A DNA stretch of 64,000 nucleotides from an uncultured Flavobacteriaceae bacterium (GTDB taxonomy: Bacteria; Bacteroidota; Bacteroidia; Flavobacteriales; Flavobacteriaceae): the NCBI GenBank assembly GCA_947487895.1, contig CANKYF010000013.1, forward strand, positions 1-64,000, read 5' to 3'. The notes beneath the pieces are model-generated. The model had not been told where the DNA came from and ran no database searches. It saw only the letters and a program-made list of their open reading frames with translations. A program made the translations under genes and the position numbers. Of the stretch, positions 1 to 64,000 are shown piece after piece. Each line of letters opens with the position of its first letter. Position 1 is the stretch's first letter.

Positions 1-6
1 AACGCA

Positions 7-76
7 AATTTTTGCTTAAACACAACATTTAGCATTGATCCAATTTTTGCTTAAACACAACATTTAGGATTGATCC
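7..76. repeat. Two tandem copies of a 35-bp direct repeat
   Basis: Copies at 7-41 and 42-76 differ at one position (C33 versus G68). Each begins AATTTTTGCTTAAACACAAC and ends GATCC. More copies may lie left of the window. I see no coding or regulatory role; this may be the edge of an intergenic repeat array. Confidence 0.8.
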
Positions 77-186
77 GTTTATTTTAGCACGTTTTGGGAA
101 ACAAAAAAGTAACAGCTATTGTTGGCTTTTCTAAAAATGTTGATGCTGGGGCTCGCCGTAGGCAATTCTAGTCTTCAGTACAAAGC

Positions 187-217
187 CTTTACAAGATTTC
201 TTGTAAAGACTTTTTTT
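187..217 (+). terminator. Rho-independent terminator
   Basis: A perfect 10-bp stem (CTTTACAAGA with TCTTGTAAAG, loop TT, 187-208) is followed by a T tract at 211-217. It would end a plus-strand transcript entering from the left of the window. Apart from the 35-bp repeats I see no gene in 1-332. Confidence 0.7.
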
Positions 218-332
218 ATACAGGTACAACAAATTTCTTTTAAAAGAAGATATTTTGATTTAACAGATTATATGATTATTTATTTTTTGTGGTAGAAATA
301 AAAATACCATAGTTCAATATAGATAGTAATTA

Positions 333-1433
333 TTATTCTACTTCTAGCTTATTCATCGAGGTAATAATACTTCTTTTCATATAGTATTCATTATTTTCAT
401 GACAAACACGCCCTCTGACAATTCCAGGATGAATTTTGTTCTCTTTCGAGAATCTTAAAATTACATCATCCGTGAACTCGTCGTTGAACGTCACGAAATC
501 ATTCCATAGCTCTTGATTAATCAAGTTATTGCTGGCATAAGCGTTCGCTTCAAATTCGACTAAATCAGTATTAGAACTTTTATTGATAAAAAATTCTTCA
601 TCTTTGAATTCAGGTCTTTTTCTATTTGTCAGATGCTCGAATACATGACCAAGCTCATGAAATAAGGTAAAAGCAAAATTATCCAATCTTTTATATTTCA
701 TTGAAAGAACAATGGTGGGGTTCTTTCCTGACATGAACGATTTCCCATCAGCAGGGGTCTTAGAGGGACGGTCTAGAATTAAAAACTTTATTCCGTACTT
801 ATTAAGAATCTTTTTTGTCTTATTGATTACATCATCTTTCAGATAAAAACACTTCTTAAGCTCTTTTAACAAAACAGACTCATTAGCTCTAGAAAAGCTA
901 GGCACTTCCTCTAAACTCGCTTTGTGCTTAGCTAATAAAGACCAAGCAACAATATTATTCTTATCTTCAGCAAACTTTGAGGACTTTCTAAAATATGTGG
1001 GATTAAAATCACCAACTCTCTTCTTCAAACTAGCATAATTCTTGACTCCATAAATTTCATAAACTTTGTCAATATCATCAGAAGTATTAATTCCAATATT
1101 TTGTTTTTTAAAAAATGATAATGGCACGAGCCCTTCATTCATAATTCTATTCCAATCACTAATGGATTTTTTCTTTTTTATTACATCTTCATCTTTTCGA
1201 GCTTGATACAAATTATAATTCATTTGTTGCATAAGCCAGAAGTCTGCAGTCTTAAAACCTGCCGACTCTAGTGCAAGGGCAATGTGTAAATTAATATTCC
1301 TGCTACCTTTTAAGATGTTGTTTAGTAAAGAGTGTGCTACGTCTATTCTTGAGGCTAAATCTCGTTGGCTCAAACTTCTTTCATTCAACATTTCATCAAG
1401 TATTTTACCCGGGTGAATGATTTTATTTGGCAT
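333..1433 (-). CDS. HTH (XRE/HigA-like) protein with C-terminal ImmA/IrrE (M78) metallopeptidase domain
   Basis: Residues 1 to about 65 form an XRE-type helix-turn-helix close to HigA-type antidotes (HPGKILDEML near the start, then LSQRDLASRIDVAHSLLNNI). The C-terminal half is a zinc peptidase of the ImmA/IrrE family with the motif HELGH near residue 260. Such fusions usually act as DNA-bound repressors that are inactivated or activated by proteolysis, often beside mobile or stress modules. At 366 aa it is typical for the fusion. It stands alone, transcribed away from the ubiquitin-like operon. No HigB-type toxin is visible beside it, so I would not call it a toxin-antitoxin antidote. Confidence 0.8.
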   Translation of the reverse strand: MPNKIIHPGKILDEMLNERSLSQRDLASRIDVAHSLLNNILKGSRNINLHIALALESAGFKTADFWLMQQMNYNLYQARKDEDVIKKKKSISDWNRIMNEGLVPLSFFKKQNIGINTSDDIDKVYEIYGVKNYASLKKRVGDFNPTYFRKSSKFAEDKNNIVAWSLLAKHKASLEEVPSFSRANESVLLKELKKCFYLKDDVINKTKKILNKYGIKFLILDRPSKTPADGKSFMSGKNPTIVLSMKYKRLDNFAFTLFHELGHVFEHLTNRKRPEFKDEEFFINKSSNTDLVEFEANAYASNNLINQELWNDFVTFNDEFTDDVILRFSKENKIHPGIVRGRVCHENNEYYMKRSIITSMNKLEVE

Positions 1434-1970
1434 AAAGAGTTTGGTTTTTTGGTAATGTACAAATATAGTTATTAACTACCTATTGACAATGAACTGTTAA
1501 TAAGTTTCTGGATAAACAAGAGTTTTCGTCTTTAAGTCTCTGATAATCACGAATAAATATAATGAATTATTTAGTGATAACAAAATTGTTAACGGTATAT
1601 TCAACTTTATAATCATTATAAATTGATATTATGTAATCATAAAAAATGAATTAACCGATTTTTTTTGTAAATTTGTGATTAATAATTTTAAAAAGATGTA
1701 GACGTGAAATAAAAAATCCAATCTGTTGCTCGAACAACAAATTGGATTGAGATTTTTAGGAATTTTTTCTTAGTACGGTAAACTAATATTCAAAAGGCTG
1801 CGTCACCTAAATTGAAGGATTCCTTGTTTTATTTTGTTAAGCAAATGTATAGAAATTTTGTTTCTAAAGCAAGAGTATTAACATAATATCTTACCTGAAT
1901 AGTCCTAACTCGAACTGTTTTTAAGAAGAAGAGTTGAATTAGATTATGTTAAATTATAACAATATACATT
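1434..1970. other. 537-bp intergenic region between divergent genes
   Basis: AT-rich DNA without an ORF. It must hold the promoters of the HTH-peptidase gene (minus) and of the ubiquitin-like operon (plus). A short palindrome, TAGTTATTAACTA, at about 1466-1478 lies close to the peptidase start and could be its own operator. A strong hairpin at 1715-1748 is listed separately. The stretch 1750-1930 shows no recognisable RNA family. Confidence 0.5.
1715..1748 (-). terminator. Orphan terminator-like hairpin (minus strand)
   Basis: The stem AATCCAAT/ATTGGATT with an inner GTTG/CAAC stem has an A run on its left, so on the minus strand it reads as a hairpin followed by a T tract. No minus-strand protein gene lies between it and 1970, so it may end a small minus-strand RNA or be a relic. 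Confidence 0.5.
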
Positions 1971-2633
1971 ATGCTTTATTTTAAAATTAATAATGAGAGA
2001 TTTGAGTCTAGCAAATCGAAAATAACCGGACAAGAATTATTAACTATAGCCAACCTACTTCCAGCTGAGGACTATGAGCTTCTGTACAGAATTAATGAGA
2101 AAGGCTACACACCCATTCAACTTGATGAGGAAGTAAATCTAAAAACAGCGGGAATTGAAGGTTTCAAGGCGAGACCTTATAAAAAGCTCTTTATAAAGGT
2201 TAACGACAAACCTTATGAAGTGGAAGAATGCTTTATGAGTCCAATTGAAATAATGAAGTTGGCGGGTATAAACACTGACCATAATTATCTCATGGAGATT
2301 CGTAAAGGAGGAGTAGAAGTTACCTACCAAGATGATGTAGACCACAAAATTGCAATAAACAAAAATTCTTGTTTTGTTTCATGCGAAATTGAAGAGCTTA
2401 TTGAATGTGTTATCGTTAATAGTAAGCCAAAAGACTGGTCGAAACAGACAATATCTTTTGAAGAAGTTGTAATACTTGCCTATGGCAAGGTTTCGACTGA
2501 TCCAAATGTGATTTATACTGTAAATTACATTGGTGGAGTACTAAGTAAGCCTGAAGGCAGTATGCTTAAAGGAGAAGTTGTTTCAGTAAAAAATAAAATG
2601 ATATTCAATGTCACTGAAACAAACAAATCGTAG
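1971..2633 (+). CDS. Multiubiquitin-domain protein (three beta-grasp repeats)
   Basis: The 220 residues divide into three ubiquitin-like beta-grasp units: about 1-68, 71-140 and 145-216. The third carries the typical multiubiquitin ending, with GSMLKGEVVSVKNKMIFNV followed by TETNKS at the C-terminus. There is no terminal di-glycine, as is usual in this family. It is the first gene of an operon whose next gene (ThiF/E1-like) starts 26 nt before its stop codon, implying translational coupling. In related operons the protein is a substrate or building block of a ubiquitin-like conjugation system. Family is confident; function here is inferred. Confidence 0.85.
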   Translation: MLYFKINNERFESSKSKITGQELLTIANLLPAEDYELLYRINEKGYTPIQLDEEVNLKTAGIEGFKARPYKKLFIKVNDKPYEVEECFMSPIEIMKLAGINTDHNYLMEIRKGGVEVTYQDDVDHKIAINKNSCFVSCEIEELIECVIVNSKPKDWSKQTISFEEVVILAYGKVSTDPNVIYTVNYIGGVLSKPEGSMLKGEVVSVKNKMIFNVTETNKS

Positions 2634-3765
2634 TCTCGGTATTAAAGAACTTCGTAATGATGATTACGAGGTAGAGATAATTGGAAACTTTCTCTTAATA
2701 CATAGTGTTCCTTATTTGAATGCTAAAAAGGATTTGGTTTATGGCACGTTGGTTTCCAACGTGTCAACTCCAAAACCCAATACCCATGTTGTTTACTTTA
2801 TTGGAGAAACACCATGCGGTATAGATGGAAAACCAATGACCCAATTGATTAACAATAGCCAAAGATCAAATTTAGGGAATGGAATTATAATCGACCATTT
2901 GTTTTCTCATAGACCCAACCCAATGTATCCCACATATTATGAGAAGATGAAGACGTATGTAAGTATTCTTTCATCTCAAGCCCAACATTATTTTCCTAAT
3001 GCAAATGCAAGAACTGGGAAGGTGATTGAATCACGGGATTCTGATTCAGTTTTACACTATAGTGATACCAACTCTTCAAGAGCTGAAATTGATGCTATAA
3101 ATGAAAAGCTATCAGGGTTAAAAATAGGAATTATTGGGCTAGGAGGCACAGGTTCGTATATTTTAGATAAAGTTGCCAAAACTTTGGTTGGAGAAGTTCA
3201 CCTATTTGACGGAGATAAGTTCAAACAGCACAACGCGTTTAGAGCTCCTGGAGCGACTACCAAGGAAAGAATCGATTTAAATACTTTTAAAGTCGAGTAT
3301 TTTAAGGAAGTTTATTCTAAGATGCATAAGCATATTATTTCTCATCCAGTCTATATTAATGAAAGCAACTTAGGTTTGTTGAATAAGTTGGATTTTGTTT
3401 TCGTAGCCATAGATGTAGGTGGAATCAAAAAGAAAATATTTAGCAAACTTGAAAAGCTAAACATTCCATTTATAGACTGCGGACTTGGTATTGAACGAGA
3501 AGGTGATGAATTGATGGGAATTGTTAGAACAACATTAAGTACTCCAGAAAAAAGAGAGCATGTTTACAATGGGCTAGTGAGTTTTTCTGATGGAAAAGAT
3601 GATGACTATAAGACGAACATTCAAATAGCTGATTTGAATGATTTAAATGCTGTTTTGGCTGTAATAAAGTGGAAGAAACATTATGGTTTCTTCAATGACC
3701 AAAGATTAGAGCATGACAGCAACTATTCGGTTAATGTAAATACAATTTTCAATAATGAAATTTAA
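2608..3765 (+). CDS. ThiF-family E1-like adenylyltransferase with N-terminal E2-like region
   Basis: Residues from about 165 onward form an E1/ThiF adenylation domain: a Rossmann glycine loop (IGIIGLGGTGSYI), the acidic strand VHLFDGDKF followed by HNAFR, and a cysteine-containing IPFIDCGLGI segment where E1s of this group carry their conserved cysteine. Residues 1-150 resemble the DUF6791-type region that precedes ThiF in multiubiquitin operons and is thought to be E2-like. It should activate the C-terminus of the upstream ubiquitin-like protein with ATP. It overlaps both neighbours (26 and 11 nt). No JAB-type deubiquitinase gene is present in this operon. Confidence 0.85.
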   Translation: MSLKQTNRSLGIKELRNDDYEVEIIGNFLLIHSVPYLNAKKDLVYGTLVSNVSTPKPNTHVVYFIGETPCGIDGKPMTQLINNSQRSNLGNGIIIDHLFSHRPNPMYPTYYEKMKTYVSILSSQAQHYFPNANARTGKVIESRDSDSVLHYSDTNSSRAEIDAINEKLSGLKIGIIGLGGTGSYILDKVAKTLVGEVHLFDGDKFKQHNAFRAPGATTKERIDLNTFKVEYFKEVYSKMHKHIISHPVYINESNLGLLNKLDFVFVAIDVGGIKKKIFSKLEKLNIPFIDCGLGIEREGDELMGIVRTTLSTPEKREHVYNGLVSFSDGKDDDYKTNIQIADLNDLNAVLAVIKWKKHYGFFNDQRLEHDSNYSVNVNTIFNNEI

Positions 3766-4192
3766 ACATGAATTTGTCGAGTTCATGCCGGATGTGATTA
3801 AAGAAGGTGTGGTATATATTTCTCTAGAATATAAATCAATAATTCATAAGTGTGCTTGTGGATGTGGAAAAGAAGTGAATACACCTTTACATCCAACTGG
3901 ATGGAAATTGTTATATGATGGTAAATCAATTTCTCTCACCCCTTCAATTGGAAATTGGAGCTTCGATTGTAAATCTCACTATTGGATTACCAATAGTAAG
4001 ATAGAATGGTCGTCAAAATGGTCTGATGAAGAAATTGATATGGTCAGAAAAATTGAAGATTCCGAAAGGCAAGATTATTATAGTGATAAAAGGTCTTCTA
4101 AACTAGGTGCAAAAAATGAAACGGTAAACCCTAATTCGGAAATTAAATCTAATAGCAAGAGTTTGTTTGATAAATTATTGTTTTGGAAATAG
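3755..4192 (+). CDS. DUF6527 family protein of the ubiquitin-like operon
   Basis: The first 95 residues carry the DUF6527 hallmarks: a cysteine knuckle HKCACGCGKEV, then TPLHPTGW, and PSIGNWSFDC-KSHYWI. The Cys/His pattern suggests a bound zinc. The family is found almost only next to multiubiquitin and ThiF genes, as here, and is presumed to be an accessory of that conjugation system. Residues 100-145 form a charged, low-complexity tail that looks variable. It overlaps the E1 gene by 11 nt and is followed by a strong terminator, so it is the last gene of the operon. Confidence 0.8.
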   Translation: MKFKHEFVEFMPDVIKEGVVYISLEYKSIIHKCACGCGKEVNTPLHPTGWKLLYDGKSISLTPSIGNWSFDCKSHYWITNSKIEWSSKWSDEEIDMVRKIEDSERQDYYSDKRSSKLGAKNETVNPNSEIKSNSKSLFDKLLFWK

Positions 4193-4203
4193 GCCCAAAT
4201 TAA

Positions 4204-4228
4204 CCCCAATCTTCAGATTGGGGTTTTT
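4204..4228 (+). terminator. Rho-independent terminator of the ubiquitin-like operon
   Basis: A perfect 9-bp stem (CCCCAATCT/AGATTGGGG, loop TC) at 4204-4223 is followed directly by TTTTT. It starts 12 bp after the stop codon of the DUF6527 gene. Confidence 0.9.
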
Positions 4229-4471
4229 AAATTATCGTTCATACCTTTTTTTCGTTTCAAGTAAATTTCTAGCTGCGCAAAGTTTGTAACTTCGTATTAG
4301 TAAAAAGAAAAACAAAAAATAGCAAAGCTATATTTGTAAAATGATGTAATCTTTAATTTTTGTTGAGTTCTAGATACGAAGTTTTAAACTTCGCATAGCT
4401 TAGTTTGTTAAAGAGCTACTTGCTTAAATAATAGTTATATAGAAACATTAGTTTTTATTAAAATAATATAA

Positions 4472-5467
4472 ATGGGAATATTTAACTTTTTTAGAAAGAA
4501 GACAAAACCAGCTGGTTCTAAGAAAGGAATCCAAAATAAGAATGGAAACCAAGAAATAACTCAAAAATCCATAAGTGAGATAGTGGATTTCTTTAATACT
4601 CAGAGTTTTGAGGAATTAATTAAAATGGCTTGTGAAGAGGCTGATATGTCTAATTACTATGACGACATATTTAAACTTGTCAAACCATCTATTCTCTTGT
4701 TATCAGAACAAGACGATTCCATTGACCAAATAATCGGAGCTTCAAAAGTTGGTGGAACTCCTGATGTTCCTAAAGGATTTGATTGGCCAAAGAGAGAACA
4801 GCTTTACCTATCATTTTTATTGCAAATCAATTGTAAAGACCTTCCAGAGAATCCCTTTAAAGAACTTCCCAAAAAAGGTATTATCTCAGTCTTCTTTGGT
4901 TTCGATAATGATTTGTCTAGTACTTCTCCAGACAATACAGGATTTGGACAGATGTATTATTTTGATGAAGAAGCATTGAATAAAATTCAATGCCCAAATC
5001 AAGTACAAGTATTTAACCCATGCAAGGTTTCATATATTAATTATCCCTCACTTCCCTATCTATATGATGATAATTCTAGAGAGCTTTGGAATTTGGATTT
5101 CTTGAAGAAAGAAGAAGATTTGAATGATGGGTATAGTAATATAGAATGGAGTCTTGAACAATTATCAGGACTATCGGGTGTATCTTATCACAAACAGAGA
5201 CATCAATTTTTTGGCTACTCACAGTCTGTTCAAAGCGAAAACATAGAGGTCATAATTGCAAAATCTCGATTGGATATAGATAAAAAGTTTAAAGATTTTT
5301 CAAAAAATGAACTAGAGAAAGTATTTAACCAAAAATTAGTTCTTCAAGTTAATGAAGATTCAAATGCAGGTATTCAATTAATTGACAGTGGAAAAATATA
5401 CTATGTAGGGGAGAAGAAGAACGAGAAATTCAATGATGATCTTTGGACTTTTGTAGATTTTGGGTAA
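4472..5467 (+). CDS. YwqG-like (DUF1963) protein
   Basis: After a basic, lysine-rich N-terminal tail (about residues 1-30), the protein follows the DUF1963/YwqG pattern: KVGGTPDVPKGFDWP, LSFLLQINC, a KKGIISVFFGFDND strand and a C-terminal NEDSNAGIQLIDSGKIYYVG stretch. Members are cytoplasmic proteins of unknown biochemical role, often found near polymorphic-toxin, immunity or defence genes. At 331 aa it is somewhat longer than simple family members. It stands alone on the plus strand, 280 bp after the ubiquitin-like operon. Membership is fairly sure; function is unknown. Confidence 0.7.
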   Translation: MGIFNFFRKKTKPAGSKKGIQNKNGNQEITQKSISEIVDFFNTQSFEELIKMACEEADMSNYYDDIFKLVKPSILLLSEQDDSIDQIIGASKVGGTPDVPKGFDWPKREQLYLSFLLQINCKDLPENPFKELPKKGIISVFFGFDNDLSSTSPDNTGFGQMYYFDEEALNKIQCPNQVQVFNPCKVSYINYPSLPYLYDDNSRELWNLDFLKKEEDLNDGYSNIEWSLEQLSGLSGVSYHKQRHQFFGYSQSVQSENIEVIIAKSRLDIDKKFKDFSKNELEKVFNQKLVLQVNEDSNAGIQLIDSGKIYYVGEKKNEKFNDDLWTFVDFG

Positions 5468-5606
5468 AACGAAAGTTTAACAATATCATGCAGTTAACAT
5501 AGTACTTCATCAAAAAGCGTTGCTACACAATGTACTGGGAAAACTAAATCTTGTTCAAGGTGTAAACGAAAAACTAAAAATGCCAATGATAGATGTTATC
5601 AACATT

Positions 5607-5638
5607 AAAAAAAGCTCCAACAATTACGTTAGAGCTTT
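5607..5638 (-). terminator. Terminator of the membrane-protein gene (minus strand)
   Basis: The stem AAAGCTC/GAGCTTT with an inner AAC/GTT pair spans 5611-5638. The A run at 5607-5613 becomes a T tract on the minus strand, just after the stop codon at 5653. Confidence 0.7.
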
Positions 5639-5652
5639 TCCGTTTTACACAA

Positions 5653-6315
5653 CTATTTGTTTTTGATTAATATAATGGCGCTACTTAATATCCAAGCAGC
5701 AAGACTAAAAGTAAACACTCTAAACCCAGTGAGGTTGGTAAACATAAAACCTGTTAATACCCCAAATAGGGCAAAAGCTATTAACAGAATGCCAAAATAC
5801 CCAATCCATTTAGGGAACGTATTTGAGCGAACAATAATGAGAGAATATATAAATATCGCTAAGCAACAACCTGCCATAAAAATATAATCTAAAGGTTTGT
5901 TAATGGCAAAACCATAATGAATTATAGGGTCAATAGCAGTTTTGTATTGTTCTATACGGTCTGCGTATTCGTTTAGAAAATAAGGGAGTGTAAGTCCGTT
6001 AATTAATGCTGCAAACATGACGGCTACAAAACTAAAAAGCAAGATTATAAATGCCAATATTGCTGTTTTTCTGGCGTCTAATAGTTTAAGGGTTAGTCCA
6101 TAAAAACCAAATGTTATTATGGGTATTGATAAGATGGCTAATGCATGCGTTATGATTATTGAGTTAGAGATTTTAATAAGGTATTCTAAGTTGCCCCCAT
6201 GTGGGTGCATTACCATGGTTGCAATAATGAGTAGTGACCCAGATATAAGGGAAATACCTGCTGTTTTGAAGAATTGATGTTCCATTTGATTTTCTGTTTT
6301 TAATTGAAAAACCAA
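5653..6315 (-). CDS. Integral membrane protein, about six transmembrane segments, unknown function
   Basis: A 220-aa hydrophobic protein with roughly six membrane-spanning helices, for example SLISGSLLIIATMVM and AILAFIILLFSFVAVMFAAL. It ends in a short basic tail, IKNK. No catalytic motif is evident and I do not recognise the family firmly. Translation may start at the Met codon at 6283-6285 (MEHQFF), ten codons downstream. It lies about 50 bp downstream of a Crp-type regulator on the same strand and is probably controlled by it. A decayed copy of its 3' end lies at about 7045-7101. Confidence 0.65.
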   Translation of the reverse strand: MVFQLKTENQMEHQFFKTAGISLISGSLLIIATMVMHPHGGNLEYLIKISNSIIITHALAILSIPIITFGFYGLTLKLLDARKTAILAFIILLFSFVAVMFAALINGLTLPYFLNEYADRIEQYKTAIDPIIHYGFAINKPLDYIFMAGCCLAIFIYSLIIVRSNTFPKWIGYFGILLIAFALFGVLTGFMFTNLTGFRVFTFSLAAWILSSAIILIKNK

Positions 6316-6364
6316 ATATCTATGATGTCTTTAGAATGAGCACTTGATTGAAATCAAGAAATGC

Positions 6365-6931
6365 TTAACCTTTAGAAATACGATTGCGAACTCTACTAAG
6401 CGTTTCTGGCGTTATTTTTAAATATGACGCAATGAGCTTTTGCGGAAACTTTTGAATTAAATAAGGTTTGTGTTTTAATATATACTGGTACTTCTCGTCT
6501 GGAGAAAGGTTATTATCAAAAAAATTGAGCCGAGAACTCACTTCTCCAAAAGCCTTGCCTAATTGAAGAAATGATTGAGATTTAGCAATTAAATCGTGAA
6601 TAGAATCAATAGTAAGTTCGTATAGGGTTGTGTCTTCAAACGCTTCAATGTAAAACTCAGAAGGACCACGAGATGTAAAACTTTCTTTGTCAATTATCCA
6701 GTCATTAGGAATGTTTAAATCAATAATGTTCTTTTCTAAATCAGCATTTATTTTGTACTGATACATAGTACCGCTTACTAAATAACAGAGAGAAGAGCAT
6801 ACCTGTCCTTTGCTAAGTAACTGATCACCTTTATGTAATTTTACAAGCCGAAGTTCTTTTTTAAGTAGCAATTGTTCGTCATCTGAATAGTAGCCAGCTT
6901 TAGTTATAAAATCATTGACGATGACGGGCAT
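6365..6931 (-). CDS. Crp/Fnr family transcriptional regulator
   Basis: A 188-aa protein with an N-terminal cyclic-nucleotide-binding-like barrel (residues about 20-115, including LHKGDQLLSKGQVCSSLCYLV) and a short C-terminal helix-turn-helix (QKLIASYLKITPETLSRVRN). Members of this flavobacterial subtype often regulate one adjacent gene and usually lack a known ligand. It is upstream of, and codirectional with, the membrane-protein gene. Confidence 0.8.
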   Translation of the reverse strand: MPVIVNDFITKAGYYSDDEQLLLKKELRLVKLHKGDQLLSKGQVCSSLCYLVSGTMYQYKINADLEKNIIDLNIPNDWIIDKESFTSRGPSEFYIEAFEDTTLYELTIDSIHDLIAKSQSFLQLGKAFGEVSSRLNFFDNNLSPDEKYQYILKHKPYLIQKFPQKLIASYLKITPETLSRVRNRISKG

Positions 6932-7044
6932 TTTTCTATCAGTTTACGGTTCTTTTTTGTTGAAAGATAAAAAGAATTACAATATAAAGTGCCTAATATT
7001 ATAAAAGCCCAATAATTAAATTAGGACTTCCTTATTTAGCAAAA

Positions 7045-7101
7045 CTATTTGTTTTTGATTATTACGATAGCAGTACCCAATATCTAAGAAGAAGTAAGAT
7101 A
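7045..7101 (-). pseudogene. Decayed duplicate of the 3' end of the membrane-protein gene
   Basis: Read on the minus strand this stretch gives SS*ILGTAIVIIKNK*, matching AAWILSSAIILIKNK at the C-terminus of the gene at 5653-6315. The shared nucleotides run through AACTATTTGTTTTTGATTA. The flanking DNA at about 7005-7030 also keeps a degraded version of that gene's terminator. It is a fragment only, with an internal stop. Confidence 0.7.
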
Positions 7102-7160
7102 AAAAATTAATAATCTCTAGTATTCGTTAATAGTTAAATTATAAGTTGATATTAATAAAT

Positions 7161-7250
7161 ATTCTATATTCGAATATGGAATTTGAATATTCATATAATT
7201 GATTTTCAGTAAAAAAAAGTGTAATATTGTATATTCGAATATAGAATATT
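7161..7250. promoter_or_regulatory. Two palindromic operator-like sites upstream of the AbiE-like pair
   Basis: The core TATATTCGAATAT occurs at 7165-7177 and 7230-7242, each inside a longer palindrome (7161-7182 and 7223-7250). The second ends 8 bp before the ATG at 7258. The arrangement fits cooperative autorepression by the HTH protein encoded next. The rest of the 326-bp gap (6932-7257) holds the gene relic and nothing else I recognise. Confidence 0.7.
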
Positions 7251-7257
7251 AGTTGTT

Positions 7258-7812
7258 ATGAAAACAAAACAACAAATAATGAGCCCACAAGACATTGTGG
7301 TACTATTAAAAATTACTACCTGTAATAATGCTTCTTGGTTACAAGATCAATTGGCCTATGACCTACATATAAGTCAGTCAGAAGTTAGTAAATCTATTGC
7401 GCGTTCAAAGTTTGCAGGTTTAATAGATGCATCAGGTAAAAATGTATTTAAAATGGCTTTACTTGAATTTTTACAATACGGTATTAGATATGTATTTCCA
7501 GAACAACCAGGAGCATTGGTTAGAGGTATCCCAACAGCACATTCTGCATTGCCATTATCTAATATAATTGTAAGTGAAGAACATTATGTGTGGCCTTCTG
7601 GTAAAGGTAAACTAAGAGGGCAGGCTATAGCACCACTATACCCATCTTTAATACATGCAGTTCAAAATGATACTAAGTTGCATGAATTGTTAGCACTTGT
7701 GGATGCTTTAAGAGTGGGTAAAGCTAGAGAAAAAGAAATAGCTATTAGAGTATTAAAAGATAGGGTTTTAAATAAAGATACTGATTTAGATAAAAATCTG
7801 TTATTATTATAA
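7258..7812 (+). CDS. HTH protein paired with a nucleotidyltransferase (AbiE-like antitoxin candidate)
   Basis: A 184-aa protein with an N-terminal winged-helix region (LAYDLHISQSEVSKSIARSKFAGLID, residues about 35-65) and an uncharacterised C-terminal part rich in small helices. It precedes a nucleotidyltransferase gene by 10 bp and follows two palindromic sites, the layout of an autoregulating antitoxin. I infer a role as repressor and antidote. A plain regulator of the downstream enzyme remains possible, since the sequence is not a clear AbiEi. Confidence 0.6.
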   Translation: MKTKQQIMSPQDIVVLLKITTCNNASWLQDQLAYDLHISQSEVSKSIARSKFAGLIDASGKNVFKMALLEFLQYGIRYVFPEQPGALVRGIPTAHSALPLSNIIVSEEHYVWPSGKGKLRGQAIAPLYPSLIHAVQNDTKLHELLALVDALRVGKAREKEIAIRVLKDRVLNKDTDLDKNLLLL

Positions 7813-7822
7813 AAATAATTAG

Positions 7823-8509
7823 TTGAACAATAAAATTATTAACATAGCGACTGTCGCAGAAATAGCTTTAGCTTTAAAAGAACTTAAGGATAAAATGATT
7901 TTTGTTGGTGGTGCAGTAGTAAGTTTATATGCAGATACTGATGCTGTAGAAGAGGTAAGACAAACAGATGATGTTGATGTAACCATCAACTTGGTTAATT
8001 ATGCTTCTTGGGTACAAATGCAAGAACGTTTGGCTACTCTTGGTTTTAGTCCAGATCCAGAAGGACATGCAATATGTAGTTATTTATACAAAGGTATTTC
8101 TGTTGATATTATGCCTTCTGAAGACGGACCAATTGGAACAGCAAATAAATGGTTTAAAATAGGGTTTAATAATTTAAGAATTACAACAGTAAAGGGTATT
8201 GAAGTGCAGATTCTCTCAGCGCCTTGCTTTTTAGCGACTAAGTTTGAAGCTTTTAATGATAGAGGTAAAGATTATAGAACAAGTCATGATTTTGAAGATA
8301 TCATATATGTTTTGGATAATAGGACAACTATTGTTGAAGATATAAAAAATGATCATTTAGGGGTAAGGCAGTTTTTAAAAAAAGAGATAACTAAAATAAT
8401 TAATAGTAATAACTTTTTAGAAATTATTTCTTGTCATATGCACCCTTTAATTATTGAGGATAGATTACCTATTTTAAAAGAGAAGATTCAAAAAATAATT
8501 GCAAATTAG
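7823..8509 (+). CDS. Nucleotidyltransferase, AbiEii/DUF1814-like (toxin candidate)
   Basis: A 228-aa protein with a nucleotidyltransferase fold: FVGGAVVSLYAD (helix and glycine pair) followed by the metal-binding DDVDVTI, with a third acidic position around VDIMPSED. AbiEii/MenT toxins use this fold to add nucleotides to tRNA acceptor ends. It begins with TTG, 10 bp after the HTH gene, so the two are probably cotranslated. A housekeeping nucleotidyltransferase role is not excluded. A hairpin at 8521-8550 ends the operon. Confidence 0.65.
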   Translation: MNNKIINIATVAEIALALKELKDKMIFVGGAVVSLYADTDAVEEVRQTDDVDVTINLVNYASWVQMQERLATLGFSPDPEGHAICSYLYKGISVDIMPSEDGPIGTANKWFKIGFNNLRITTVKGIEVQILSAPCFLATKFEAFNDRGKDYRTSHDFEDIIYVLDNRTTIVEDIKNDHLGVRQFLKKEITKIINSNNFLEIISCHMHPLIIEDRLPILKEKIQKIIAN

Positions 8510-8520
8510 TTTAACAAATA

Positions 8521-8550
8521 GAAAGCCCTAACAATTATGTTAAGGCTTTC
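8521..8550. terminator. Hairpin terminator between convergent genes
   Basis: GAAAGCC pairs with GGCTTTC, with an inner TAAC/GTTA stem. It lies between the plus-strand nucleotidyltransferase (stop at 8509) and the minus-strand MarR gene (stop at 8576), and can serve both. Confidence 0.65.
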
Positions 8551-8575
8551 AATGTATATAATAGCTTTTGAATTT

Positions 8576-9085
8576 TTAGACCAATAATAATTTATGGAAA
8601 GACTTAATTTTATCGTCTTCATTAATTATTTTATCCATACAGGTTTCTAAAAACTTTAAGAACGTTTTCTTTTCGTCTTCATTAAAACCTTCTATAAGAA
8701 AGTTAATTACCGCTAATCTAGAGGGTTGCGTTTTATTAACTAAGTCAACACCTTTTTTAGTAAGCTTTAAACGCTTTTTTCTTCTGTCGCTTTCGTCCTC
8801 GTATTGTTTAATAAGGTTTTTATCTAAAAGTACACTAAGCAAGTTTGTAATATTAGCTCTAGATACGTTTAAAGATTCTGCCAATTCACTTGCCATAAGA
8901 GATTTAAGGTGTTTTTCTCTTTTAAAAAATGGCAAATTAGGATTAGACGATAAGTGTAATAAAATAAGCCATTGCTGGGTAGTAAGCCCTACCTTTTGGT
9001 ATACTTCATCACCTATTTTTTTCAACTGGTTTGATAAATCAAATATGCTTAATACGATTGATTCTTCAATGCTTTTTTCTATCAT
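8576..9085 (-). CDS. MarR family transcriptional regulator
   Basis: A 169-aa MarR protein. The recognition region is LAESLNVSRANITNLLSVLL (residues about 85-105) and the wing is DESDRRKKRLKLTKKG. It sits 53 bp downstream of the nitrilase-fold gene on the same strand, behind the operator at 10190-10208, so it is likely autoregulated. It is the only recognisable regulator in the catabolic cluster. MarR dimers bind roughly 20-bp palindromes and respond to small aromatic or hydrophobic ligands. I infer that it controls the 19/35-bp operators that precede most cluster operons. Confidence 0.9.
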   Translation of the reverse strand: MIEKSIEESIVLSIFDLSNQLKKIGDEVYQKVGLTTQQWLILLHLSSNPNLPFFKREKHLKSLMASELAESLNVSRANITNLLSVLLDKNLIKQYEDESDRRKKRLKLTKKGVDLVNKTQPSRLAVINFLIEGFNEDEKKTFLKFLETCMDKIINEDDKIKSFHKLLLV

Positions 9086-9138
9086 AATTCTTTTTCATTT
9101 ATTTAAAGAATAGTGCTGCAATATAATATATTATGCAG

Positions 9139-10152
9139 TTATTCTTGTAGTTTTTTAATAACGTTTAACTGGGTTTTTATAAATAAATCTTTATTGGGGG
9201 TTTCACCTTTAAAACTGTTGGCAGGATAATGCGAATAGTCTGTATAAGATTTTGCATAAAGTTCAAAGCGTTGTCTTGCATTATAATTTTGCATAGATAC
9301 TTTAGAACGGTAATCTCTTAATGCGGGGATGTCTATATAACTATTGGCCACCATACTGCCACCAGTGCCTGCTTCGGCTAACACATGTCCTTCATAACTC
9401 ACCACTTTAGAAAGTCCATCTGTGGCAGCAAACGGAAAATCTATTCCTGAAATACCGGCAGAATTTGAAGATACTACATAGCTCATATTTTCTATGGCTC
9501 TGGCACGTTTAGCAATGTCTTTGTGAGTTAACTGCGGACTTCCAGCTTCTGAGGAAGAATGCAAAAACACTTCGGCACCACGCATCATTAAACACCTTGC
9601 TATTTCCGGATACATAATTTCTTCTGAAGCTATACAGGCTAAATTACCTAGCTTGGTTTTAGCCACAGGGAAAAGCGCATCATCTCCGTAATATTTAATA
9701 TAATCATCTAAAACATCATGCGGCGTAGGTGCAAACATAGAGTTCAATCTTCTATATTTAAGAATAAGTTCACCTTCATCATCAATGATAAAACTGCTTT
9801 GAAAATATAACTCTGGGAAATTAGCGTCTAGTTCATAAAAATTACCTGATAAAAAGATAGAATGCTTAATGCAAAACGCTTTCATTTCTTCAAACAATGG
9901 ATCGTCTGTTGAAATACATGCTTTTTCTCTCCATTCATCTATAGATTCTCCAAAAGGGAAGCTGGTTAAAAAGTATTCTGGTAATACAATGAGTTTTAAA
10001 TCTGGACCAATAAAGGCCTTAGAACCTCGTATTTCGGCTAGCACTTTTCCTAAGGATTCTTTCATCATTGTGCGCGCAGATGCTCTGTCTTTTACAGCGT
10101 TAATTGCGAAACACTCTGTCTGTAATGCTAATGCTTTGTAACGTTTAATCAA
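9139..10152 (-). CDS. Nitrilase-fold carbon-nitrogen hydrolase with Ser in place of the catalytic Cys
   Basis: The 337-aa protein has the nitrilase layout: Glu59 in VLPEYFL, Lys132 in LKYRRLN, and the elbow IASEEIMYPE followed by MRGAEVFLHSSSE. Aligned on the YPE segment, the usual nucleophile Cys is Ser176; a Cys lies three residues earlier (Cys173). Family members hydrolyse amides or nitriles, or transfer amides. It could act on a half-amide or carboxamide in the pathway, or be a binding protein. It is transcribed with marR from the operator at 10190-10208. Confidence 0.8.
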   Translation of the reverse strand: MIKRYKALALQTECFAINAVKDRASARTMMKESLGKVLAEIRGSKAFIGPDLKLIVLPEYFLTSFPFGESIDEWREKACISTDDPLFEEMKAFCIKHSIFLSGNFYELDANFPELYFQSSFIIDDEGELILKYRRLNSMFAPTPHDVLDDYIKYYGDDALFPVAKTKLGNLACIASEEIMYPEIARCLMMRGAEVFLHSSSEAGSPQLTHKDIAKRARAIENMSYVVSSNSAGISGIDFPFAATDGLSKVVSYEGHVLAEAGTGGSMVANSYIDIPALRDYRSKVSMQNYNARQRFELYAKSYTDYSHYPANSFKGETPNKDLFIKTQLNVIKKLQE

Positions 10153-10189
10153 TGTGTTTAATTTTATTCGTAATAAGATACTACAAAAA

Positions 10190-10208
10190 TAGTTAATATT
10201 ATTAACTA
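10190..10208. promoter_or_regulatory. Cluster operator, single 19-bp site
   Basis: A perfect TAGTTAAT-ATT-ATTAACTA palindrome, 38 bp upstream of the nitrilase-fold/marR operon. It defines the minimal form of the operator seen eleven times in the cluster. Confidence 0.75.
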
Positions 10209-10274
10209 TTTAGGTTAAAAAGTAAATTCTTATTATTGAATTCATTGATTTTATGACACAATAATAAACACCGT

Positions 10275-11333
10275 TTACTCTTTTAAGTTAAACTTCAGTT
10301 CGGTTTTTGGTGTGTTTTTTGGAGCTTGTGTTTTTTCTATAATTTGCCATGTTACTCCAGCTGTATCTCTTATAATAAAAGAGGCCTCATTAAATTCATT
10401 TTTTGTAACAGGCGTTATTTTTAATCCTTCATGTTTTTCAGCTAGTTGATACACCATATCTAATTTAGGTGTATAGAATGAATGCAACGTAATGCCTTTT
10501 TCACCAACACGTTGTTGATCCGATTTATTGGTTTTAGTGCCGTTTGGAATAAAGAATTTCATTTTTCCGCAGATATTATTAGGCGATACAAATCCCTGAT
10601 ACCAATGGCTAAATCCTGGCTCCATTTGAAACACACGTTTAGGTCCTTTTAACCAATCACCGTCTAATTGAGGAGCATCTTCGGCTTGTAATCCTAAAAC
10701 AGTACTTAAATAGTCCATAGCTTCCATAGAAGAAGCGTTTATAATAAAATCATGATGTGTAAACTCACTTGTTTTTAGTTTCGTATCATTTTCAATAGTG
10801 CCATACCCTGGAATTTCATACCCATAACGTTGAAAGAAAATATGATTAAAAAATTCACCATACACCGCATTTTCTCTTACTAGTATTGGTCTATTAAAAA
10901 AGTCTTTTTCACCAGTGTTCAATCCGAATAAATCATCGGCTATAGGTTCTGTAGGCAACCAGAGTTTTTTACCCACGTCTCTAGCTGTTTGATAGATGTC
11001 ATACAAACGAAAAATATCATGTGTCATCATCACTGCAATTCTAGAACCTATGGTTTCAACTGGAGCATAACCGACACCATCACCTAGGGGTTGTTCCCAT
11101 TCTAAAACACGAACTAACCCATGGCTATCTGTATGTCCGTTTTGCAATCTATAAGAGGTGAGTTTTGAATTCACTCCATATAATTTGAGAGCTTCATCTG
11201 CCGAAATAGTGGCTTTTTTAACTTCTTTGAATCCAAAATCTGCAAAATATTTTTTAGCATACGCTGCATCATCTGTTCCTAGCATCACTTCATACAATCC
11301 GCTTATTCCTGTATCTGGTAATTGGTTATTCAA
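10275..11333 (-). CDS. VOC-superfamily (glyoxalase/extradiol-dioxygenase fold) protein
   Basis: The 352-aa protein consists of vicinal-oxygen-chelate modules: GISGLYEVMLGTDDAAYAKK at the start, FTHHDFIINASSMEAMDYL near residue 192, and IIRDTAGVTWQIIEK near the end. His in FTHHDF, His in ITLHSFYT and Glu in WQIIE could form the 2-His-1-carboxylate iron site of extradiol dioxygenases. A ring-cleaving dioxygenase on a pyrrolic or phenolic substrate is possible but unproven. It is last in the minus-strand operon 13458-10275, 5 bp from the aminotransferase gene. A related but divergent VOC gene starts at 63050. Confidence 0.75.
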   Translation of the reverse strand: MNNQLPDTGISGLYEVMLGTDDAAYAKKYFADFGFKEVKKATISADEALKLYGVNSKLTSYRLQNGHTDSHGLVRVLEWEQPLGDGVGYAPVETIGSRIAVMMTHDIFRLYDIYQTARDVGKKLWLPTEPIADDLFGLNTGEKDFFNRPILVRENAVYGEFFNHIFFQRYGYEIPGYGTIENDTKLKTSEFTHHDFIINASSMEAMDYLSTVLGLQAEDAPQLDGDWLKGPKRVFQMEPGFSHWYQGFVSPNNICGKMKFFIPNGTKTNKSDQQRVGEKGITLHSFYTPKLDMVYQLAEKHEGLKITPVTKNEFNEASFIIRDTAGVTWQIIEKTQAPKNTPKTELKFNLKE

Positions 11334-11337
11334 AATT

Positions 11338-12435
11338 TTAATGTTTTAAGGCTTTAATAAATAATTTCATTTCTTCCATGGTCCCCACAGATATTCTGGA
11401 CCATTGTCCATCCTTTTCATAAATTCTACTACCTTTAATATGGTGTTGTTTTAACAGCTCTAAATAGTTGTATTTATAGTTAGTCAGTGAAAAATAAATA
11501 AAACTTGTATTTGAGGGTATGCACTTTATATTTAATTTTTCTAGCTCACCAATGGTATAAGATCTTGCATTTTGATTTAATGTTTTTACCTTTTTTGTAA
11601 ACGTTGTGTCTTTTAACGAAGCTATGGCTCCAGCTGCCGAAACGGTGCTAATATCACCGCCGTTCCAGGTTAATAATTGCCCCAGTTTTTTAATAGTCTT
11701 TTCATTAGCAATAGCGTAACCCACTCGAGCACCCGCCAGACCATAAATTTTAGAAAAGGTTTTTGCTACAATGACGTTTTGATTTTCAATGGTGTAGCTA
11801 ATCACAGATGTTAGGTCTGTAAATTCAAGATAAGCTTCGTCTACAAGCACCAGAGATGTTTTACTAGCCTTATTAATGAATGCTTTTAAAGCTTCTGGAT
11901 CACAAACAGTTCCTGTTGGATTATTTGGGTTGCAAATATATACTAGTCTTGTTTCTGGAGTTATGGCATTTAGCATAGCTCCTAAATTGTGTTTTTTCTC
12001 AGTGGTTAATGGCACAGAAATTTTGGTTAATCCTAATTTTTGCGCCATAAACCTCCAATAGTTAAAGGTGGGTTCTGCGGTTATAAAATTTCCTTTTTGT
12101 AAAGCAGCTAATTTTACCCCTAAATCTAGAATTTCTGTAGACCCCGCAGTTATTAGAATATTTTTAGTGCTTACATTGTTTTGCTGCGCTAATTTGGAAG
12201 CTAAATTAGAAATTACATGTCTATCATATCTATTCATATTGATATACTTTGCCATTTCTATTCTTGCCATAGGAGAGGGGCCATATGGGTTTTCATTAAG
12301 TCCTAATTGAATAGGTGTATTCTCTAAATCTAAATATGGACTAGGTAATGTTTTAGCAAAAGTTTGAGTTTGAGCCAGTCCAAAACCTACAACTCCTAAA
12401 CTAATTTTTTTTAACCAATCTCTTCTATTGTCCAT
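11338..12435 (-). CDS. Exported class I/II PLP aminotransferase (HisC-like)
   Basis: The 365-aa protein has a fold-type I aminotransferase core: LGLNENPYGPSP, ITAGSTEILDL, YICNPNNPTGT, LVDEAYLEF, and the PLP lysine in VAKTFSKIYGLAGARVGYA. It is closest in style to histidinol-phosphate aminotransferases. The N-terminus (MDNRRDWLKKISLGVVGFG, then AQTQTFA) looks like a Tat signal with the twin arginine at residues 3-4, implying export as a folded, PLP-loaded enzyme. This matches the periplasmic character of other cluster enzymes. The substrate is unknown. It lies between a VOC gene and a CurA-type reductase. Confidence 0.85.
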   Translation of the reverse strand: MDNRRDWLKKISLGVVGFGLAQTQTFAKTLPSPYLDLENTPIQLGLNENPYGPSPMARIEMAKYINMNRYDRHVISNLASKLAQQNNVSTKNILITAGSTEILDLGVKLAALQKGNFITAEPTFNYWRFMAQKLGLTKISVPLTTEKKHNLGAMLNAITPETRLVYICNPNNPTGTVCDPEALKAFINKASKTSLVLVDEAYLEFTDLTSVISYTIENQNVIVAKTFSKIYGLAGARVGYAIANEKTIKKLGQLLTWNGGDISTVSAAGAIASLKDTTFTKKVKTLNQNARSYTIGELEKLNIKCIPSNTSFIYFSLTNYKYNYLELLKQHHIKGSRIYEKDGQWSRISVGTMEEMKLFIKALKH

Positions 12436-12459
12436 GGCGCCTATATTTGAGTTTTTTGT

Positions 12460-13458
12460 TTAAACTTCTAAGATTAACTTTCCAAAGTTTTCTCCTGTGA
12501 AGAGCATTTGTAAGGCAGAGGTGAAGTTCTCTATACCTTTAACAGTATGCTCTTTTACGTATATTTTATCTTCATTAATCCATTGCGCTATTTCTTTTGC
12601 TGCTGCTGGCCACTGTTCCACAAAATCAAATACAATAATACCGTTCATTTTACCTCTTGCAGATACAATTTTCATGTAATTTTTAGGACCTGTAATATTT
12701 GCCATGTCATTGTATTGAGATATAGCACCACATATAACCACACGGGCACCTCTAGCTAAATTCATTAAAGCAATATCTAATGTTTCACCGCCAACATTAT
12801 CATAAAATATATGAATACCATCTGGAGCATATGCTTTAAGTTTAGCATCAATATCTTCGGTTTTATAATTAATGGCATAATCAAAACCACAAGATTCTGT
12901 TAGAAATTTACATTTAGCATCACTACCAGCAGAACCAATAACGGTACAGCCTTTTAATTTAGCTATTTGACCAACTGTAGAACCTACAATTCCTGCAGCA
13001 CCAGAGATATAGACAATATCTCCCGCTTTTGGTTCTCCTCTTTTTAACAGACCAAAATAAGCTGTCATTCCTGGCATTCCTAACACTCCTAAATGATGAG
13101 ATGATTTACTTGTAGAAACGTCAATTTTTCTTATGCCTTTTCCATCTGTAGTACAATGTGTTTGTACTCCCAGTAAACCTTCAACATAGTCTCCAACCTT
13201 AAAATTATCATGTTTAGATTCAATAACTTTTCCTGCCGAAAATGATCGCATCACTGTACCAATTTCAACCCCTTTTATATAGGTAGTACCTTCATTCATC
13301 CAACCGCGCATTGCAGGATCTATTGAAATAGCTTCAATTGCTACTAAAAATTGTCCATCATTTAGGGCTTCTATTTTTTCTTCTTCTACTCTAAAATTAC
13401 TATCTTGAACAGCACCTTTAGGTCTCTCGGTTAGTACTATTTTTGTGTTAACCATCAT
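12460..13458 (-). CDS. NADP-dependent medium-chain oxidoreductase, CurA/prostaglandin-reductase type (copy 1)
   Basis: A 332-aa MDR protein with the hallmarks of the leukotriene B4 dehydrogenase/CurA group: RPKGAVQDSNFRVEE at the start, AAGIVGSTVGQIAKLKG as the nucleotide loop, and IFYDNVGGETLDIALMNL. Zinc ligands are absent. Family members reduce the double bond of alpha,beta-unsaturated ketones or related conjugated systems with NADPH. In this cluster it could saturate an exocyclic vinyl or methine bond (inference). It is the first gene of the minus-strand operon behind the operator at 13506-13540. A closely similar paralogue lies at 29345-30379. Confidence 0.85.
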   Translation of the reverse strand: MMVNTKIVLTERPKGAVQDSNFRVEEEKIEALNDGQFLVAIEAISIDPAMRGWMNEGTTYIKGVEIGTVMRSFSAGKVIESKHDNFKVGDYVEGLLGVQTHCTTDGKGIRKIDVSTSKSSHHLGVLGMPGMTAYFGLLKRGEPKAGDIVYISGAAGIVGSTVGQIAKLKGCTVIGSAGSDAKCKFLTESCGFDYAINYKTEDIDAKLKAYAPDGIHIFYDNVGGETLDIALMNLARGARVVICGAISQYNDMANITGPKNYMKIVSARGKMNGIIVFDFVEQWPAAAKEIAQWINEDKIYVKEHTVKGIENFTSALQMLFTGENFGKLILEV

Positions 13459-13505
13459 ACTTTCATTAAAATTATATATATCTAGATCATAAATTTAAGA
13501 AAAAA

Positions 13506-13540
13506 TAGTTAATTTTATTAATAATTAAGTATATTAACTA
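13506..13540. promoter_or_regulatory. Cluster operator, double 35-bp site, divergent promoter
   Basis: Outer half-sites TAGTTAAT and ATTAACTA flank a 13-bp ATTAATAATTAAG core with 3-bp spacers. This equals two 19-bp sites with centres 16 bp apart. It lies between the divergent CurA-type reductase (minus) and alpha/beta-hydrolase (plus) operons. Confidence 0.8.
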
Positions 13541-13561
13541 AAATTTAATACCACTATTTTT

Positions 13562-14584
13562 GTGAAAACTAGTAAATACGTCACTGTAGATTCTAAAAGG
13601 TTGCATTTTCATATGTTAGGAAATGGTCCTGCTTTGGTATTGTTTCATCCATCGCCACATACATCAGAAATTTTGTTGCCATTGGCAGAAAGGTTAGCAG
13701 ATTTTTATACTGTTTTTGCTATTGATACACCAGGCTATGGTAAATCTAGCCCCTTAAGTTCTGAACCTAATCAATTAAGTGATTATACCGAATTTTTGCA
13801 TCGCTGTTTTAAAATCATGAATATAAAAAATCCATCAATTTATGGATCTGCAACTGGAGCTCAATTGGCTATAAGGTATGCTTTAGAATACCCAAAAAAT
13901 GTAGCAAGTATATTTCTTGATAACGCTGCTCATTTTGATGATGCGCTTTGCAACACTATTTTAGATCACTATTTCCCAGATTTTACACCTAAAAAGGATG
14001 GAAGCCATTTACCGCAAGTTTGGAAAATGGTGAGCCAAATGTTTCAATATTTTCCGTGGTGTTTTAGAGGAGAAAAATATGCTTTACACAGACCGCAACT
14101 ACCTCCTCCTGTATTGAATAGTATAGCTTTAGATTTTTTAAGAGCTGGAGCTAATTACTATATGGCGTATAGGTTGGCCTTTAAACATGAAAGAGCTAAA
14201 TATGTTCAAGCATTGAAGGTACCAACTACCATTTTTAGATGGAACGGAAGTATTATTAAAGAACACATTAATAATTTATTGGCTTTTGATTTACCCTCAA
14301 ATGTGAAGACACTATTTATTAATGGAACACCAGATGAACGCATGCAATTACTTACAGATTGCATCACTGGGGAAGCAGATCAATATAAAAGCTATAAGGC
14401 ATCTAGAAAGATACAAGCTTTTAAAGCAAATGCTCCAATAGCATATAATAAGATTATTAAAGATTTGCCAGAAATTGTATCAAACGGCTCACATTTAATA
14501 ACAGCTTGGGAATTATTAATGGAGCGTAACCCAAATTTAAGTGCCGAAATGGTGCAATCTTGTCTAATAGACTCCTATTCATAA
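13562..14584 (+). CDS. Alpha/beta-hydrolase-fold protein lacking the usual nucleophile
   Basis: The 340-aa protein starts with GTG at 13562. It has the fold signatures GNGPALVLFHPSPHT (oxyanion region), AIDTPGYGKSS, and the nucleophile elbow IYGSATGAQLAIRYA. In that elbow the G-x-S-x-G serine position is Ala97. The C-terminal histidine loop is present (SNGSHLI). Without the nucleophile it is unlikely to be a normal esterase. Cofactor-free oxygenases, lyases and non-catalytic members of the fold are alternatives. It opens the plus-strand operon with a CpeT-like lipoprotein and an SDR. Confidence 0.75.
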   Translation: MKTSKYVTVDSKRLHFHMLGNGPALVLFHPSPHTSEILLPLAERLADFYTVFAIDTPGYGKSSPLSSEPNQLSDYTEFLHRCFKIMNIKNPSIYGSATGAQLAIRYALEYPKNVASIFLDNAAHFDDALCNTILDHYFPDFTPKKDGSHLPQVWKMVSQMFQYFPWCFRGEKYALHRPQLPPPVLNSIALDFLRAGANYYMAYRLAFKHERAKYVQALKVPTTIFRWNGSIIKEHINNLLAFDLPSNVKTLFINGTPDERMQLLTDCITGEADQYKSYKASRKIQAFKANAPIAYNKIIKDLPEIVSNGSHLITAWELLMERNPNLSAEMVQSCLIDSYS

Positions 14585-14599
14585 AATAAAATCAAAGTA

Positions 14600-15352
14600 A
14601 TGAGACATTTTATAGTTACAATTATAACAATCATTTTGTTTATCAGCTGTAATAATAACTCAGAAAAACCAATGCATACCGAAGCAAAAAGTAGCATTGA
14701 ATTTTCTGGGCATTATGACAATTTTTTACAGTATTGGTTAGAAAATACCAAAACGGATATACATAGAGTTGAAACCGAAGAGAAACACAGACATTTATCT
14801 CTAAATATAGAGGAAACAGATTCTGGTGCATATAATTTTGAGATTAGAGAAGGTAGAAATGGTAAAACTTTAGTGGAAAGTATAGTTGTAACTGAAAATG
14901 ATTTAGCACAAAATGTGAAGAAAATAGGAGACACTATTTATGTCTCAAATATGAAGCATTTTGAAAACGAAACACCATATAAATTCATTAAAACTAGAAA
15001 ATTTTCTGGTTGGATAGAAATGCCTTTAGAACAATATGAAGATAGCACTTATAGAAAAAGTAAGCTTGAAATTCATGATCAAGGAGGAATGGCAGAAATT
15101 GATATTGATGGTGTACAATACACAGCTGAGTTAACCCAATTGTTATTTGGTAAAAAATTAGCAATAATGAAACTAGCTATTTATAACATGCCTTTAGATA
15201 GTGTGGGTATTAATAGTAGATCTATTAGTTATACATGGTCTAACCCAGATTCCAAACGTATTGGAATTAATTTACGAAAAGTAGTGTCTGGTTGGACCTT
15301 TATTGAACCTGGTTATATTAATTCTGATAATACCAATTTTAAAAAGAAATAA
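14600..15352 (+). CDS. CpeT-related lipoprotein, mainly the C-terminal module
   Basis: The 250-aa protein has a lipoprotein signal (VTIITIILFISC, Cys17). Its first half is a reduced CpcT/CpeT-like region (FSGHYDNFLQYWLENTK resembles the family's WFxGEFDNxxQ start). The second half is the module shared with three larger paralogues: FSGWIEMP, LEIHDQGG, ITYTW-like SYTWSNPDSKRIGINLR, and a final GWTFIEPG. CpcT/CpeT proteins attach or chaperone bilins in cyanobacteria. A bilin-like ligand here is inference. The stop codon overlaps the start of the SDR gene. Confidence 0.7.
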   Translation: MRHFIVTIITIILFISCNNNSEKPMHTEAKSSIEFSGHYDNFLQYWLENTKTDIHRVETEEKHRHLSLNIEETDSGAYNFEIREGRNGKTLVESIVVTENDLAQNVKKIGDTIYVSNMKHFENETPYKFIKTRKFSGWIEMPLEQYEDSTYRKSKLEIHDQGGMAEIDIDGVQYTAELTQLLFGKKLAIMKLAIYNMPLDSVGINSRSISYTWSNPDSKRIGINLRKVVSGWTFIEPGYINSDNTNFKKK

Positions 15353-16101
15353 TGGCTTTAAAATCAAATTATTTAGCAAAAAGATATCATATAATAATTG
15401 TTGGTTCCAATAGCGGAATTGGTATTGCGCTAATTAATAGTTTATTACCCGCAGGAGCTACAGTTTTTGGGATTGATATTCAAGAAGGTTCAACAACTCC
15501 AACATCAGATAATAATTTTTATTTTCAAGCAAATCCTATGGATATAGATGCTATGAATAGAGTGAAAGCTAAAATTGAAAATGAAGTTTCTGAAATTCAT
15601 GGATTGGTAAATCTTTCTGGAACTATTAAGAAGTTTAAATCTATTTTAGAATTAGATATTAATGATTGGAACGAGACTTATGATATAAGTTTTAAAAGTT
15701 GTTTTAATTCTTGTAAAGTGTTCAGTGGTTTGTTGAATAAAGCAAATAATGCAGCTATTGTAAATATGTCTTCAGGCTTGGCTTTTATTGGTCAGAAAAA
15801 TTATGGCCCTTATACAGCTGGAAAAGCCAGTATAGTGGCCTTTAGTAAGACATTAGCAGCAGAATTAGCCCCTGAAATTAGAGTAAATACAGTGGCGCCA
15901 GGTGCTGTTGATACTAATTTCATATATAAAAAAGATGGCACCACTAGATTTAATAAAGATGCTTACATGAAAATGGTGCCGTTAAAATCTCTTGCAAAAC
16001 CAGAACAAATTAGTTCTGTAGTGATGTTTCTGTTGAGTAATGAAGCCTCTTATTTAACAGGACAATGTTTGCATGTAAATGGTGGAGCAGGTATGCATTA
16101 A
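15352..16101 (+). CDS. Short-chain dehydrogenase/reductase (SDR)
   Basis: A classical 249-aa SDR: nucleotide loop IIVGSNSGIGIALI, the catalytic YTAGK pair (Y and K in GPYTAGKAS), the PG motif TVAPGAVDT, and a C-terminal YLTGQCLHVNGGAG. The family oxidises or reduces hydroxyl/carbonyl groups with NAD(P); the substrate is not predictable. It overlaps the CpeT-like lipoprotein gene by one base and ends the operon begun at 13562. Confidence 0.85.
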   Translation: MALKSNYLAKRYHIIIVGSNSGIGIALINSLLPAGATVFGIDIQEGSTTPTSDNNFYFQANPMDIDAMNRVKAKIENEVSEIHGLVNLSGTIKKFKSILELDINDWNETYDISFKSCFNSCKVFSGLLNKANNAAIVNMSSGLAFIGQKNYGPYTAGKASIVAFSKTLAAELAPEIRVNTVAPGAVDTNFIYKKDGTTRFNKDAYMKMVPLKSLAKPEQISSVVMFLLSNEASYLTGQCLHVNGGAGMH

Positions 16102-16114
16102 AGATAAACTAGGT

Positions 16115-16318
16115 TTCATCTGTCAGTTCGAGTTGAGGCTTTTTAGCCGAAGTATCGAGAACTCTTATTCGATATGGGGAAGTTTGAGACATTATAAATA
16201 TAGGTTTTGTCATGTAGATAGAACGAAGTATGAGCCCTTCGACTGCGCTTAGGATAAATTTTAGAGACATCTCAGAAAGATGAGATGCCTTCTCAGACCT
16301 CGTTCTGGATATCATTAA
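16115..16318. repeat. Intergenic repeat-like element between convergent operons
   Basis: The stretch contains GTCAGTTCGAGTTGAGGC, then CGAGAACT, and later CCCTTCGACTGCGCTTAGGA. These resemble dispersed intergenic repeats I associate with Flavobacteriaceae genomes. It also has a hairpin CATCTCA/TGAGATG (16268-16287). Its GC content is above its surroundings. A 68-codon minus-strand ORF across it is spurious. Confidence 0.55.
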
Positions 16319-17305
16319 TTACTCTGCTTCTATAAGCGTAAACCCAGTAGACATAGTCCTAATATTAATACCAATTTGTTTGGCATTAGGATTTGCCCAA
16401 ACATAAGCAGGTGCTTTTTCTTTACCTTCTTCATAAATGGCTAATTTAAGCACTTCTATTCCAGAAGCATATATTACTTCAGAAAGTTCTACAGCATATT
16501 TGGTTCTAGTACCATCTTTATCATCAATAAGTTGCACTTTTTGTCCTTGGTCATGTAATGTTATATGTTTCATGAAATAATAATCGTCGCTTTTAGGCGC
16601 TTTTTCTATAGCAATCCATCCCTTAAAAAATCTACATTTCTTTAATTTATGTGGGATACCAGCTTTATTTCCAAAAATATAATTGCCATCGGCATCTTCG
16701 GCTTCATCTTGTATCCATATTTCATCTGGTGTAAGTTTTAAGGTATCTGTAATATAAATTTCTTTACCACTTCTTCTAGAGGTAAAATGGCATGCTCTAT
16801 CTTTCATATATCCAACAAAATGATCACCATTTTTTTTCCAATAGACCTCACATCCGATTGTAGCTCTTAAATTTTCTACAGCTATATCTTTTAATATAGA
16901 TGGGTTATGATTAGCCATGGCATATTTTTCACCATCTTCCGGAGTTAAAAATGAATAAATATCTAACTGAATGGCTTGTTCAACATCATTAATGTGAAAG
17001 TTATAGATACGCTGACGATAAATATCGGTAGTATCACCGTTTTGAAACTGTTTCACATAAAACACATTCTTGCCAAGTTTAGGTGCTTCTATTTTTTTAA
17101 AGATAGAATGAATACGTTCATGACGAATTTCTTGGTCTACATTATCTTCGTTTTCTTTCCATGTTTGTTGAAAGTTGTCAAATTCGCCTTCAAACCATTG
17201 CATCATTTCTTCCAAATCTGCTTGTAAAGTATTGTTTTGAGCGTATAGTCCATTGAATGACATAGTTAAAAAACAAAATGCCATTAAAATACGTTTAAAA
17301 ATCAT
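16319..17305 (-). CDS. CpcT/CpeT-like exported protein with C-terminal module (copy 2)
   Basis: The 328-aa protein has a signal peptide (about 1-22, ending GLYA-QNN). The CpcT/CpeT domain follows (about 28-205): MMQWFEGEFDNFQQ, DIYRQRIYNF, IGCEVYWKK, FVGYMKDRACHF, and FGNKAGIPHKLKKCRFF. It aligns motif for motif with cyanobacterial CpcT (WxxGEFxN, YRQR, GC, C near 140). Residues about 215-328 form an extra module: ITLHDQGQ, VWANPNAKQIGINIR. Cyanobacterial relatives are bilin lyases of about 200 aa. Here an exported tetrapyrrole-binding or processing role is inferred. It has its own operator at 17319-17353. Confidence 0.8.
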   Translation of the reverse strand: MIFKRILMAFCFLTMSFNGLYAQNNTLQADLEEMMQWFEGEFDNFQQTWKENEDNVDQEIRHERIHSIFKKIEAPKLGKNVFYVKQFQNGDTTDIYRQRIYNFHINDVEQAIQLDIYSFLTPEDGEKYAMANHNPSILKDIAVENLRATIGCEVYWKKNGDHFVGYMKDRACHFTSRRSGKEIYITDTLKLTPDEIWIQDEAEDADGNYIFGNKAGIPHKLKKCRFFKGWIAIEKAPKSDDYYFMKHITLHDQGQKVQLIDDKDGTRTKYAVELSEVIYASGIEVLKLAIYEEGKEKAPAYVWANPNAKQIGINIRTMSTGFTLIEAE

Positions 17306-17318
17306 AGTTTAGTTGTTT

Positions 17319-17353
17319 TAATTAACATAATTAATAGTTAATAATATTAACTA
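17319..17353. promoter_or_regulatory. Cluster operator, double 35-bp site
   Basis: Half-sites TAATTAAC and ATTAACTA with a 13-bp ATTAATAGTTAAT core and 3-bp spacers. It lies 14 bp upstream of the CpeT-like gene at 16319-17305 and just downstream of the long operon that ends at 17392. Confidence 0.75.
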
Positions 17354-17391
17354 TTTTGTAAATGTAATAAATAATCCTATTAATTATAGGT

Positions 17392-18276
17392 TTAAGAAGT
17401 GATAATTCTTTTGTAAAGTTGAATGACGCCTATGGCTATTATGCACATTACTATACCATAAACTCCAGCGGTGGCAGCCATTTTAGGTTCGTTTAATAGG
17501 CTTGTGGAAATGGCTATAGTCATACCCAGCACATTGTTTTGCATGCCCGTCTCAATAGATATGGTTGCAGATTGCTTTTTTGAAATACCCAAACCTCTAG
17601 ATGAAAAATAGCCAACAGATAATGTTAAAATATTTAAAAGTAATACACCAACAAAAGAGGCTTTAAAAAAGTGCCAACTATTACCAATTTCTTCTAATTT
17701 CATGGTCATTAATGCAAGCGCAAGAATTATTACTAATATAGAAACCCACTTAATTGCTGGCTTACTTTTTAATGAAAATGCAGGCCATTTATAATTAATT
17801 AACATGCCCAACATTGTTGGAAGCGCGGTTAGCTTAAAAATATTTAAAATGGTTTTTCCTAAAGGTAATTGAATGCTTTTAGAAGCTTCACCTAAAATAG
17901 CCTCTAAAGAAAAATTTATAATTAAAGGAATAGTGAAAATAGTAACAATACTACTTATGGCAGTAAGTGTTATAGAGAGCGCTACATCTCCTTTTGCCAA
18001 AAACGAGAACAAATTAGATACAGCACCACCAGGACAGCAGGCACAGACCATTAAACCCATAGCAATCATTGGTGGCATTGGCACAAATGATACGATACCA
18101 AATGCTATTAGAGGTACCAAAATAATTTGATTAATTAACCCCGTAAAAGTGGCCTTGGGTGTAGCGCTTACCCTAGTAAAATCTTTAATTGTTAATGTCA
18201 TTCCCATGCCTAACATTACCAAAAACAATAAAACTTGTAAAATATTTGGAATATAAGATGATAGGAATTCAATCAT
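17392..18276 (-). CDS. Bile acid:sodium symporter family (BASS) transporter
   Basis: A 294-aa polytopic membrane protein of the BASS/NTCP type with about nine to ten helices. It has the family stretch CCPGGAVSNLFSFLAKGD followed by LSITLTAISSIVTIFTIPL, and MGLMVC before it. Members move bile acids, pyruvate, pantothenate or other organic anions with sodium. In the cluster it could carry an organic-acid intermediate across the cytoplasmic membrane. It is the last gene of the minus-strand operon 26732-17392, 9 bp after the second polysaccharide-deacetylase-like gene. Confidence 0.85.
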   Translation of the reverse strand: MIEFLSSYIPNILQVLLFLVMLGMGMTLTIKDFTRVSATPKATFTGLINQIILVPLIAFGIVSFVPMPPMIAMGLMVCACCPGGAVSNLFSFLAKGDVALSITLTAISSIVTIFTIPLIINFSLEAILGEASKSIQLPLGKTILNIFKLTALPTMLGMLINYKWPAFSLKSKPAIKWVSILVIILALALMTMKLEEIGNSWHFFKASFVGVLLLNILTLSVGYFSSRGLGISKKQSATISIETGMQNNVLGMTIAISTSLLNEPKMAATAGVYGIVMCIIAIGVIQLYKRIITS

Positions 18277-18285
18277 GTGTTTACT

Positions 18286-19233
18286 TTATTTTTGCGCTTT
18301 CCAAACATCTAAAATGTCTGATGCCGAGGCAGACCAAACGGCGTTATGATTACTTAGTTTTTCTAAGACTTGTTCTAAATATTTAATGCGATGAGGTTGT
18401 CCTAAAACCCACGGATGAATATTTAAACTTAATAACCTTCCACCATTGGTTTCTGTTTCTTTTAGTAAAAACTCAAAAGCATCTTCTACTTGATGTGCCC
18501 AATCTTCGGCTGAATGTAAATTATTTAAAATGATAAAAAAATCGTCTAATTCAGTAGCCAAGGGCATAGCGGTTAAATTACCATTTTTTGTTTTAAATTC
18601 ATAAGGCATATCGTCATTTACCCAATCACTAAAATAAGTGATACCGTTAGCAGCCAAAATATCTGGCGTGTTTTCAGATTCGTTTTTAGCAGGACTTATC
18701 CATCCTTTTATATCTTGACCAGAGAGTTCTCTAAGCGTATCTAGAGATCTTTTTACTAACTCTTGTTCTTCAATAATGTCTTGTCCGCCATAATGTAGTT
18801 TGTCCATATGATACCCATGACATAGAATTTCATTTCCACGTTCTTTCACCGTTCCTAATAAATAAGGATAGCGTTCTGCTAATCTTGTATTGATAGCAAA
18901 AGTAGGTGTGATATTGAACTGGTCTAAAGCTTTAAAAAAACGATATACTCCCACACGATTGCCATAATCTCTTAAACTATAGTGGCGTAAATCTGGGTAA
19001 GGTTTTGTCATACCACCAGGTACTTTAAATGGGATACCTTGTTGGTTTATTGGGAAAAACTGCAAGCTTACATTTACCCAAAGCGCTATTTTTTTTTCGT
19101 TAGGCCATGTAATAGGTTTTCTATCATGAAGCATAGCCCATTCATAACGATCATGATCCATTCCGTAGGAACGCTCGGGGTATTTTAAATAGTCGTTATC
19201 AAGCGTTGCCATATTTTTTATTTTTAGTTTCAA
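18286..19233 (-). CDS. PuuE/cyclic-imidase-like polysaccharide-deacetylase-family hydrolase (copy 1)
   Basis: A 315-aa protein of the NodB/polysaccharide-deacetylase fold in the PuuE (allantoinase) subgroup: WPNEKKIALWVNVSLQFF, LRDYGNRVGVYRFF, NTRLAERYP, and EILCHGYHMDK (His-x-x-His). Members open cyclic amides and imides such as allantoin, and some hydrolyse maleimide or succinimide-type rings. The nearby amidase and hydratase favour an imide-ring-opening role (inference). The likely start is Met8 (MATLDNDY, at 19212), which still overlaps the upstream paralogue. Substrate is uncertain. Confidence 0.8.
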   Translation of the reverse strand: MKLKIKNMATLDNDYLKYPERSYGMDHDRYEWAMLHDRKPITWPNEKKIALWVNVSLQFFPINQQGIPFKVPGGMTKPYPDLRHYSLRDYGNRVGVYRFFKALDQFNITPTFAINTRLAERYPYLLGTVKERGNEILCHGYHMDKLHYGGQDIIEEQELVKRSLDTLRELSGQDIKGWISPAKNESENTPDILAANGITYFSDWVNDDMPYEFKTKNGNLTAMPLATELDDFFIILNNLHSAEDWAHQVEDAFEFLLKETETNGGRLLSLNIHPWVLGQPHRIKYLEQVLEKLSNHNAVWSASASDILDVWKAQK

Positions 19234-20149
19234 TATCGGCTAAAACCGTATCATAATAGTTATCCATAAAGTATTGTGCTATTTCTTTACCTGTAGTTAC
19301 CCAAACATCTGGGTGTCCGGTAATATATTCTAAAGCTTCTTCGTAAGCCTTAATACGGTGCGCATTACTTACTTGGTAATTATGAGTAGGTATGCACATA
19401 ATGGTGCCGCTTTCTGCACCTTCGGCATATAAACGGTCAAAATTATCCATGAGTTCTTTACCATATCTTCTTGGGGTGGTTTTTTGAACTAAATACGCGA
19501 TAGTATCATTCATTTCTAAAGAATATGGAATAGATACAAACTTTTTACCGCTTTTTAAATGAATAGGTGTGGGTTGATCATCATGAAACAAATCACACGA
19601 ATAATAGCCAGCTTCATCTCCAAATAATTCAGTGCCCACTTCAGCAAATAAGTCTAAAGTATTCTCTGAGTGTGATAGGGCAGGAGCTAAGTAACCAGCA
19701 CATTTCTGACCTGTATGCTTGTATATGGTTTCAATAGAATCTTTAATCATGTCTCGCTCTTGAGATTCGGTCATACCATAAGTATATCTGGTATTGTAAA
19801 TACCATGACTAAAAAATTCCCAATGGCGTTCTTTGCATAATTCTATAATTTCAGGATGATGGTCACAAAGTGCGGTAGATAAAGATATAGAACCTCTAAT
19901 ACCGTACTTTTCTAGCAAATTCATTTGCCTAATATGCCCCACACGATTTCCCCAGTCTCTACTGGTATATCCAGGCAACGCAGGATTAGGTTGTGGCCAG
20001 GGCTTTCTATATGGATTATTTGGTGGATTTAATTCGTAAAACTCAATATTAGGTGCTACCCAAAATGCTATTTTAGCACCATTGGGCCATTGTATTCTTG
20101 GTCTATTTTCATAAGGCCAATAATCATAATATCCTGGGTCTTCTTTCAT
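19199..20149 (-). CDS. PuuE/cyclic-imidase-like polysaccharide-deacetylase-family hydrolase (copy 2)
   Basis: The 316-aa protein is paralogous to the next gene downstream: WPNGAKIAFWVAPNIEFY, SRDWGNRVGHIRQM, STALCDHHPE, and WEFFSHGIYNTRYTYG. The second histidine of the HxxH pair in copy 1 is not conserved here (SHGIYN), so the two enzymes probably differ in metal use or substrate. The pair may form a hetero-oligomer or act on two related imides or lactams. The genes overlap, and the isochorismatase-fold amidase lies 4 bp upstream. Confidence 0.8.
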   Translation of the reverse strand: MKEDPGYYDYWPYENRPRIQWPNGAKIAFWVAPNIEFYELNPPNNPYRKPWPQPNPALPGYTSRDWGNRVGHIRQMNLLEKYGIRGSISLSTALCDHHPEIIELCKERHWEFFSHGIYNTRYTYGMTESQERDMIKDSIETIYKHTGQKCAGYLAPALSHSENTLDLFAEVGTELFGDEAGYYSCDLFHDDQPTPIHLKSGKKFVSIPYSLEMNDTIAYLVQKTTPRRYGKELMDNFDRLYAEGAESGTIMCIPTHNYQVSNAHRIKAYEEALEYITGHPDVWVTTGKEIAQYFMDNYYDTVLADIETKNKKYGNA

Positions 20150-20153
20150 CTTT

Positions 20154-20819
20154 CTATTTTAAAGCATTTAGCCAATTAAAAACGTCTTTTACATCTAAAA
20201 CATCACAGTATTTTAATGACAAATCTGTAAGATTAGCATAGTGATAGCTTTCGTGCTTATCTGCTACACATTCTTCAGGAATGATGGTTCTATAACCTCT
20301 AGATAGTGAATCTACACCAGCAGCACGTACGCAACCAGATGTTGAGCCTCCTGTTAAAACAACTGTATCTACTTGATGCCATACCAGCAATGATTGTAAA
20401 GGTGTTTCAAAAAAAGGTGAAGGCATTTTCTTTTCGTAAAATACATCTGTATCTCTATCTAAAATTAACCGATCATCAAGTTCTGAACGTTCAGACCCAA
20501 ATTTGATGTTTTGTAAGCTGTCTGGAGTGTCAGTTCGTGTGCCCCATACACCGGCATCTGCAGCGGTATCCATATAGGCAACATTGGTCCAAACAACGGG
20601 CCATCCCAGAGCTCTAAATTTTGCAGCTAATTCGTTTACATAATCTAACTGTTTAGGATCAGATTCATAAGCTGTTTTAAAGAGGTCTGTGCGTGTATAT
20701 GCTTTTTGAATATCGATATTTACTAAAGCTGCTTTTTTTCCAAAGCCAAAACGTTTTCTGGCAGGATTTGCTTTTACTTCAAAATAGAGTTCTTTAGCTG
20801 TTTTATTTGTTTTTTGCAT
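20154..20819 (-). CDS. Isochorismatase-fold amidohydrolase (maleamate/N-carbamoylsarcosine amidase type)
   Basis: The 221-aa protein has the cysteine-hydrolase triad of the family: Asp36 in ALVNIDIQKAY, Lys in YEKKMPSPFF and nucleophile Cys163 in LTGGSTSGCVRAAGVD. N-carbamoylsarcosine amidase and NicF (maleamate amidohydrolase of nicotinate degradation) belong to this subgroup. Between two cyclic-imidase-like genes and a maleate-type hydratase, removal of ammonia from a (substituted) maleamate is the natural reading. That is inference from context. The active-site residues are all present. Confidence 0.85.
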   Translation of the reverse strand: MQKTNKTAKELYFEVKANPARKRFGFGKKAALVNIDIQKAYTRTDLFKTAYESDPKQLDYVNELAAKFRALGWPVVWTNVAYMDTAADAGVWGTRTDTPDSLQNIKFGSERSELDDRLILDRDTDVFYEKKMPSPFFETPLQSLLVWHQVDTVVLTGGSTSGCVRAAGVDSLSRGYRTIIPEECVADKHESYHYANLTDLSLKYCDVLDVKDVFNWLNALK

Positions 20820-20822
20820 ATC

Positions 20823-21377
20823 TTATTCTCTAATTTTTACAATCATTTCTATTTCGCAGGCGGCGTTTAGTGGAATGGAACTCATACCAACTGCAGACCT
20901 AGCATGCATCCCTCGTTCTCCAAATACTTCGACCATTAAATCTGTAAATCCATTTATTACTTTTGGGTGGTCTTTAAAATCAGGATCGGCATTAACCATG
21001 CCTAATACTTTAATTATTTTTTCTACTTTATTGAGGTCTCCAAGTTCTGCTTTAAGTACAGACAATTGATTAATTGCAGTCAAACGAGCGGCTTTGTATC
21101 CTTCTTCAATGGTGAGATCACGACCCAGTTTGCCAACATATTTTTCACCTGTGGGGGAAAAAGGAATATTACCTGAAAGGTATAAGGTACTCCCGTCTTT
21201 AACAGCAAACGAAATTTTAATGCCTTTTGGCATTTTAAGCGTACTAAGTTCTATGCCCAATTCCTCTAAGCGGTCTTCTACGTCATAGTTATAAAGTGGC
21301 TCTTGTTGTTTTTCTTGTTGAGGTGCGTGCATGCACGACACCAGAAAGAGGGTTATTAAAATGATTGAACCTTTCAT
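20823..21377 (-). CDS. RidA/YjgF-family lipoprotein
   Basis: The 184-aa protein has a lipoprotein signal (SIILITLFLVSC, Cys15) followed by a RidA-like domain (about 45-184): LYLSGNIPF, TIEEGYKAARLTAINQL, KVLGMVNADPDF, and RSAVGMSSIPLNAACEIEMI. RidA proteins hydrolyse enamines and imines to carbonyls and ammonia. This copy has R-S-A-V-G where the catalytic Arg of RidA usually sits and Glu near the end (EIEM). Export of a RidA is unusual and fits other exported enzymes here. It is 3 bp from the amidase gene. Confidence 0.8.
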   Translation of the reverse strand: MKGSIILITLFLVSCMHAPQQEKQQEPLYNYDVEDRLEELGIELSTLKMPKGIKISFAVKDGSTLYLSGNIPFSPTGEKYVGKLGRDLTIEEGYKAARLTAINQLSVLKAELGDLNKVEKIIKVLGMVNADPDFKDHPKVINGFTDLMVEVFGERGMHARSAVGMSSIPLNAACEIEMIVKIRE

Positions 21378-21382
21378 AGTAT

Positions 21383-22336
21383 TTAGTTTTTTGTTATTAC
21401 GGTTTTGTTGTTTCTACTCCATTCACTCCAAGAACCTACATAAAGTTTAGGAATGTCCAACCCTGCATGGGCTATCGCTAATAGAGAGTGACAAGCAGTT
21501 ACACCTGAACCACAATGAAAAATGATGTTATCTCTAGGTGTGTTCTTAAATATTTGAGTATACTTTTCTTTTAATACTTCAGGAGATTTGAATGTACCAT
21601 TATCCTCTAAATTATCTGAAAAAGGAACGTTTACAGTACCAGGTATATGTCCTGCTATTGAATCAATTGGCTCAAATTCTCCGTTATAGCGAGGTGTGGC
21701 TCGAACATCTATAACCATATAATCTTTGTCCTGTGAAACGTTTTCTACATGGTCCATATTAACCCGTGGAAGTAGCCATGTGGTTACAGGATACAACGGA
21801 GCAACTTTAGGCGTCACCTTATCTGAGTTTATAGGAAACTGAGCATTTTTAGCTTCCTGAATGCCACCATTTAGAACCTGTACGTTTTCATGACCAATGG
21901 CTTTTAACATCCACCATAAACGAGCAGATGCATTGGCTCCTCCTTTATTATCATAAACAACAACACGGCTATCTGGTGTCATGCCAAGGTTGGAAATAGT
22001 TTGAGCAAAGTCCTCAATTTTCGGTAACGGGTGTCTTCCTCCATGAGCAGGGTCTTCGTGTATTTCTGATAAGTCTTCATTCAAATCAAGAAAAAAAGCG
22101 CCATTTAAATGCTGTTTTTCATAATCGGACCGTCCGTTTGGACCCCCACTGGCATTTATAAGAATAACCTGGTTTGAATGCACTAATTCAAAAAGTTCTG
22201 ATGCATTAATAATATGTTTAAATGTTGTTTTCATAGTGTTCTTGTGTACTTTTAAGCTTGTTTCTTGTTGCGCATTGGTTTTGTTGAAAGAAACCAGAAC
22301 AAATAATGTGTATAAAATTAGTTTTAAATTGGTCAT
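21383..22336 (-). CDS. Exported thiosulfate/3-mercaptopyruvate sulfurtransferase (two rhodanese domains)
   Basis: The 317-aa protein has a signal peptide (LILYTLFVLVSFNKTNA, cleavage near residue 22) and two rhodanese modules. The first includes DLNEDLSEIHEDPAHGGRHP and VVYDNKGGANASARLWW. The second carries the active cysteine in FHCGSGVTACHSLLA (about Cys275), a CGSGVT loop as in 3-mercaptopyruvate sulfurtransferases. Its role in the cluster is unclear: it might detoxify cyanide or move sulfur in the periplasm. It lies within the long minus-strand operon, 1 bp from the CoA-transferase gene. Confidence 0.85.
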   Translation of the reverse strand: MTNLKLILYTLFVLVSFNKTNAQQETSLKVHKNTMKTTFKHIINASELFELVHSNQVILINASGGPNGRSDYEKQHLNGAFFLDLNEDLSEIHEDPAHGGRHPLPKIEDFAQTISNLGMTPDSRVVVYDNKGGANASARLWWMLKAIGHENVQVLNGGIQEAKNAQFPINSDKVTPKVAPLYPVTTWLLPRVNMDHVENVSQDKDYMVIDVRATPRYNGEFEPIDSIAGHIPGTVNVPFSDNLEDNGTFKSPEVLKEKYTQIFKNTPRDNIIFHCGSGVTACHSLLAIAHAGLDIPKLYVGSWSEWSRNNKTVITKN

Positions 22337-22337
22337 T

Positions 22338-23519
22338 TTATTCTGTTTTTATAATGCCTTCTGCCACCATTTTAGTAATAGTGTCATCATCTATATTTAA
22401 ACTTTTTAGGACCTCTTTAGTATGTTCTCCTATTTTAGGAGGATCTAAACGTTTTTCTACACGTGTTCCTTTATACTCCAAAGGGAATTTTGGTAACATG
22501 GTTGAGATACCATCGTTCATAGTTACCTCCATCAAACTATTGCCTTTGTTTAGTTGTTCGTCTTCAAACAAATCTTCTGGTTTGCTTATAGGAGCAAATG
22601 GAATATGCCCTTTATCACAACGTTCTATGATGTCACTTTTTGTAAAACCTTTAACACGCTCATCTAAGGCTGGTAAAAACCAATCTCTTTCATCAATTCT
22701 TTGATTATTGGTTTCTAATCTGGCATCGGTTGCCCAATCACTCCATTCAAAAACTTCACATAAACGTTCCCAGTGTTTTTCACTTATAATACCAATGAAT
22801 ACTTTGTCATTGTCTTTGGTATCAAATACTTTATATATAGACCAAGCACTAACACGAGAGGGCATAGGAGGAATTTGATAATCTATCTGAGAAGAATATG
22901 CCATGTGTTGCCCCATTAAAAAGGCACATGTTTCAAATAATGCAGATTTGACAAATCCTCCTTCACCTGTTTTTTCTCGTTCTAAAAGCGCTATTAATAT
23001 TCCAATGTAACCAAACATACCACCTGTTATATCTATAACGGAGGTGCCTGCACGTAATGGGTCTCCTTCGCGTCCTGTCATATAGGCAAGACCTCCCATC
23101 ATTTGTACAACTTCATCCATGGCGTGACGCTTCTCATAAGGGCCACTTAAAAATCCTTTTAAGGAACAATATATAAGTTGGTTGTTGTATGTTTTAAGTT
23201 TTTCATATCCCAAACCTAATCTATCCATGGTTCCAGGACCAAAGTTTTCTACAACAACATCATAGTCTTTTACCAGCTTATAGATAAGCTCTAGACCTTC
23301 TTTAGATTTTAGGTTAACTGCTAAACTTTTTTTATTTCTATTATAAAACCAAAAATAGCCAGTACCAAACCCTTTTAAGCGTCTGGTACTATCTCCATTA
23401 ATGGGTTCAATATGTAGTACTTCTGCGCCCATATCTGCTAACATTAAACCTGCACATGGACCCATTACAGCATGTGTAAATTCTAGTACTTTTATATCTT
23501 TTAGTGGTGCGTTATTCAT
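22338..23519 (-). CDS. CaiB/BaiF family (class III) CoA-transferase
   Basis: A 393-aa class III CoA-transferase: start DIKVLEFTHAVMGPCAGLMLADMGAEVLHIE (quoted in part), PINGDSTR, YFWFYNRNKKSLAVNLK, and the catalytic aspartate in HAMDEVVQMMGGLAYMTG. Members move CoA between carboxylic acids, for example succinyl-CoA to citramalate or carnitine. Beside a maleate-type hydratase and an HMG-CoA-lyase-like enzyme, the likely job is activating a substituted malate for C-C cleavage. The full-length enzyme is tightly packed between neighbours (1 bp gaps). Confidence 0.85.
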   Translation of the reverse strand: MNNAPLKDIKVLEFTHAVMGPCAGLMLADMGAEVLHIEPINGDSTRRLKGFGTGYFWFYNRNKKSLAVNLKSKEGLELIYKLVKDYDVVVENFGPGTMDRLGLGYEKLKTYNNQLIYCSLKGFLSGPYEKRHAMDEVVQMMGGLAYMTGREGDPLRAGTSVIDITGGMFGYIGILIALLEREKTGEGGFVKSALFETCAFLMGQHMAYSSQIDYQIPPMPSRVSAWSIYKVFDTKDNDKVFIGIISEKHWERLCEVFEWSDWATDARLETNNQRIDERDWFLPALDERVKGFTKSDIIERCDKGHIPFAPISKPEDLFEDEQLNKGNSLMEVTMNDGISTMLPKFPLEYKGTRVEKRLDPPKIGEHTKEVLKSLNIDDDTITKMVAEGIIKTE

Positions 23520-24080
23520 TTACTTTTTGTTTACGGATTGATAAAATGAATTTGGAGCATCCTCAATTTGAGTATTTAATGTTGAATTCCATCTATTTAA
23601 AAACCCAAACATTGAAATGACTCCAACAATTTCTACAATGCCTTCTTCGTCGAAATATTCTTTTAAGAGCTCAAAATCTTCATCGCTAGAAGCATTAGGT
23701 AATACACTTGCTTTTAAAGCTAAATTCAAGGCTGCTTTTTCGGCTTCAGAAAATAACGATGAGGTTTTAAACTCCCATAGTTGTTCTAATTTTTCTTTAG
23801 ACACACCTTGTTTGCCTGCTCCATACATGGTATGTGCGCTACAATATAAACAACCACTGGCTGCACTAGAGATGTAACCAATCATTCGTTTTAATCCAGA
23901 ATCTATTTTTCCTTCAGCATATATGGCTTTAGCTAATTCAAAAAATGTAGTAAGCACATCTGGTTTGTGAGCCATTATAAGTCCATCATTGGGTAAAAAA
24001 CCCATAAACGCTTCAGCATTTTTAAATAAATGATTAAGCTTGTCTTGTTCTATATGTTTTTTTGGTTCAATTCTACTCAT
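23520..24080 (-). CDS. Carboxymuconolactone decarboxylase/AhpD-like protein
   Basis: A 186-aa helical protein with the AhpD-type redox motif in SGCLYCSAHTMYGAGKQG (CxxC followed by His). Family members serve as alkylhydroperoxidases, peroxiredoxin reductants or decarboxylases. The CxxCxxH core suggests peroxide defence or a thiol redox role, reasonable next to oxidases that may make hydrogen peroxide. It is cotranscribed between the LeuD-like subunit and the CoA-transferase. Confidence 0.8.
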   Translation of the reverse strand: MSRIEPKKHIEQDKLNHLFKNAEAFMGFLPNDGLIMAHKPDVLTTFFELAKAIYAEGKIDSGLKRMIGYISSAASGCLYCSAHTMYGAGKQGVSKEKLEQLWEFKTSSLFSEAEKAALNLALKASVLPNASSDEDFELLKEYFDEEGIVEIVGVISMFGFLNRWNSTLNTQIEDAPNSFYQSVNKK

Positions 24081-24083
24081 AAT

Positions 24084-24593
24084 TTATAGCGAATAATTTC
24101 CATGTTTAGTTAGATAATTGACGAGGCCTCCTTCATTTAAAATATCTATCATAATATCTGGAAGCTTAGTAGCCTTGTAGGTTGTGCCAGTGCTAAGGTC
24201 TTTTACAATGCCAGTTTTTAAGTTGACATCTAGTTCTGCTCCTTTTTGAATATTATGGTCTGCAATTTCAAGCACAGGAATACCAATGTTTATAGCGTTT
24301 CTAAAAAAGATACGTGCAAAATCTCTTGCTATAATAACAGAAATACCTGCTTGTTTTAATGCTAATGGTGCTTGTTCTCTAGAAGAGCCACAGCCAAAAT
24401 TAATACCTGCTACCAGAATATCTCCTTGTTGTACAATTTTCTTAAAATTAGGATCTAGATCTTCTAACACATGATTAGCTAGTGTAGATAAATCTAGTGT
24501 TTTAGTGTATTTGCCAGGTATGATACGGTCTGTATCTATATGATCACCGTACACATGTGCTTTAGCTTTTATATTTGTTTGTACTCCGTTCAT
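24084..24593 (-). CDS. Aconitase-family hydratase, small subunit (LeuD/DmdB-like, set 1)
   Basis: The 169-aa swivel-domain protein has the canonical signatures GDHIDTDRIIPGKY and GINFGCGSSREQAPLAL (Gly67 to Gln74), including the catalytic serine and substrate-binding arginine. It resembles archaeal-type LeuD/dimethylmaleate hydratase small subunits. With the large subunit 1 bp upstream it should form a [4Fe-4S] hydro-lyase that interconverts a maleate or citraconate-type acid and the matching malate. There are no other leucine-pathway genes here, so leucine biosynthesis is unlikely. Confidence 0.85.
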   Translation of the reverse strand: MNGVQTNIKAKAHVYGDHIDTDRIIPGKYTKTLDLSTLANHVLEDLDPNFKKIVQQGDILVAGINFGCGSSREQAPLALKQAGISVIIARDFARIFFRNAINIGIPVLEIADHNIQKGAELDVNLKTGIVKDLSTGTTYKATKLPDIMIDILNEGGLVNYLTKHGNYSL

Positions 24594-24594
24594 A

Positions 24595-25830
24595 TTAGAC
24601 TAGATATTTTTTAGGGTTAGTAATCTGTCCGTCAAGGGCTGAGGCTGCCACTGTTGAAGGTGCTCCTAAATAAATGTTTGAATTGGGATTTCCCATACGG
24701 CCTCTAAAATTTCTATTGGCTGCTGAAATAACTACTTCGCCATCTGCGGGAACACCTTGATGTGTACCTACACATGGACCACAACCAGAAGTTATTAATG
24801 ATGCACCAGCTTCAATTAAGGTATTCATAGTACCATTATTCATGGCATCTAGAAGAACACGTTGTGATGCGGGCGCAATAATCATACGTACATCGGGATG
24901 TATTTTTTTTCCTTTCAGAATTTTAGCAGCTATATCTAAATCCTCTAAACGGCCATTACAACACGTTCCTATAAAGGCATAATTTATTTTAGTGCCTTCA
25001 TAGTTAGAAATATTGTGAACATTATCTGGAGATTCTGGTGCGCTTACTTGAGGCTCTAAATCTGAAACATCAAAATTGAAAGTTTTAATATATTTAGCGT
25101 CTTCATCAGGAGCAATAGGATTAAAATCATAATCTAACTGTAATCCTTTAGGATGTACAATGCCTGTTTTTGCTCCCATTTCAGAAGACATATTAGCTAT
25201 AGTCATTCTACTAGCAAGACTTAAACCTTCAAAGGCCTCGCCACAAAATTCAATAGCTTGATAAGTAGCACCGGAAACGGTTACTTTGCCTACTAGGAAC
25301 AAAATAAGATCTTTGGCAGTAACTCCAGCTTGCAATTTTCCGGTGCAATTTATTTTTATGGTTTGTGGTACTTTTAACCAAATTTTTCCAGTCATCATGG
25401 TGGCAGCTAAATCTGTGGATCCAACCCCACATGCAAAGGCGTTTAATGCGCCATATGTTGGTGTGTGAGAATCTGCCCCTATAAAAATATCTCCTGGTTT
25501 TACATATTGATTTTCCACCATAACCTGATGGCAAATACCTTCACCTATTTCAAACAAACGCATGCCTTGTTCTTTGGCAAAATCTCGCATCATTTTGTGT
25601 AAATTGGCAATACGTTCATTAGGTGAGGGTGCTGCATGATCTATAATAAAAGCACATTTATTGGGATTAAATACTTTTTTGCCTCCCATTTCATGAAATG
25701 CTTTAATAGTTAATGGCGCCGTGGTATCACTTGCCATTGCAGCATCTACTTTGCTCACAACTAATTCGCCTGCATATACTTTTTTGCCTACGTGGTTTGA
25801 AATTATTTTTTCTGATATTGTTTGTCCCAT
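24595..25830 (-). CDS. Aconitase-family hydratase, large subunit (LeuC/DmdA-like, set 1)
   Basis: The 411-aa protein has the iron-sulfur ligands in FIGTCCNGRLEDLDIAAK and TSGCGPCVGTHQGVP, the histidine motif GADSHTPTYGALNAFA, and the ending NRNFRGRMGNPNSNIYL. The first ligand motif reads TCCNGR instead of the usual SCTNGR, with the ligand cysteine in place. Acting with the LeuD-like subunit it should hydrate a substituted maleate (dimethylmaleate, citraconate or maleate type). A diverged second set lies at 48575-51740. Confidence 0.88.
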   Translation of the reverse strand: MGQTISEKIISNHVGKKVYAGELVVSKVDAAMASDTTAPLTIKAFHEMGGKKVFNPNKCAFIIDHAAPSPNERIANLHKMMRDFAKEQGMRLFEIGEGICHQVMVENQYVKPGDIFIGADSHTPTYGALNAFACGVGSTDLAATMMTGKIWLKVPQTIKINCTGKLQAGVTAKDLILFLVGKVTVSGATYQAIEFCGEAFEGLSLASRMTIANMSSEMGAKTGIVHPKGLQLDYDFNPIAPDEDAKYIKTFNFDVSDLEPQVSAPESPDNVHNISNYEGTKINYAFIGTCCNGRLEDLDIAAKILKGKKIHPDVRMIIAPASQRVLLDAMNNGTMNTLIEAGASLITSGCGPCVGTHQGVPADGEVVISAANRNFRGRMGNPNSNIYLGAPSTVAASALDGQITNPKKYLV

Positions 25831-26732
25831 TATATCATTTTAATATCATTGTTATCAACTAATTGGTACAACTGTCCAGGGAGTTTATGCCCTAAAGTTG
25901 CTTCCGTTTCTTTACTAATAGTAGCTATTTTGTTAATGTCTAATCCTGTTTCGTAACCCATTTGTTTTGCAAAATGAGCGGTGTCTTCTGTAGCAATGTT
26001 ACCTGTAGCACTTTTAATAAAAGGACAGCCTCCTAAACCGCCAAAAGCCGTGTCAAAAATGTGAACACCCGCTTGTAAAGCAGCATAAAAATTAGCATAG
26101 CCTTTGTTTTCAGTATTGTGCAAATGCAGTATTACAGGAATGTTGCCTGCTTTTTCTACTACTTTAAACATTAAATCTCCCAGTTCTTTTGGATTTCCCA
26201 TACCAGTTGAATCAGCTAAAGCTAATTCATCTATTCCAGTATCTAAATGATGATCTACCATATCAAGAACATGTTGTTCATCTATTTTACCTTCATATCT
26301 GCAACCAAAAGCACATTGAATACCGCCTCTTACAGTAATACCATGATTTTTAGAAAGCTTTACCATAGCTTTAAAAGTGTTTTTAGCCTCGGCTAAAGTT
26401 AATCTTGCATTTTTTTGACTATGCGTATGACTAGCAGAAATGGAGCAAGCTAAGTGGTTAAGATTAGCTTCAATACCACGTTCTACACCTTTTATATTTA
26501 AAACCAAGCCACTGTAAACAACACCTTCTTTCTTTTTAACTCGTTTACAGAGTTCTTCGGCATCTGCCATTTGAGGTACCAGTTTAGGATGTACAAAAGA
26601 GGCAATTTGCAAACGTGTTACCCCAGCATCTACCAAACGATTTATATAATCTAATTTTTTTTCAGTAGAAATAACTTGTTCTAAGGTTTGAAAACCGTCT
26701 CTTAGACCTTGTTCTTCAAGAATTACTTTCAT
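25830..26732 (-). CDS. HMG-CoA lyase-like aldolase (pyruvate-carboxyltransferase domain)
   Basis: A 300-aa TIM-barrel protein of the HMGL-like group: EEQGLRDGFQTLEQ (metal-binding Arg11/Asp12 region), LHLHNTENKGYANFYAAL (HxH metal ligands) and the HMG-CoA lyase signature FGGLGGCPF with its catalytic cysteine. In human-type HMG-CoA lyase this cysteine and the metal site cleave 3-hydroxyacyl-CoAs. Here a (substituted) malyl- or citramalyl-CoA is the likely substrate, giving an acyl-CoA and a 2-oxoacid (inference). It is the first gene of the long operon behind the operator at 26836-26870. Confidence 0.88.
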   Translation of the reverse strand: MKVILEEQGLRDGFQTLEQVISTEKKLDYINRLVDAGVTRLQIASFVHPKLVPQMADAEELCKRVKKKEGVVYSGLVLNIKGVERGIEANLNHLACSISASHTHSQKNARLTLAEAKNTFKAMVKLSKNHGITVRGGIQCAFGCRYEGKIDEQHVLDMVDHHLDTGIDELALADSTGMGNPKELGDLMFKVVEKAGNIPVILHLHNTENKGYANFYAALQAGVHIFDTAFGGLGGCPFIKSATGNIATEDTAHFAKQMGYETGLDINKIATISKETEATLGHKLPGQLYQLVDNNDIKMI

Positions 26733-26835
26733 AAATAATGAATCTTTAAAAATCTTTTTTTAAATTGATAATCAGATATGTTTATCCATCTGCTTACCTG
26801 AATTTTTAATTTAAAATATAAAAGTACAAAAAAAT

Positions 26836-26870
26836 AAGTTAATATTATTAATAATTAACATAGTTAACTA
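26836..26870. promoter_or_regulatory. Cluster operator, double 35-bp site, divergent promoter
   Basis: Half-sites AAGTTAAT and GTTAACTA flank an ATTAATAATTAAC core with 3-bp spacers. It sits between the HMG-CoA-lyase-led operon (minus) and the aldehyde dehydrogenase gene (plus). Confidence 0.8.
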
Positions 26871-26922
26871 ATTTTTTTATAACTTTGGAATTAGTTATAT
26901 TAATTAAATAAGACTAAAGCTT

Positions 26923-28335
26923 ATGAAAATTAGAAACCCCAGAACAGGGATATATGATTATAACTTATTGGTTGACTCGAATGATGTTATAGCAGCAAAA
27001 TCTATAGAAATTAGAAACGCTCAAAAAGCTTGGAATGAAAATGGTGTAGAAAAACGGGTTGCTACTGTGCAAAAGTGGTTAGAGAGTTTAAAAAAATATC
27101 AAAATGAAATTGCCGAACAATTAAGTATTGATACGGCTCGAAAAAGCATTTCAGCTGTTGAGGTGGCAGGTATTTTAGGACTATTGCAAGCATGGTGTTA
27201 CAGAGCGCCTCAACTATTATCTCCAGCAGATGAACGACCATCAATGTCTGCAAATACTGTTATGGTGCAACAACAATGGATTCCTTATGATGTTGTAGGA
27301 GTTATTAGTCCGTGGAATTTTCCTTTACTATTAGCATTAATAGATACAGTACCTGCATTGTTAGCTGGTTCTGGGGTGTTATTAAAACCTAGTGAAGTAA
27401 CACCACGTTTTATGGATGGACTTGAAAAGAGCATTAATGAGGTGCCTGAATTATCTAAAGTTCTAAAAGTGGTACGTGGTGGAGCAGAAGCGGGAAAAGC
27501 AGTAGTACAAAATGCTGATGCTATTTGCTTTACTGGTAGTGTGCCTACAGGTAAAAAAATAGGTGCGGTTTGTGCAGAGCGTTTTATACCTGCTTTTTTA
27601 GAGTTGGGGGGTAAAGATCCTGCTGTTGTTTTGGCTGATGCCGATTTAGAAGTAGCTACAGATGCGGTTTTGAGAAGCTGTGTTGGAGCTACAGGGCAAG
27701 CATGCCAATCTTTAGAACGTATTTATGTAGATCAAACTATTTATGATGATTTTGTGCATTTAATTACTGATAAAGCTGAAGAAGTCACTTTGACTATTAA
27801 CCCTGAAGAAGGGCAAATGGGGCCATTGATTTTTGAAGCGCAAGCCATAAAAATACAAGAACAAATTGATGATGCAGTTTCTAAAGGAGCTGAAATTTTA
27901 ACAGGAGGTAAGGTTGAAACTATAGATGGCGGTTTGTGGTGCAGACCAACGGTTTTAATACATGTAGATCATAACATGAAAGTAATGACCGAAGAGACTT
28001 TTGGACCAATAATACCAATCATGGCTTTTTCTACAGAAGATGAAGCGCTAGAGCTAGCTAATGATAGTATTTATGGATTATCATCGTCTGTGTTTTCAAC
28101 CAACAAGGAAAAAGCCATTGAAATAGCGTCTAAAATGCAGGTTGGAGCCGTAAGTATAAATGATGGAAGCCTTACTAATAGAGTTTTTGATGCAGAAAAA
28201 AATTCTTTTAAAGAATCTGGAATCAATGGCTCTAGAATGGGGGATGCAGGCTTTTTAAGGTTCTTTAGAAAGAAAGCCATGTTAATACAAACAGCAAAAC
28301 CAGAAACCATGGCGAATTTTGAAGAAAAGCAGTAA
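26923..28335 (+). CDS. NAD(P)-dependent aldehyde dehydrogenase
   Basis: The 470-aa ALDH is complete: VVGVISPWNFPLLLAL, FTGSVPTGKKIGA (nucleotide-binding region), catalytic base Glu in FLELGGKDP, and nucleophile Cys in ATGQACQSLERIY. The style is that of succinate-semialdehyde or aliphatic aldehyde dehydrogenases. It probably oxidises a short-chain aldehyde from the pathway. It forms a single-gene plus-strand unit facing away from the HMG-lyase operon and convergent with the reductase at 28341. Confidence 0.88.
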   Translation: MKIRNPRTGIYDYNLLVDSNDVIAAKSIEIRNAQKAWNENGVEKRVATVQKWLESLKKYQNEIAEQLSIDTARKSISAVEVAGILGLLQAWCYRAPQLLSPADERPSMSANTVMVQQQWIPYDVVGVISPWNFPLLLALIDTVPALLAGSGVLLKPSEVTPRFMDGLEKSINEVPELSKVLKVVRGGAEAGKAVVQNADAICFTGSVPTGKKIGAVCAERFIPAFLELGGKDPAVVLADADLEVATDAVLRSCVGATGQACQSLERIYVDQTIYDDFVHLITDKAEEVTLTINPEEGQMGPLIFEAQAIKIQEQIDDAVSKGAEILTGGKVETIDGGLWCRPTVLIHVDHNMKVMTEETFGPIIPIMAFSTEDEALELANDSIYGLSSSVFSTNKEKAIEIASKMQVGAVSINDGSLTNRVFDAEKNSFKESGINGSRMGDAGFLRFFRKKAMLIQTAKPETMANFEEKQ

Positions 28336-28340
28336 TGCTT

Positions 28341-29342
28341 TTAAAGTTTTACTACAACTTTTCCACAACTTTTTCCGGCTAGTAAATATTCTGAAGCATC
28401 AATGATAGATGTAATACCGTTAAATTTTATAGGGTCTACTTTTACTTTAAGTAGACCTTTTTGATATTGATTAAATAAAAAATTTCTGGCTTCAGGGTGT
28501 TGATCTTTGTATAAATGATTCATAAAACATCGAACCGAAGCCCCTTTCCAATAGATACTTTCATAAACTCTGGGTGCTGTTATTTCTTGAAATTCACCTT
28601 CATTAATCTCTGTAGCTAAGCCACTAACTACTAACCGTCCTAGGGGCGCCATGTTTTTTAAAAAAGCATCAAACATATGTCTACCTACAGAATCGAAACC
28701 TACATTAATTTTTGAAGCATAGTTGTCTGTTAAAAAAGTAGCAACATCTTGTTTTCTATGGTTTAATATTACATCACAAGAATTAAGGCTTTTAAGTAAT
28801 GCTTCTTTTTCAGGTGAACCACAAATGCCAACCACGTGACAACCTTTTTGTTTAGCTAATTGTACTACAATATGTCCTAACCCACCTGCTGCTGCAGAAA
28901 CTACAATGGTTTCACCAGATTTTAGTTCAGCTACATTTTTTAAAGCTAAATAAGCCGAAACACCTGTAGGGTTTAAAGTGAGATATTCTGGGGTAGCTTC
29001 AGGAATTTCTATGTATTCAGCTTCTGTAATTACTTGATATTCTTGGTAAGCAGAGCCTACCTTAACTGTTGAAACGGCATTGCCTACTTTAACGGTCTTG
29101 ACACTACTGCCAACTTCTACAACTTCCCCAACAGCTTCTACACCATATACATAAGGAAAAGTAACGTTAATATAAGGTACATTACCTCTATATAGCTCTC
29201 TATCATATAAAGCATTAATACCAACATACTTATTTTTAACTAATATTTCGTTTGAATTTATTTTAGGTATAGGGTTTGTAACTAAAGTTGTAGCATTTCT
29301 AATATCATTTGAAAATGATGAGATGGCCAATTGTTTATTCAT
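28341..29342 (-). CDS. Zinc-free quinone-oxidoreductase-type MDR enzyme
   Basis: A 333-aa medium-chain oxidoreductase with GroES-like N-terminus (NKYVGINALYDRELYRG, TFPYVYGVEAVGEVVEVG) and nucleotide loop VSAAAGGLGHIVVQLAKQKG. It also has NVGFDSVGRHMFDAFL. It lacks structural zinc cysteines. Such NADPH enzymes reduce quinones or activated double bonds. It ends the operon 33097-28341, 2 bp after a CurA-type paralogue, so two different double-bond reductases are made together. Confidence 0.82.
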   Translation of the reverse strand: MNKQLAISSFSNDIRNATTLVTNPIPKINSNEILVKNKYVGINALYDRELYRGNVPYINVTFPYVYGVEAVGEVVEVGSSVKTVKVGNAVSTVKVGSAYQEYQVITEAEYIEIPEATPEYLTLNPTGVSAYLALKNVAELKSGETIVVSAAAGGLGHIVVQLAKQKGCHVVGICGSPEKEALLKSLNSCDVILNHRKQDVATFLTDNYASKINVGFDSVGRHMFDAFLKNMAPLGRLVVSGLATEINEGEFQEITAPRVYESIYWKGASVRCFMNHLYKDQHPEARNFLFNQYQKGLLKVKVDPIKFNGITSIIDASEYLLAGKSCGKVVVKL

Positions 29343-29344
29343 TG

Positions 29345-30379
29345 TTATAGATTTAGTGGTTCTGCTATTTTAACTAATTGTTTACCTCTATTTTTTCGTT
29401 CAAAAAGTCGGTTTAAAGCGTTAGGCATTTGTTCTAACCCTTCTAAAATATCTTCTTGATAGGTGAGTTTGCCTTCTAAAATCCACTGTGTCATTTCTTT
29501 TTCTGCCTTATGAAATTGGTCTTCAAAATCATAAATAAAAAACCCTTGCATTTTAGATCTTGTGGCACCTATTTTATACCAATTTTTTAATGAATACTCT
29601 GGAGGGCTTTGTAGTGTTTTTTCATATTGTGATATTCTACCACAAATTACTACTCTAGAATAGCGCTGTAATTTACTCAAAGCTATATCTAGAATTTCAC
29701 CACCTACATTATCAAAAAAAACGTTTATACCATCAGGAAAAAAATGATCTATACGTTCACTTATATTTTCTTTTTTGTAGTTAATAGCACCTATATATCC
29801 TAACTTTTCTGTTAAGAGTTTGCATTTTTCATCTGTACTAGCTAAACCAACAGCCTTAGCATTTTTAATTTTTGCCAGATTACCAACACTAGATCCTACA
29901 CCTCCTGTGGCAGCAGATACCAATACATTATCACCTGTTTTTAATTCTCCAACATGATAGAGTCCAAAATAAGATGTAAAACCAGTCATTCCTAAAACAC
30001 CTAAAGCGGTAGAGTAGGGTACTTTGTTTTGTGTAACCTTATACATCATATGGTAGGGGGAGCCATCACAAATTTTATATTCTTGCCATCCGCATTTCCC
30101 CTGTACAATGTCACCAACAGTGAAATTCTGATTTTTACTTTCTATTACCTGCCCTACACCGCGTCCGCGCATGGTTTCTCCAAATTGTAAAGGAGCTTCA
30201 ATCCCAGCACCATCTATCATGTAGAATTTCATTACGGGAGCCACAGATAAATACAATACTTTAATTAGAAATTCACCGTCTTTTAAGGCTGGAAGCTCTA
30301 CTTCGTCCATTTTAAAATCGGTATTCTTAATTAGTAACCCTGTAGGACGAGCAGCTAATACCAAGCGTTTATTTTTCAT
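29345..30379 (-). CDS. NADP-dependent oxidoreductase, CurA/prostaglandin-reductase type (copy 2)
   Basis: A 344-aa paralogue of the gene at 12460-13458: ARPTGLLIKNTDFKMDEVE, MTGFTSYFGLYHVGELKTGD, the loop VSAATGGVGSSVGNLAKIKN, and VFFDNVGGEILDIAL. It is predicted to reduce a conjugated C=C bond with NADPH. It sits between a LolA-like lipoprotein gene and the quinone-reductase-type gene, probably in one transcript with the MFS transporter. Confidence 0.85.
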   Translation of the reverse strand: MKNKRLVLAARPTGLLIKNTDFKMDEVELPALKDGEFLIKVLYLSVAPVMKFYMIDGAGIEAPLQFGETMRGRGVGQVIESKNQNFTVGDIVQGKCGWQEYKICDGSPYHMMYKVTQNKVPYSTALGVLGMTGFTSYFGLYHVGELKTGDNVLVSAATGGVGSSVGNLAKIKNAKAVGLASTDEKCKLLTEKLGYIGAINYKKENISERIDHFFPDGINVFFDNVGGEILDIALSKLQRYSRVVICGRISQYEKTLQSPPEYSLKNWYKIGATRSKMQGFFIYDFEDQFHKAEKEMTQWILEGKLTYQEDILEGLEQMPNALNRLFERKNRGKQLVKIAEPLNL

Positions 30380-30385
30380 GTCAGA

Positions 30386-31138
30386 TTATTTTTTAGTGAG
30401 TATAAATAGACTGTCTGGTAATGTTTCGTTGACCTCAAAATCTTCCCAGAAAACTTCATTAGCTAGTTTATCATTGTAAAAAAGTGCTACTTTACCAGAT
30501 TGAAGCCAATTATATCCTTCCTTTTCAAAAAAATCTGAATAAATACGATGATGCCATCCTCTGGGTGTTTGAAACGCTACTTTTAAAATTTTGTAATCTT
30601 CTTTATCAATGCCAAAAAAAGTTTCTCCTTTATTGGGATCAATAACTTTTACATGATTAACTGGCTTTCTGGAAATGGTGTCATCTGGCATTAATTCAAG
30701 TTGATAGCCTTCATCTAAGGCATGCCTTATAACTCCAAAACCAAAATTAGAAGCCCAACGTTTATCTGCACTAGATTGTTCTTGTTTGCCATTTAAGTCA
30801 TAAGTGTTTTTTCCATCAAAAGAGACTATAAATACTGGTTGATCATTTTTGAAAGATTCAATTCTCACTTTACCATTAGCTATATGAGCATTTTCTTTGG
30901 TTTGCTCGAAAACGCGCCACATATTGTGCTTTTCATGAATAAATGCCGAATCATTTCTGTAAAATACACCATGACCTTTTAACGTTAAACTACTTGGTCT
31001 GCGCCAAAACTCACCACCAGCTTTTTTATGTGCTTTTTCTATGATTTCTTTTGCTGTAATTTTAGGCTCATCTTTCTTTGCACTATTACAACTGAGTAAA
31101 GAAAGTATTGAGACTAAGGTTATAAATATTGTTTTCAT
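30386..31138 (-). CDS. Lipoprotein, possibly LolA-like/DUF6503-type, unknown function
   Basis: I place the start at Met8 of the longest frame (MKTIFITLVSILSLLSC), which gives a standard lipoprotein signal. The mature part, about 230 aa, reads like a beta-rich LolA/DUF6503-type domain: AKEIIEKAHKKAGGEFW, FDGKNTYDLNGKQEQ, HVKVIDPNKGETFFGIDKED, and YNWLQSGKVALFYND. The concave LolA-type fold binds hydrophobic ligands. A ligand-carrier role in the periplasm is possible. The family call is tentative. The longer start would overlap the CpeT-like gene. Confidence 0.6.
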   Translation of the reverse strand: MKTIFITLVSILSLLSCNSAKKDEPKITAKEIIEKAHKKAGGEFWRRPSSLTLKGHGVFYRNDSAFIHEKHNMWRVFEQTKENAHIANGKVRIESFKNDQPVFIVSFDGKNTYDLNGKQEQSSADKRWASNFGFGVIRHALDEGYQLELMPDDTISRKPVNHVKVIDPNKGETFFGIDKEDYKILKVAFQTPRGWHHRIYSDFFEKEGYNWLQSGKVALFYNDKLANEVFWEDFEVNETLPDSLFILTKK

Positions 31139-31148
31139 ATCGTTATGT

Positions 31149-31850
31149 TTAATGGACACAATCTTTTTCCTTTAAATTTATGGTAGGGCCTTTATCATTC
31201 ACTCCAAAAACCAAATTTCCTTTTTCATCAACAGCAGTGTCATCTAATAAAAGCGCATCTTTTCTTAAAATTAAGGTTTCGTTTAAATAGACCTGAGTAT
31301 TGAATTTTTTTGAAAAATAACTACACGCATTGTTTTTAAGGTAGCCTTCAAATTGGTTGTTTGCTTTTTTCCAAAAGACATCACAACCAGGTTTTAAATA
31401 GAAATCATCTTTTTTTAAGGTTTTGAAAATTGAAGGGTTAAGATGTGCGTTTATGAGTTGTTCTGAGTTTTTAGGTGTATAGATAGTAAGTCTAATAGCG
31501 TTTTCTTCAAGATCAACATTAAAGGCATAGATACGTTGCCTGTAGATATCATTTAAATTGTAATGCTGAGACTGTTGCGCGTATAATAGTTTTCCTGGAA
31601 TAGATTTAATTTCAACAGGAAAGAAAATATGATGTGTTTGTCTATGTCGTTTTTCCTTGGGTGTATTGTTAACAGCTTCTTTATATACCTGTTGATGATT
31701 ATCATATTCGCCTGGAAACCATGTTAAAAGTTCAACAATATCTTTTTCTAAAGAAGATTGAATTATTTCTTTTTTCTGAGCATGAAGTGTTGTATTCACA
31801 AAATGAATGCAGATGAAAAAAGATATCAATTTAAGAGTGTATTTTATCAT
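31149..31850 (-). CDS. CpcT/CpeT-like exported protein, single-domain (copy 3)
   Basis: The 233-aa protein has a signal peptide (about 1-24, ending TTLHA-QKK) and one CpcT/CpeT domain: LLTWFPGEYDNHQQVYKE, DIYRQRIYAFNVD, LKPGCDVFWKKA, FEGYLKNNACSYF, and FGVNDKGPTINLKEKDC. It lacks the C-terminal HDQGG/WSNP module of the larger paralogues and so has the cyanobacterial domain length. Conserved YRQR, GC and the later Cys suggest the ligand site is kept. It lies between the MFS transporter and the LolA-like lipoprotein. Confidence 0.8.
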   Translation of the reverse strand: MIKYTLKLISFFICIHFVNTTLHAQKKEIIQSSLEKDIVELLTWFPGEYDNHQQVYKEAVNNTPKEKRHRQTHHIFFPVEIKSIPGKLLYAQQSQHYNLNDIYRQRIYAFNVDLEENAIRLTIYTPKNSEQLINAHLNPSIFKTLKKDDFYLKPGCDVFWKKANNQFEGYLKNNACSYFSKKFNTQVYLNETLILRKDALLLDDTAVDEKGNLVFGVNDKGPTINLKEKDCVH

Positions 31851-33097
31851 GCTTTTATTAGTTTAATTCTAGGAATAAGAACCATAACTATTATGGCAGA
31901 AACTATATGTAATAGTGATACAATTACGAATACAGGAGAATAGGAAATCTCATCTACCAACCAACCTATAAAAGGCGTAAATAACATGGCTCCAAAACTT
32001 CCAGCTGAACCAGATATGCCCCAAACAGAAGCTGCGTCTTTTTCTGGAAATAAATCTATGGGTAATGTAAATAGGGCAGACTGTTTAAATTGAGTCGCAA
32101 AAAGTGCGAAACTAATTAAACCTATCGCCCAATAAGGGGATGAGATATATAGGCACCCTAAAATAGGAAGCACGAGTATGGCTCCAATCCATATAATCCA
32201 TTTTCTGGAGGCATTTATTGATAGTCCTTTTTTTATGAGTGCAGTACCCGTCCAACCACCTAAAAAACTTCCTATGTCTGAAAGAACAAAAGGAATCCAA
32301 GCAAATAGTCCTATTTCAACTAAACTAAAGCCTTTTTCGTCGGCTAAATATGAAGGTAACCAGAACACGAAAAAATAGAAAACACCATCTGAAACAAATC
32401 TTGATAAAGCTACACCCCAAACTTCTTTGTGTTTAAAGTAGTCCAGCCATGGCGTTTTAGCTATTTTAATAGTATTCTGTTTTTCTTTTGAAATATAGCT
32501 TAGTTCTTCTTTAGATATTTTAGGATGCTCTTGAGGGACATGATATATTTTTTGCCACAAAAACAGCCATAAAAAGCCAATAGCTCCAGTAATAACAAAA
32601 GCTATTTTCCATCCAAAGGAAAGTATTAACCAAACCATAAGAGGCGGCGCGATAATAGCTCCCATGCCTGGCCCCATATTTAAAATGCCAACAGCCTTAC
32701 TTCTTTCTTTTTTTGGAAACCATTCTGAAATGGCTTTCATGGCTGCAGGATAATTACCAGCTTCACCAATACCGAGTAAGAATCTAAAAGCACCAAGACT
32801 AAATACGCCTTTACTAAAAGCATGAAGCATATTGGCTATAGACCACCAAATTACAGCAATACTGAATCCTTTTTTTGTGCCTTTTTTATCTATAAAAATA
32901 CCAGCCATTAATTGCGTAATAGCATAAGCCAAAAGAAAAGCACTTACTATCCAACCATATTGTTCATTAGAAAGTCCTAGATCTTTTTTAATAACTGGAG
33001 CAGCCACAGATAAAGCCTGACGATCAATATAATTAATAGTTGTGGCCAAAAAAATTGCACCTATAATATACCACCTTAAATTATTTTTAATCTTCAT
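31847..33097 (-). CDS. MFS transporter (anion:cation symporter/hexuronate-like)
   Basis: A 416-aa, twelve-helix MFS protein with the signature region ATTINYIDRQALSVAAPV, then GIFIDKKGTKKGF (loop 2-3 motif) and LGIGEAGNYPAAMKAISEWF. These features mark the ACS family, which imports organic anions such as hexuronates, glucarate and phthalates. Here it may import an acidic breakdown product from the periplasm. It overlaps the CpeT-like gene by 4 nt and heads the operon down to 28341. I see no 35-bp operator in the 155 bp upstream. Confidence 0.85.
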   Translation of the reverse strand: MKIKNNLRWYIIGAIFLATTINYIDRQALSVAAPVIKKDLGLSNEQYGWIVSAFLLAYAITQLMAGIFIDKKGTKKGFSIAVIWWSIANMLHAFSKGVFSLGAFRFLLGIGEAGNYPAAMKAISEWFPKKERSKAVGILNMGPGMGAIIAPPLMVWLILSFGWKIAFVITGAIGFLWLFLWQKIYHVPQEHPKISKEELSYISKEKQNTIKIAKTPWLDYFKHKEVWGVALSRFVSDGVFYFFVFWLPSYLADEKGFSLVEIGLFAWIPFVLSDIGSFLGGWTGTALIKKGLSINASRKWIIWIGAILVLPILGCLYISSPYWAIGLISFALFATQFKQSALFTLPIDLFPEKDAASVWGISGSAGSFGAMLFTPFIGWLVDEISYSPVFVIVSLLHIVSAIIVMVLIPRIKLIKA

Positions 33098-33172
33098 ACT
33101 TTTTACAATAAGAAGGTGCTCAGTATTTTAAACACCGGTATTTGCTTAAAGACAATGACGTTTTAAACTAAA

Positions 33173-33207
33173 CAAAAAAGAATGGCACAAGTATGGACCA
33201 TTCTTTT
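33173..33207 (-). terminator. Terminator after the DUF1838 lipoprotein gene (minus strand)
   Basis: The stem AAAGAATGG/CCATTCTTT with an A run on the left side reads, on the minus strand, as a hairpin followed by TTTTTT. It separates the DUF1838 gene (stop at 33255) from the MFS operon. Confidence 0.7.
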
Positions 33208-33254
33208 AAGACTCAAAATAAAACTACTTAGATATGATTTTTTATATTAAAAGC

Positions 33255-34163
33255 TTATTTGCTTGTACTTATCTTTTTAAAATAGGTCCAACTGGTTTCA
33301 TTTGGTGATGAATATTCAGTTGGGGCATGTCTATATTCTGGATGTTTAGCCATTACGTATTCTGTTAATACTTTTGGCATTTTATCATAATCTGTCTCCA
33401 TTAGTTTGTATCCAGCTCCTTGGTAAACCATATTTCCTGGTCTTTGTGCCATTTTTAACCATGGTAACCATGGGCCTAAGCGTGTCCAAGAAATTGTACA
33501 AGGTACACTAGTTTGATTAGGATCATTTATGGCTTTTTCAGAGAAAAAGAATTGAAATAATTCTGCAGCTTCATAATCATCAGACTGTGAATTTTCAGGA
33601 AAGTCTTTAATTGGTAGTGGTGAAGGGTATTTCAAAAATATATCTGCATTCATACAAATTTGATCATCTCCAAATTTTTGATGCGGTATACCCCATTTAC
33701 CATATCTGCCTTCTAATGCTGCTTTTTGATTTACAGGGGAGTTCCAAACATGAACCACATCTACCGTTTCACCAGTGTATGGATTATCAAATGTTTCTAA
33801 AACTTCACCTGTTTTTAAATCTGTATATAATAGTACTTCATTGGTTAACAGATTATATTGGTTTTCTCCTGTTTTAATATATTTTCCAATATTATACATT
33901 TCAAACCCCATTAGAGGCTTGTCTCTTTCTCCATCAACAAAACCATAAATTTTACCATTGGCATAGAAAACAATTTCTTCGCCATCTTTTAAAGACCCTC
34001 TTACTTTTATAAAAGCGGTCATATTATCTACTGGTTTATCTAAATCTAGATTTAGTGATTTAGAAGCTTCAGCTAATTCGTTTGAACTATTTTCTGCTTT
34101 TTCTTTACATGAAAAGGCTAGAAATGTTACTAGAAGTAAAAAGATTGATGAAATTTTTTTCAT
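33255..34163 (-). CDS. DUF1838 family lipoprotein (copy 1)
   Basis: The 302-aa protein has a lipoprotein signal (SIFLLLVTFLAFSC, Cys19) and a DUF1838 domain: TAFIKVRGSLKDGEEI, YGFVDGERDKPLMGFEMYN, DNPYTGETVDVVHVW, and PWLPWLKMAQRPGNMVYQGAG. No function is known for DUF1838 as far as I am aware. A second member with a Tat signal lies at 62034-62954, and both flank groups of CpeT-like proteins, so a shared substrate-handling role is likely. It is downstream of the TonB receptor gene. Confidence 0.78.
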   Translation of the reverse strand: MKKISSIFLLLVTFLAFSCKEKAENSSNELAEASKSLNLDLDKPVDNMTAFIKVRGSLKDGEEIVFYANGKIYGFVDGERDKPLMGFEMYNIGKYIKTGENQYNLLTNEVLLYTDLKTGEVLETFDNPYTGETVDVVHVWNSPVNQKAALEGRYGKWGIPHQKFGDDQICMNADIFLKYPSPLPIKDFPENSQSDDYEAAELFQFFFSEKAINDPNQTSVPCTISWTRLGPWLPWLKMAQRPGNMVYQGAGYKLMETDYDKMPKVLTEYVMAKHPEYRHAPTEYSSPNETSWTYFKKISTSK

Positions 34164-34217
34164 AAGTTATTATTTTAGGGATTTATGCTTTTAAGTTAGT
34201 AAAAGTTTGTTTGAATA

Positions 34218-34254
34218 GATAATAGCAGAAAAACTTAATTCTTCTGCTATTATC
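34218..34254 (-). promoter_or_regulatory. Strong intercistronic hairpin between receptor and DUF1838 genes
   Basis: A perfect 13-bp stem (GATAATAGCAGAA with TTCTGCTATTATC, 11-nt loop) lies between the stop of the TonB receptor gene and the start of the DUF1838 gene. It has no T tract on the minus strand. It may stabilise the receptor mRNA or partly attenuate transcription. Confidence 0.65.
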
Positions 34255-34295
34255 TTCAACACTTAAAAATTAGTTTTACCCAATATTTAAATTAA

Positions 34296-36914
34296 TTAGA
34301 ATTTATAACCAACAGTAAATACAACTCTTTTTGGGTTTTGGAATGTTGACCAAGCCAAACGTCCTGTAGAATCTGGATTATTTTGTCTTTCTAATAATAC
34401 ACTATCATCACCACTTGAGACAAATAAATCTTGTGGGCTTTCACCATCAAAAATGTTTTTAATTCTTAAGCTTAATTTTAATTCATTATCATCCACTGGG
34501 AAAATAATGTAACCTCCTAAATTATAGATTGAAAGATCTGGTTTGTCATAAAGATTGAAAATATCTGCATAAGCACCTGTGTAAGTAAATCCTCCAAAAT
34601 CAGCTCCCCATCTTTGAGCTCTATATCCAATGTTGAAATTGTAGATGTTTTTTGGAGTTTCTTGAACTTGAAGCCCTCCAACATCAATAGCAGTTCCGTT
34701 TTCTACAGCCGATAAACCAAATAAATTATTTAAATCAGCATTAACTTCACCAGAACTATTTGTACTTAAAGGAACAATAAAGTCTACATATTCAGAGTTT
34801 TGACGTGTATAACTAGCTCTTACTAAAAGCCCTTTTATAGCTCTAGGCTCATATGATAATGCTATTTCTCCACCTACAATTTTGTTAGATCCTGCAGGTC
34901 TTAAAAGAAATTCTGCTAAGTCTGCATCAAAAATACTAGCGACTCTATTATTTATTCTTGTATTAAAGAATGTAGCATCAACTGTTAAAGCACCAAGCCC
35001 CGCTCGATAACCAATTTCAAAATTATTAATAACCTCGTTTTCTTCTGGAGCTTCTTGATTTACGTTAGTAACAGAAGGTAATGAGAAAGCTCTTAAGTAA
35101 TTAGCATAAATAGCTGAAGATTCTCCTAATAAGTAATTAGCACCTACAGAACCGGATAAGTCACTAAATTTAACTTCATTTTCAATGATTGTATCTGGAT
35201 CATAATCTATGTTTCTAGTACGTATTTCATCTGGATTGTTTGAAAAAGTTCCTGTTAACCAATCATAGCGCAATGCTAAGTTTATACTTAATTTTTCATT
35301 GATTACCATTTCATCTCCAAAGAATAGTGCTGTACTTTTTTCTTTTCTATTAGATGTTGTACCAGAAATAGAAAACGTATTTGATAAAGGAGATGGTGGG
35401 CCAAAGAAGCCTCCAAAGAAACTTGGTCTTGGGCTAACAGTAGATCTATATAAGTAATTTAAACCTAAACGATCACGGTCTGAATCACCTATATAAAGAC
35501 CAAAACTAATGTTATGTTCTGTATTTGCTCCTTCTATTAATTTAGACAATCTGGTTTCAGAGATTAGATCTCTTACTTGACCTTTTGCACCAGATTGAAA
35601 TCTTAATATATTACTCTCTGCAGTGAAAAATCCAGTTAAACCTATTTCATTAATATCATCAAAGTTAAGGTCTTGATATTTAAATTTTTGATTGAAAGAC
35701 CAACCGCTTCCTAGATCAAAAGTAGCATCAATACCTATATGTCCACCTGAAACTTCTTCTCTGTTATCTGCTGGATTATTAATAATTCTATTTCCATTAA
35801 CGTCCAGCACTGGTTGACCACCAGCTGCCGCAAATGCACTAGGATTGTCTAAAGCACTTGGGTCGTTATAGAAAGTATTATATGTACTCCAACCTTCAGC
35901 AATTTTATTAGTTGAAAGATCAAAAACGGCATCTGTAACATTCTGGAATTGGTTGTTTAAATAACCCGCATAAAAACGAATTTTAGAATTATCTGAAATT
36001 AACCAATCAAAATTAGCACGTACTTGCGCACCTACATCTTTATTAGCCTGTTCTTTTCTACCAGAATCATTAATAACATAACCACCTATATTGTAACGTA
36101 ATTTATCATTTACAGGACCGTTAAAATTAAAATCAGCTCTGTAATCAACATCTCCGTCATACTGATGTCCTAACCCAGACACATTATTATATTTTGTAAA
36201 AGAGACCTCACCTCCGTGCTCTTCTCCACCTGTACGAGAAATAATATTTACAGCACCAGCAGCAGCAGCTCTACCAAATAATGTAGCTGCAGCTCCTCTA
36301 ACTACCTCAATACGCTCAACATTAGGATCTATACCGTAGAATTCTTGAGTACCAGCAGATAAATTAGAAGTGTTAGAAGCAGGTAAACCATCTATTAAAG
36401 TAGTGGTGTATACATTTCCTCCAGGAAAACCTCTAATTCTAAAGGTACCTTTTCTACCAGAAGAATTATCTACTGTAATACCAGGCGTATTTTCAATAGC
36501 TTCAGTAAAAGATTCTGGTTTTATAAGGTTCATTTCAGCAGTACTAATACTATTAATAGCAGTAGTTGCCTGTAATTTTCTAACAGGTTTTCTTGAAGAA
36601 GATATAATTACTTCGTCAAGTTTACTTAGATCAATTTCTAATACAACATTTACTGTTGTTCCTGTCACAGTTATCCGCTTAGTTGAATAGCCAACGTAAG
36701 AAAATTGTAATACATCTCCCTGTTTAGCAGCGATACTGTAGTTTCCATCAAAATCTGTAATAGCACCTGTATTTGCTCCTTTTACAATAACATTTACTCC
36801 CGCCAATGGAGCGCTAAAACCATCTGTTACTTTACCTGCTACGTTTTGTGAATAAACACTAGTTAAGCTGAAAAGTAAACTGATTAAGCAGACTAAATTT
36901 AAGATTTTTTTCAT
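34296..36914 (-). CDS. TonB-dependent outer-membrane receptor
   Basis: The 872-aa receptor comprises a signal peptide (1-22), a carboxypeptidase-regulatory-like domain (about 24-100: GKVTDGFSAPLAGVNVIVKG, ITDFDGNYSI), a plug (about 110-235: NTPGITVDNSSGRKGTFRIR, VEVVRGAAATLFGRAAAAG) and a beta-barrel ending in aromatic YKF. No SusD gene adjoins it, so it is an iron-complex/siderophore-style receptor, not a glycan SusC. TonB receptors also import porphyrins and other bulky ligands, which suits a tetrapyrrole-like substrate (inference). Operator at 37033-37067. Confidence 0.9.
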   Translation of the reverse strand: MKKILNLVCLISLLFSLTSVYSQNVAGKVTDGFSAPLAGVNVIVKGANTGAITDFDGNYSIAAKQGDVLQFSYVGYSTKRITVTGTTVNVVLEIDLSKLDEVIISSSRKPVRKLQATTAINSISTAEMNLIKPESFTEAIENTPGITVDNSSGRKGTFRIRGFPGGNVYTTTLIDGLPASNTSNLSAGTQEFYGIDPNVERIEVVRGAAATLFGRAAAAGAVNIISRTGGEEHGGEVSFTKYNNVSGLGHQYDGDVDYRADFNFNGPVNDKLRYNIGGYVINDSGRKEQANKDVGAQVRANFDWLISDNSKIRFYAGYLNNQFQNVTDAVFDLSTNKIAEGWSTYNTFYNDPSALDNPSAFAAAGGQPVLDVNGNRIINNPADNREEVSGGHIGIDATFDLGSGWSFNQKFKYQDLNFDDINEIGLTGFFTAESNILRFQSGAKGQVRDLISETRLSKLIEGANTEHNISFGLYIGDSDRDRLGLNYLYRSTVSPRPSFFGGFFGPPSPLSNTFSISGTTSNRKEKSTALFFGDEMVINEKLSINLALRYDWLTGTFSNNPDEIRTRNIDYDPDTIIENEVKFSDLSGSVGANYLLGESSAIYANYLRAFSLPSVTNVNQEAPEENEVINNFEIGYRAGLGALTVDATFFNTRINNRVASIFDADLAEFLLRPAGSNKIVGGEIALSYEPRAIKGLLVRASYTRQNSEYVDFIVPLSTNSSGEVNADLNNLFGLSAVENGTAIDVGGLQVQETPKNIYNFNIGYRAQRWGADFGGFTYTGAYADIFNLYDKPDLSIYNLGGYIIFPVDDNELKLSLRIKNIFDGESPQDLFVSSGDDSVLLERQNNPDSTGRLAWSTFQNPKRVVFTVGYKF

Positions 36915-37306
36915 GTTTTTAAGTTTTAAAATCTGTTTTACAGTGTTAGTTATTTGTTTTTAGTTAGTTGATTATTAATTAATTACATTTATTTTTAAAT
37001 TAATTAATGGTTAATAATTTGTTTAAATATAATAATTAATATTATTAATAGTTAACTAAATTAACTATTTTTTTTAAAAAAAACAACATTAATATAATTT
37101 TTAAATAAAAATAATAGGTTATATAGGTGTTAATTGAGTGAAATCCCACAAAATGAAAATATTGTTTAATTATCTTTTATTTATAAGGACTGTTATATAG
37201 GTGTTTATGTTTTTGTGAAAAAGATTTTTTTTTAAGCTTAAAAAAGAAGAAGAGAAGATTTATAAAAAAACTCCTCTTCTAAAGTGGAAAAATAAAAAAC
37301 TACTAC
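36915..37306. other. 392-bp intergenic region upstream of the TonB receptor
   Basis: Very AT-rich. It contains the double operator at 37033-37067 and a weak imperfect AGAAGAG/CTCTTCT-type hairpin near 37243-37285 that may end the cytochrome gene transcript on the minus strand. No ORF or RNA gene is seen. Confidence 0.5.
37033..37067. promoter_or_regulatory. Cluster operator, double 35-bp site
   Basis: Half-sites TAATTAAT and ATTAACTA flank an ATTAATAGTTAAC core with 3-bp spacers. It lies about 120 bp upstream of the TonB-dependent receptor gene. Confidence 0.75.
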
Positions 37307-37771
37307 TTACTTGGTTTCTTCCTTTAAATATTTAATTAAAGCGTCTTGTTGTTCTTTATTAGCTATACCTATAAAAGCCATTGTAGTACCAGGTATATAG
37401 TCTGATGGTTTTTCTAGCCAATTGCGAATATGATTTTCGTCCCAAACTATATTTGAAACTTTTAAAGCATCTGAATAAATAAACCCTTCATAAGACCCCG
37501 CTTTTCTTCCAAAAATACCGTTTAGATTGGGTCCCACTTTATTAGGTTCTCCTTTTTTAAGATTATGACAGGCAGCACACTGAATAAATAGTTTTGCACC
37601 TGCTGATAATTTTTTTATAGGTTCTTTTTTATCTGTTTCATTAAGAACAGCTTCTTCATATATAGGTGTTTCTTTTTTTTCAGTTTTGTCAATACATGAA
37701 TATATAAACACAGTTAATAATAAAAGTATTTTTATAAGTGGTACATACTTATTTTTGGTTAATCGTTTCAT
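37307..37771 (-). CDS. Class I c-type cytochrome, lipoprotein-anchored
   Basis: The 154-aa protein has a hydrophobic N-terminus ending in a lipobox-like TVFIYSC (Cys26), then a mono-heme cytochrome c domain. The heme site is IQCAACHNLKKGEPNKVGPN (CAACH), followed by LNGIFGRKAGSYEGF and a likely axial Met in PGTTMAF. It is last in the operon with the Tat-exported amine oxidase and a CpeT-like protein. It could accept electrons from that oxidase or from a periplasmic dehydrogenation. Confidence 0.88.
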   Translation of the reverse strand: MKRLTKNKYVPLIKILLLLTVFIYSCIDKTEKKETPIYEEAVLNETDKKEPIKKLSAGAKLFIQCAACHNLKKGEPNKVGPNLNGIFGRKAGSYEGFIYSDALKVSNIVWDENHIRNWLEKPSDYIPGTTMAFIGIANKEQQDALIKYLKEETK

Positions 37772-37785
37772 TTTACATTATTAAT

Positions 37786-38787
37786 TTATTCAGTTTTCTT
37801 GCAAACACATGATGCCCACCCCATTTGAAAACCTATTTTTTTAGGGTTTGGTTCAGAAAGGATAATAGTTTTTGATGCTAGTTGTCCTTTTTCTTTAAAT
37901 CTCATCATAAAAAAATCTGAACCTTCTTTATAAAAAGGATATTGTTTTTCGCGTAGTTGAATACCATAGGTTTTGCCATCAATTGGGTTTTTAAACCATT
38001 TTAATCCGCCTTGATTATGTATTAAAATATTATTGAATTTTTTATCTTTTTCTGATGGTAAATAATATGCTTTTTCATGAAAAGCTATGTTACAGCTGTA
38101 ATAATTAGCTTTTCTCATTTTGTGAGGAATGTTATTAGGGTGTCCTTTGTGAAAAGAATCATCTTTTACTAAAAAGGTTCTATCAACACGCCAATATTGA
38201 TTTTCTGAAATAATCATATCATGAACAGAGTATCTTTTAAGGTCATCTTTACCAAATTGACAAGCTTTATCTTTCATACTACCATGATATTGTTCTCCTT
38301 TTCGCTTAAAAAAAACATTACATCCATCCAGACCAAATAAATCTTCTTTTTTAAAACCGTTAAATATTTCAGGTGTTTGGTATGCTCCTAAGTATTTTTT
38401 TGAATCTCGTAAAAAATAGAGTTCCATTTCAATAGTTTCTTCTAGTGCGTTGCTTTTAAAAGATACAATTCTTTGGCGGCTAATATTTGTAGAGTCTTCT
38501 CCAGTAAATTCTTCTATATAAAATACATAATCACCAATATCTTTTGCGTTAATACGTGTATGTATAGCATGAATACGTTCATGTTTTTCTTCTTCCTTTC
38601 CTGCCCAGCTTCTTCTATTTTCAAACCAAATTTGTGAATCATTATCAAATGTTCCTTCAAACCATTTTGTTAGTAAGACCAAATCTCTTGCATTAGGATC
38701 ATTGTTTTGAGCATAAAGTAATGTTGTAAGAGTTGAAATACTGGCAATGAAAAGAAGACTTAGGGTCGTTTTTTTAAAGTGTAACAT
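37786..38787 (-). CDS. CpcT/CpeT-like exported protein with C-terminal module (copy 4)
   Basis: The 333-aa protein has a signal peptide (about 1-26, ending LLYA-QNN). The CpeT domain reads LLTKWFEGTFDNDSQIWFE, NISRQRIVSF (SRQR where others have YRQR), LDGCNVFFKRK, and YHGSMKDKACQF. The C-terminal module follows: ILIHNQGGLKWF, TYGIQLREKQYP, and SEPNPKKIGFQMGW, ending in a CVC pair. It sits between the Tat-exported amine oxidase (upstream) and cytochrome c (downstream), the clearest link between a CpeT-like carrier and a redox step. Confidence 0.78.
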   Translation of the reverse strand: MLHFKKTTLSLLFIASISTLTTLLYAQNNDPNARDLVLLTKWFEGTFDNDSQIWFENRRSWAGKEEEKHERIHAIHTRINAKDIGDYVFYIEEFTGEDSTNISRQRIVSFKSNALEETIEMELYFLRDSKKYLGAYQTPEIFNGFKKEDLFGLDGCNVFFKRKGEQYHGSMKDKACQFGKDDLKRYSVHDMIISENQYWRVDRTFLVKDDSFHKGHPNNIPHKMRKANYYSCNIAFHEKAYYLPSEKDKKFNNILIHNQGGLKWFKNPIDGKTYGIQLREKQYPFYKEGSDFFMMRFKEKGQLASKTIILSEPNPKKIGFQMGWASCVCKKTE

Positions 38788-38797
38788 ACTCTACATT

Positions 38798-40300
38798 TTA
38801 AGATTCCAAAATAATTTCTAGAGCGGCTCTTTCACCAGATTCAAAAGCACCTTCCATTCCTCGTTCCATAATGGCAGTATGTTCTCCGCAAAAATGAATA
38901 TTACCATGTCTGCGACGCATGTGGTTGCCAAATTTGGTGACTTGCCCAGGTTGCCAATACACCCAATCTCCAGCGCCATGAATATCTCGTTCACAAGATT
39001 GAATTAATATTGGTTTTAGTGTTCCTTTCATAGAAGGACGTAATTGTGCCAATTTTATTTGGCAATATGTGAAAACTTCTTGGTCTGTCATTAATCTAAA
39101 TTTCAAGGATTCTGGACCATTTATAAAAACTACCAATGCGTCAGGATCTATTTTATTTCTTTTAGTTCTAACAGCTATTCTTTCCAGTTCTCCATCTGTC
39201 CACATATTAGGAGCCAAACCGTCTTTTTCCCAATAAGGTTCCATAACTTGAAAATGTACTTGAATAGATAACCCATAACCCACATGGTCTATGGCATCTG
39301 CAGTAATGCCTTTAATAAGAGGTTCAAACGTAACATTTTTTAGTACAGATATTGGAATACTACAAATTACATGATCTGCTTTGTAAGCGGTACCATCTGC
39401 GCAACTTATTTCTGTAACGCTATTTTTTTCTCTAAAAGCAACAACAGTTTTGTTTAAAAGTACGTCATTGTTTAAACTTTCAGCCATAGCTTTAGGTAAA
39501 AGAGAATTACCACCTTTAATCATTTTCCAACCAGTTCCATCAGGAAATTTTAACTTAGAATTAAAATCCATTACATGGTATCTTCTTAACTCATTTAACG
39601 CAGAAGTTCTATGCATACCACCAGAATGGATAGTGACATTCATTAGTCTTATTGTTTCTTCATTTACACCTTGAGATCTTAAATATTGATCATGTGGAAT
39701 ATCATATTTCTGAAATTCTGGTTTTAACCAAGCATCTAATGGTTGATCTTTAAGAGGATTATCATGATTTGAAATAGTTCTTAAATATCTACTTGGTAAT
39801 AAATCTCTAAACTCACCAGTTTGCGGATTTAATGGATGTGATGACCAATCTTTAGCGGTAATGAATTCCCCTTTAATGTTATACATCCATGGACGATTAT
39901 CATTGTTCATTTCTGGAGTAAACATTTCAAGCCCTAATTTGTTTACCATACTAATCATGCGTGCATAATTACCACCAATCCATTCTCCAGCTGCTTCAGG
40001 TTTGCCTGAAACATTTTCTAAAGTATATACTCTTCCTCCTAAACGTTTTCTGCCTTCTAATACTAAGACATTTAATCCTGCTTCTTCTAATAGAATAGCC
40101 GCTTGAAGACCAGAAAGACCTGCGCCTACAACAATAACATCATACTTTTCTTTAGCAGGACCTTCGGGTTGTTTTGGGGTTAGGGGTGCAGTTTCTTTGG
40201 TGTCTTTTTTAGAAGTTTCGCAACCAGTGATCCCTAAAACACCAATAGCGGCTGTTGTTCCTGCTATATTTTTTACAAAATCACGTCTTGTTGTTTTCAT
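38798..40300 (-). CDS. Tat-exported flavin amine-oxidase-family lipoprotein (copy 1)
   Basis: The 500-aa protein begins MKTTRRDFVKNIAGTTAAIG and then GITGC, a twin-arginine signal with a lipobox cysteine. The FAD domain follows: YDVIVVGAGLSGLQAAILLE (dinucleotide loop), EGRKRLGGRVYT (GGR motif), and the C-terminal IHFCGEHTAIMERGMEGAFE flavin contact. Monoamine oxidase relatives oxidise C-N or C-C bonds and pass electrons to oxygen or a carrier. An oxidative step on an exported substrate, with cytochrome c as partner, is inferred. A second copy lies at 49857-51203. Confidence 0.87.
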   Translation of the reverse strand: MKTTRRDFVKNIAGTTAAIGVLGITGCETSKKDTKETAPLTPKQPEGPAKEKYDVIVVGAGLSGLQAAILLEEAGLNVLVLEGRKRLGGRVYTLENVSGKPEAAGEWIGGNYARMISMVNKLGLEMFTPEMNNDNRPWMYNIKGEFITAKDWSSHPLNPQTGEFRDLLPSRYLRTISNHDNPLKDQPLDAWLKPEFQKYDIPHDQYLRSQGVNEETIRLMNVTIHSGGMHRTSALNELRRYHVMDFNSKLKFPDGTGWKMIKGGNSLLPKAMAESLNNDVLLNKTVVAFREKNSVTEISCADGTAYKADHVICSIPISVLKNVTFEPLIKGITADAIDHVGYGLSIQVHFQVMEPYWEKDGLAPNMWTDGELERIAVRTKRNKIDPDALVVFINGPESLKFRLMTDQEVFTYCQIKLAQLRPSMKGTLKPILIQSCERDIHGAGDWVYWQPGQVTKFGNHMRRRHGNIHFCGEHTAIMERGMEGAFESGERAALEIILES

Positions 40301-40333
40301 TATAAACTTTTAAATAAGTTATCTAAACATTAA

Positions 40334-40432
40334 TTAAGTCTTTAAAGGCTTTATATTATCTTGGACTATAATACTTTTAGAAAAGAATAATACGCCTAGT
40401 ATTAAGAATATCATCAACCTTATTTTTTTCAT
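40334..40432 (-). pseudogene. Signal-peptide-like remnant (32 codons)
   Basis: A short frame encodes MKKIRLMIFLILGVLFFSKS and a few more residues, then stops. It looks like an orphaned export signal, upstream of the amine oxidase operon and downstream of the operator at 40493-40527. It may be a relic of a cluster gene or a tiny secreted peptide; I cannot tell which. Confidence 0.4.
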
Positions 40433-40492
40433 GATTACACAGTGGTTTTAGTGTAATTATTTAAAATTCAGTGATTAAATATATAAAATATT

Positions 40493-40527
40493 TAGTTAAT
40501 ATAATTAATAATTAATAATATTAACTA
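40493..40527. promoter_or_regulatory. Cluster operator, double 35-bp site, divergent promoter
   Basis: Half-sites TAGTTAAT and ATTAACTA flank an ATTAATAATTAAT core with 3-bp spacers. It serves the amine oxidase/CpeT/cytochrome operon (minus) and faces the alpha/beta-hydrolase relic (plus). Confidence 0.8.
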
Positions 40528-40693
40528 AAATTAATGCGTTTGCTTATAATTAATTAACTAAGGATATATTAAATAAAGTACCAATTGTATGATAAACAAA
40601 ATTGGCAATTATAGTAAAACTGATGAGTTTTTGTATCAATTGAATTGTTTAAAAGTAAGTAAATAATAAGTAAAACAATAAATATAAAGTGTT

Positions 40694-40944
40694 ATGAAAT
40701 CACAACTTTTCATTACTATTTTATTCTCATTTTTAATCATTTTTAATCATTTTTATGAGTTGTAAAGAAAAAGTAAAGAGTATAGAATCTATAGATAGTA
40801 AAATATCTGAAGCTCCTCAAGAAATGGTAGTTAAGTCTTCAGCTGGAGGTATTGATACACATTATAAAAGATACTGGTCATTTTGTAATGATTGAAAAAG
40901 CCACTGAATTTAATGCCCTGTTAGATGAAATTTTAAAGCCGTAA
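40694..40944 (+). pseudogene. Remnant of an exported alpha/beta-hydrolase
   Basis: The start MKSQLFITILFSFLII is a lipoprotein-type signal. A triplicated 10-bp unit (ATTTTTAATC, about 40729-40758) shifts the frame before MSCKEKVKS. A second frame change and a large deletion join this to GHFVMIEKATEFNALLDEIL, the typical histidine loop and C-terminus of alpha/beta-hydrolases. Only about 80 codons of an expected 250-300 remain. The rest of 40945-41328 has no intact ORF; a minus-strand stretch at about 41137-41220 reads like a gene fragment (MAYLILGLIPYFEINDGEVD). Confidence 0.75.
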
Positions 40945-41328
40945 GACTTCATTAAAAGTTATTTGTATTAGGAATATCTTAAAAAATATAACCTTATGGA
41001 AAATAATATATTCTAATAAAGATTGGTTTTTTAATGGAATCACTATATAAGAATAGTCGAAGCTGTATAAGATCAATGAGGTTTTCTTGTATTTCTAAAA
41101 TTTTTCCATTCATAAAATATTAATATATAGCTTCTTCATTTATCAACTTCACCATCATTAATTTCAAAATAAGGGATTAGGCCTAAGATCAAATAAGCCA
41201 TTCCTGTAAACTTCTTAATTAATCACACATTAAATAGCATGCAACTTTTTAATGATTCTTTATGGTTAGTACTCTGTAGTTTTTTCCAAAGGTTATTCCA
41301 TAATTATATTAAAACTTAAAATCGCATA

Positions 41329-41363
41329 TAGTTAATTATGTTAATTGTTAATTATGTTAACTA
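41329..41363. promoter_or_regulatory. Cluster operator, double 35-bp site
   Basis: Half-sites TAGTTAAT and GTTAACTA flank a GTTAATTGTTAAT core with 3-bp spacers. It lies 79 bp upstream of the pyruvate dehydrogenase E1 gene, so the aceE-aceF pair appears to belong to the cluster regulon. Confidence 0.8.
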
Positions 41364-41441
41364 TTTTTTATATATTTGGAACTCCTAACAAGGAGTAATT
41401 AAAAAAAGCGAAACCATTCAATAAAGTTTATTAGTTTGATT

Positions 41442-44120
41442 ATGAGTGAAATAACTGAGAATATAGGTCAAGAGTGGCAACAAGAATTAGAAGAATGGAT
41501 AACCTCTTTGGAAGAATTTATTGATGACCAAGGAGATGAGAAAGCTGTAAGCTTAATACATGAATTACGTTCTTTTGCACAAAGAAAAGGAGTAAAATTA
41601 GCAGGTGAAGCTTTAAATTCACCATATATAAATACTATTAATGCCAAAGATCAGCCTTCATATCCGGGAGATACGGTAATGGAGAAAAAGATTGAAAATA
41701 TTAATAGATGGAATGCAATGGCAATGGTTCTGCAAGCCTATGATGGTGGAGAAGGATTAGGTGGACATATAGCTACATATGCATCGGCAGCAAGTATGTA
41801 CGAGGTTGGGCAGAACCATATTTTCAGAAAAAAATCTGAAGATTATGGAGGTGATTTAGTGTCTTTTCAGCCACACGCAGCTCCAGGGATTTATGCCAGA
41901 GCTTTTTTAGAAGGTAGATTGACAGAGCAACATTTAAAGAACTTTAGAAGGGAACTTCAAAAAGAAGGCGGTTTACCATCGTACCCACATCCAAGAAGAA
42001 TGCCCGATTTTTGGGAAATACCATCAGCCTCTATGGGGTTAATAGGTGTAAGCGCTATCTATCAAGCTAGATTTCAAAAGTATTTAGAGAATAGAGGTTT
42101 AAAACCTAAAAAAGGCGGTATGATATGGGCTTTTGTAGGCGATGGCGAAATGGATGAACCTGAAACCTTAGGAACATTAAATATAGCCGCAAGAGAGCAA
42201 TTAGATAATTTTGTTTTAGTTGTTAACTGTAATTTGCAACGTTTAGATGGGCCCGTAAGAGGAAACGGAAAGATCATCCAAGAGTTAGAACGTAGTTTTA
42301 TAGGTGCAGGATGGAATGTTACCAAAGTAATTTGGGGAAGCGAATGGGATGCGCTTTTAGCACGAGATAAAGATGGTATTTTAGTGGATAGAATGGAGCG
42401 TGCTTTAGATGGAGATTATCAGTTGTACTCAGTGCTTCCAGGAGATAAAGTAAGAGAACATTGGGTAGAAGGTAATCCTGAATTAGAAAAGTTAATGCAA
42501 TCATTATCTGATGAGGAAATAAGAACCATTAGAAGAGGAGGGCATGATTACAAAAAAATATTTGCATCATTTAAAAAAGCCGTTAAACCCAATGGCAAAC
42601 CAAGTGTCATTTTAATGAAAACCCTTAAAGGGTATGGTATGGGGAGTTCTGGTGAAGGTAAAAACACCACGCACCAGAAAAAGAATTTGAATAGAGAGGA
42701 ACGTATTGAAGCAGCAAAGAGATTTGGTATTCCTTTAAATGAAGAAGAAGCGGCTAAAGCCAAATTTTTTAAGCCTGCAGATAATAGCCCAGAAATGCAA
42801 TACCTTAGAAAACAAAGAGAAACATTAGGAGGCTATTTACCAGAGAGGAAAGATGAAAGCAAGCCAATTGTTACACCCGATGACACGTTGTTTGATGAGT
42901 TCTATGCAGGAACAGATGATAGAGAAGTGTCTACAACAATGGTATTAGTACGTATCATATCTAAGCTGTTACGTCATGAAAGTATAAAAGATTACATAGT
43001 ACCTATAATTCCAGATGAAGCAAGAACTTTTGGTATGGACGGTCTTTTTAGACATGCTGGTATATATCAACCTAAAGGACAATTATATCAACCAGTAGAT
43101 ACGGGAAGTGTTTCTTATTACAGAGAAAGTACAGATGGTCAAATACTACAAGAAGGGATCTGTGAAGCGGGAGCTTTGGCATCCTTTATGGCTGCTGGAT
43201 CTGCATATTCGCTGCATAGTTTACCAATGATTCCGTTTTATATTTTCTATTCAATTTTTGGTTTTCAAAGAGTAGGAGATATGATTTGGGCCTGTGGAGA
43301 TATGATGGTAAAAGGCTTTTTAATTGGAGGCACATCAGGAAGAACAACTTTAAACGGTGAAGGGGTACAACATCAAGATGGACATTCACATGTATTATCA
43401 AGTATAGTACCTAATATGAAAAGTTACGATCCAACATTTGCGTTTGAGTTGGCAGTCATTGTAAAAGACGGTATCTATCGTATGTATGAAAAGCAAGAGA
43501 AGATATTCTACTACATTACTGTGACCAATGAAAATTATGCAATGCCTATGATGCCAGAAGGTGTAAACGAAGGTATTATCAAAGGCATGTATCGTTATCA
43601 AAAATCTAGCAAAAAAATTACCAAAGGAAGAAAAGCACATTTAATGGGTAGTGGCTCAATAATGCTACAAGTTATAGAAGCTAAAGCCCTTTTAGAAGAT
43701 ATGGGAATATCAACAGACATTTGGAGTGTAACTAGTTATACAGAATTACAAAGAGATGCTCTTGCGATTGAACGTGAAAGAATGTTAGATACTAGTAGTG
43801 AAAAAGCTAAAAATTATTTAGAAATATTATTAGAGAAAGAAACAGGGGTGTTTGTATCAGCATCAGATTATGTAAAACAATTAGGAATGGGAATTTCTAA
43901 ATGGATACCTGGGAATTACCATGTACTTGGTACAGATGGTTATGGACTTAGTGAAGGCAGAAACGATCTTAGAAATTACTTTGAAATAAGTGCAAAATAT
44001 ATAGCATTGAGTGCTTTACAGTTATTGCAACAAGATGGAGCAGTGACTCTAAAAGAAGTAAAAGACTTCATAAAGACACATAAAATCGACACTAAAAAAG
44101 TAAATCCTGCGGAAGTTTAA
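41442..44120 (+). CDS. aceE: Pyruvate dehydrogenase E1, homodimeric AceE type
   Basis: An 892-aa single-chain E1 (I take the ATG at 41442; a TTG two codons earlier is possible). It has the AceE pattern: WNAMAMVLQAYDGGEGLGGH, FQPHAAPGIYARAFLEGRLT, SYPHPRRMPDFWEIPSASMG, and the thiamine diphosphate motif WAFVGDGEMDEPETLG with NLQRLDGPVRGNGKI. The C-terminal half carries the pyrimidine-binding and transketolase C-terminal domains. It decarboxylates pyruvate (or a near analogue such as 2-oxobutanoate) and reductively acetylates E2. Many Flavobacteriia instead use the E1-alpha/beta form. Confidence 0.93.
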   Translation: MSEITENIGQEWQQELEEWITSLEEFIDDQGDEKAVSLIHELRSFAQRKGVKLAGEALNSPYINTINAKDQPSYPGDTVMEKKIENINRWNAMAMVLQAYDGGEGLGGHIATYASAASMYEVGQNHIFRKKSEDYGGDLVSFQPHAAPGIYARAFLEGRLTEQHLKNFRRELQKEGGLPSYPHPRRMPDFWEIPSASMGLIGVSAIYQARFQKYLENRGLKPKKGGMIWAFVGDGEMDEPETLGTLNIAAREQLDNFVLVVNCNLQRLDGPVRGNGKIIQELERSFIGAGWNVTKVIWGSEWDALLARDKDGILVDRMERALDGDYQLYSVLPGDKVREHWVEGNPELEKLMQSLSDEEIRTIRRGGHDYKKIFASFKKAVKPNGKPSVILMKTLKGYGMGSSGEGKNTTHQKKNLNREERIEAAKRFGIPLNEEEAAKAKFFKPADNSPEMQYLRKQRETLGGYLPERKDESKPIVTPDDTLFDEFYAGTDDREVSTTMVLVRIISKLLRHESIKDYIVPIIPDEARTFGMDGLFRHAGIYQPKGQLYQPVDTGSVSYYRESTDGQILQEGICEAGALASFMAAGSAYSLHSLPMIPFYIFYSIFGFQRVGDMIWACGDMMVKGFLIGGTSGRTTLNGEGVQHQDGHSHVLSSIVPNMKSYDPTFAFELAVIVKDGIYRMYEKQEKIFYYITVTNENYAMPMMPEGVNEGIIKGMYRYQKSSKKITKGRKAHLMGSGSIMLQVIEAKALLEDMGISTDIWSVTSYTELQRDALAIERERMLDTSSEKAKNYLEILLEKETGVFVSASDYVKQLGMGISKWIPGNYHVLGTDGYGLSEGRNDLRNYFEISAKYIALSALQLLQQDGAVTLKEVKDFIKTHKIDTKKVNPAEV

Positions 44121-44152
44121 TCTCCGTTTTTAACAACGTAAAAGATACAATT

Positions 44153-45757
44153 ATGATTGAACTTAAGTTACCATCGTTGGGAGAAGGCATAGAAAAAGGA
44201 ACTGTGATTGCTATTTCTGTGAAAGTAGGAGATAATGTAGAAACTGAACAACCGCTTATGGAGGTTGAAACCGATAAAGTGGTTGTAGAAATACCTGCGG
44301 ATGTAGCAGGAACAATTTCTAATATATTGGTGAATATAGGTGATGAAATTGAGGAGGGAACTCCAATAATTCAATTAGCAGGAGATGTCGCTAATGAAGC
44401 TGTTAATGTAGTTACAGAAACAGAGCAAGAGGAAGAAGAAACAACAATAAATGAAATTGAAGAACCAGTACAAGAAATAGTTATAGATACTAAACCTATT
44501 GAAACACAGTTAAAGTTGCCTTCTTTAGGGGAAGGTATTGAAAAAGGAACTGTAATAGCCGTTCATATTAAAGAAGGCGATACCATTTCTCAAGAGCAGA
44601 CTTTAATGGAAGTTGAAACCGATAAAGTAGTAGTAGAAGTACCTGCAGATGTATCCGGAGAAGTAATAAGTGTTTTGGTGAAAGTTGGTGATGAGGTTGA
44701 AGCTGGAGTGCCAATATTAGATATAAAAACAAATAGTGCTGAAGCTGTAAAATCTAATCCTTCAAAAAAGGAATCAAATAAAGTACTCGAAGTAGTCGAA
44801 TCACCTAAAGAAATTATTAAAGAAGAAATAAAAGAATCAATTTCCAAAGGAAGTTCTAGTAAAGGCAAATTTAGAGCAACACCATTAGCTAGAAAAATAG
44901 CACGTGAAATAGGAATAGATATTTCAGAAGTTACCTTACCTGAAGGAAAGCGTAGAATAGCCGTTAAAGATGTTAAAAACTATGTGAAGCAGCTGAATGA
45001 AAGTAGAGGAGCTGGAATAGTTGCTGCTCCAAAAGTAGAATTACCAGATTTTAGTAAGTGGGGTAATATTCATAAAGAAACCATGACTGGAATTGCGCAA
45101 GCAACCAGTAAAAATATGACCACTACGTGGAGTGAAATTCCACATGCGTGGTTACAAGAAAAAGTAGATATCACAGCTTTAGAAGCTAAAAGACAACAAC
45201 ATAAAAATAGTATTAAAGAACAGGGGGGAGCTCTAACAATAACAAGTATATTGGTGAAGGTTATGGCGAAGGCACTTGAAGAGTTCCCTCTTTTTAATAC
45301 AAGCTTAGATAGTAATTCAAACGAAATTATATTTAAGGATTATATAAATATTGGAGTTGCAGTAGATTCAGATAGAGGTCTAATGGTACCTGCTATTAGA
45401 AAAGCTAATGAAAAAAGCATTTTAGAAATTTCACAAGATTTGGTAACACTTTCACAAAAAGTGAAAACTAAAAAAATAAGTCCTGAAGAATTACAGGGAG
45501 CAACATTTACAATATCAAACTTAGGAGGTATAGGTACATCAGCTATATTTCCTTTGGTAAATCATCCGCAAGTAGCTATTTTAGGAGTAGCAGGAAGTCA
45601 AAAAGAAGCAGTTTGGATACATGATAAATTTGAGCCAAGGTTAATAATGCCTTTAACCATAGGATTTGATCATAGAGTTATTAATGGTGCAGATGCTGCT
45701 AAATTTTTAAAATATATAAAATCACTTTTAGAAGATTGGTTCCTACTGAACCTATAA
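44153..45757 (+). CDS. aceF: Dihydrolipoamide acetyltransferase E2 with two lipoyl domains
   Basis: The 534-aa protein contains two near-identical lipoyl domains (lysines in VETDKVVVEIP near residue 42 and VETDKVVVEVP near 160), acidic linkers, a peripheral-subunit-binding domain (ATPLARKIAREIGIDIS, about 242-275) and the catalytic domain ending GFDHRVINGADAAKFL. The active site has His and Asn (HRVING), as in some AceF proteins. It should form the core for the AceE gene 32 bp upstream. No dihydrolipoamide dehydrogenase gene is in the window, so E3 must come from elsewhere. Confidence 0.92.
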   Translation: MIELKLPSLGEGIEKGTVIAISVKVGDNVETEQPLMEVETDKVVVEIPADVAGTISNILVNIGDEIEEGTPIIQLAGDVANEAVNVVTETEQEEEETTINEIEEPVQEIVIDTKPIETQLKLPSLGEGIEKGTVIAVHIKEGDTISQEQTLMEVETDKVVVEVPADVSGEVISVLVKVGDEVEAGVPILDIKTNSAEAVKSNPSKKESNKVLEVVESPKEIIKEEIKESISKGSSSKGKFRATPLARKIAREIGIDISEVTLPEGKRRIAVKDVKNYVKQLNESRGAGIVAAPKVELPDFSKWGNIHKETMTGIAQATSKNMTTTWSEIPHAWLQEKVDITALEAKRQQHKNSIKEQGGALTITSILVKVMAKALEEFPLFNTSLDSNSNEIIFKDYINIGVAVDSDRGLMVPAIRKANEKSILEISQDLVTLSQKVKTKKISPEELQGATFTISNLGGIGTSAIFPLVNHPQVAILGVAGSQKEAVWIHDKFEPRLIMPLTIGFDHRVINGADAAKFLKYIKSLLEDWFLLNL

Positions 45758-45800
45758 ATTTTAAAAACTATGACATTTGTCATGTTTATTAAAAATATAA

Positions 45801-45835
45801 TAGTTAATTTTATTAATGATTAATTAAATTAACTA
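45801..45835. promoter_or_regulatory. Cluster operator, double 35-bp site
   Basis: Half-sites TAGTTAAT and ATTAACTA flank an ATTAATGATTAAT core with 3-bp spacers. It lies 30 bp upstream of the calycin-like gene at 45866. Confidence 0.8.
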
Positions 45836-45865
45836 AATTGTAAATAACGAAAACACAAAATTACA

Positions 45866-46378
45866 ATGAAAGAATTAAAATTATTTCCTAAACATGAAGG
45901 TATTTGGGAAGGAACTTACAGAAGAATTGATGCTAATGGGAAACTTGTTGACCAATGGAAGAGTAGATTAACGTGTGTTTTATTACCAGATAATAAATAT
46001 CATCAGGTAAATGAATATACATGGGATGATGGTTTTAAAGAATGTTTAGATTTTGGCGTTTGTCCTTTTAATGAAGAAGGAGAACTTATTTTTGAAAACC
46101 CTAGACTTTCAGGAAAAGCATGGGAATCTGGGAGAAGCGTTGTATTAATTTGGGAATATAAACACAGACTAGGAATGGTTTTGTTTGAACAAATAGATTT
46201 GATAGGTAATGATGACCACCGTATTAGAGTATGGAAATGGTCTGAAGGTGATACTTTTAATGGGATAACTATGATTGAAGAGCGAAAAGTTTGCGGAAAA
46301 GAGGGAATAGATCCTCAATTTTGGGTAGATCTACCTAAGAATAGAACTAACGGACAAGCATCGCGTTCAGATAATTAG
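45866..46378 (+). CDS. Small calycin/lipocalin-like protein (DUF3598-like)
   Basis: A 170-aa protein without signal peptide, predicted as a beta-barrel: LFPKHEGIWEGTYRRIDANG (the GxW start typical of calycins), DQWKSRLTCVLLPDNKYHQV, LSGKAWESGRSVVLIWEY and RIRVWKWSEGDTFNGITMIE. The pattern resembles DUF3598-type calycins, some of which occur in cyanobacteria; CpcT/CpeT and CpcS lyases share the calycin fold. It has its own operator, so it is probably a cytoplasmic ligand-binding partner of the pathway. Family assignment is moderate. Confidence 0.6.
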   Translation: MKELKLFPKHEGIWEGTYRRIDANGKLVDQWKSRLTCVLLPDNKYHQVNEYTWDDGFKECLDFGVCPFNEEGELIFENPRLSGKAWESGRSVVLIWEYKHRLGMVLFEQIDLIGNDDHRIRVWKWSEGDTFNGITMIEERKVCGKEGIDPQFWVDLPKNRTNGQASRSDN

Positions 46379-46406
46379 TTTATGTGTGTTGATTGAGTTT
46401 AAAAAA

Positions 46407-46430
46407 GAGGCCTTAAAGGCCTCTTTTTTT
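46407..46430. terminator. Bidirectional terminator
   Basis: The stem GAGGCC/GGCCTC is flanked by AAAAAA on the left and TTTTTTT on the right. It lies between the convergent calycin-like gene (plus, stop at 46378) and the flavodoxin-like oxidoreductase gene (minus, stop at 46430). Confidence 0.85.
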
Positions 46431-47074
46431 TAGAAATAAGTATTTAAATATGCTTCATATTTGTTGAGCATTTTTTTTCTTTCTTCTTGAGAAACCCTAG
46501 AAACTCCAAATGAAACATGGCTTGGTAAAACTTCAAAACCAACCAATTCTAAAATACCTTTATTAATATTTAAAAGAATGTTGTCTATAGTTCTATGGTG
46601 CCCATTATTTTCTTGATAGAGAGATTCAGGACTCCCAGTAGTAACATTCAAAAAAGCCTTTTTACCTGCAAACCTACCATTTGGTCCCATTCCATACTGT
46701 CCGCCATAAGCAAAACCATAAGCTAAAACACGATCAACCCACCCTTTAAGTATAGCAGGCATCCCAAACCACCAAAGCGGAAAGTTAAAAATCAATGTAT
46801 CAATATCTTCAAGGTGTTTCATCTCTTTCTTTAGCTCATCACTAAAACCACCAATGTTAGTGGCATGCAATTGTTCATTGGCATATTTATAATATGAGCT
46901 ATTTGATAATTGGGTGAAATCATGCTTACCGCCAATAGGGTTAAAAGGCATTTTATACAAATCTGAAACCACTACATGATGACCTTTATCTGAAAAGAAT
47001 TTTTGCGCTTTTTCTAACAAAGCAGTACAAAATGAATCAGGATTTTCGTGAGCATGTACAATTAATATTTTCAT
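46430..47074 (-). CDS. Flavodoxin-fold NAD(P)H oxidoreductase (quinone reductase type)
   Basis: The 214-aa protein matches the NQO/MdaB-KefF flavodoxin-like group: start KILIVHAHENPDSFCTALLE, VSDLYKMPFNPIGGKHDF, and IFNFPLWWFGMPAILKGWVDRVLAYGFAY (quoted in part). Members carry FMN or FAD and perform two-electron reduction of quinones and azo or conjugated compounds. In the cluster it may reduce a conjugated pathway intermediate or protect against quinones. It follows the MFS gene with an 18-bp gap and belongs to the operon driven from 48488-48522. Confidence 0.87.
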   Translation of the reverse strand: MKILIVHAHENPDSFCTALLEKAQKFFSDKGHHVVVSDLYKMPFNPIGGKHDFTQLSNSSYYKYANEQLHATNIGGFSDELKKEMKHLEDIDTLIFNFPLWWFGMPAILKGWVDRVLAYGFAYGGQYGMGPNGRFAGKKAFLNVTTGSPESLYQENNGHHRTIDNILLNINKGILELVGFEVLPSHVSFGVSRVSQEERKKMLNKYEAYLNTYF

Positions 47075-47092
47075 CTTAGGTAGAATTAGCTA

Positions 47093-48343
47093 TTATTCAC
47101 TGAATTTTCGATATTTCCCTAAAAATAATAAAGGAAATGAACCAGCTAAAAAAGCAATCATAGCATACCCTAAAATAGTATCATAACTTCCGGTATTCGC
47201 AAAAAACTTACCAAAAATTACGGGGCCAAAACCTGCTCCCATGGCAAAAAAGCCATAAAGAAAACCATAAATGGCAGCGTAATTTTTCATTCCAAAATAT
47301 CTAGAAACTAAATAAGCCATTAAATCATATTCAACACCTGCACCAAAACCTAAAACAATAACAGCAATTAAGGCATTAGTATAAGTTAGATCAGCACTTT
47401 GCAAAAGGTAGCAAGAAAGTGCGGGAACACTTAGTAAAATAAATGCAACAGCTGGAGCCCAAAATCTATCCAATAGATAACCTCCAATTAATCGTCCTAT
47501 TAATACAGCGTACCCAATTGAACTTGCAAGAATAACTGCATCTGAAACATCAAACCCTTTGCTACTTAGTAATTTTTCTAAATTAGGAATTGGGCCTCCT
47601 ATAGCAAAAGATATTAGTATAAAAGAGAAAGCAAGCAACCAGAATTTCCAATCTTTTAAAGCTTGAGCAACACTTAAACCTGTTTTATTGCCTTCAGAAT
47701 GATTAGGAATTTCTTTTTTTAATTTAGCAACTTTATCTACAACCTTTGGGTCGTCTGTATCTCTAAAGTAAAAGTAAGCTACAGGTAACGCAATTAAAAG
47801 AGGTAATAACCCAACACCTAGGTAGGCTATTTGCCATCCAAAATTTTCAATTAATGAAAAGGCGTATAATTTTGCAAATGCACCAAACAAGCCTGTTCCT
47901 AATAAAGAAAGTCCAAGAGCTAAACCTCTGTTTTCGTTAAACCAATTATTGATGGCCCTAGTCCAAGTCATAGGTAAAGTTCCTGCTCCAGCAAAAGCCA
48001 TCGTTACCCATATAGCATAATATAATATAGGTGAACCATTGTTAAAACTAAAAGCAATAAAGGTTAAACCAAATAATGCTAATGACCATAATGCAGTTTT
48101 TCTAGCACCTATTTTATCTGCTACATAACCAATAAGGGGACTAGAGAATAAAGCAGCAATAGTAAAAAAGGTTAAACCTCCCATTATTATATCCATACCC
48201 CAACCAAATTTTTGAGATAATGGTATCGCAAAGACTCCAATCGTGTAAAATGGCAATGGAGACATTCCTAATCCAATACCTAAAGTGGAAGAAAGTATCA
48301 CTGGCCATCCAAATTTAAATTCTTTTAAGTTTCGTTTTTTCAA
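47093..48343 (-). CDS. MFS transporter (oxalate/formate antiporter-like)
   Basis: A 416-aa, twelve-helix MFS protein with YVADKIGARKTALWSLALFG as the loop 2-3 motif, MTWTRAINNWFNENRGLALG typical of OFA/monocarboxylate-type carriers, and a charged central loop (DDPKVVDKVAKLKKEIP). Such carriers exchange or import small carboxylates. It differs from the ACS-type carrier at 31847, so the cluster has two MFS carriers with probably different cargo. It is transcribed divergently from the second hydratase operon. Confidence 0.85.
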   Translation of the reverse strand: MKKRNLKEFKFGWPVILSSTLGIGLGMSPLPFYTIGVFAIPLSQKFGWGMDIIMGGLTFFTIAALFSSPLIGYVADKIGARKTALWSLALFGLTFIAFSFNNGSPILYYAIWVTMAFAGAGTLPMTWTRAINNWFNENRGLALGLSLLGTGLFGAFAKLYAFSLIENFGWQIAYLGVGLLPLLIALPVAYFYFRDTDDPKVVDKVAKLKKEIPNHSEGNKTGLSVAQALKDWKFWLLAFSFILISFAIGGPIPNLEKLLSSKGFDVSDAVILASSIGYAVLIGRLIGGYLLDRFWAPAVAFILLSVPALSCYLLQSADLTYTNALIAVIVLGFGAGVEYDLMAYLVSRYFGMKNYAAIYGFLYGFFAMGAGFGPVIFGKFFANTGSYDTILGYAMIAFLAGSFPLLFLGKYRKFSE

Positions 48344-48487
48344 AATATTAAATTTTTAAGTTAGTAAAATGATTTTAAGGAAGGCTATTTAAATGTACTA
48401 ATTATCAGTTAGTTTCTTCCCTTTTTATGCGTAAATGTGGTATTAGAAAATTATTTTTTTGAAATAAACTTTTTTATTTAAAAAAAA

Positions 48488-48522
48488 TGATTAACTTTAT
48501 TAATAATTAATATTGTTAACTA
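48488..48522. promoter_or_regulatory. Cluster operator, double 35-bp site, divergent promoter
   Basis: Half-sites TGATTAAC and GTTAACTA flank an ATTAATAATTAAT core with 3-bp spacers. It lies between the MFS/oxidoreductase operon (minus) and the second hydratase operon (plus). Confidence 0.8.
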
Positions 48523-48574
48523 AAATAAAATAAATATCTTAGACGACACAATTTTTAAATAAAAAATTTACGAT

Positions 48575-49843
48575 ATGGGAATGACCATAACAGAAAAAAT
48601 TATGGCCCGCAATAGCGGAAGAGATAGCGTGGTACCAGGAGAACTAGTCTGGACAGATATAAATTCTGTAATGACTATGGACTATCTTGGTAAAACTTGT
48701 TTTGATAAGTTTAAATCCTTGGGGAAGAAGGAAGTTTTTGATAAAAACAAAGTGATTTGTGTTTCAGATCATTTAGTGCCTCCACCAAATCAGAAGTTTG
48801 CAACCATGTTAAATGAATGGCGGGAAGTAGTTAAAGAACATGATATTGCTAATTTCTATGATCTTGGAAGACAGGGTATTGCGCACCAGATTATGGTGGA
48901 GCAAGGGCATGTGTTGCCTGGTACAATAAGTATAGGTACAGATTCTCATGCAAATACGTATGGTGCTGTAGGGGCTGTTGGAAATGCAATAGGAGTAACC
49001 GATGCTGCGGTAGCTATGGCTACAGGAAAAGCATGGTTTAGGATACCACAATCTGTAAAATTTAATATTACTGGTAAATGGCAGCCTTGGGTAATGGCTA
49101 AAGATTTAAGTCTACATATTATGGGTATGATGCATTGGAACGGACACCTATTATATAAGGCACTAGAATTTACTGGTCCAGCTATAGAAAGTCTAAGTAT
49201 GGCAGGTAGAATGACCTTATGTAATATGACAGTAGATCTAGGAGCCAAAAACGGTATAGTTGCACCAGATATAGTAACAGAGAGATATTTAAGAAACAGA
49301 ACTTCTGATGCTTGGGAAATGATTGTAAGCGATGAAGATGCAGAGTATGATCAGGTTTATAATATTGATATTTCAGACTTAGGTCCAACTATTGCTATGC
49401 CAGGTAAATTAGATGATACGCAGCCAATAGAAAAATTAATAGGACAGAAGTTTAATAAAGCATTTGTTGGAACTTGTACAAACGGAAGACTTGAAGATTT
49501 TGCTGCTATGGCAGAAATAATGAAAGGAAAACAAGTGCACAGAGATGTGAATATGATATTAGTTCCTGCAAGTCAAACAGTATATTTAGAAGCTTTAAGA
49601 GCAGGTTATATAGAAACGCTTGTAGAAGCAGGTGCGGCTGTAGATACGCCTAGTTGTGCAGCTTGTGCAGGTATTCATACTGGTGTTGCAGGTGATGGAG
49701 ACATTGTTTTAAGTGCTGGAAATAGAAATATGACAGGTAGAATGGGAAGTAAAAAAGCAGAGATTTACTTAACATCCCCATCGGTAGTTGCTGCTTCGGC
49801 AATACGAGGAGAAATAACAGATCCAAGAACATTTGATATATAA
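48575..49843 (+). CDS. Aconitase-family large subunit (LeuC-like, set 2)
   Basis: The 422-aa protein keeps the hydratase features: VSDHLVPPPNQKFATM, GTDSHANTYGAVGAVGNAIG, FVGTCTNGRLEDFAAMAEIM (first cluster ligand), DTPSCAACAGIHTGVAGDGD (second and third ligands, CAAC instead of CGPC), and AGNRNMTGRMGSKKAEIYL. All three [4Fe-4S] cysteines are present. It belongs with the unusual small subunit at 51216-51740, although a flavin oxidase gene is inserted between them. It probably hydrates or dehydrates a different acid from set 1. Confidence 0.85.
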   Translation: MGMTITEKIMARNSGRDSVVPGELVWTDINSVMTMDYLGKTCFDKFKSLGKKEVFDKNKVICVSDHLVPPPNQKFATMLNEWREVVKEHDIANFYDLGRQGIAHQIMVEQGHVLPGTISIGTDSHANTYGAVGAVGNAIGVTDAAVAMATGKAWFRIPQSVKFNITGKWQPWVMAKDLSLHIMGMMHWNGHLLYKALEFTGPAIESLSMAGRMTLCNMTVDLGAKNGIVAPDIVTERYLRNRTSDAWEMIVSDEDAEYDQVYNIDISDLGPTIAMPGKLDDTQPIEKLIGQKFNKAFVGTCTNGRLEDFAAMAEIMKGKQVHRDVNMILVPASQTVYLEALRAGYIETLVEAGAAVDTPSCAACAGIHTGVAGDGDIVLSAGNRNMTGRMGSKKAEIYLTSPSVVAASAIRGEITDPRTFDI

Positions 49844-49856
49844 AATTTAGCAGATT

Positions 49857-51203
49857 TTGAAGCGTAGGATTTTCATAAAAAAAGCAGCTATTGGAGGTAT
49901 TGCAACTGGTTTATTACCATTAAGTTGTAATGCGCCAAAGTTAGATACTGAATTTTTGATTTTAGGAGGCGGTATTTCTGGGCTTTTCTTAGCAAATCTT
50001 TTAGAAAAAGCAGGTAAAGATTATATACTGTTAGAAGGGAGTTCAAGATTGGGTGGCAGAATGTTTACAAGAACAGATATTGATAGAGATGTTGGAGGTA
50101 GAGGTATTGGAGATAAGTATGATAATTTACTGCCTTTAATAGAAGAAACAGGTGTTGAAATGATTGATATTACTAGTTTCATGAACGATTCAACAGCTAT
50201 ATATCTAAATGGTGAGATTAAACATCCTTGGCCTAAGGAAGAAGTGAAGCCCTATATATATCAATTTAAAGCATTAGGAAAATCAGATTATTTGCCAAGT
50301 CTAGATGGTTGGTATCAGAACCCTGATTTTGATGAACCGTACAATAAGTTTTTAAAGCGAAAGGGTTTATCGGATAAAGAAATTGCTTTAGCAGATATTA
50401 GCTTAAATTATAATGATATTTATAAAACATCTGCTGTTAATGCACACCATAGTAGGGCTTTTGGTAAATATAACGGATCAAAAAGAGCGTTGAATTTTAA
50501 AGGAGGCACAATTAGTTTTATTAATAAAATTGTTGAAACTTTAAAGAAACCGGTTTTAACAAATAAAATGGTTACTAAAATAGATGATTCTGATACAGGA
50601 GCAAGAGTTACCTGTATAGATGGAACAAGTTATAAAGCTAAAAAAGTAATAAGTACATTACCGTTTACCACACTTAGAGATGTAAAACTTAACGCAAGCT
50701 TAAATAGCAATCAAGCAAAAGCTATAAAAGAAGTATCGTATACCAATATCACGCAAATTCATTTATCACATAGTGCTAATTATTGGGAAGATGATGGCAT
50801 TCCCATGAGTATGTGGACAGATACACCTCTAGAGCGTGTAATGAACATGAGTTCATCGCCGGTAGAGAAGAAAATAGCATGTTGGGTAAATGGAAAGGGT
50901 ACTGCTTTTTTTGATAAGATGTCTGAAAAAGAAATAGCAGAGTATACCATAAAAAAAATGAATGAAATAAGACCAGCGTCTACAGGTAAAATAGAGTATT
51001 TAGGAGTTCAGAATTGGGGACAATATAAATACAATAAAGGCGCATATATTGAGTTTGCTCCAGGTCAAGCTTCTTGGTTTTTAGATATGATAAGACCTGC
51101 TGGAAATATACATTTTGCAGGGGAACATACAGCGCATGAAAATAGAGGTATGGAAGGTGCAGCAGAATCAGCAAATAGAGTTTATAAAGAATTAATAAGT
51201 TAA
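49857..51203 (+). CDS. Exported flavin amine-oxidase-family lipoprotein (copy 2)
   Basis: The 448-aa protein starts with TTG at 49857. That start is supported because it gives a complete Tat/lipoprotein leader (MKRRIFIKKAAIGGIATG, then LLPLSC). The flavin signatures are FLILGGGISGLFLANLLEKAG, EGSSRLGGRMFTR, and the C-terminal IHFAGEHTAHENRGMEGAAE. It is paralogous to the enzyme at 38798-40300. Embedded between the two hydratase-subunit genes, it may supply the substrate of a downstream step, though it would act outside the cytoplasm. Confidence 0.85.
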   Translation: MKRRIFIKKAAIGGIATGLLPLSCNAPKLDTEFLILGGGISGLFLANLLEKAGKDYILLEGSSRLGGRMFTRTDIDRDVGGRGIGDKYDNLLPLIEETGVEMIDITSFMNDSTAIYLNGEIKHPWPKEEVKPYIYQFKALGKSDYLPSLDGWYQNPDFDEPYNKFLKRKGLSDKEIALADISLNYNDIYKTSAVNAHHSRAFGKYNGSKRALNFKGGTISFINKIVETLKKPVLTNKMVTKIDDSDTGARVTCIDGTSYKAKKVISTLPFTTLRDVKLNASLNSNQAKAIKEVSYTNITQIHLSHSANYWEDDGIPMSMWTDTPLERVMNMSSSPVEKKIACWVNGKGTAFFDKMSEKEIAEYTIKKMNEIRPASTGKIEYLGVQNWGQYKYNKGAYIEFAPGQASWFLDMIRPAGNIHFAGEHTAHENRGMEGAAESANRVYKELIS

Positions 51204-51215
51204 AATAAATAAGAA

Positions 51216-51740
51216 ATGATAAGAGGAACATGTTGGGTCGCAGATGACTACGTTATGGCCTACGATATTATAATTCAAGAGTACTGGACATCAGCTATAG
51301 ATCCAGAAGATAACAGTAAATGGGTGATGGCTGGAGTAAAAGAAGAATTCAATAAAGAAAACGCATTCAAAGACAATGGACACACTTTTATTGTAGCGGC
51401 TCACAATTTTGCTGGCGGCGGTAAATCTATAGAACATGTTATAACAGGACTAATGGGAGCAGGAATTCAAGCGGTTTTTGCTACAAGTTTTGCTAGGTTA
51501 CAATTTAGAAATGCTATTAATTATGGATTGCCTTTTGTAACTTGTGATAACATAGATAAAGGTTGTGAAACAGGAGATGAATTAGAATACAATCCTGAAA
51601 CAGGCATCATAAAAAACATCACCAAAGGAACCGAGTTTCAATCTGTGCCAGCAGCGCCGTTTGTTGCTGAAGTAGGAGAAGCTGGGGGCTTGATGAATTA
51701 TGTTAGAGATAAGATTGCTAAAGGAGAAACTATTGAATAA
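51216..51740 (+). CDS. Aconitase-family small subunit with altered active-site loop (LeuD-like, set 2)
   Basis: A 174-aa swivel-domain protein recognisable from IVAAHNFAGGGKSIEHVI, FATSFARLQFRNAINYGLPF, and GDELEYNPETGIIKN. The loop that normally reads G-C/E-G-S-S-R-E-H/Q is G67-G-G-K70-S71-I72-E-H: the first serine is Lys and the substrate-binding arginine is Ile. The N-terminal NIDTDQIIP motif is also replaced (WVADDYVMAYDII). The fold is kept but the carboxylate-binding chemistry must differ, pointing to an unusual substrate. Confidence 0.8.
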   Translation: MIRGTCWVADDYVMAYDIIIQEYWTSAIDPEDNSKWVMAGVKEEFNKENAFKDNGHTFIVAAHNFAGGGKSIEHVITGLMGAGIQAVFATSFARLQFRNAINYGLPFVTCDNIDKGCETGDELEYNPETGIIKNITKGTEFQSVPAAPFVAEVGEAGGLMNYVRDKIAKGETIE

Positions 51741-51746
51741 AATACC

Positions 51747-52508
51747 ATGAGAGAGAATCAACTTAAAAAAAGAATAGCAGAAGGAAAAGCCGGCTTAGGA
51801 GTTATATCTCCTACCATAGACCCTACTATTTGTGAATACATTGGTCTATTGGGAATGGATTTTTACATGATTGATGGAGAGCATGGTGCAATTTCTGCTT
51901 CAGATATTACTAATTTAGTAAGAGCTTGTGAGCTTAGAAAAACAACACCTTTAGCTAGAATAAGAAGTGTAGATACAAAGCTTATTCTTCAATATATGGA
52001 TGCTGGTATTATGGGGGTCATGATGCCTACTATAGATAATGTTGAAGATGTAAAACAGTTAGTAGAAGCCATAAAATATCCACCATTAGGAAAGAGAGGG
52101 TTAGGACCTGTAAGAGCAGCAGATTATATGCAAGGACCAATGAGTCAGGAAGCCTATGTAAAGTTTGCAAATCAGCAAACACTGGTCTTGCCACAAATAG
52201 AAACTATGGAATGTGTTATAAACCTTCCTGAATTATGTAAAATTGATGGTGTAGATGGCTTTATAATAGGACCAAGAGACTTGGCAATGTCTATGGGGTA
52301 TTATGATGGTCCTGGACATGATGAGGTTAAAAAGGTTTTAGATGAAATCTTTGCAACTATTTTAGAATCAGGAAAATGGTTTGGTACTGTAGCAGGAAAT
52401 GCAGAACAAGCTGAAGCTCTTATAGAAAGAGGTGCTTCTCTTGTTATGAATTCTGTGCAAGGTTTAATAAAAACATCAGGAAACGCCTTTCTAAAGGCAA
52501 GACAGTAA
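51747..52508 (+). CDS. HpcH/HpaI-family class II aldolase
   Basis: A 253-aa TIM-barrel of the HpcH/HpaI/citrate-lyase-beta-like family: DFYMIDGEHGAIS, PLARIRSVDTKLILQYMDAG (catalytic Arg), VMMPTIDNVEDVKQLVEAIKYPPLGKRGLG (quoted in part), LPQIETMECVINL (metal Glu) and GFIIGPRDLAMSMG (metal Asp). These enzymes split 2-oxo-4-hydroxy acids, releasing pyruvate or a related 2-oxoacid. The product could feed AceE/AceF. It lies 6 bp after the altered small subunit. Confidence 0.87.
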   Translation: MRENQLKKRIAEGKAGLGVISPTIDPTICEYIGLLGMDFYMIDGEHGAISASDITNLVRACELRKTTPLARIRSVDTKLILQYMDAGIMGVMMPTIDNVEDVKQLVEAIKYPPLGKRGLGPVRAADYMQGPMSQEAYVKFANQQTLVLPQIETMECVINLPELCKIDGVDGFIIGPRDLAMSMGYYDGPGHDEVKKVLDEIFATILESGKWFGTVAGNAEQAEALIERGASLVMNSVQGLIKTSGNAFLKARQ

Positions 52509-52523
52509 TAAAATCAAAGTAAT

Positions 52524-52835
52524 ATGGCAGCACTAGTAGTATTGTTTAATTTGAAGGATGAAAATGCAAGAGATGCGTACGAAAAATGGGCTAAAGAAAC
52601 AGATGTGCCTACGGCATCAAGTATGGCTTCCGTAGATTCATTTAAAGTATTTAAGTTAGGAAATATCATGGGGACAGAGAACAATTCACCATATCAATAT
52701 TGTGAAGTTTTAGAAATCAATGATATGGCAAAATTAGGAGAAGAAGTAGGGGCTGAAACCATGCAAAAAGTGGCAGCACAATTTCAGTCTTTTGCAGATA
52801 ACCCAATGTTTATAATTTCAGAACAAATAGCTTAA
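52524..52835 (+). CDS. HapK/REDY-like ferredoxin-fold small protein
   Basis: A 103-aa protein with the dimeric alpha/beta-barrel style: AALVVLFNLKDENARDAYEK (first strand and helix), TDVPTASSMASVDSFKVFKL, YQYCEVLEINDMAKLGEE, and QFQSFADNPMFIISEQ. It resembles REDY-like proteins such as HapK of the prodigiosin/heptyl-prodigiosin pathway, which handle pyrrole compounds. Its place between an aldolase and an SDR suggests a small isomerase or ligand-handling role. The assignment rests on length and pattern. Confidence 0.6.
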   Translation: MAALVVLFNLKDENARDAYEKWAKETDVPTASSMASVDSFKVFKLGNIMGTENNSPYQYCEVLEINDMAKLGEEVGAETMQKVAAQFQSFADNPMFIISEQIA

Positions 52836-52836
52836 A

Positions 52837-53670
52837 ATGTACAATTTACAAGGAAAAACAGTTATTATAACAGGATCAGGCAGACGCCAAGGCATTGGAG
52901 AAGCTATTGCTTTAAGGTTTGCTTCAGAAGGTTGTAATGTTGTAATTACAGATATTGGAGTACCATCAGGAGATAAGTTTAGTAAAGAACATATTGGTAC
53001 ATCAGGAGAGATGGAAGCTATTGTTGAAGATTGTAAAAAAGCAGGAGGAAATGCAATAGCCTTTGCCTGTGATATTCGTTTTGAAGATCAAGTAAAAAAC
53101 TTAGTTCAAAAAGCAACAGAAGCCTTTGGGAAATTAGATATTTTGGTAAACAATGCAGGAGTAGGTTACATCATGGAACCATTTCCAGAGTTTAGCGAAG
53201 CCAGTTGGGATGCCGTTTTAAATGTAAATCTTAAAGGGGCGTTTTTATGTTCTAAACACGCTGCTTCTACAATGATAGAACAAGGTCATGGAGGTGCTAT
53301 CATAAATGTAGCAAGTCAAGCCGCAAAATCAGGCTTTCCTTATGCCGCAGCTTATACAGCCTCAAAGCACGGAATGATTGGTTTAACACGTTCTAATGCT
53401 GTTGAACTTGGTAAAGATAAAATAAGAGTAAATGCTGTATGCCCTAACCATATAACTACAGGACTTGGGCATTGGCAAAACAAATTTTTTAGTGATAAAC
53501 TAGGGTTGAATTATGATGATTATTTACAGAGTATTGTAGATAAAAATCCATTAAAAAGAACAGGGCTTGTTGAAGATATAGCTAAAGCAGTAGTGTTTTT
53601 AGCTTCAGATCAGGCCGATTATATAACAGGAGAGGCAATGAATGTCTCTGGAGGAGAAGAATATCATTAG
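52837..53670 (+). CDS. Short-chain dehydrogenase/reductase (SDR)
   Basis: A 277-aa classical SDR: VIITGSGRRQGIGEAIALRF as nucleotide loop, LVNNAGVGYIMEPF, the catalytic YTASK pair in AAYTASKHGMIGLTRSN, and DYITGEAMNVSGGEEYH at the end. It is slightly longer than usual in the loop after strand 2. It probably oxidises or reduces a hydroxyl/keto group of an acid intermediate. It starts one base after the HapK-like gene. Confidence 0.87.
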   Translation: MYNLQGKTVIITGSGRRQGIGEAIALRFASEGCNVVITDIGVPSGDKFSKEHIGTSGEMEAIVEDCKKAGGNAIAFACDIRFEDQVKNLVQKATEAFGKLDILVNNAGVGYIMEPFPEFSEASWDAVLNVNLKGAFLCSKHAASTMIEQGHGGAIINVASQAAKSGFPYAAAYTASKHGMIGLTRSNAVELGKDKIRVNAVCPNHITTGLGHWQNKFFSDKLGLNYDDYLQSIVDKNPLKRTGLVEDIAKAVVFLASDQADYITGEAMNVSGGEEYH

Positions 53671-53710
53671 TAACATTGGGAAATCTTAACCCAATGCCAA
53701 TTTTAAACAT

Positions 53711-55783
53711 ATGAAATTAGGAATAGATATAGGAGGAACGTTTACAGATTTTGTATTGTTCGATAATGATAGCAATCAATTATATTTTGCTAAAACATTA
53801 ACAACATACCCAGACCCTACGGTTGGTATTTTTAATGGAGTGAAGGAAATTGAAACCAAATATGGTTTTCAAGTAAAAAATATGAGTGGTATTGTACATG
53901 GTACTACGCTGGTAACAAATGCAGTGATTGAACGAAAAGGTGCTAAAACAGCTTTTATTACAACCAAAGGGTTTGAAGATGTTTTAGAAATTGGTCGTGA
54001 AATGAGATATGATATTTATGATATCTTTTTAACCATGCCAAAGCCATTAGTACCTAGAAACTTGAGAATGGGAGTAGCAGAACGTGTTGATACGCATGGT
54101 AATATATTAGAGCCTATTAATACAGAAGCTTTAAAAGATCTGGCAAAAACTTTAAAAGATAATGGCATTGAAGCAGTAGGTGTTTGCTTGCTAAACTCAT
54201 TTGCTAATACATCTCATGAAAAGGCTTTAGGAGATTTCCTGTCTGAAAATGTACCAGATATTTATTATAGCTTATCTTCTGAAATTATGCCAGAAATTAG
54301 AGAGTACGAACGCAGTTCGGCTACAGCTATGAATGCCTATGTACAGCCCATAACAGATAAGTACCTTAAAGATTTTGAAACACAATTAAGAGTTTCAGGG
54401 TTTGAAGGTAACATCAATATTATGATTTCTAGTGGGAAATTAACCACTATTGATGGGGCACGTAAATCACCCATACATTTGTTAGAGTCAGGGCCTGCAG
54501 GTGGTGCTATGGCAGGGGTATTCTTTGGAACACATTTAGAAGAAGAAAACCTATTGTGTTTTGATATGGGAGGAACCACCGCTAAAGCTTGTGTGATATA
54601 TGAAGGAAAGCCTGAAATCACCAATCATTTTGAAGCAGGACGTGTAAAAAGATTTAAAAAAGGAAGCGGACTACCAGTGCGTATTCCAGTAATAGACCTC
54701 ATAGAAATTGGTGCAGGAGGCGGAAGTATTGCTCGTGTTAATAATATTGGTTTGTTAACGGTAGGGCCAGATTCTGCGTCATCAACCCCAGGACCTGTAT
54801 GTTATAACAGAGGAGGAGAAGATCCAACAGTTACTGATGCAGATTTAGTACTTGGTTATTTAAATGCAGATTACTTTTTAGGAGGTGAAATGCAATTAAG
54901 TGTAGAAGCTGCAAGAAAAGCCATAGAAATAAAGTTAGCAAACCCATTAGGCATATCTATTGAAGATGCCGCTATGGGTATCCATAAAATAGTGAACGAA
55001 AACATGGCCAATGCAGCTAGAGTACATGTATTGGAAAAAGGTATGGATCCTCGTCATTTCAACATGGTAGGTTTTGGAGGCGCAGGACCAGTACACGCTT
55101 TTGGAGTAGCTAAGCTATTAAATGTGAGACGATTAATTATTCCTGTAGGCGCAGGGGTAACGTCAGCATTAGGGTTTTTAGTATCTCCTGTAGCTAGTGA
55201 AAAAATACATTCATTTATAGATGAATTAGATAGTTTAGATTGGAATGAGGTAAATACCTTCTTATCAGATATGGAAGAAGATGGATATCAATTCTTAAAC
55301 CAATCTGGAATACATAAAAAAGATGCTATTGTAGAACGTATAGTTGAAATGAGATATGCAGGACAAGGTCATGAAATAACTATAGAATTACCAGAAGGGG
55401 AATTAGGAACAGATAGTATTTCAGAAATAGAAAGACGTTTTAAAAAGGAGTATGAGTTTAGATACAATCGTTCTATTGAAGGTATGGCTTTAGAAATGGT
55501 AACATGGCGTGTTGTTGTACAGGGGCCAATACCAGAAATGAATGTAAAACAATTTTCTACAACCGCTTCAGATGTTGAAGCCTACAAAGGAAAACGTAAG
55601 GTGTATTTTGAAGAAACAGGGTATTTAGATTGTCCAGTTTATGATCGATATGCTTTAAAACCAAATGAAAAATTTGATGGGCCAGCTATTATAGAAGAAA
55701 CTGAAAGCACTACCGTAATTGGAATTAATAGTACTGTTCAGGTAGACAAAGACAAAAATATAATAATCGATTTGCACCAATAA
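53711..55783 (+). CDS. hyuA: Hydantoinase/oxoprolinase A-type subunit (HyuA)
   Basis: The 690-aa protein has the full HyuA layout: N-terminal ATP-binding KLGIDIGGTFTDFVLFDNDS, GIVHGTTLVTNAVIERKGAK, ESGPAGGAMAGVFFG, LLCFDMGGTTAKACVIYEG, and IEIGAGGGSIARVNNIG. HyuA and HyuB together use ATP to open cyclic ureides or lactams (hydantoin, 5-oxoproline); some relatives are carboxylases. The five-membered lactam of 5-oxoproline resembles the outer pyrrolinone rings of bilins, which makes ring opening attractive here. The partner HyuB is two genes downstream. Confidence 0.9.
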   Translation: MKLGIDIGGTFTDFVLFDNDSNQLYFAKTLTTYPDPTVGIFNGVKEIETKYGFQVKNMSGIVHGTTLVTNAVIERKGAKTAFITTKGFEDVLEIGREMRYDIYDIFLTMPKPLVPRNLRMGVAERVDTHGNILEPINTEALKDLAKTLKDNGIEAVGVCLLNSFANTSHEKALGDFLSENVPDIYYSLSSEIMPEIREYERSSATAMNAYVQPITDKYLKDFETQLRVSGFEGNINIMISSGKLTTIDGARKSPIHLLESGPAGGAMAGVFFGTHLEEENLLCFDMGGTTAKACVIYEGKPEITNHFEAGRVKRFKKGSGLPVRIPVIDLIEIGAGGGSIARVNNIGLLTVGPDSASSTPGPVCYNRGGEDPTVTDADLVLGYLNADYFLGGEMQLSVEAARKAIEIKLANPLGISIEDAAMGIHKIVNENMANAARVHVLEKGMDPRHFNMVGFGGAGPVHAFGVAKLLNVRRLIIPVGAGVTSALGFLVSPVASEKIHSFIDELDSLDWNEVNTFLSDMEEDGYQFLNQSGIHKKDAIVERIVEMRYAGQGHEITIELPEGELGTDSISEIERRFKKEYEFRYNRSIEGMALEMVTWRVVVQGPIPEMNVKQFSTTASDVEAYKGKRKVYFEETGYLDCPVYDRYALKPNEKFDGPAIIEETESTTVIGINSTVQVDKDKNIIIDLHQ

Positions 55784-57210
55784 TGCAGTACGATATATTA
55801 ATAATAGGAGCGGGAACTTCAGGTATGGCATGTGCCATAACAGCGGCAGAACGAGGCCTTAAAGTAGGGGTTGTTGAGAAGGTAGACTATGTTGGTGGTG
55901 CTTTGCATTGGTCTGGAGGTCATATGAGTGCTGGAGGTGTTAGATTACAAAAGGAAAAAGGTATTGAAGACTCACCAGAAAAACATCTGGAAGAGATTTA
56001 TAAAATCAATAATAAATCTGGAGATTTAGACCTTACAGAAAGAGCTGTTTTTGAAGCACCCAAAACCATTGAATGGCTAGATGAATTAGGTATGGAATGG
56101 GCGCCTGAATGTCCAAGAATCATATATGGGCATGTGGCTTATGAAACACCTAGAACTATTTATGGACCAGAGAAAGCTTTAAGTATATATAAAGTGATGT
56201 TACCAGTTTGGGAAAAATACGTTTCTAGTGGACATATAGATATTCATTTTAATAATAAATTTAAAGGTCTGGGGAAATCAGTAAATCGTTTTGATACGGT
56301 TGTCTGTGATACTCCTGAAGGAGAAAAACAGTATTTAGGAAACAACATAGTCATTACAACAGGAGGGTATGGCAGCAATCCAGCCTATTTTAAAGAAAAA
56401 CATGGAGATATACCTTTAGTAAGTAGTTGCTATCCAACTGCTACAGCAGAAGGGCATAGGATTGTTGAAAACCAAGGAGGACAGTTTAGATTTGGAAAAT
56501 ATCATTTACCAAGCTTGGGTGGAATTGAACAGGAAGAAGGAAGCGGACGAGTAGATTTCAATAAAGCCTGGGCTATGGTTTTAACATCTATATATCGTCA
56601 ACCACGAGATATTTATGTAAATGCTCATGGAAAGCGATTTATAAATGAAGATGAAATAGATGCCGAAAAAAGAGAACTAACCACCATGAAACAACCAGAT
56701 TGGTGTTTTTGGGTAGTTTTTGATGAAAAGGCGCTGGTATCTAAAGATAGTAATGGAAACCATAATCCTTTAATGATAGGCTGGTCGGTGGAACAAATGC
56801 GAGAAGAAGCTAAGAAAAATGTAGCTTTAAAAATGGCAGATTCCATTGATGAGTTAGCTTTAAAAACGGGTTTACCAGTTGATAATCTAAAATCAACTAT
56901 AAGAGATTACAATCAAATGGTAGTGGATAAAAAAGATCCTGATTTTGGTAGAGAATATCTAGAAGATGCCATAACAGAAGCGCCATTCTATGCTTTAAAA
57001 GTACATGCATCTGTATTGGTAACTTTTGGAGGAATTAAAGTAAATAAAGATCTTCAAATATTAAATTCCAAAGGTCAACCAATGGAAGGGTTATACGCTG
57101 CGGGCGAGTTTTTAGGGTTGGGAACAACTAGCGGAAGTTCATTTTGTAGCGGTATGGCAATAACCCCAGCGTTAAGCTTTGGTAGAATTTTAGGAAGAAC
57201 TCTAAATTAA
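55783..57210 (+). CDS. FrdA/ketosteroid-dehydrogenase-type FAD flavoprotein
   Basis: The 475-aa protein belongs to the fumarate reductase flavoprotein/3-ketosteroid dehydrogenase superfamily. Its motifs are YDILIIGAGTSGMACAITAA (FAD loop), VEKVDYVGGALHWSGGHMSA, VITTGGYGSNPAYF, and GLYAAGEFLGLGTTSGSSFC with GMAITPALSFGRILG. These enzymes add or remove hydrogen across an activated C=C bond. It starts at the final base of hyuA and lies between the two hydantoinase subunit genes, so it probably acts just before or after ring opening. Confidence 0.87.
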   Translation: MQYDILIIGAGTSGMACAITAAERGLKVGVVEKVDYVGGALHWSGGHMSAGGVRLQKEKGIEDSPEKHLEEIYKINNKSGDLDLTERAVFEAPKTIEWLDELGMEWAPECPRIIYGHVAYETPRTIYGPEKALSIYKVMLPVWEKYVSSGHIDIHFNNKFKGLGKSVNRFDTVVCDTPEGEKQYLGNNIVITTGGYGSNPAYFKEKHGDIPLVSSCYPTATAEGHRIVENQGGQFRFGKYHLPSLGGIEQEEGSGRVDFNKAWAMVLTSIYRQPRDIYVNAHGKRFINEDEIDAEKRELTTMKQPDWCFWVVFDEKALVSKDSNGNHNPLMIGWSVEQMREEAKKNVALKMADSIDELALKTGLPVDNLKSTIRDYNQMVVDKKDPDFGREYLEDAITEAPFYALKVHASVLVTFGGIKVNKDLQILNSKGQPMEGLYAAGEFLGLGTTSGSSFCSGMAITPALSFGRILGRTLN

Positions 57211-57295
57211 ATAGTGAATTAGTAATTAATAATAAACAAAACCTATGCAGTAATAGCTAAGTTTTGTATTGAAAGACAGTTTTTTAAATAAAAAT

Positions 57296-57314
57296 TAGTT
57301 AACTTAGTTAACTA
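57296..57314. promoter_or_regulatory. Cluster operator, single 19-bp site
   Basis: A perfect TAGTTAAC-TTA-GTTAACTA palindrome, 21 bp upstream of hyuB. It gives hyuB and the genes behind it a promoter separate from hyuA. Confidence 0.75.
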
Positions 57315-57335
57315 ATTTTAAGTAGTGCTTAAATT

Positions 57336-58955
57336 ATGCAAGTAACACAAACAAAATTTGATCCAATAGCCTTGAGTATTTTATGGTCGAGGCTCATAAG
57401 TATAGTAGATGAAGCTGGAACAACACTTCAGCGTACATCATTTTCAACAGTAACTAGAGAATCTAATGATTTTGCAGTAGTATTAATGGATAAGAAAGGA
57501 AGATCTATTGCACAATCTAGTGTTTCTGTACCCTCATTTTTAGGGGTATTGCCTATGTTAACAAAGGCTTTATTAAAAGATTATTTTCCTGAAGACACAT
57601 GGAAAGATGGTGATGTGGTAATGACAAATGACCCATGGTTGTGTGCAGGACATAAACCAGATATTGGCATAGTTTCGCCAATATTTTATCAGAAAAAATT
57701 AATTGGTTTTATCGGCACCATAGCACATTCACCAGATATGGGTGGTGTGCTTTGGGGTGCAGGTTCAAGAGATTTATATGAAGAAGGACTTATGGTACCA
57801 CCTACTAAATTAATTTCAGAAGGAACACCTAATGATACCTTGTTTAATATTTTAGAACATAATGTAAGAGCGGCAGACCAAACTGTGGGTGACATTAGGG
57901 CACAAATTGCAGCCAATGATCAAGGGATAAAATCCTTAATGAAGCTCATGGAAGAAAACCATCTAGATGATCTTCAAGATTTGGCTGATGCTGTAATAAA
58001 TGCTTCAGAAAAAGCGATGAGAGAAGCCTTATTAGAGGCGCCAGATGGAAGCTATACTTATGAATATGATACAGACGGTGATGGACGCGGAAATAAGTGT
58101 CATTTTGAAATCACTGTAAATATAAAAGGAGACGAAATTCATGCCGATTACACAGGAACCTCAGGGGCACACCCTTTAAGTATTAATGCGGTACTAAATT
58201 ATACCTATGCGTATACGGCGTACCCTATTAAATGTACGTTTAGTCCAGATGTTCCTAATAACGACGGGTCTTTCTACCCTATAAAAGTTACAGCACCTAA
58301 AGGCTGTTTAGTAAATGCACAAAAACCATCGCCACTGGGTGCCAGAAATATAACTGGGAATATGCTACACTCAGTGGTATTTGGTGCATTAGCCAAAGCA
58401 GTACCAAAGCAAGTGCAAGCAGATTGCGGTAGTGCTTGTTGGTGTATTGTTTTAAATGGTGAGGATAAAGGCAAAGAATTTGTAGAGTATTTCTTTTTAA
58501 ATGGAGGTTATGGAGCTAGACCAAATATGGATGGTGAGCATGTATTAAGTTTTCCAACCAATGTTGCCAATGTACCTATTGAAGTATTAGAAACTGATAT
58601 TGCTGTTCTAGTTACCGAAAAATCGTTAGTACCTAATTCAGGAGGACAAGGTGAATTTAGAGGCGGTTTAGGGCAACGTTTTAGTTTTAAAAATGTGGGT
58701 GAAAATCCATTAAACATATCGTTGTTAACAGAGAAAACGCAAACACCTGCAAAAGGAATATTGCTAGGTGAAGATGGTCAAATGGGATCTATGGAGATTA
58801 TTCCTAAAAGAGATTTTCCGCCTAAAGGATTAGATAAATTACATCCTGGAGAAGAATTAATATTAACTTTACCTGGCGGCGGCGGATATGGAGACCCATC
58901 AAAACGAGATAAAAGCTTAATTGAAGAAGATAAAGCGTTAGGTTATATCAATTAA
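57336..58955 (+). CDS. hyuB: Hydantoinase/oxoprolinase B-type subunit (HyuB)
   Basis: The 539-aa protein has the HyuB signatures: FDPIALSILWSRLISIVDEA, RTSFSTVTRESNDFAVVLMD, VVMTNDPWLCAGHKPDIGIV, GFIGTIAHSPDMGGVLWGAG, and at the C-terminus LTLPGGGGYGDPSKR. It is the catalytic partner of HyuA in ATP-dependent opening of hydantoin- or oxoproline-type rings. The C-terminal region is slightly shorter than in many HyuB proteins but ends at the usual glycine-rich motif. It heads the operon 57336-62028. Confidence 0.9.
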   Translation: MQVTQTKFDPIALSILWSRLISIVDEAGTTLQRTSFSTVTRESNDFAVVLMDKKGRSIAQSSVSVPSFLGVLPMLTKALLKDYFPEDTWKDGDVVMTNDPWLCAGHKPDIGIVSPIFYQKKLIGFIGTIAHSPDMGGVLWGAGSRDLYEEGLMVPPTKLISEGTPNDTLFNILEHNVRAADQTVGDIRAQIAANDQGIKSLMKLMEENHLDDLQDLADAVINASEKAMREALLEAPDGSYTYEYDTDGDGRGNKCHFEITVNIKGDEIHADYTGTSGAHPLSINAVLNYTYAYTAYPIKCTFSPDVPNNDGSFYPIKVTAPKGCLVNAQKPSPLGARNITGNMLHSVVFGALAKAVPKQVQADCGSACWCIVLNGEDKGKEFVEYFFLNGGYGARPNMDGEHVLSFPTNVANVPIEVLETDIAVLVTEKSLVPNSGGQGEFRGGLGQRFSFKNVGENPLNISLLTEKTQTPAKGILLGEDGQMGSMEIIPKRDFPPKGLDKLHPGEELILTLPGGGGYGDPSKRDKSLIEEDKALGYIN

Positions 58956-58968
58956 AAAAATCAAAAAA

Positions 58969-60153
58969 ATGGCTAAGAGTATACCACCAGTTTGGAATAA
59001 AATTGCAAAACATGCAATGCTTCCAGAAACCACACACGATGAAAGGGCCAGATATAATTTTTTGGCCAATTTAAATAAACATTTGGCACATGTATCTCAA
59101 GGCAATAAAATAGCCTATGAAACACGTGTAGAACCAAAATTTAAAAAAGAGCACGGTAGAGAAATAAAAGATACTAAAGAGTTAGGGCAAGAAATAGCTA
59201 AAGACCCTCATTACCAAATATGGTCTTCTTTACGTAGAAGTACTATGGAAATGCGTCAGCAGGCAGGACGCTCCATTGTATTACGTCAAGCAGAAGCACT
59301 TAGAGATAAAGCCAGAGCGCTAAATGCAGGTAAAGATAGTTTAGTTTTAGATTCAAATTGTGAAATACCACCGTATTTGTTAGCAGTAGATAACCATTTA
59401 ATGCCAGGGAGTTATCATACAGAACTCATTGAAGATGATGTAACCCCTGCTGCAAATTATGATTCAGGTATTTTTGTAACTACCGCTGGACTTTTAGGAA
59501 GATATAACGATGGTGGAGGAAAAGCAATTACAAGTTGGGTAAAGAAAAATTATCCAAATTTTAACCCCAAAAGAATATTAGATATAGGCTGTGGCATGGG
59601 GCATAATGTATTGCCAATTGCAAGAGCCTTCCCTGATGCAGAAGTTATTGCAATTGATACTGGCGCTCCAATGCTACGTTATGCACATGCTAGAGCAATG
59701 GATTTAGGAATAACCAATGTTAAGTTCATGCAAATGGATGCTGGAAAAACTATATTTGAAGATGCCTCTTTTGATTGGGTACAGTCTACCATGTTTTTTC
59801 ATGAAACAGGAGGTAAATCTATTTATAATATAATGAATGAAGTATACAGGCTATTAAAACCTGGCGGATTGACACTTCATATAGAACAACCTCAATATAC
59901 AGATGATATGAGTCTGTTTGAAAAATTTATAAGAGATTGGGATGCCCTGAACAATTCAGAACCATATTGGTCTAAAATGCATGATATAGAGCCATTAGAT
60001 TTAATGAAAGCTTCTGGATTTAAAGAAGAAGATTTTATGCAGATAGGCGCAAAGGCTGAAAATGATTTAGACGATGGAAGTCAAAATGCAGACGAACCTG
60101 AAGATCATGGAAGATCGCCAATTTGGAACGTGTTTGGAGCTATAAAAAATTAA
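58969..60153 (+). CDS. SAM-dependent methyltransferase with long N-terminal region
   Basis: The 394-aa protein has a class I methyltransferase domain at about residues 195-320: RILDIGCGMGHNVLPIARAF (motif I), AEVIAIDTGAPMLRYAHARA (motif II), VKFMQMDAGKTIFEDASFDWV, and YRLLKPGGLTLHIEQP. The first 180 residues are helical, with many His and Arg, and have no family I recognise. It may methylate a carboxyl, amino or phenolic group, or the N-terminal part may bind the real substrate. It lies 13 bp after hyuB. Confidence 0.82.
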   Translation: MAKSIPPVWNKIAKHAMLPETTHDERARYNFLANLNKHLAHVSQGNKIAYETRVEPKFKKEHGREIKDTKELGQEIAKDPHYQIWSSLRRSTMEMRQQAGRSIVLRQAEALRDKARALNAGKDSLVLDSNCEIPPYLLAVDNHLMPGSYHTELIEDDVTPAANYDSGIFVTTAGLLGRYNDGGGKAITSWVKKNYPNFNPKRILDIGCGMGHNVLPIARAFPDAEVIAIDTGAPMLRYAHARAMDLGITNVKFMQMDAGKTIFEDASFDWVQSTMFFHETGGKSIYNIMNEVYRLLKPGGLTLHIEQPQYTDDMSLFEKFIRDWDALNNSEPYWSKMHDIEPLDLMKASGFKEEDFMQIGAKAENDLDDGSQNADEPEDHGRSPIWNVFGAIKN

Positions 60154-60163
60154 AAAAAATAGT

Positions 60164-60517
60164 ATGATTGATTATATAAAATTAGCCTCTAGCAAATCAA
60201 AAGGGAAACGCCCTTATTTTCATGATGATCCAGCAGTAGAACGTGTATTAAACATTACCATGGCAGTGGCAGGTGAGTTGGCTGTGATGCGAGAGCGTAT
60301 GGATAGTATTGAACGCATTCTTGAGAAAAAAGGATTGGTTCTAAAAGAAGAAATTGAAAATTACGTACCAGATTCAAAAGAAATAGAAGAAGAGCGTCAA
60401 ACTTGGCATAGTGAATATATTTCAAGGATACTTCGTATTGTACAGCAAGAAATGGAAGAGCTTGAAAATCCAGATAAGAGTATTGAAGATATTGCCAATG
60501 ATATAAATGAAATGTAA
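60164..60517 (+). CDS. Small helical protein of unknown function
   Basis: A 117-aa acidic protein with likely helices (AVERVLNITMAVAGELAVMR, RMDSIERILEKKG, EYISRILRIVQQEMEELENP). I do not recognise it. It is tightly fitted between the methyltransferase and the NTF2-like gene, whose start overlaps its stop by one base. A helper or subunit role for one of these enzymes is likely, in view of the translational coupling. Confidence 0.65.
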   Translation: MIDYIKLASSKSKGKRPYFHDDPAVERVLNITMAVAGELAVMRERMDSIERILEKKGLVLKEEIENYVPDSKEIEEERQTWHSEYISRILRIVQQEMEELENPDKSIEDIANDINEM

Positions 60518-60936
60518 TGGCAGAACTTCATGATAGAATTACAAAATTTTTCAATGCTATTATAGATAGAGATATTGAAGAAATTAAAAACGGCTATTGT
60601 CAAGACGAAAAAACTTATGTGGTTTTAGAAGGACCGCGATATAGTACAAAAGGATTTGACTTAATCTCTAAAGGTTGGTCAGATTTTACAAATTCTCCCA
60701 TTGCTATGACCAAAATTGTATGGACAGAAGGCCCTTTTGAAGAAATTGTTGGAGATATAGGATGGATTAGTGGTATAACAGAATTGTATTTAGACGTTAA
60801 AGGAAAAAAGGTGTTTAATACGTTTAGAGCTTCCTTTGTGTTTAAAAGAGAAAATAACGATTGGAAAATTAGACATGAGCACGTATCTGCTCCTCACCCT
60901 GATCCTTATGGAATAGGCGATTGGCTTGAAAAATAA
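60517..60936 (+). CDS. SnoaL/NTF2-like domain protein
   Basis: A 139-aa protein with the cone-shaped NTF2 pattern: N-terminal helix ELHDRITKFFNAIIDRDIEE, DEKTYVVLEGPRYSTKGFDL, and the terminal strands TFRASFVFKRENNDWKIRHE. Members act as isomerases, cyclases, dehydratases or small ligand pockets. The C-terminal HEHVSAPHPDPYG is typical of SnoaL-like proteins. The specific reaction cannot be predicted. It overlaps the preceding small gene by one base. Confidence 0.78.
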   Translation: MAELHDRITKFFNAIIDRDIEEIKNGYCQDEKTYVVLEGPRYSTKGFDLISKGWSDFTNSPIAMTKIVWTEGPFEEIVGDIGWISGITELYLDVKGKKVFNTFRASFVFKRENNDWKIRHEHVSAPHPDPYGIGDWLEK

Positions 60937-60954
60937 AAACCAACCAAAATCAAT

Positions 60955-62028
60955 ATGAAACCCATTAAGAAAATTATAATAACCCATCTTTTTCTAATGG
61001 GTTTTTTTGTGAGCAACGCTCAAGATGAAAAAAATAAGAAACCATTGTCTAGTTCGCCAGAAATGGGAGTCACCTCTAAAACAACACAAAAACGTTTAAA
61101 ATCAAGTATACAAGCTAATAGAAAGTTTTCATATCCAGAAAGAGAACTAGATTACTTACTACATATTTGGGAGGGTGAATATGATAATGTAGAGCAGTTA
61201 GATTTTGATAAGATTCAGAATACCAATAAGCAAAATGAGACACATAATCGTGTACATGTTTCAGTAAAACAATTTCAAAATTCAAATTTTGGAGTTGGGG
61301 CTGTATATGTTGAAGAATATCAAGATAATAATCCGTTAAATATTACTAGACAATGCATTTATCAATTAATACCAGATGATGAGATTAAAGGTTTGAAGGT
61401 AAAGGTCTATCATTTTAATGCTAAAAAGCCAATACTATCTATAGGCGAAAGCTTTGATAGCATAAGTATTTTGAAACCAGATTCTAAAAAAATATATGAA
61501 GGTTGTCCTTTAATATTAAAACGAAATGGTGTTGGTTTTTTAGCAAAAACAGATCATAATGAATGTAAAAGTAAAAAGGTCAAGCATTCAGATTATCAAT
61601 TCGAAATAACCGAAAATACCTTTAATTTTCTTGAAAGGAAGACAGAAGAAAAAGAGTCAACACCTTTTATGTTAGAAAAAGCAAGGTGTTTTACATGTAT
61701 GGTAGATTTCCCAAATGATACCAATGGCAGACCAACTATAACCAAACATTATATTGAAATGTATGATCAGGGTGGAGAGTTCATATTTAGTTATCCAGAC
61801 GGGCGAAATATGCTCTTAGGTATGCGAAATACATGGTCTTTTGGAATGCATAGAGAAACATTTGTAATTTATATTTTAGATAAAGCTACCAATAAAACAT
61901 TAATTTATTCATGGGGAAACCCTGGAGCCGATCGTATTGGTTTTAATCCTGGATGGATTCGTGTACAATGTGATTTAAAAACTCAAAGAAATATAAAATT
62001 ACAACAAGAACTTAGACCTGGTTCATAA
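60955..62028 (+). CDS. CpcT/CpeT-like exported protein with C-terminal module (copy 5)
   Basis: The 357-aa protein has a signal peptide (IIITHLFLMGFFVSNAQ, cleavage near residue 22), a basic linker, and a CpeT domain from about residue 62: YLLHIWEGEYDNVEQLDFD, NITRQCIYQLI (TRQC in place of YRQR), YEGCPLILKRN, and FLAKTDHNECKSK. The C-terminal module follows: IEMYDQGGEFIF, LIYSWGNPGADRIGFNPGW. It is the most diverged copy in the YRQR motif. It ends the hyuB operon, 5 bp from the convergent DUF1838 gene. Confidence 0.75.
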   Translation: MKPIKKIIITHLFLMGFFVSNAQDEKNKKPLSSSPEMGVTSKTTQKRLKSSIQANRKFSYPERELDYLLHIWEGEYDNVEQLDFDKIQNTNKQNETHNRVHVSVKQFQNSNFGVGAVYVEEYQDNNPLNITRQCIYQLIPDDEIKGLKVKVYHFNAKKPILSIGESFDSISILKPDSKKIYEGCPLILKRNGVGFLAKTDHNECKSKKVKHSDYQFEITENTFNFLERKTEEKESTPFMLEKARCFTCMVDFPNDTNGRPTITKHYIEMYDQGGEFIFSYPDGRNMLLGMRNTWSFGMHRETFVIYILDKATNKTLIYSWGNPGADRIGFNPGWIRVQCDLKTQRNIKLQQELRPGS

Positions 62029-62033
62029 TAAGT

Positions 62034-62954
62034 CTATTGCTCACCTTTTCTTAGTTTTTTATAACTGGCATAGGTGCTACGTCTTCCTTTCCAAGGTGTT
62101 TCATCTTTAAAATAATTAGGCTGTACGTTGTCTACATATGTTTTCATGGCATCTGGTATTTCAGAAATATCAGTAATTTTTCTTCCAGTTGCCCGCCACA
62201 TAACAAACCCTTCTTTTTGTCTCATACGTAACCAAGGCTCCCAAGAATTGACTGCAGTCCAGAAAAAGTTTTGATTGCATGATGCTAATGTGTCATCAAA
62301 GAGTTCATTAGCATTGGCTATATAAGTTGTGGAAGAACCAAAATGCAATTGTTTACCAGCAGAAGAAATAGGCCACTCATCTGGCTGAATAGGGTTTTTA
62401 AAACTATGTGATCCGTATTCATCTAGCCATACTTGATCTCCAGATTGCACCCAATTTGTATTATAAGGTTTAATGCTTTCTCCTGATTTAATGCCTTTTG
62501 GAGTATAAATGGTTTTACTACCACCTCCATACATAAAATGAAAAGGTTTCACAATTTCGTTGGTATATGGGTTTTTCCATGAACTCAATACATCTCCTTT
62601 CTCTAAATCACCAAAAAAGCCTAGGTCAAAACTTTCTTTAGTAATATGCTCACCTTCAATCCGCCAATTACTTTTAGCAAGTCCTTGTAAAGTGGTTAAT
62701 GGTTTTGGTGCTTCATTTGGCACAATACCCCAAAGATGACCAGAAAACCAATTGTAAATTGTTGTAGGTTCTAAGCTACCCATTAAACGTATATAAGTTT
62801 TAAACTTATCACTATCAATCTTTTTTAAAGGAGGAATGTTATTGGTGTCTTTGTTAAAAATAGAAGAACTACTTAAAGTAGGTATTGCAGCTAGTGAAAG
62901 GGCAGTAGTGTTAATAAAGGCTCTTCTACTAATATTATTCTTATCTGTTTTCAT
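62034..62954 (-). CDS. DUF1838 family protein with Tat signal (copy 2)
   Basis: The 306-aa protein starts with a twin-arginine leader (NNISRRAFINTTALSLAAIP). The DUF1838 domain follows: FKTYIRLMGSLEPTTIYNWF, LWGIVPNEAPKPLTTLQG, WKNPYTNEIVKPFHFMYGG, SWEPWLRMRQKEGFVMWRAT and YTKK-free C-terminal TPWKGRRSTYASY. It parallels the lipoprotein at 33255-34163 through NPYT(G/N)E, PWLxW/R and the ending. Export through Tat suggests folding, and possibly cofactor binding, before export. The divergent operator is at 62986-63020. Confidence 0.78.
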   Translation of the reverse strand: MKTDKNNISRRAFINTTALSLAAIPTLSSSSIFNKDTNNIPPLKKIDSDKFKTYIRLMGSLEPTTIYNWFSGHLWGIVPNEAPKPLTTLQGLAKSNWRIEGEHITKESFDLGFFGDLEKGDVLSSWKNPYTNEIVKPFHFMYGGGSKTIYTPKGIKSGESIKPYNTNWVQSGDQVWLDEYGSHSFKNPIQPDEWPISSAGKQLHFGSSTTYIANANELFDDTLASCNQNFFWTAVNSWEPWLRMRQKEGFVMWRATGRKITDISEIPDAMKTYVDNVQPNYFKDETPWKGRRSTYASYKKLRKGEQ

Positions 62955-62985
62955 ATTTGGAAAATTTTAATTTCATAAATATAAA

Positions 62986-63020
62986 TAATTAACATTATTA
63001 ATGGTTAATTATGTTAACTA
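62986..63020. promoter_or_regulatory. Cluster operator, double 35-bp site, divergent promoter
   Basis: Half-sites TAATTAAC and GTTAACTA flank an ATTAATGGTTAAT core with 3-bp spacers. It lies between the DUF1838 gene (minus) and the partial VOC gene (plus), showing that the regulon continues beyond the window. Confidence 0.8.
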
Positions 63021-63049
63021 TTTTTAGTATCTTGCTCTATATTATTGAT

Positions 63050-64000
63050 ATGATGTTCAAATTAAAAACAATATTAGAGGTTGTTTATAGTGTTGGTAAC
63101 ATGGAAAAAGTAGAGCATTTTTTCTGTGATTATGGAGGATTGAATGTTGTTGGTAATTATGAAACTGATAGAACAGTTTTAGATTTCTGGAATTTAGAAC
63201 CTTATGTTACAGCTTCAGAAAAGCTAATAAGATTTAATAATCATAAAGCAGGCTCTATTAGATTAATTAAATATAATAATGTAGAGCAAGAATACATAAG
63301 ATCATCTCAAAACCCATGGGATGTTGGGGGTATCATGGATATTAATCTTAGAGTAACAGAAGTAGCTCAAACGTTTAATGATATTAGAGAATTAGGATTC
63401 CATGGCTTGAGTGACCCGCTTCTTCAAAAAATGGGGCCATTTGAGTTGTATGATATATTAATGAAAGGGTATGATGATACTATCATTGCCTTTACACATA
63501 GAGTGCAACCACCATTAGAACTTCAAGAAGGATACAAAATACCGTCACATGTTTATAATTCATCAATAACGGTAAAGAGTCTTGACGAAGCAAAGCAATT
63601 TTATGTAGATGTTTTAGGCTTTTCACTTCTAAATGAATATGAAGTGAAAAAAGATGCTCCCATAGAAAATATGTTCAACATTCCCATGAATATGATAGAG
63701 AATGTGACCTGCAAAGTTAATATGTTTTCCTTAGATGGTTCTAGAGATGTAATATTTCAAGCTTGTGAATTTGAAGGAATAACAGGGAAAGACTTTACAA
63801 AACTGGCAATACCACCTAATAGAGGGTTTTTGATGTATAGGTGTGAAATAGAAGAGATAGAAGCATATTATAAAAAGCTTTTAGAAAAAGGTATTAAAAT
63901 GTATAAAGAACTTCAAAAAATAATTATACAACCTTATGGTAATGTACAATGTTTTGCCATTAAGAGCCCAAATGGTGTTATATGGGAATTTTTAGAAAAG
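63050..64000 (+). CDS. VOC-superfamily protein, partial (runs off the right edge)
   Basis: An open frame of 317 codons from ATG at 63050 without stop. It shows repeated VOC modules: KTILEVVYSVGNMEKVEHFF, IMDINLRVTEVAQTFNDIRE, VYNSSITVKSLDEAKQFYVD then VLGFSLLNEYE, and AIKSPNGVIWEFLEK at the edge. Metal ligands are less clear than in the VOC protein at 10275. It starts 30 bp after the operator at 62986-63020 and may open another cluster operon. Confidence 0.75.
   Translation, partial: MMFKLKTILEVVYSVGNMEKVEHFFCDYGGLNVVGNYETDRTVLDFWNLEPYVTASEKLIRFNNHKAGSIRLIKYNNVEQEYIRSSQNPWDVGGIMDINLRVTEVAQTFNDIRELGFHGLSDPLLQKMGPFELYDILMKGYDDTIIAFTHRVQPPLELQEGYKIPSHVYNSSITVKSLDEAKQFYVDVLGFSLLNEYEVKKDAPIENMFNIPMNMIENVTCKVNMFSLDGSRDVIFQACEFEGITGKDFTKLAIPPNRGFLMYRCEIEEIEAYYKKLLEKGIKMYKELQKIIIQPYGNVQCFAIKSPNGVIWEFLEK

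What the first reader, a model, noticed from the sequence alone, without database searches (positions are those of the whole stretch)
8576..64000. Candidate pathway for breakdown of linear tetrapyrroles or their pyrrole/maleimide fragments
Seen: at least 55 kb of coregulated genes joining a TonB receptor, five exported CpcT/CpeT-like proteins, exported flavin oxidases and a cytochrome c with lactam/imide ring openers (HyuAB, two PuuE-like), amidases, maleate-type hydratases, a CoA-transferase, two lyases and a pyruvate dehydrogenase. Known: CpcT/CpeT proteins bind and attach bilins; oxidation of tetrapyrroles yields substituted maleimides; HyuAB-type enzymes open five-membered lactams. Inference: the enzyme classes line up with bilin capture, oxidative splitting, imide/lactam opening, deamidation, hydration and cleavage to acyl-CoA plus 2-oxoacid. 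I know of no described bacterial route that does this completely. Glycoside hydrolases, aromatic ring hydroxylases and heme oxygenase are absent, which argues against polysaccharide, common aromatic or intact-heme substrates.
Basis: partly seen in the sequence, partly recalled or inferred. Interest (0 to 1): 0.92.

Follow-up and report, generated by a model that had tools for sequence, protein, structure and literature searches.

The report
Possible bilin and maleimide breakdown regulon
Some marine bacteria carry a 76-kilobase, apparently commonly regulated set of genes that looks like a complete route for taking in pigment-type tetrapyrroles, breaking them into small imide rings and using those rings as food, though which compound it really acts on has not been tested.

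Summary
The cluster runs from 8576 to about 84.4 kb on the same contig. 59 of its 71 genes have reciprocal best hits in a same-family genome, G026, against 0 of 9 and 1 of 16 flanking genes. A palindrome, TAGTTAA-N5-TTAACTA, recurs at its promoters in four genera, including those of pyruvate dehydrogenase and the carboxylase/methylmalonyl-CoA mutase operon, so "coregulated" is well supported. The enzymes spell cyclic imidase, half-amidase, hydratase, CoA-transferase, HMG-CoA-lyase-type lyase, propionyl-CoA plus 2-oxoacid: what 2,3-disubstituted maleimides (hematinic acid, methylethylmaleimide) would need. Gammaproteobacterial clusters keep the imidases, half-amidase and CpeT; two have mesaconyl-CoA-hydratase-like and citrate-lyase-like genes instead of the LeuCD hydratase. 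CpeT and the imidase co-occur in two unrelated families, and one CpeT-like protein models as the CpcT bilin lyase (TM 0.80 by target length against the phycocyanobilin complex). The maleimide half is therefore likely. That the starting compound is a bilin, perhaps a red-algal phycobilin, is the best inference but untested, and the ring-splitting enzyme is unidentified. Partly supported, high interest.

The parts
8576..9085 (-). MarR-family regulator, candidate repressor of the regulon
   Evidence: PF12802/PF01047; 83% identical ortholog at the cluster edge in G026
9139..10152 (-). Nitrilase-superfamily amidase (CNhyd1)
   Evidence: PF00795; 87% in G026, 53-56% in NOR5-3 and Aestuariibacter clusters
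10190..10208 (.). Operator palindrome, exact, upstream of CNhyd1-MarR
10275..11333 (-). VOC-like protein (VOC0; name mine, no Pfam hit)
   Evidence: 78% in G026, 52% in P. arctica
11338..12435 (-). Class I/II aminotransferase, not shared with G026
   Evidence: PF00155; no reciprocal best hit
12460..13458 (-). Medium-chain reductase (ADH1)
   Evidence: PF16884/PF00107; 74% in G026
13522..13540 (.). Operator palindrome, 1 mismatch, between ADH1 and alpha/beta-hydrolase
13562..14584 (+). Alpha/beta hydrolase
   Evidence: PF00561
14600..15352 (+). Lipoprotein (by eye) related to CpeT1-type proteins over part of its length (the fifth CpeT-like protein)
   Evidence: BLAST; no Pfam hit
15352..16101 (+). 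Short-chain dehydrogenase (SDR1)
   Evidence: PF13561; 66% in G026
16319..17305 (-). Exported (by eye) CpeT-like protein 1 (CpeT1)
   Evidence: PF06206 1.6e-29; model pLDDT 89 matches CpcT-PCB 4o4s, TM 0.80 by target length; no reciprocal best hit in G026
17335..17353 (.). Operator palindrome, exact, upstream of CpeT1
17392..18276 (-). SBF-family sodium symporter
   Evidence: PF01758
18286..19233 (-). PuuE-like cyclic amide/imide hydrolase 1 (PuuE1)
   Evidence: PF01522; TIGR03212 113.6 bits, below cut-off 424.6
19199..20149 (-). PuuE-like cyclic imidase 2 (PuuE2), core marker
   Evidence: PF01522; nearest PDB PuuE 3cl6, also 3qbu; 80 relatives fetched
20154..20819 (-). Isochorismatase-type half-amidase (IsoCh, maleamate-amidohydrolase-like)
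   Evidence: PF00857; Lys and Cys regions align with 3ot4/3uao
20823..21377 (-). RidA/YjgF-type protein, lipobox seen by eye
   Evidence: PF14588
21383..22336 (-). Rhodanese, signal peptide seen by eye
   Evidence: PF00581
22338..23519 (-). Class III CoA-transferase (CaiB)
   Evidence: PF02515; best NCBIfam models formyl-CoA, succinate-glutarate and succinyl-CoA:mesaconate transferases, all below cut-off
23520..24080 (-). Carboxymuconolactone-decarboxylase-like (CMD)
   Evidence: PF02627
24084..24593 (-). LeuD-type hydratase small subunit 1
   Evidence: PF00694
24595..25830 (-). LeuC/homoaconitase-type hydratase large subunit 1
   Evidence: PF00330; NF001614/TIGR01343 over cut-off; Cys 290, 350, 353 invariant in 7 sequences, paralogs included
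25830..26732 (-). HMG-CoA-lyase-type acyl-CoA lyase (HMGL)
   Evidence: NF004283 287.3 bits over cut-off 246; R11, D12, H203, H205, C236 invariant in 5 sequences
26852..26870 (.). Operator palindrome, 1 mismatch, between HMGL and ALDH operons
   Evidence: exact copies at the orthologous place in G026, G339, G220
26923..28335 (+). Aldehyde dehydrogenase (ALDH)
   Evidence: PF00171
28341..29342 (-). Medium-chain reductase (ADH2)
   Evidence: PF00107/PF08240
29345..30379 (-). Medium-chain reductase (ADH3)
   Evidence: PF16884
30386..31159 (-). Lipoprotein (by eye) of unknown family (lp257), also in NOR5-3 cluster
   Evidence: no Pfam hit; 37% in G427
31149..31850 (-). Exported (by eye) CpeT-like protein 2
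   Evidence: PF06206 6.6e-28
31847..33097 (-). MFS transporter 1
   Evidence: PF07690
33255..34163 (-). DUF1838 lipoprotein (by eye) a
   Evidence: PF08894
34296..36914 (-). TonB-dependent receptor, no SusD partner
   Evidence: PF00593/PF07715
37049..37067 (.). Operator palindrome, exact, upstream of TonB receptor
37307..37771 (-). Cytochrome c, lipobox by eye
   Evidence: PF00034; CxxCH at residue 65
37786..38787 (-). Exported (by eye) CpeT-like protein 3 (CpeT3)
   Evidence: PF06206 2.5e-24; only PDB sequence hit up to E 10 is CpcT 4o4o, E 0.0018
38798..40300 (-). Exported flavin amine oxidase 1 (AO1)
   Evidence: PF01593; twin Arg R5 R6 invariant in 5 sequences
40509..40527 (.). Operator palindrome, 1 mismatch, upstream of AO1
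41345..41363 (.). Operator palindrome, 1 mismatch, upstream of AceE
41436..44120 (+). Pyruvate dehydrogenase E1 (AceE type)
   Evidence: PF17831
44153..45757 (+). Dihydrolipoyl acyltransferase E2
   Evidence: PF00198
45866..46378 (+). DUF3598-like protein, no signal seen by eye
   Evidence: PF12204 24.1 bits over cut-off 22
46430..47074 (-). Flavodoxin-fold quinone/FMN reductase
   Evidence: PF02525
47093..48343 (-). MFS transporter 2
   Evidence: PF07690
48504..48522 (.). Operator palindrome, 1 mismatch, between MFS2 and LeuC2
48575..49843 (+). LeuC-type hydratase large subunit 2
   Evidence: PF00330; Cys 301, 361, 364 invariant in 7 sequences, paralogs included
49857..51203 (+). Flavin amine oxidase 2 (AO2), signal with twin Arg by eye
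   Evidence: PF01593
51216..51740 (+). LeuD-type hydratase small subunit 2
   Evidence: PF00694
51747..52508 (+). HpcH/HpaI-type 4-hydroxy-2-oxoacid aldolase
   Evidence: PF03328; nearest PDB 4-hydroxy-2-oxo-heptanedioate aldolase
52524..52835 (+). HapK/REDY-like protein
   Evidence: PF11639; only PDB hit up to E 1 is 2jdj REDY-like protein
52837..53670 (+). Short-chain dehydrogenase SDR2, beside HapK also in three gammaproteobacterial clusters
53711..55783 (+). HyuA, hydantoinase/oxoprolinase family
   Evidence: PF01968/PF05378; nearest PDB N-methylhydantoinase
55783..57210 (+). FAD_binding_2 flavoprotein
   Evidence: PF00890
57296..57314 (.). Operator palindrome, exact, upstream of HyuB; exact also in G026, G339, G220
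57336..58955 (+). HyuB
   Evidence: PF02538
58969..60153 (+). Methyltransferase-domain protein (MT)
   Evidence: 44-52% in gamma/alphaproteobacterial loci
60164..60517 (+). Conserved 117-aa partner of MT, no Pfam hit
60517..60936 (+). SnoaL-like protein
   Evidence: PF13474
60955..62028 (+). Exported (by eye) CpeT-like protein 4
   Evidence: PF06206 1.4e-13
62034..62954 (-). DUF1838 protein b, signal with twin Arg by eye
   Evidence: PF08894
63002..63020 (.). Operator palindrome, 1 mismatch, between DUF1838b and VOC1
63011..64000 (+). VOC-family protein VOC1, continues past window; the cluster goes on to about contig position 84415
   Evidence: PF00903

Best explanation
A MarR-controlled catabolic regulon of about 76 kb lets marine bacteria use linear tetrapyrroles (most likely bilins such as red-algal phycobilins) or their oxidised dipyrrole and monopyrrole fragments as carbon and nitrogen source. 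Proposed order: (1) uptake through the TonB receptor and capture by exported CpeT-like proteins [inferred]; (2) oxidation in the periplasm by flavin oxidases AO1/AO2 passing electrons to cytochrome c, with further splitting by HapK/SDR2, VOC and FAD proteins, giving ylidene-lactams and 2,3-disubstituted maleimides [inferred; splitting enzyme not identified]; (3) opening of lactam/imide rings by PuuE-type imidases and HyuAB, then removal of ammonia by the isochorismatase-type half-amidase and nitrilase-type amidases [family level shown, substrate inferred]; (4) hydration of the resulting 2,3-disubstituted maleate by LeuCD-type hydratases; opened hematinic acid is chemically a methyl-homoaconitate; (5) CoA transfer by CaiB and C-C cleavage by the HMG-CoA-lyase-type enzyme to propionyl-CoA plus 2-oxoglutarate or 2-oxobutyrate (or pyruvate plus the other acyl-CoA); (6) disposal through the PDH and carboxylase/methylmalonyl-CoA mutase genes that carry the same operator [operator shown, MarR binding and flux inferred].
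For: Gene content. Whole module conserved in other genera with sharp edges. Shared operator at orthologous promoters in four genomes, including AceE (four genomes) and the carboxylase operon (G000, G026, G220). IsoCh-PuuE2-PuuE1 all present at 76 of 80 loci, in Bacteroidota, Pseudomonadota and one Acidimicrobiales contig. Gammaproteobacterial clusters with CpeT, HapK, SDR2, MT and the triad; Aestuariibacter and P. arctica carry mesaconyl-CoA-hydratase-like MaoC plus citrate-lyase-like HpcH, and no LeuCD homolog was found in the stretches fetched. Residues kept in HMGL, LeuC and IsoCh. Co-occurrence of CpeT with PuuE2: the same 4 of 397 same-family genomes have PuuE2 at 89% or more and at least 3 CpeT (p 9.8e-10; counting any CpeT, 4 of 4 against 26 of 393, p 2.7e-5); in 246 genomes of the family of P. 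arctica 15 have both, 12 and 12 one, 207 neither, p 4.5e-10. Fold: CpeT1 model best matches CpcT and CpcT-phycocyanobilin, then plant CRL and phage CpeT. One carrier, isolate 4-528, bears the name of a strain isolated from the red alga Gelidium. PuuE-type enzymes are related to cyclic imide hydrolases (PMC9304392 passages). Hematinic acid and maleimides are known tetrapyrrole degradation products (PMC7318184 passages; that study itself found hematinic acid but no maleimides in leaves).
Against: No ligand, growth or expression data. CpeT1 is only 19% identical to CpcT; Arabidopsis CRL shares the fold in an organism without phycobilisomes (the latter recalled). 15 of 49 searched PuuE2 genomes have no CpeT, and 26 of 397 same-family genomes have a CpeT match without this cluster, so CpeT alone is no marker. 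CpeT1, CpeT2, RidA, rhodanese and DUF1838a have no reciprocal best hit in G026, though other CpeT and DUF1838 members do. The tetrapyrrole-splitting enzyme is not identified: VOC1, VOC4 and VOC6 have no invariant His, so they do not look like 2-His-1-carboxylate dioxygenases. HyuAB was not found in the gammaproteobacterial stretches fetched. DUF1838 structure was uninformative.
Confidence: 0.5

Rival explanations
1. The regulon degrades mono- and dipyrrolic oxidation debris of chlorophyll and heme (maleimides, hematinic acid, BOX amides, propentdyopents) rather than intact bilins. The imidase/half-amidase/hydratase/lyase core is the true function and CpeT proteins bind dipyrroles.
For: The core triad occurs with LeuCD in gammaproteobacterial genomes with no CpeT match, for example those of L060, L063, L064, L075, L078, L083; no tetrapyrrole-splitting enzyme is recognised; such debris is natural (PMC7318184 passages).
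Against: Four or five CpeT-like proteins, one of them modelled and CpcT-like, and many exported oxidative proteins would be superfluous for ready-made maleimides.
Confidence: 0.22
2. The substrate is another marine nitrogen heterocycle, not a tetrapyrrole (a pyrrolidine or pyrrole alkaloid, a mycosporine-like amino acid or a hydantoin-like compound), and CpeT-like proteins bind that ligand.
For: HyuA is nearest to N-methylhydantoinase and named PDB relatives of IsoCh include N-carbamoylsarcosine amidohydrolases; CpeT family members also occur in flavobacteria without this cluster and in Arabidopsis.
Against: Hydantoin or ureide routes do not need LeuCD hydratases, CaiB, an HMG-CoA-lyase-type enzyme or propionyl-CoA disposal (recalled pathway knowledge); PuuE proteins score 99.9 and 113.6 bits against the allantoinase cut-off of 424.6.
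Confidence: 0.2
3. The regulon attacks intact cyclic tetrapyrroles (heme, pheophorbide), opening the macrocycle with a non-canonical oxygenase such as the HapK-family protein.
For: HapK and heme-degrading enzymes were both found as structural neighbours of NosA (PMC4525488 passages); HapK-SDR2 occurs in both phyla.
Against: No PF01126 heme oxygenase in the genome; HapK is a 103-aa protein with no tested activity; no evident iron or magnesium handling family among the 71 cluster proteins.
Confidence: 0.06

Closest known systems
T-type phycobiliprotein lyases CpcT/CpeT
   Same: Pfam PF06206 and CpcT fold; the paired Cys and the RxR and N..Q motifs align
   Different: Exported (by eye), an extra C-terminal region of about 120 residues in three of the four, no phycobilisome match in the host genome, several paralogs per genome
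Cyclic imide catabolism (imidase, half-amidase)
   Same: PuuE/imidase-family ring opener next to a maleamate-amidohydrolase-like enzyme
   Different: Followed by hydratase, CoA-transferase and lyase, with oxidative and uptake genes; substituted imides inferred
Dimethylmaleate branch of nicotinate fermentation (recalled, not tested)
   Same: Aconitase-family hydratase on a 2,3-dialkylmaleate followed by a C-C lyase
   Different: Lyase here is HMG-CoA-lyase type with a CoA-transferase
Gut bilirubin reduction (BilR/BilV; PMC13252198, search listing and start of abstract only)
   Same: Bacterial metabolism of a linear tetrapyrrole
   Different: That is reduction to urobilinogen-type products, without ring breakdown in what I saw

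Membership tests
CpcT/CpeT (T-type bilin lyase family) | Sequence match to PF06206 over cut-off | tested here: met
   four proteins, 51.6-103.5 bits against cut-off 21
CpcT/CpeT (T-type bilin lyase family) | CpcT fold | tested here: met
   CpeT1 only: model against 4o4s E 2.7e-10, TM 0.80 by target length, 0.50 by query length
CpcT/CpeT (T-type bilin lyase family) | Binds or attaches bilins | not testable with these tools
   needs protein and ligand
CpcT/CpeT (T-type bilin lyase family) | Phycobiliprotein partner in the same genome | tested here: not met
   PF00502: 0 matches in G000, so not a phycobiliprotein lyase here
Cyclic imide hydrolase (PuuE superfamily) | Polysaccharide-deacetylase/PuuE-type family | tested here: met
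   PF01522, and PDB hits 3cl6 and 3qbu; relation to imidases in PMC9304392
Cyclic imide hydrolase (PuuE superfamily) | Hydrolyses cyclic imides | not testable with these tools
   enzyme assay needed
Allantoinase PuuE | NCBIfam TIGR03212 equivalog cut-off 424.6 | tested here: not met
   113.6 and 99.9 bits
Maleamate amidohydrolase / N-carbamoylsarcosine amidohydrolase type | Conserved Lys and nucleophile Cys | tested here: met
   alignments to 1nba, 4l07 and 3ot4; residue roles recalled
HMG-CoA lyase | Subfamily model over cut-off and Arg-Asp/His-x-His/Cys residues | tested here: met
   NF004283 287.3 over 246; R11 D12 H203 H205 C236 invariant; residue roles recalled
HMG-CoA lyase | Acts on HMG-CoA | not testable with these tools
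   proposed substrate differs
Aconitase/homoaconitase-type hydratase | Three Fe-S Cys in large subunit and a LeuD-type partner | tested here: met
   role of the Cys recalled
Polysaccharide utilisation locus | SusC/SusD pair plus glycoside hydrolases | tested here: not met
   TonB receptor only; no SusD or glycoside hydrolase family among 71 cluster proteins

The most novel reading that the evidence does not exclude
This is a bacterial regulon for complete mineralisation of bilins: exported CpeT-family proteins repurposed for bilin capture, periplasmic cytochrome-linked oxidative splitting, and a new lower pathway that opens hematinic-acid-type and methylalkylmaleimides and cleaves the resulting methyl-homoaconitate-like acids to propionyl-CoA and 2-oxoacids. 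Variants occur in Bacteroidota and Pseudomonadota, including alphaproteobacterial genomes with 9-15 CpeT copies.
Probability: 0.45. Interest if true: 0.92.

Novelty: new variant of a known kind. Interest (0 to 1): 0.8.

Why it matters
Tetrapyrrole pigments are made and lost on a vast scale (PMC7318184 gives chlorophyll production and degradation on a 10^12 kg a year scale; passage seen). My literature searches (one library of open-licence papers, listings only for most) showed no bacterial route that takes their rings to central metabolism. If right, this regulon gives genes, an operator, strains and exact predicted intermediates with which that question can be tested directly, and suggests a function for CpeT-like proteins outside cyanobacteria.

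Tried and rejected
Considered and rejected: polysaccharide locus (no SusD or glycoside hydrolase); allantoin/ureide breakdown (PuuE proteins far under the allantoinase cut-off; hydratase/lyase/propionyl genes unexplained); creatinine or hydantoin breakdown (fits HyuA and IsoCh only); riboflavin/lumichrome breakdown (PMC12746152 passages: P450, thiamin-dependent heterocycle decarboxylation and Rieske-type dioxygenase, not this gene set); canonical heme breakdown (no PF01126).

Led nowhere or weak: the DUF1838 model (pLDDT 76) matched nothing above TM 0.40 by either length in the 50 rows shown; two photosystem PsbO-type chains came under E 0.001 (6jlu_O, 7pi0_O) but at TM 0.26 or less, so no fold is claimed. 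The operator at up to 3 mismatches is barely enriched in the window (26 against 16.07 expected, 1 of 100 shuffles reached it) and not in L005 (4 against 5.52); at up to 2 mismatches the whole genome shows 135 sites against 148 for the reversed control; the signal lies in sites with 0-1 mismatch. Within the 20 intergenic stretches of G000 taken (positions 8000-86500), 11 hold a site with up to 2 mismatches and 9 do not. The motif was found in these same clusters, so the binomial p values are not independent of its discovery; conservation across genera is the better evidence. VOC proteins as ring-cleaving dioxygenases: VOC1, VOC4 and VOC6 have no invariant His; VOC0, VOC3 and VOC5 do; VOC2 was not tested. 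HyuA/HyuB were found at none of the 80 PuuE2 loci, but these reach only 10 kb on each side and HyuAB lies further away in the window too, so this says little. Searches for papers on the pathway: searches gave none; others gave related papers only.

In one search the triad count (77 of 80) is inflated by PuuE1/PuuE2 cross-hits; the count used is 76 of 80: L034, L061 and L103 lack IsoCh, with PuuE2 within 600 bases of a contig end, and L106 lacks PuuE1. The family samples were centred on G425, chosen because it has both genes, and the 100-140 bit band was chosen after seeing the data.

Full report
WHAT IS THERE. The window is the first 64 kb of a 140-kb contig of a 4.39-Mb, nearly complete genome. 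The family is Flavobacteriaceae by inference: G026 and G339, reported as the same family, have the contig lengths and coordinates of L050 (uncultured Flavobacteriaceae isolate 2-919) and L042 (Maribacter vaceletii DSM 25230). The cluster starts at the MarR gene at 8576 and does not end at the window edge: it continues with VOC proteins, DUF1838, a second nitrilase-type amidase, MFS carriers, a biotinyl protein, biotin carboxylase, a carboxyltransferase and two methylmalonyl-CoA mutase subunits, to about position 84415. All four PF06206 matches of the genome are in the window.

IT IS ONE EVOLUTIONARY MODULE. A genome of another genus in the same family (G026) has most of the set on one chromosome stretch: 59 of 71 cluster genes have reciprocal best hits, median identity 77%, against 0 of 9 genes upstream and 1 of 16 downstream. 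The 12 without are AT1, CpeT1, RidA, rhodanese, CpeT2, DUF1838a, VOC2, MFS4, AT2, a PQQ-like protein, a 403-aa protein and VOC4. G220 and G339, two further genera, also carry it: by tblastn at 45% identity or more over at least 60% of the query, 57 and 59 of 71 genes are found in the 80 kb fetched from each. Internal order is partly rearranged. None of the six other genomes of the window's genus has more than one CpeT match, so the module is accessory.

IT IS ONE REGULON (PREDICTED). Scanning intergenic DNA of the four clusters for inverted repeats gave one outstanding dyad, TAGTTAA-N5-TTAACTA, present exactly in 20 intergenic regions. In the window's genome there are 20 sites with 0-1 mismatch (counted from the listing), 10 of them in the cluster, all 10 intergenic; 4 of the 6 exact sites are in the cluster (binomial 3.8e-13 and 1.3e-6; not independent of discovery). 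They stand before CNhyd1-MarR, ADH1/abh, CpeT1, HMGL/ALDH, TonB, AO1, AceE, LeuC2/MFS2, HyuB and VOC1/DUF1838b; two-mismatch sites stand before D3598 and the biotinyl-protein operon. 11 of the 20 intergenic stretches of G000 taken hold a site, so not every possible promoter has one. The same promoters carry it in the other genomes: HyuB, HMGL/ALDH and CNhyd1 (exact in all three), AceE and TonB (1-2 mismatches, in all three), and the carboxylase operon exactly in G026 and G220 (that site in G220 was flagged coding because of an extrapolated ADH3 boundary, but lies in the ORF gap; the carboxylase genes of G339 were not in the stretch fetched). That pyruvate dehydrogenase and propionyl-CoA disposal share the operator tells what the products probably are. 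That the MarR protein binds it is inference.

THE CHEMISTRY. PuuE2 and PuuE1 belong to a superfamily related to cyclic imide hydrolases (PMC9304392 passages; PDB hits of PuuE2 3cl6 and 3qbu) and are far below the allantoinase cut-off. IsoCh aligns with maleamate and N-carbamoylsarcosine amidohydrolases through the Lys and Cys regions. LeuC1 and LeuC2 keep three cysteines that I recall as the Fe-S ligands and are of the homoaconitase/isopropylmalate isomerase subfamily. The HMGL gene is over the HMG-CoA-lyase subfamily cut-off and keeps the residues that I recall as catalytic. Together: cyclic imide, half-amide, disubstituted maleate, tertiary hydroxy acid, CoA thioester, acyl-CoA plus 2-oxoacid. 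Tetrapyrrole beta-substituents are methyl plus ethyl, vinyl or propionate, so the imide from a propionate ring is hematinic acid; opened, it is a methyl-substituted homoaconitate, and cleavage would give propionyl-CoA plus 2-oxoglutarate (my derivation, not tested).

INDEPENDENT VERSIONS. A scan of one genome for each of 84,980 species with the PuuE2 alignment gave 110 relatives, of which the best 80 were kept. IsoCh, PuuE2 and PuuE1 are all present at 76 of 80. LeuC- and LeuD-type genes were found in the fetched stretch at 23 of 30 Bacteroidota loci and 24 of 50 others, and in the latter only 28-39% identical to LeuC1 or LeuC2, so other LeuCD lineages were recruited. In gamma proteobacterium NOR5-3 one stretch carries the triad, HMGL, CaiB, LeuD, LeuC, CpeT, SDR2, HapK, ALDH, MT, the 117-aa partner, CNhyd1, DUF1838, VOC and lp257 homologs. 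In Aestuariibacter A3R04 one run of genes holds CpeT, two CaiB-type transferases, an acyl-CoA dehydrogenase, a mesaconyl-CoA-hydratase-like MaoC protein, an HpcH/citrate-lyase-like protein, a PuuE-like protein, SDR2, HapK, ALDH, CNhyd1, the 117-aa protein and MT; a TonB receptor and the triad follow. No LeuCD or HMGL homolog was found in that 40-kb stretch. Paraglaciecola arctica has relatives of the same MaoC and HpcH proteins (78% and 62%) but also CMD, HMGL and CaiB homologs, and no LeuCD in the 40 kb fetched. A non-homologous set able to do the same hydration and cleavage on a CoA ester is, to me, the strongest sign that a branched unsaturated diacid is the intermediate.

THE CPET LINK. 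In 397 same-family genomes PuuE2 at 89% identity or more occurs in 4; at least three CpeT copies occur in the same 4 and no others, while 26 more have one CpeT match (one of the 26, G305, is a 21.9-bit fragment with a stop). Fisher p is 9.8e-10 for three or more copies and 2.7e-5 for any copy; here the genes are linked in one cluster. In 246 genomes of the family of Paraglaciecola arctica: PuuE2 at 75% or more in 27, CpeT in 27, both in 15 (p 4.5e-10); CpeT hits of 100-140 bits occur in 14 genomes, all 14 with PuuE2 (that band was chosen after seeing the data). These counts ignore shared ancestry. Of 49 genomes behind the PuuE2 loci (50 of 80 loci given, one not held), 34 have CpeT and five alphaproteobacterial ones have 9-15 copies. 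The CpeT1 model (13-sequence alignment, pLDDT 89) matches CpcT and CpcT with phycocyanobilin first, then Arabidopsis CRL and phage CpeT; nothing else is at E 0.001 or below. C152 and C172 are invariant in the alignment, and the equivalent CpeT3 cysteines align with CpcT cysteines.

WHERE IT IS WEAK. No data touch the ligand. The host genome has no phycobilisome match and no heme oxygenase match, which fits use of a foreign pigment but proves nothing. The splitting enzyme is unknown; the HapK family's relation to heme-degrading folds comes from a structural comparison in another protein's paper (PMC4525488 passages). [quoted passage not shown] taken to be the same strain by its name). For other carriers I have no source data beyond record titles.

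VERDICT. The maleimide-type lower pathway under one regulator: about 0.75. Tetrapyrrole origin of its substrate: about 0.5 for bilins, plus about 0.2 for smaller tetrapyrrole debris. I file it as a new variant of a known kind (a catabolic regulon built from known enzyme families) because the substrate is unproven; if proven it would be the first complete bacterial bilin breakdown route that I know of.

Noticed in passing
window about 15100-23100, compared with L029: A tract of about 8 kb (SDR1/CpeT1 side to CaiB) is 90-98% identical in DNA, by 500-base pieces, to Aquimarina sp. 637-3Z while both flanks are about 73-80%: recent recombination of part of the cluster between genera.
   Followed up: partly
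genomes of L102, L104, L105, L107, L108 (alphaproteobacterial MAGs): 9-15 CpeT-family genes per genome. In four sampled stretches CpeT lies near nitrilase-type amidases in three and near TonB receptors in two; possibly a larger version of the same theme.
   Followed up: partly
26 genomes, for example L008-L019: Single CpeT matches, mostly 120-167 bits, in same-family genomes without the cluster; function unknown.
   Followed up: no
L130 position 3352 (G000:C7): One of only two exact operator copies outside the cluster lies about 120 bp before succinate dehydrogenase-type genes (Sdh_cyt, flavoprotein, Fe-S subunit); the pathway regulator may also touch the TCA cycle.
   Followed up: partly
L131 position 3773 (G000:C2:105773): A one-mismatch operator lies between an MFS carrier and an acyl-CoA thioesterase-like plus nitronate-monooxygenase-like pair, possibly more regulon members.
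   Followed up: partly
20823-21377: A RidA/YjgF-type protein with a lipoprotein signal (by eye), perhaps an imine hydrolase outside the cytoplasm, in a cluster with exported amine-oxidase-type enzymes.
   Followed up: no
10275-11333, 63011-64000 and L005: Seven VOC-like proteins in the cluster (six with Pfam hits), three of them without an invariant His, so perhaps not metal dioxygenases.
   Followed up: partly
1-8509: Nine ORFs upstream of the MarR gene have no counterpart in the 100 kb of G026 compared and do not seem to belong to the module.
   Followed up: no
84437-85957 on the contig (L134:5437-6957): A class V aminotransferase just past the cluster has a 55% reciprocal best hit at the other end of the G026 cluster, so it may be an outer member.
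   Followed up: no
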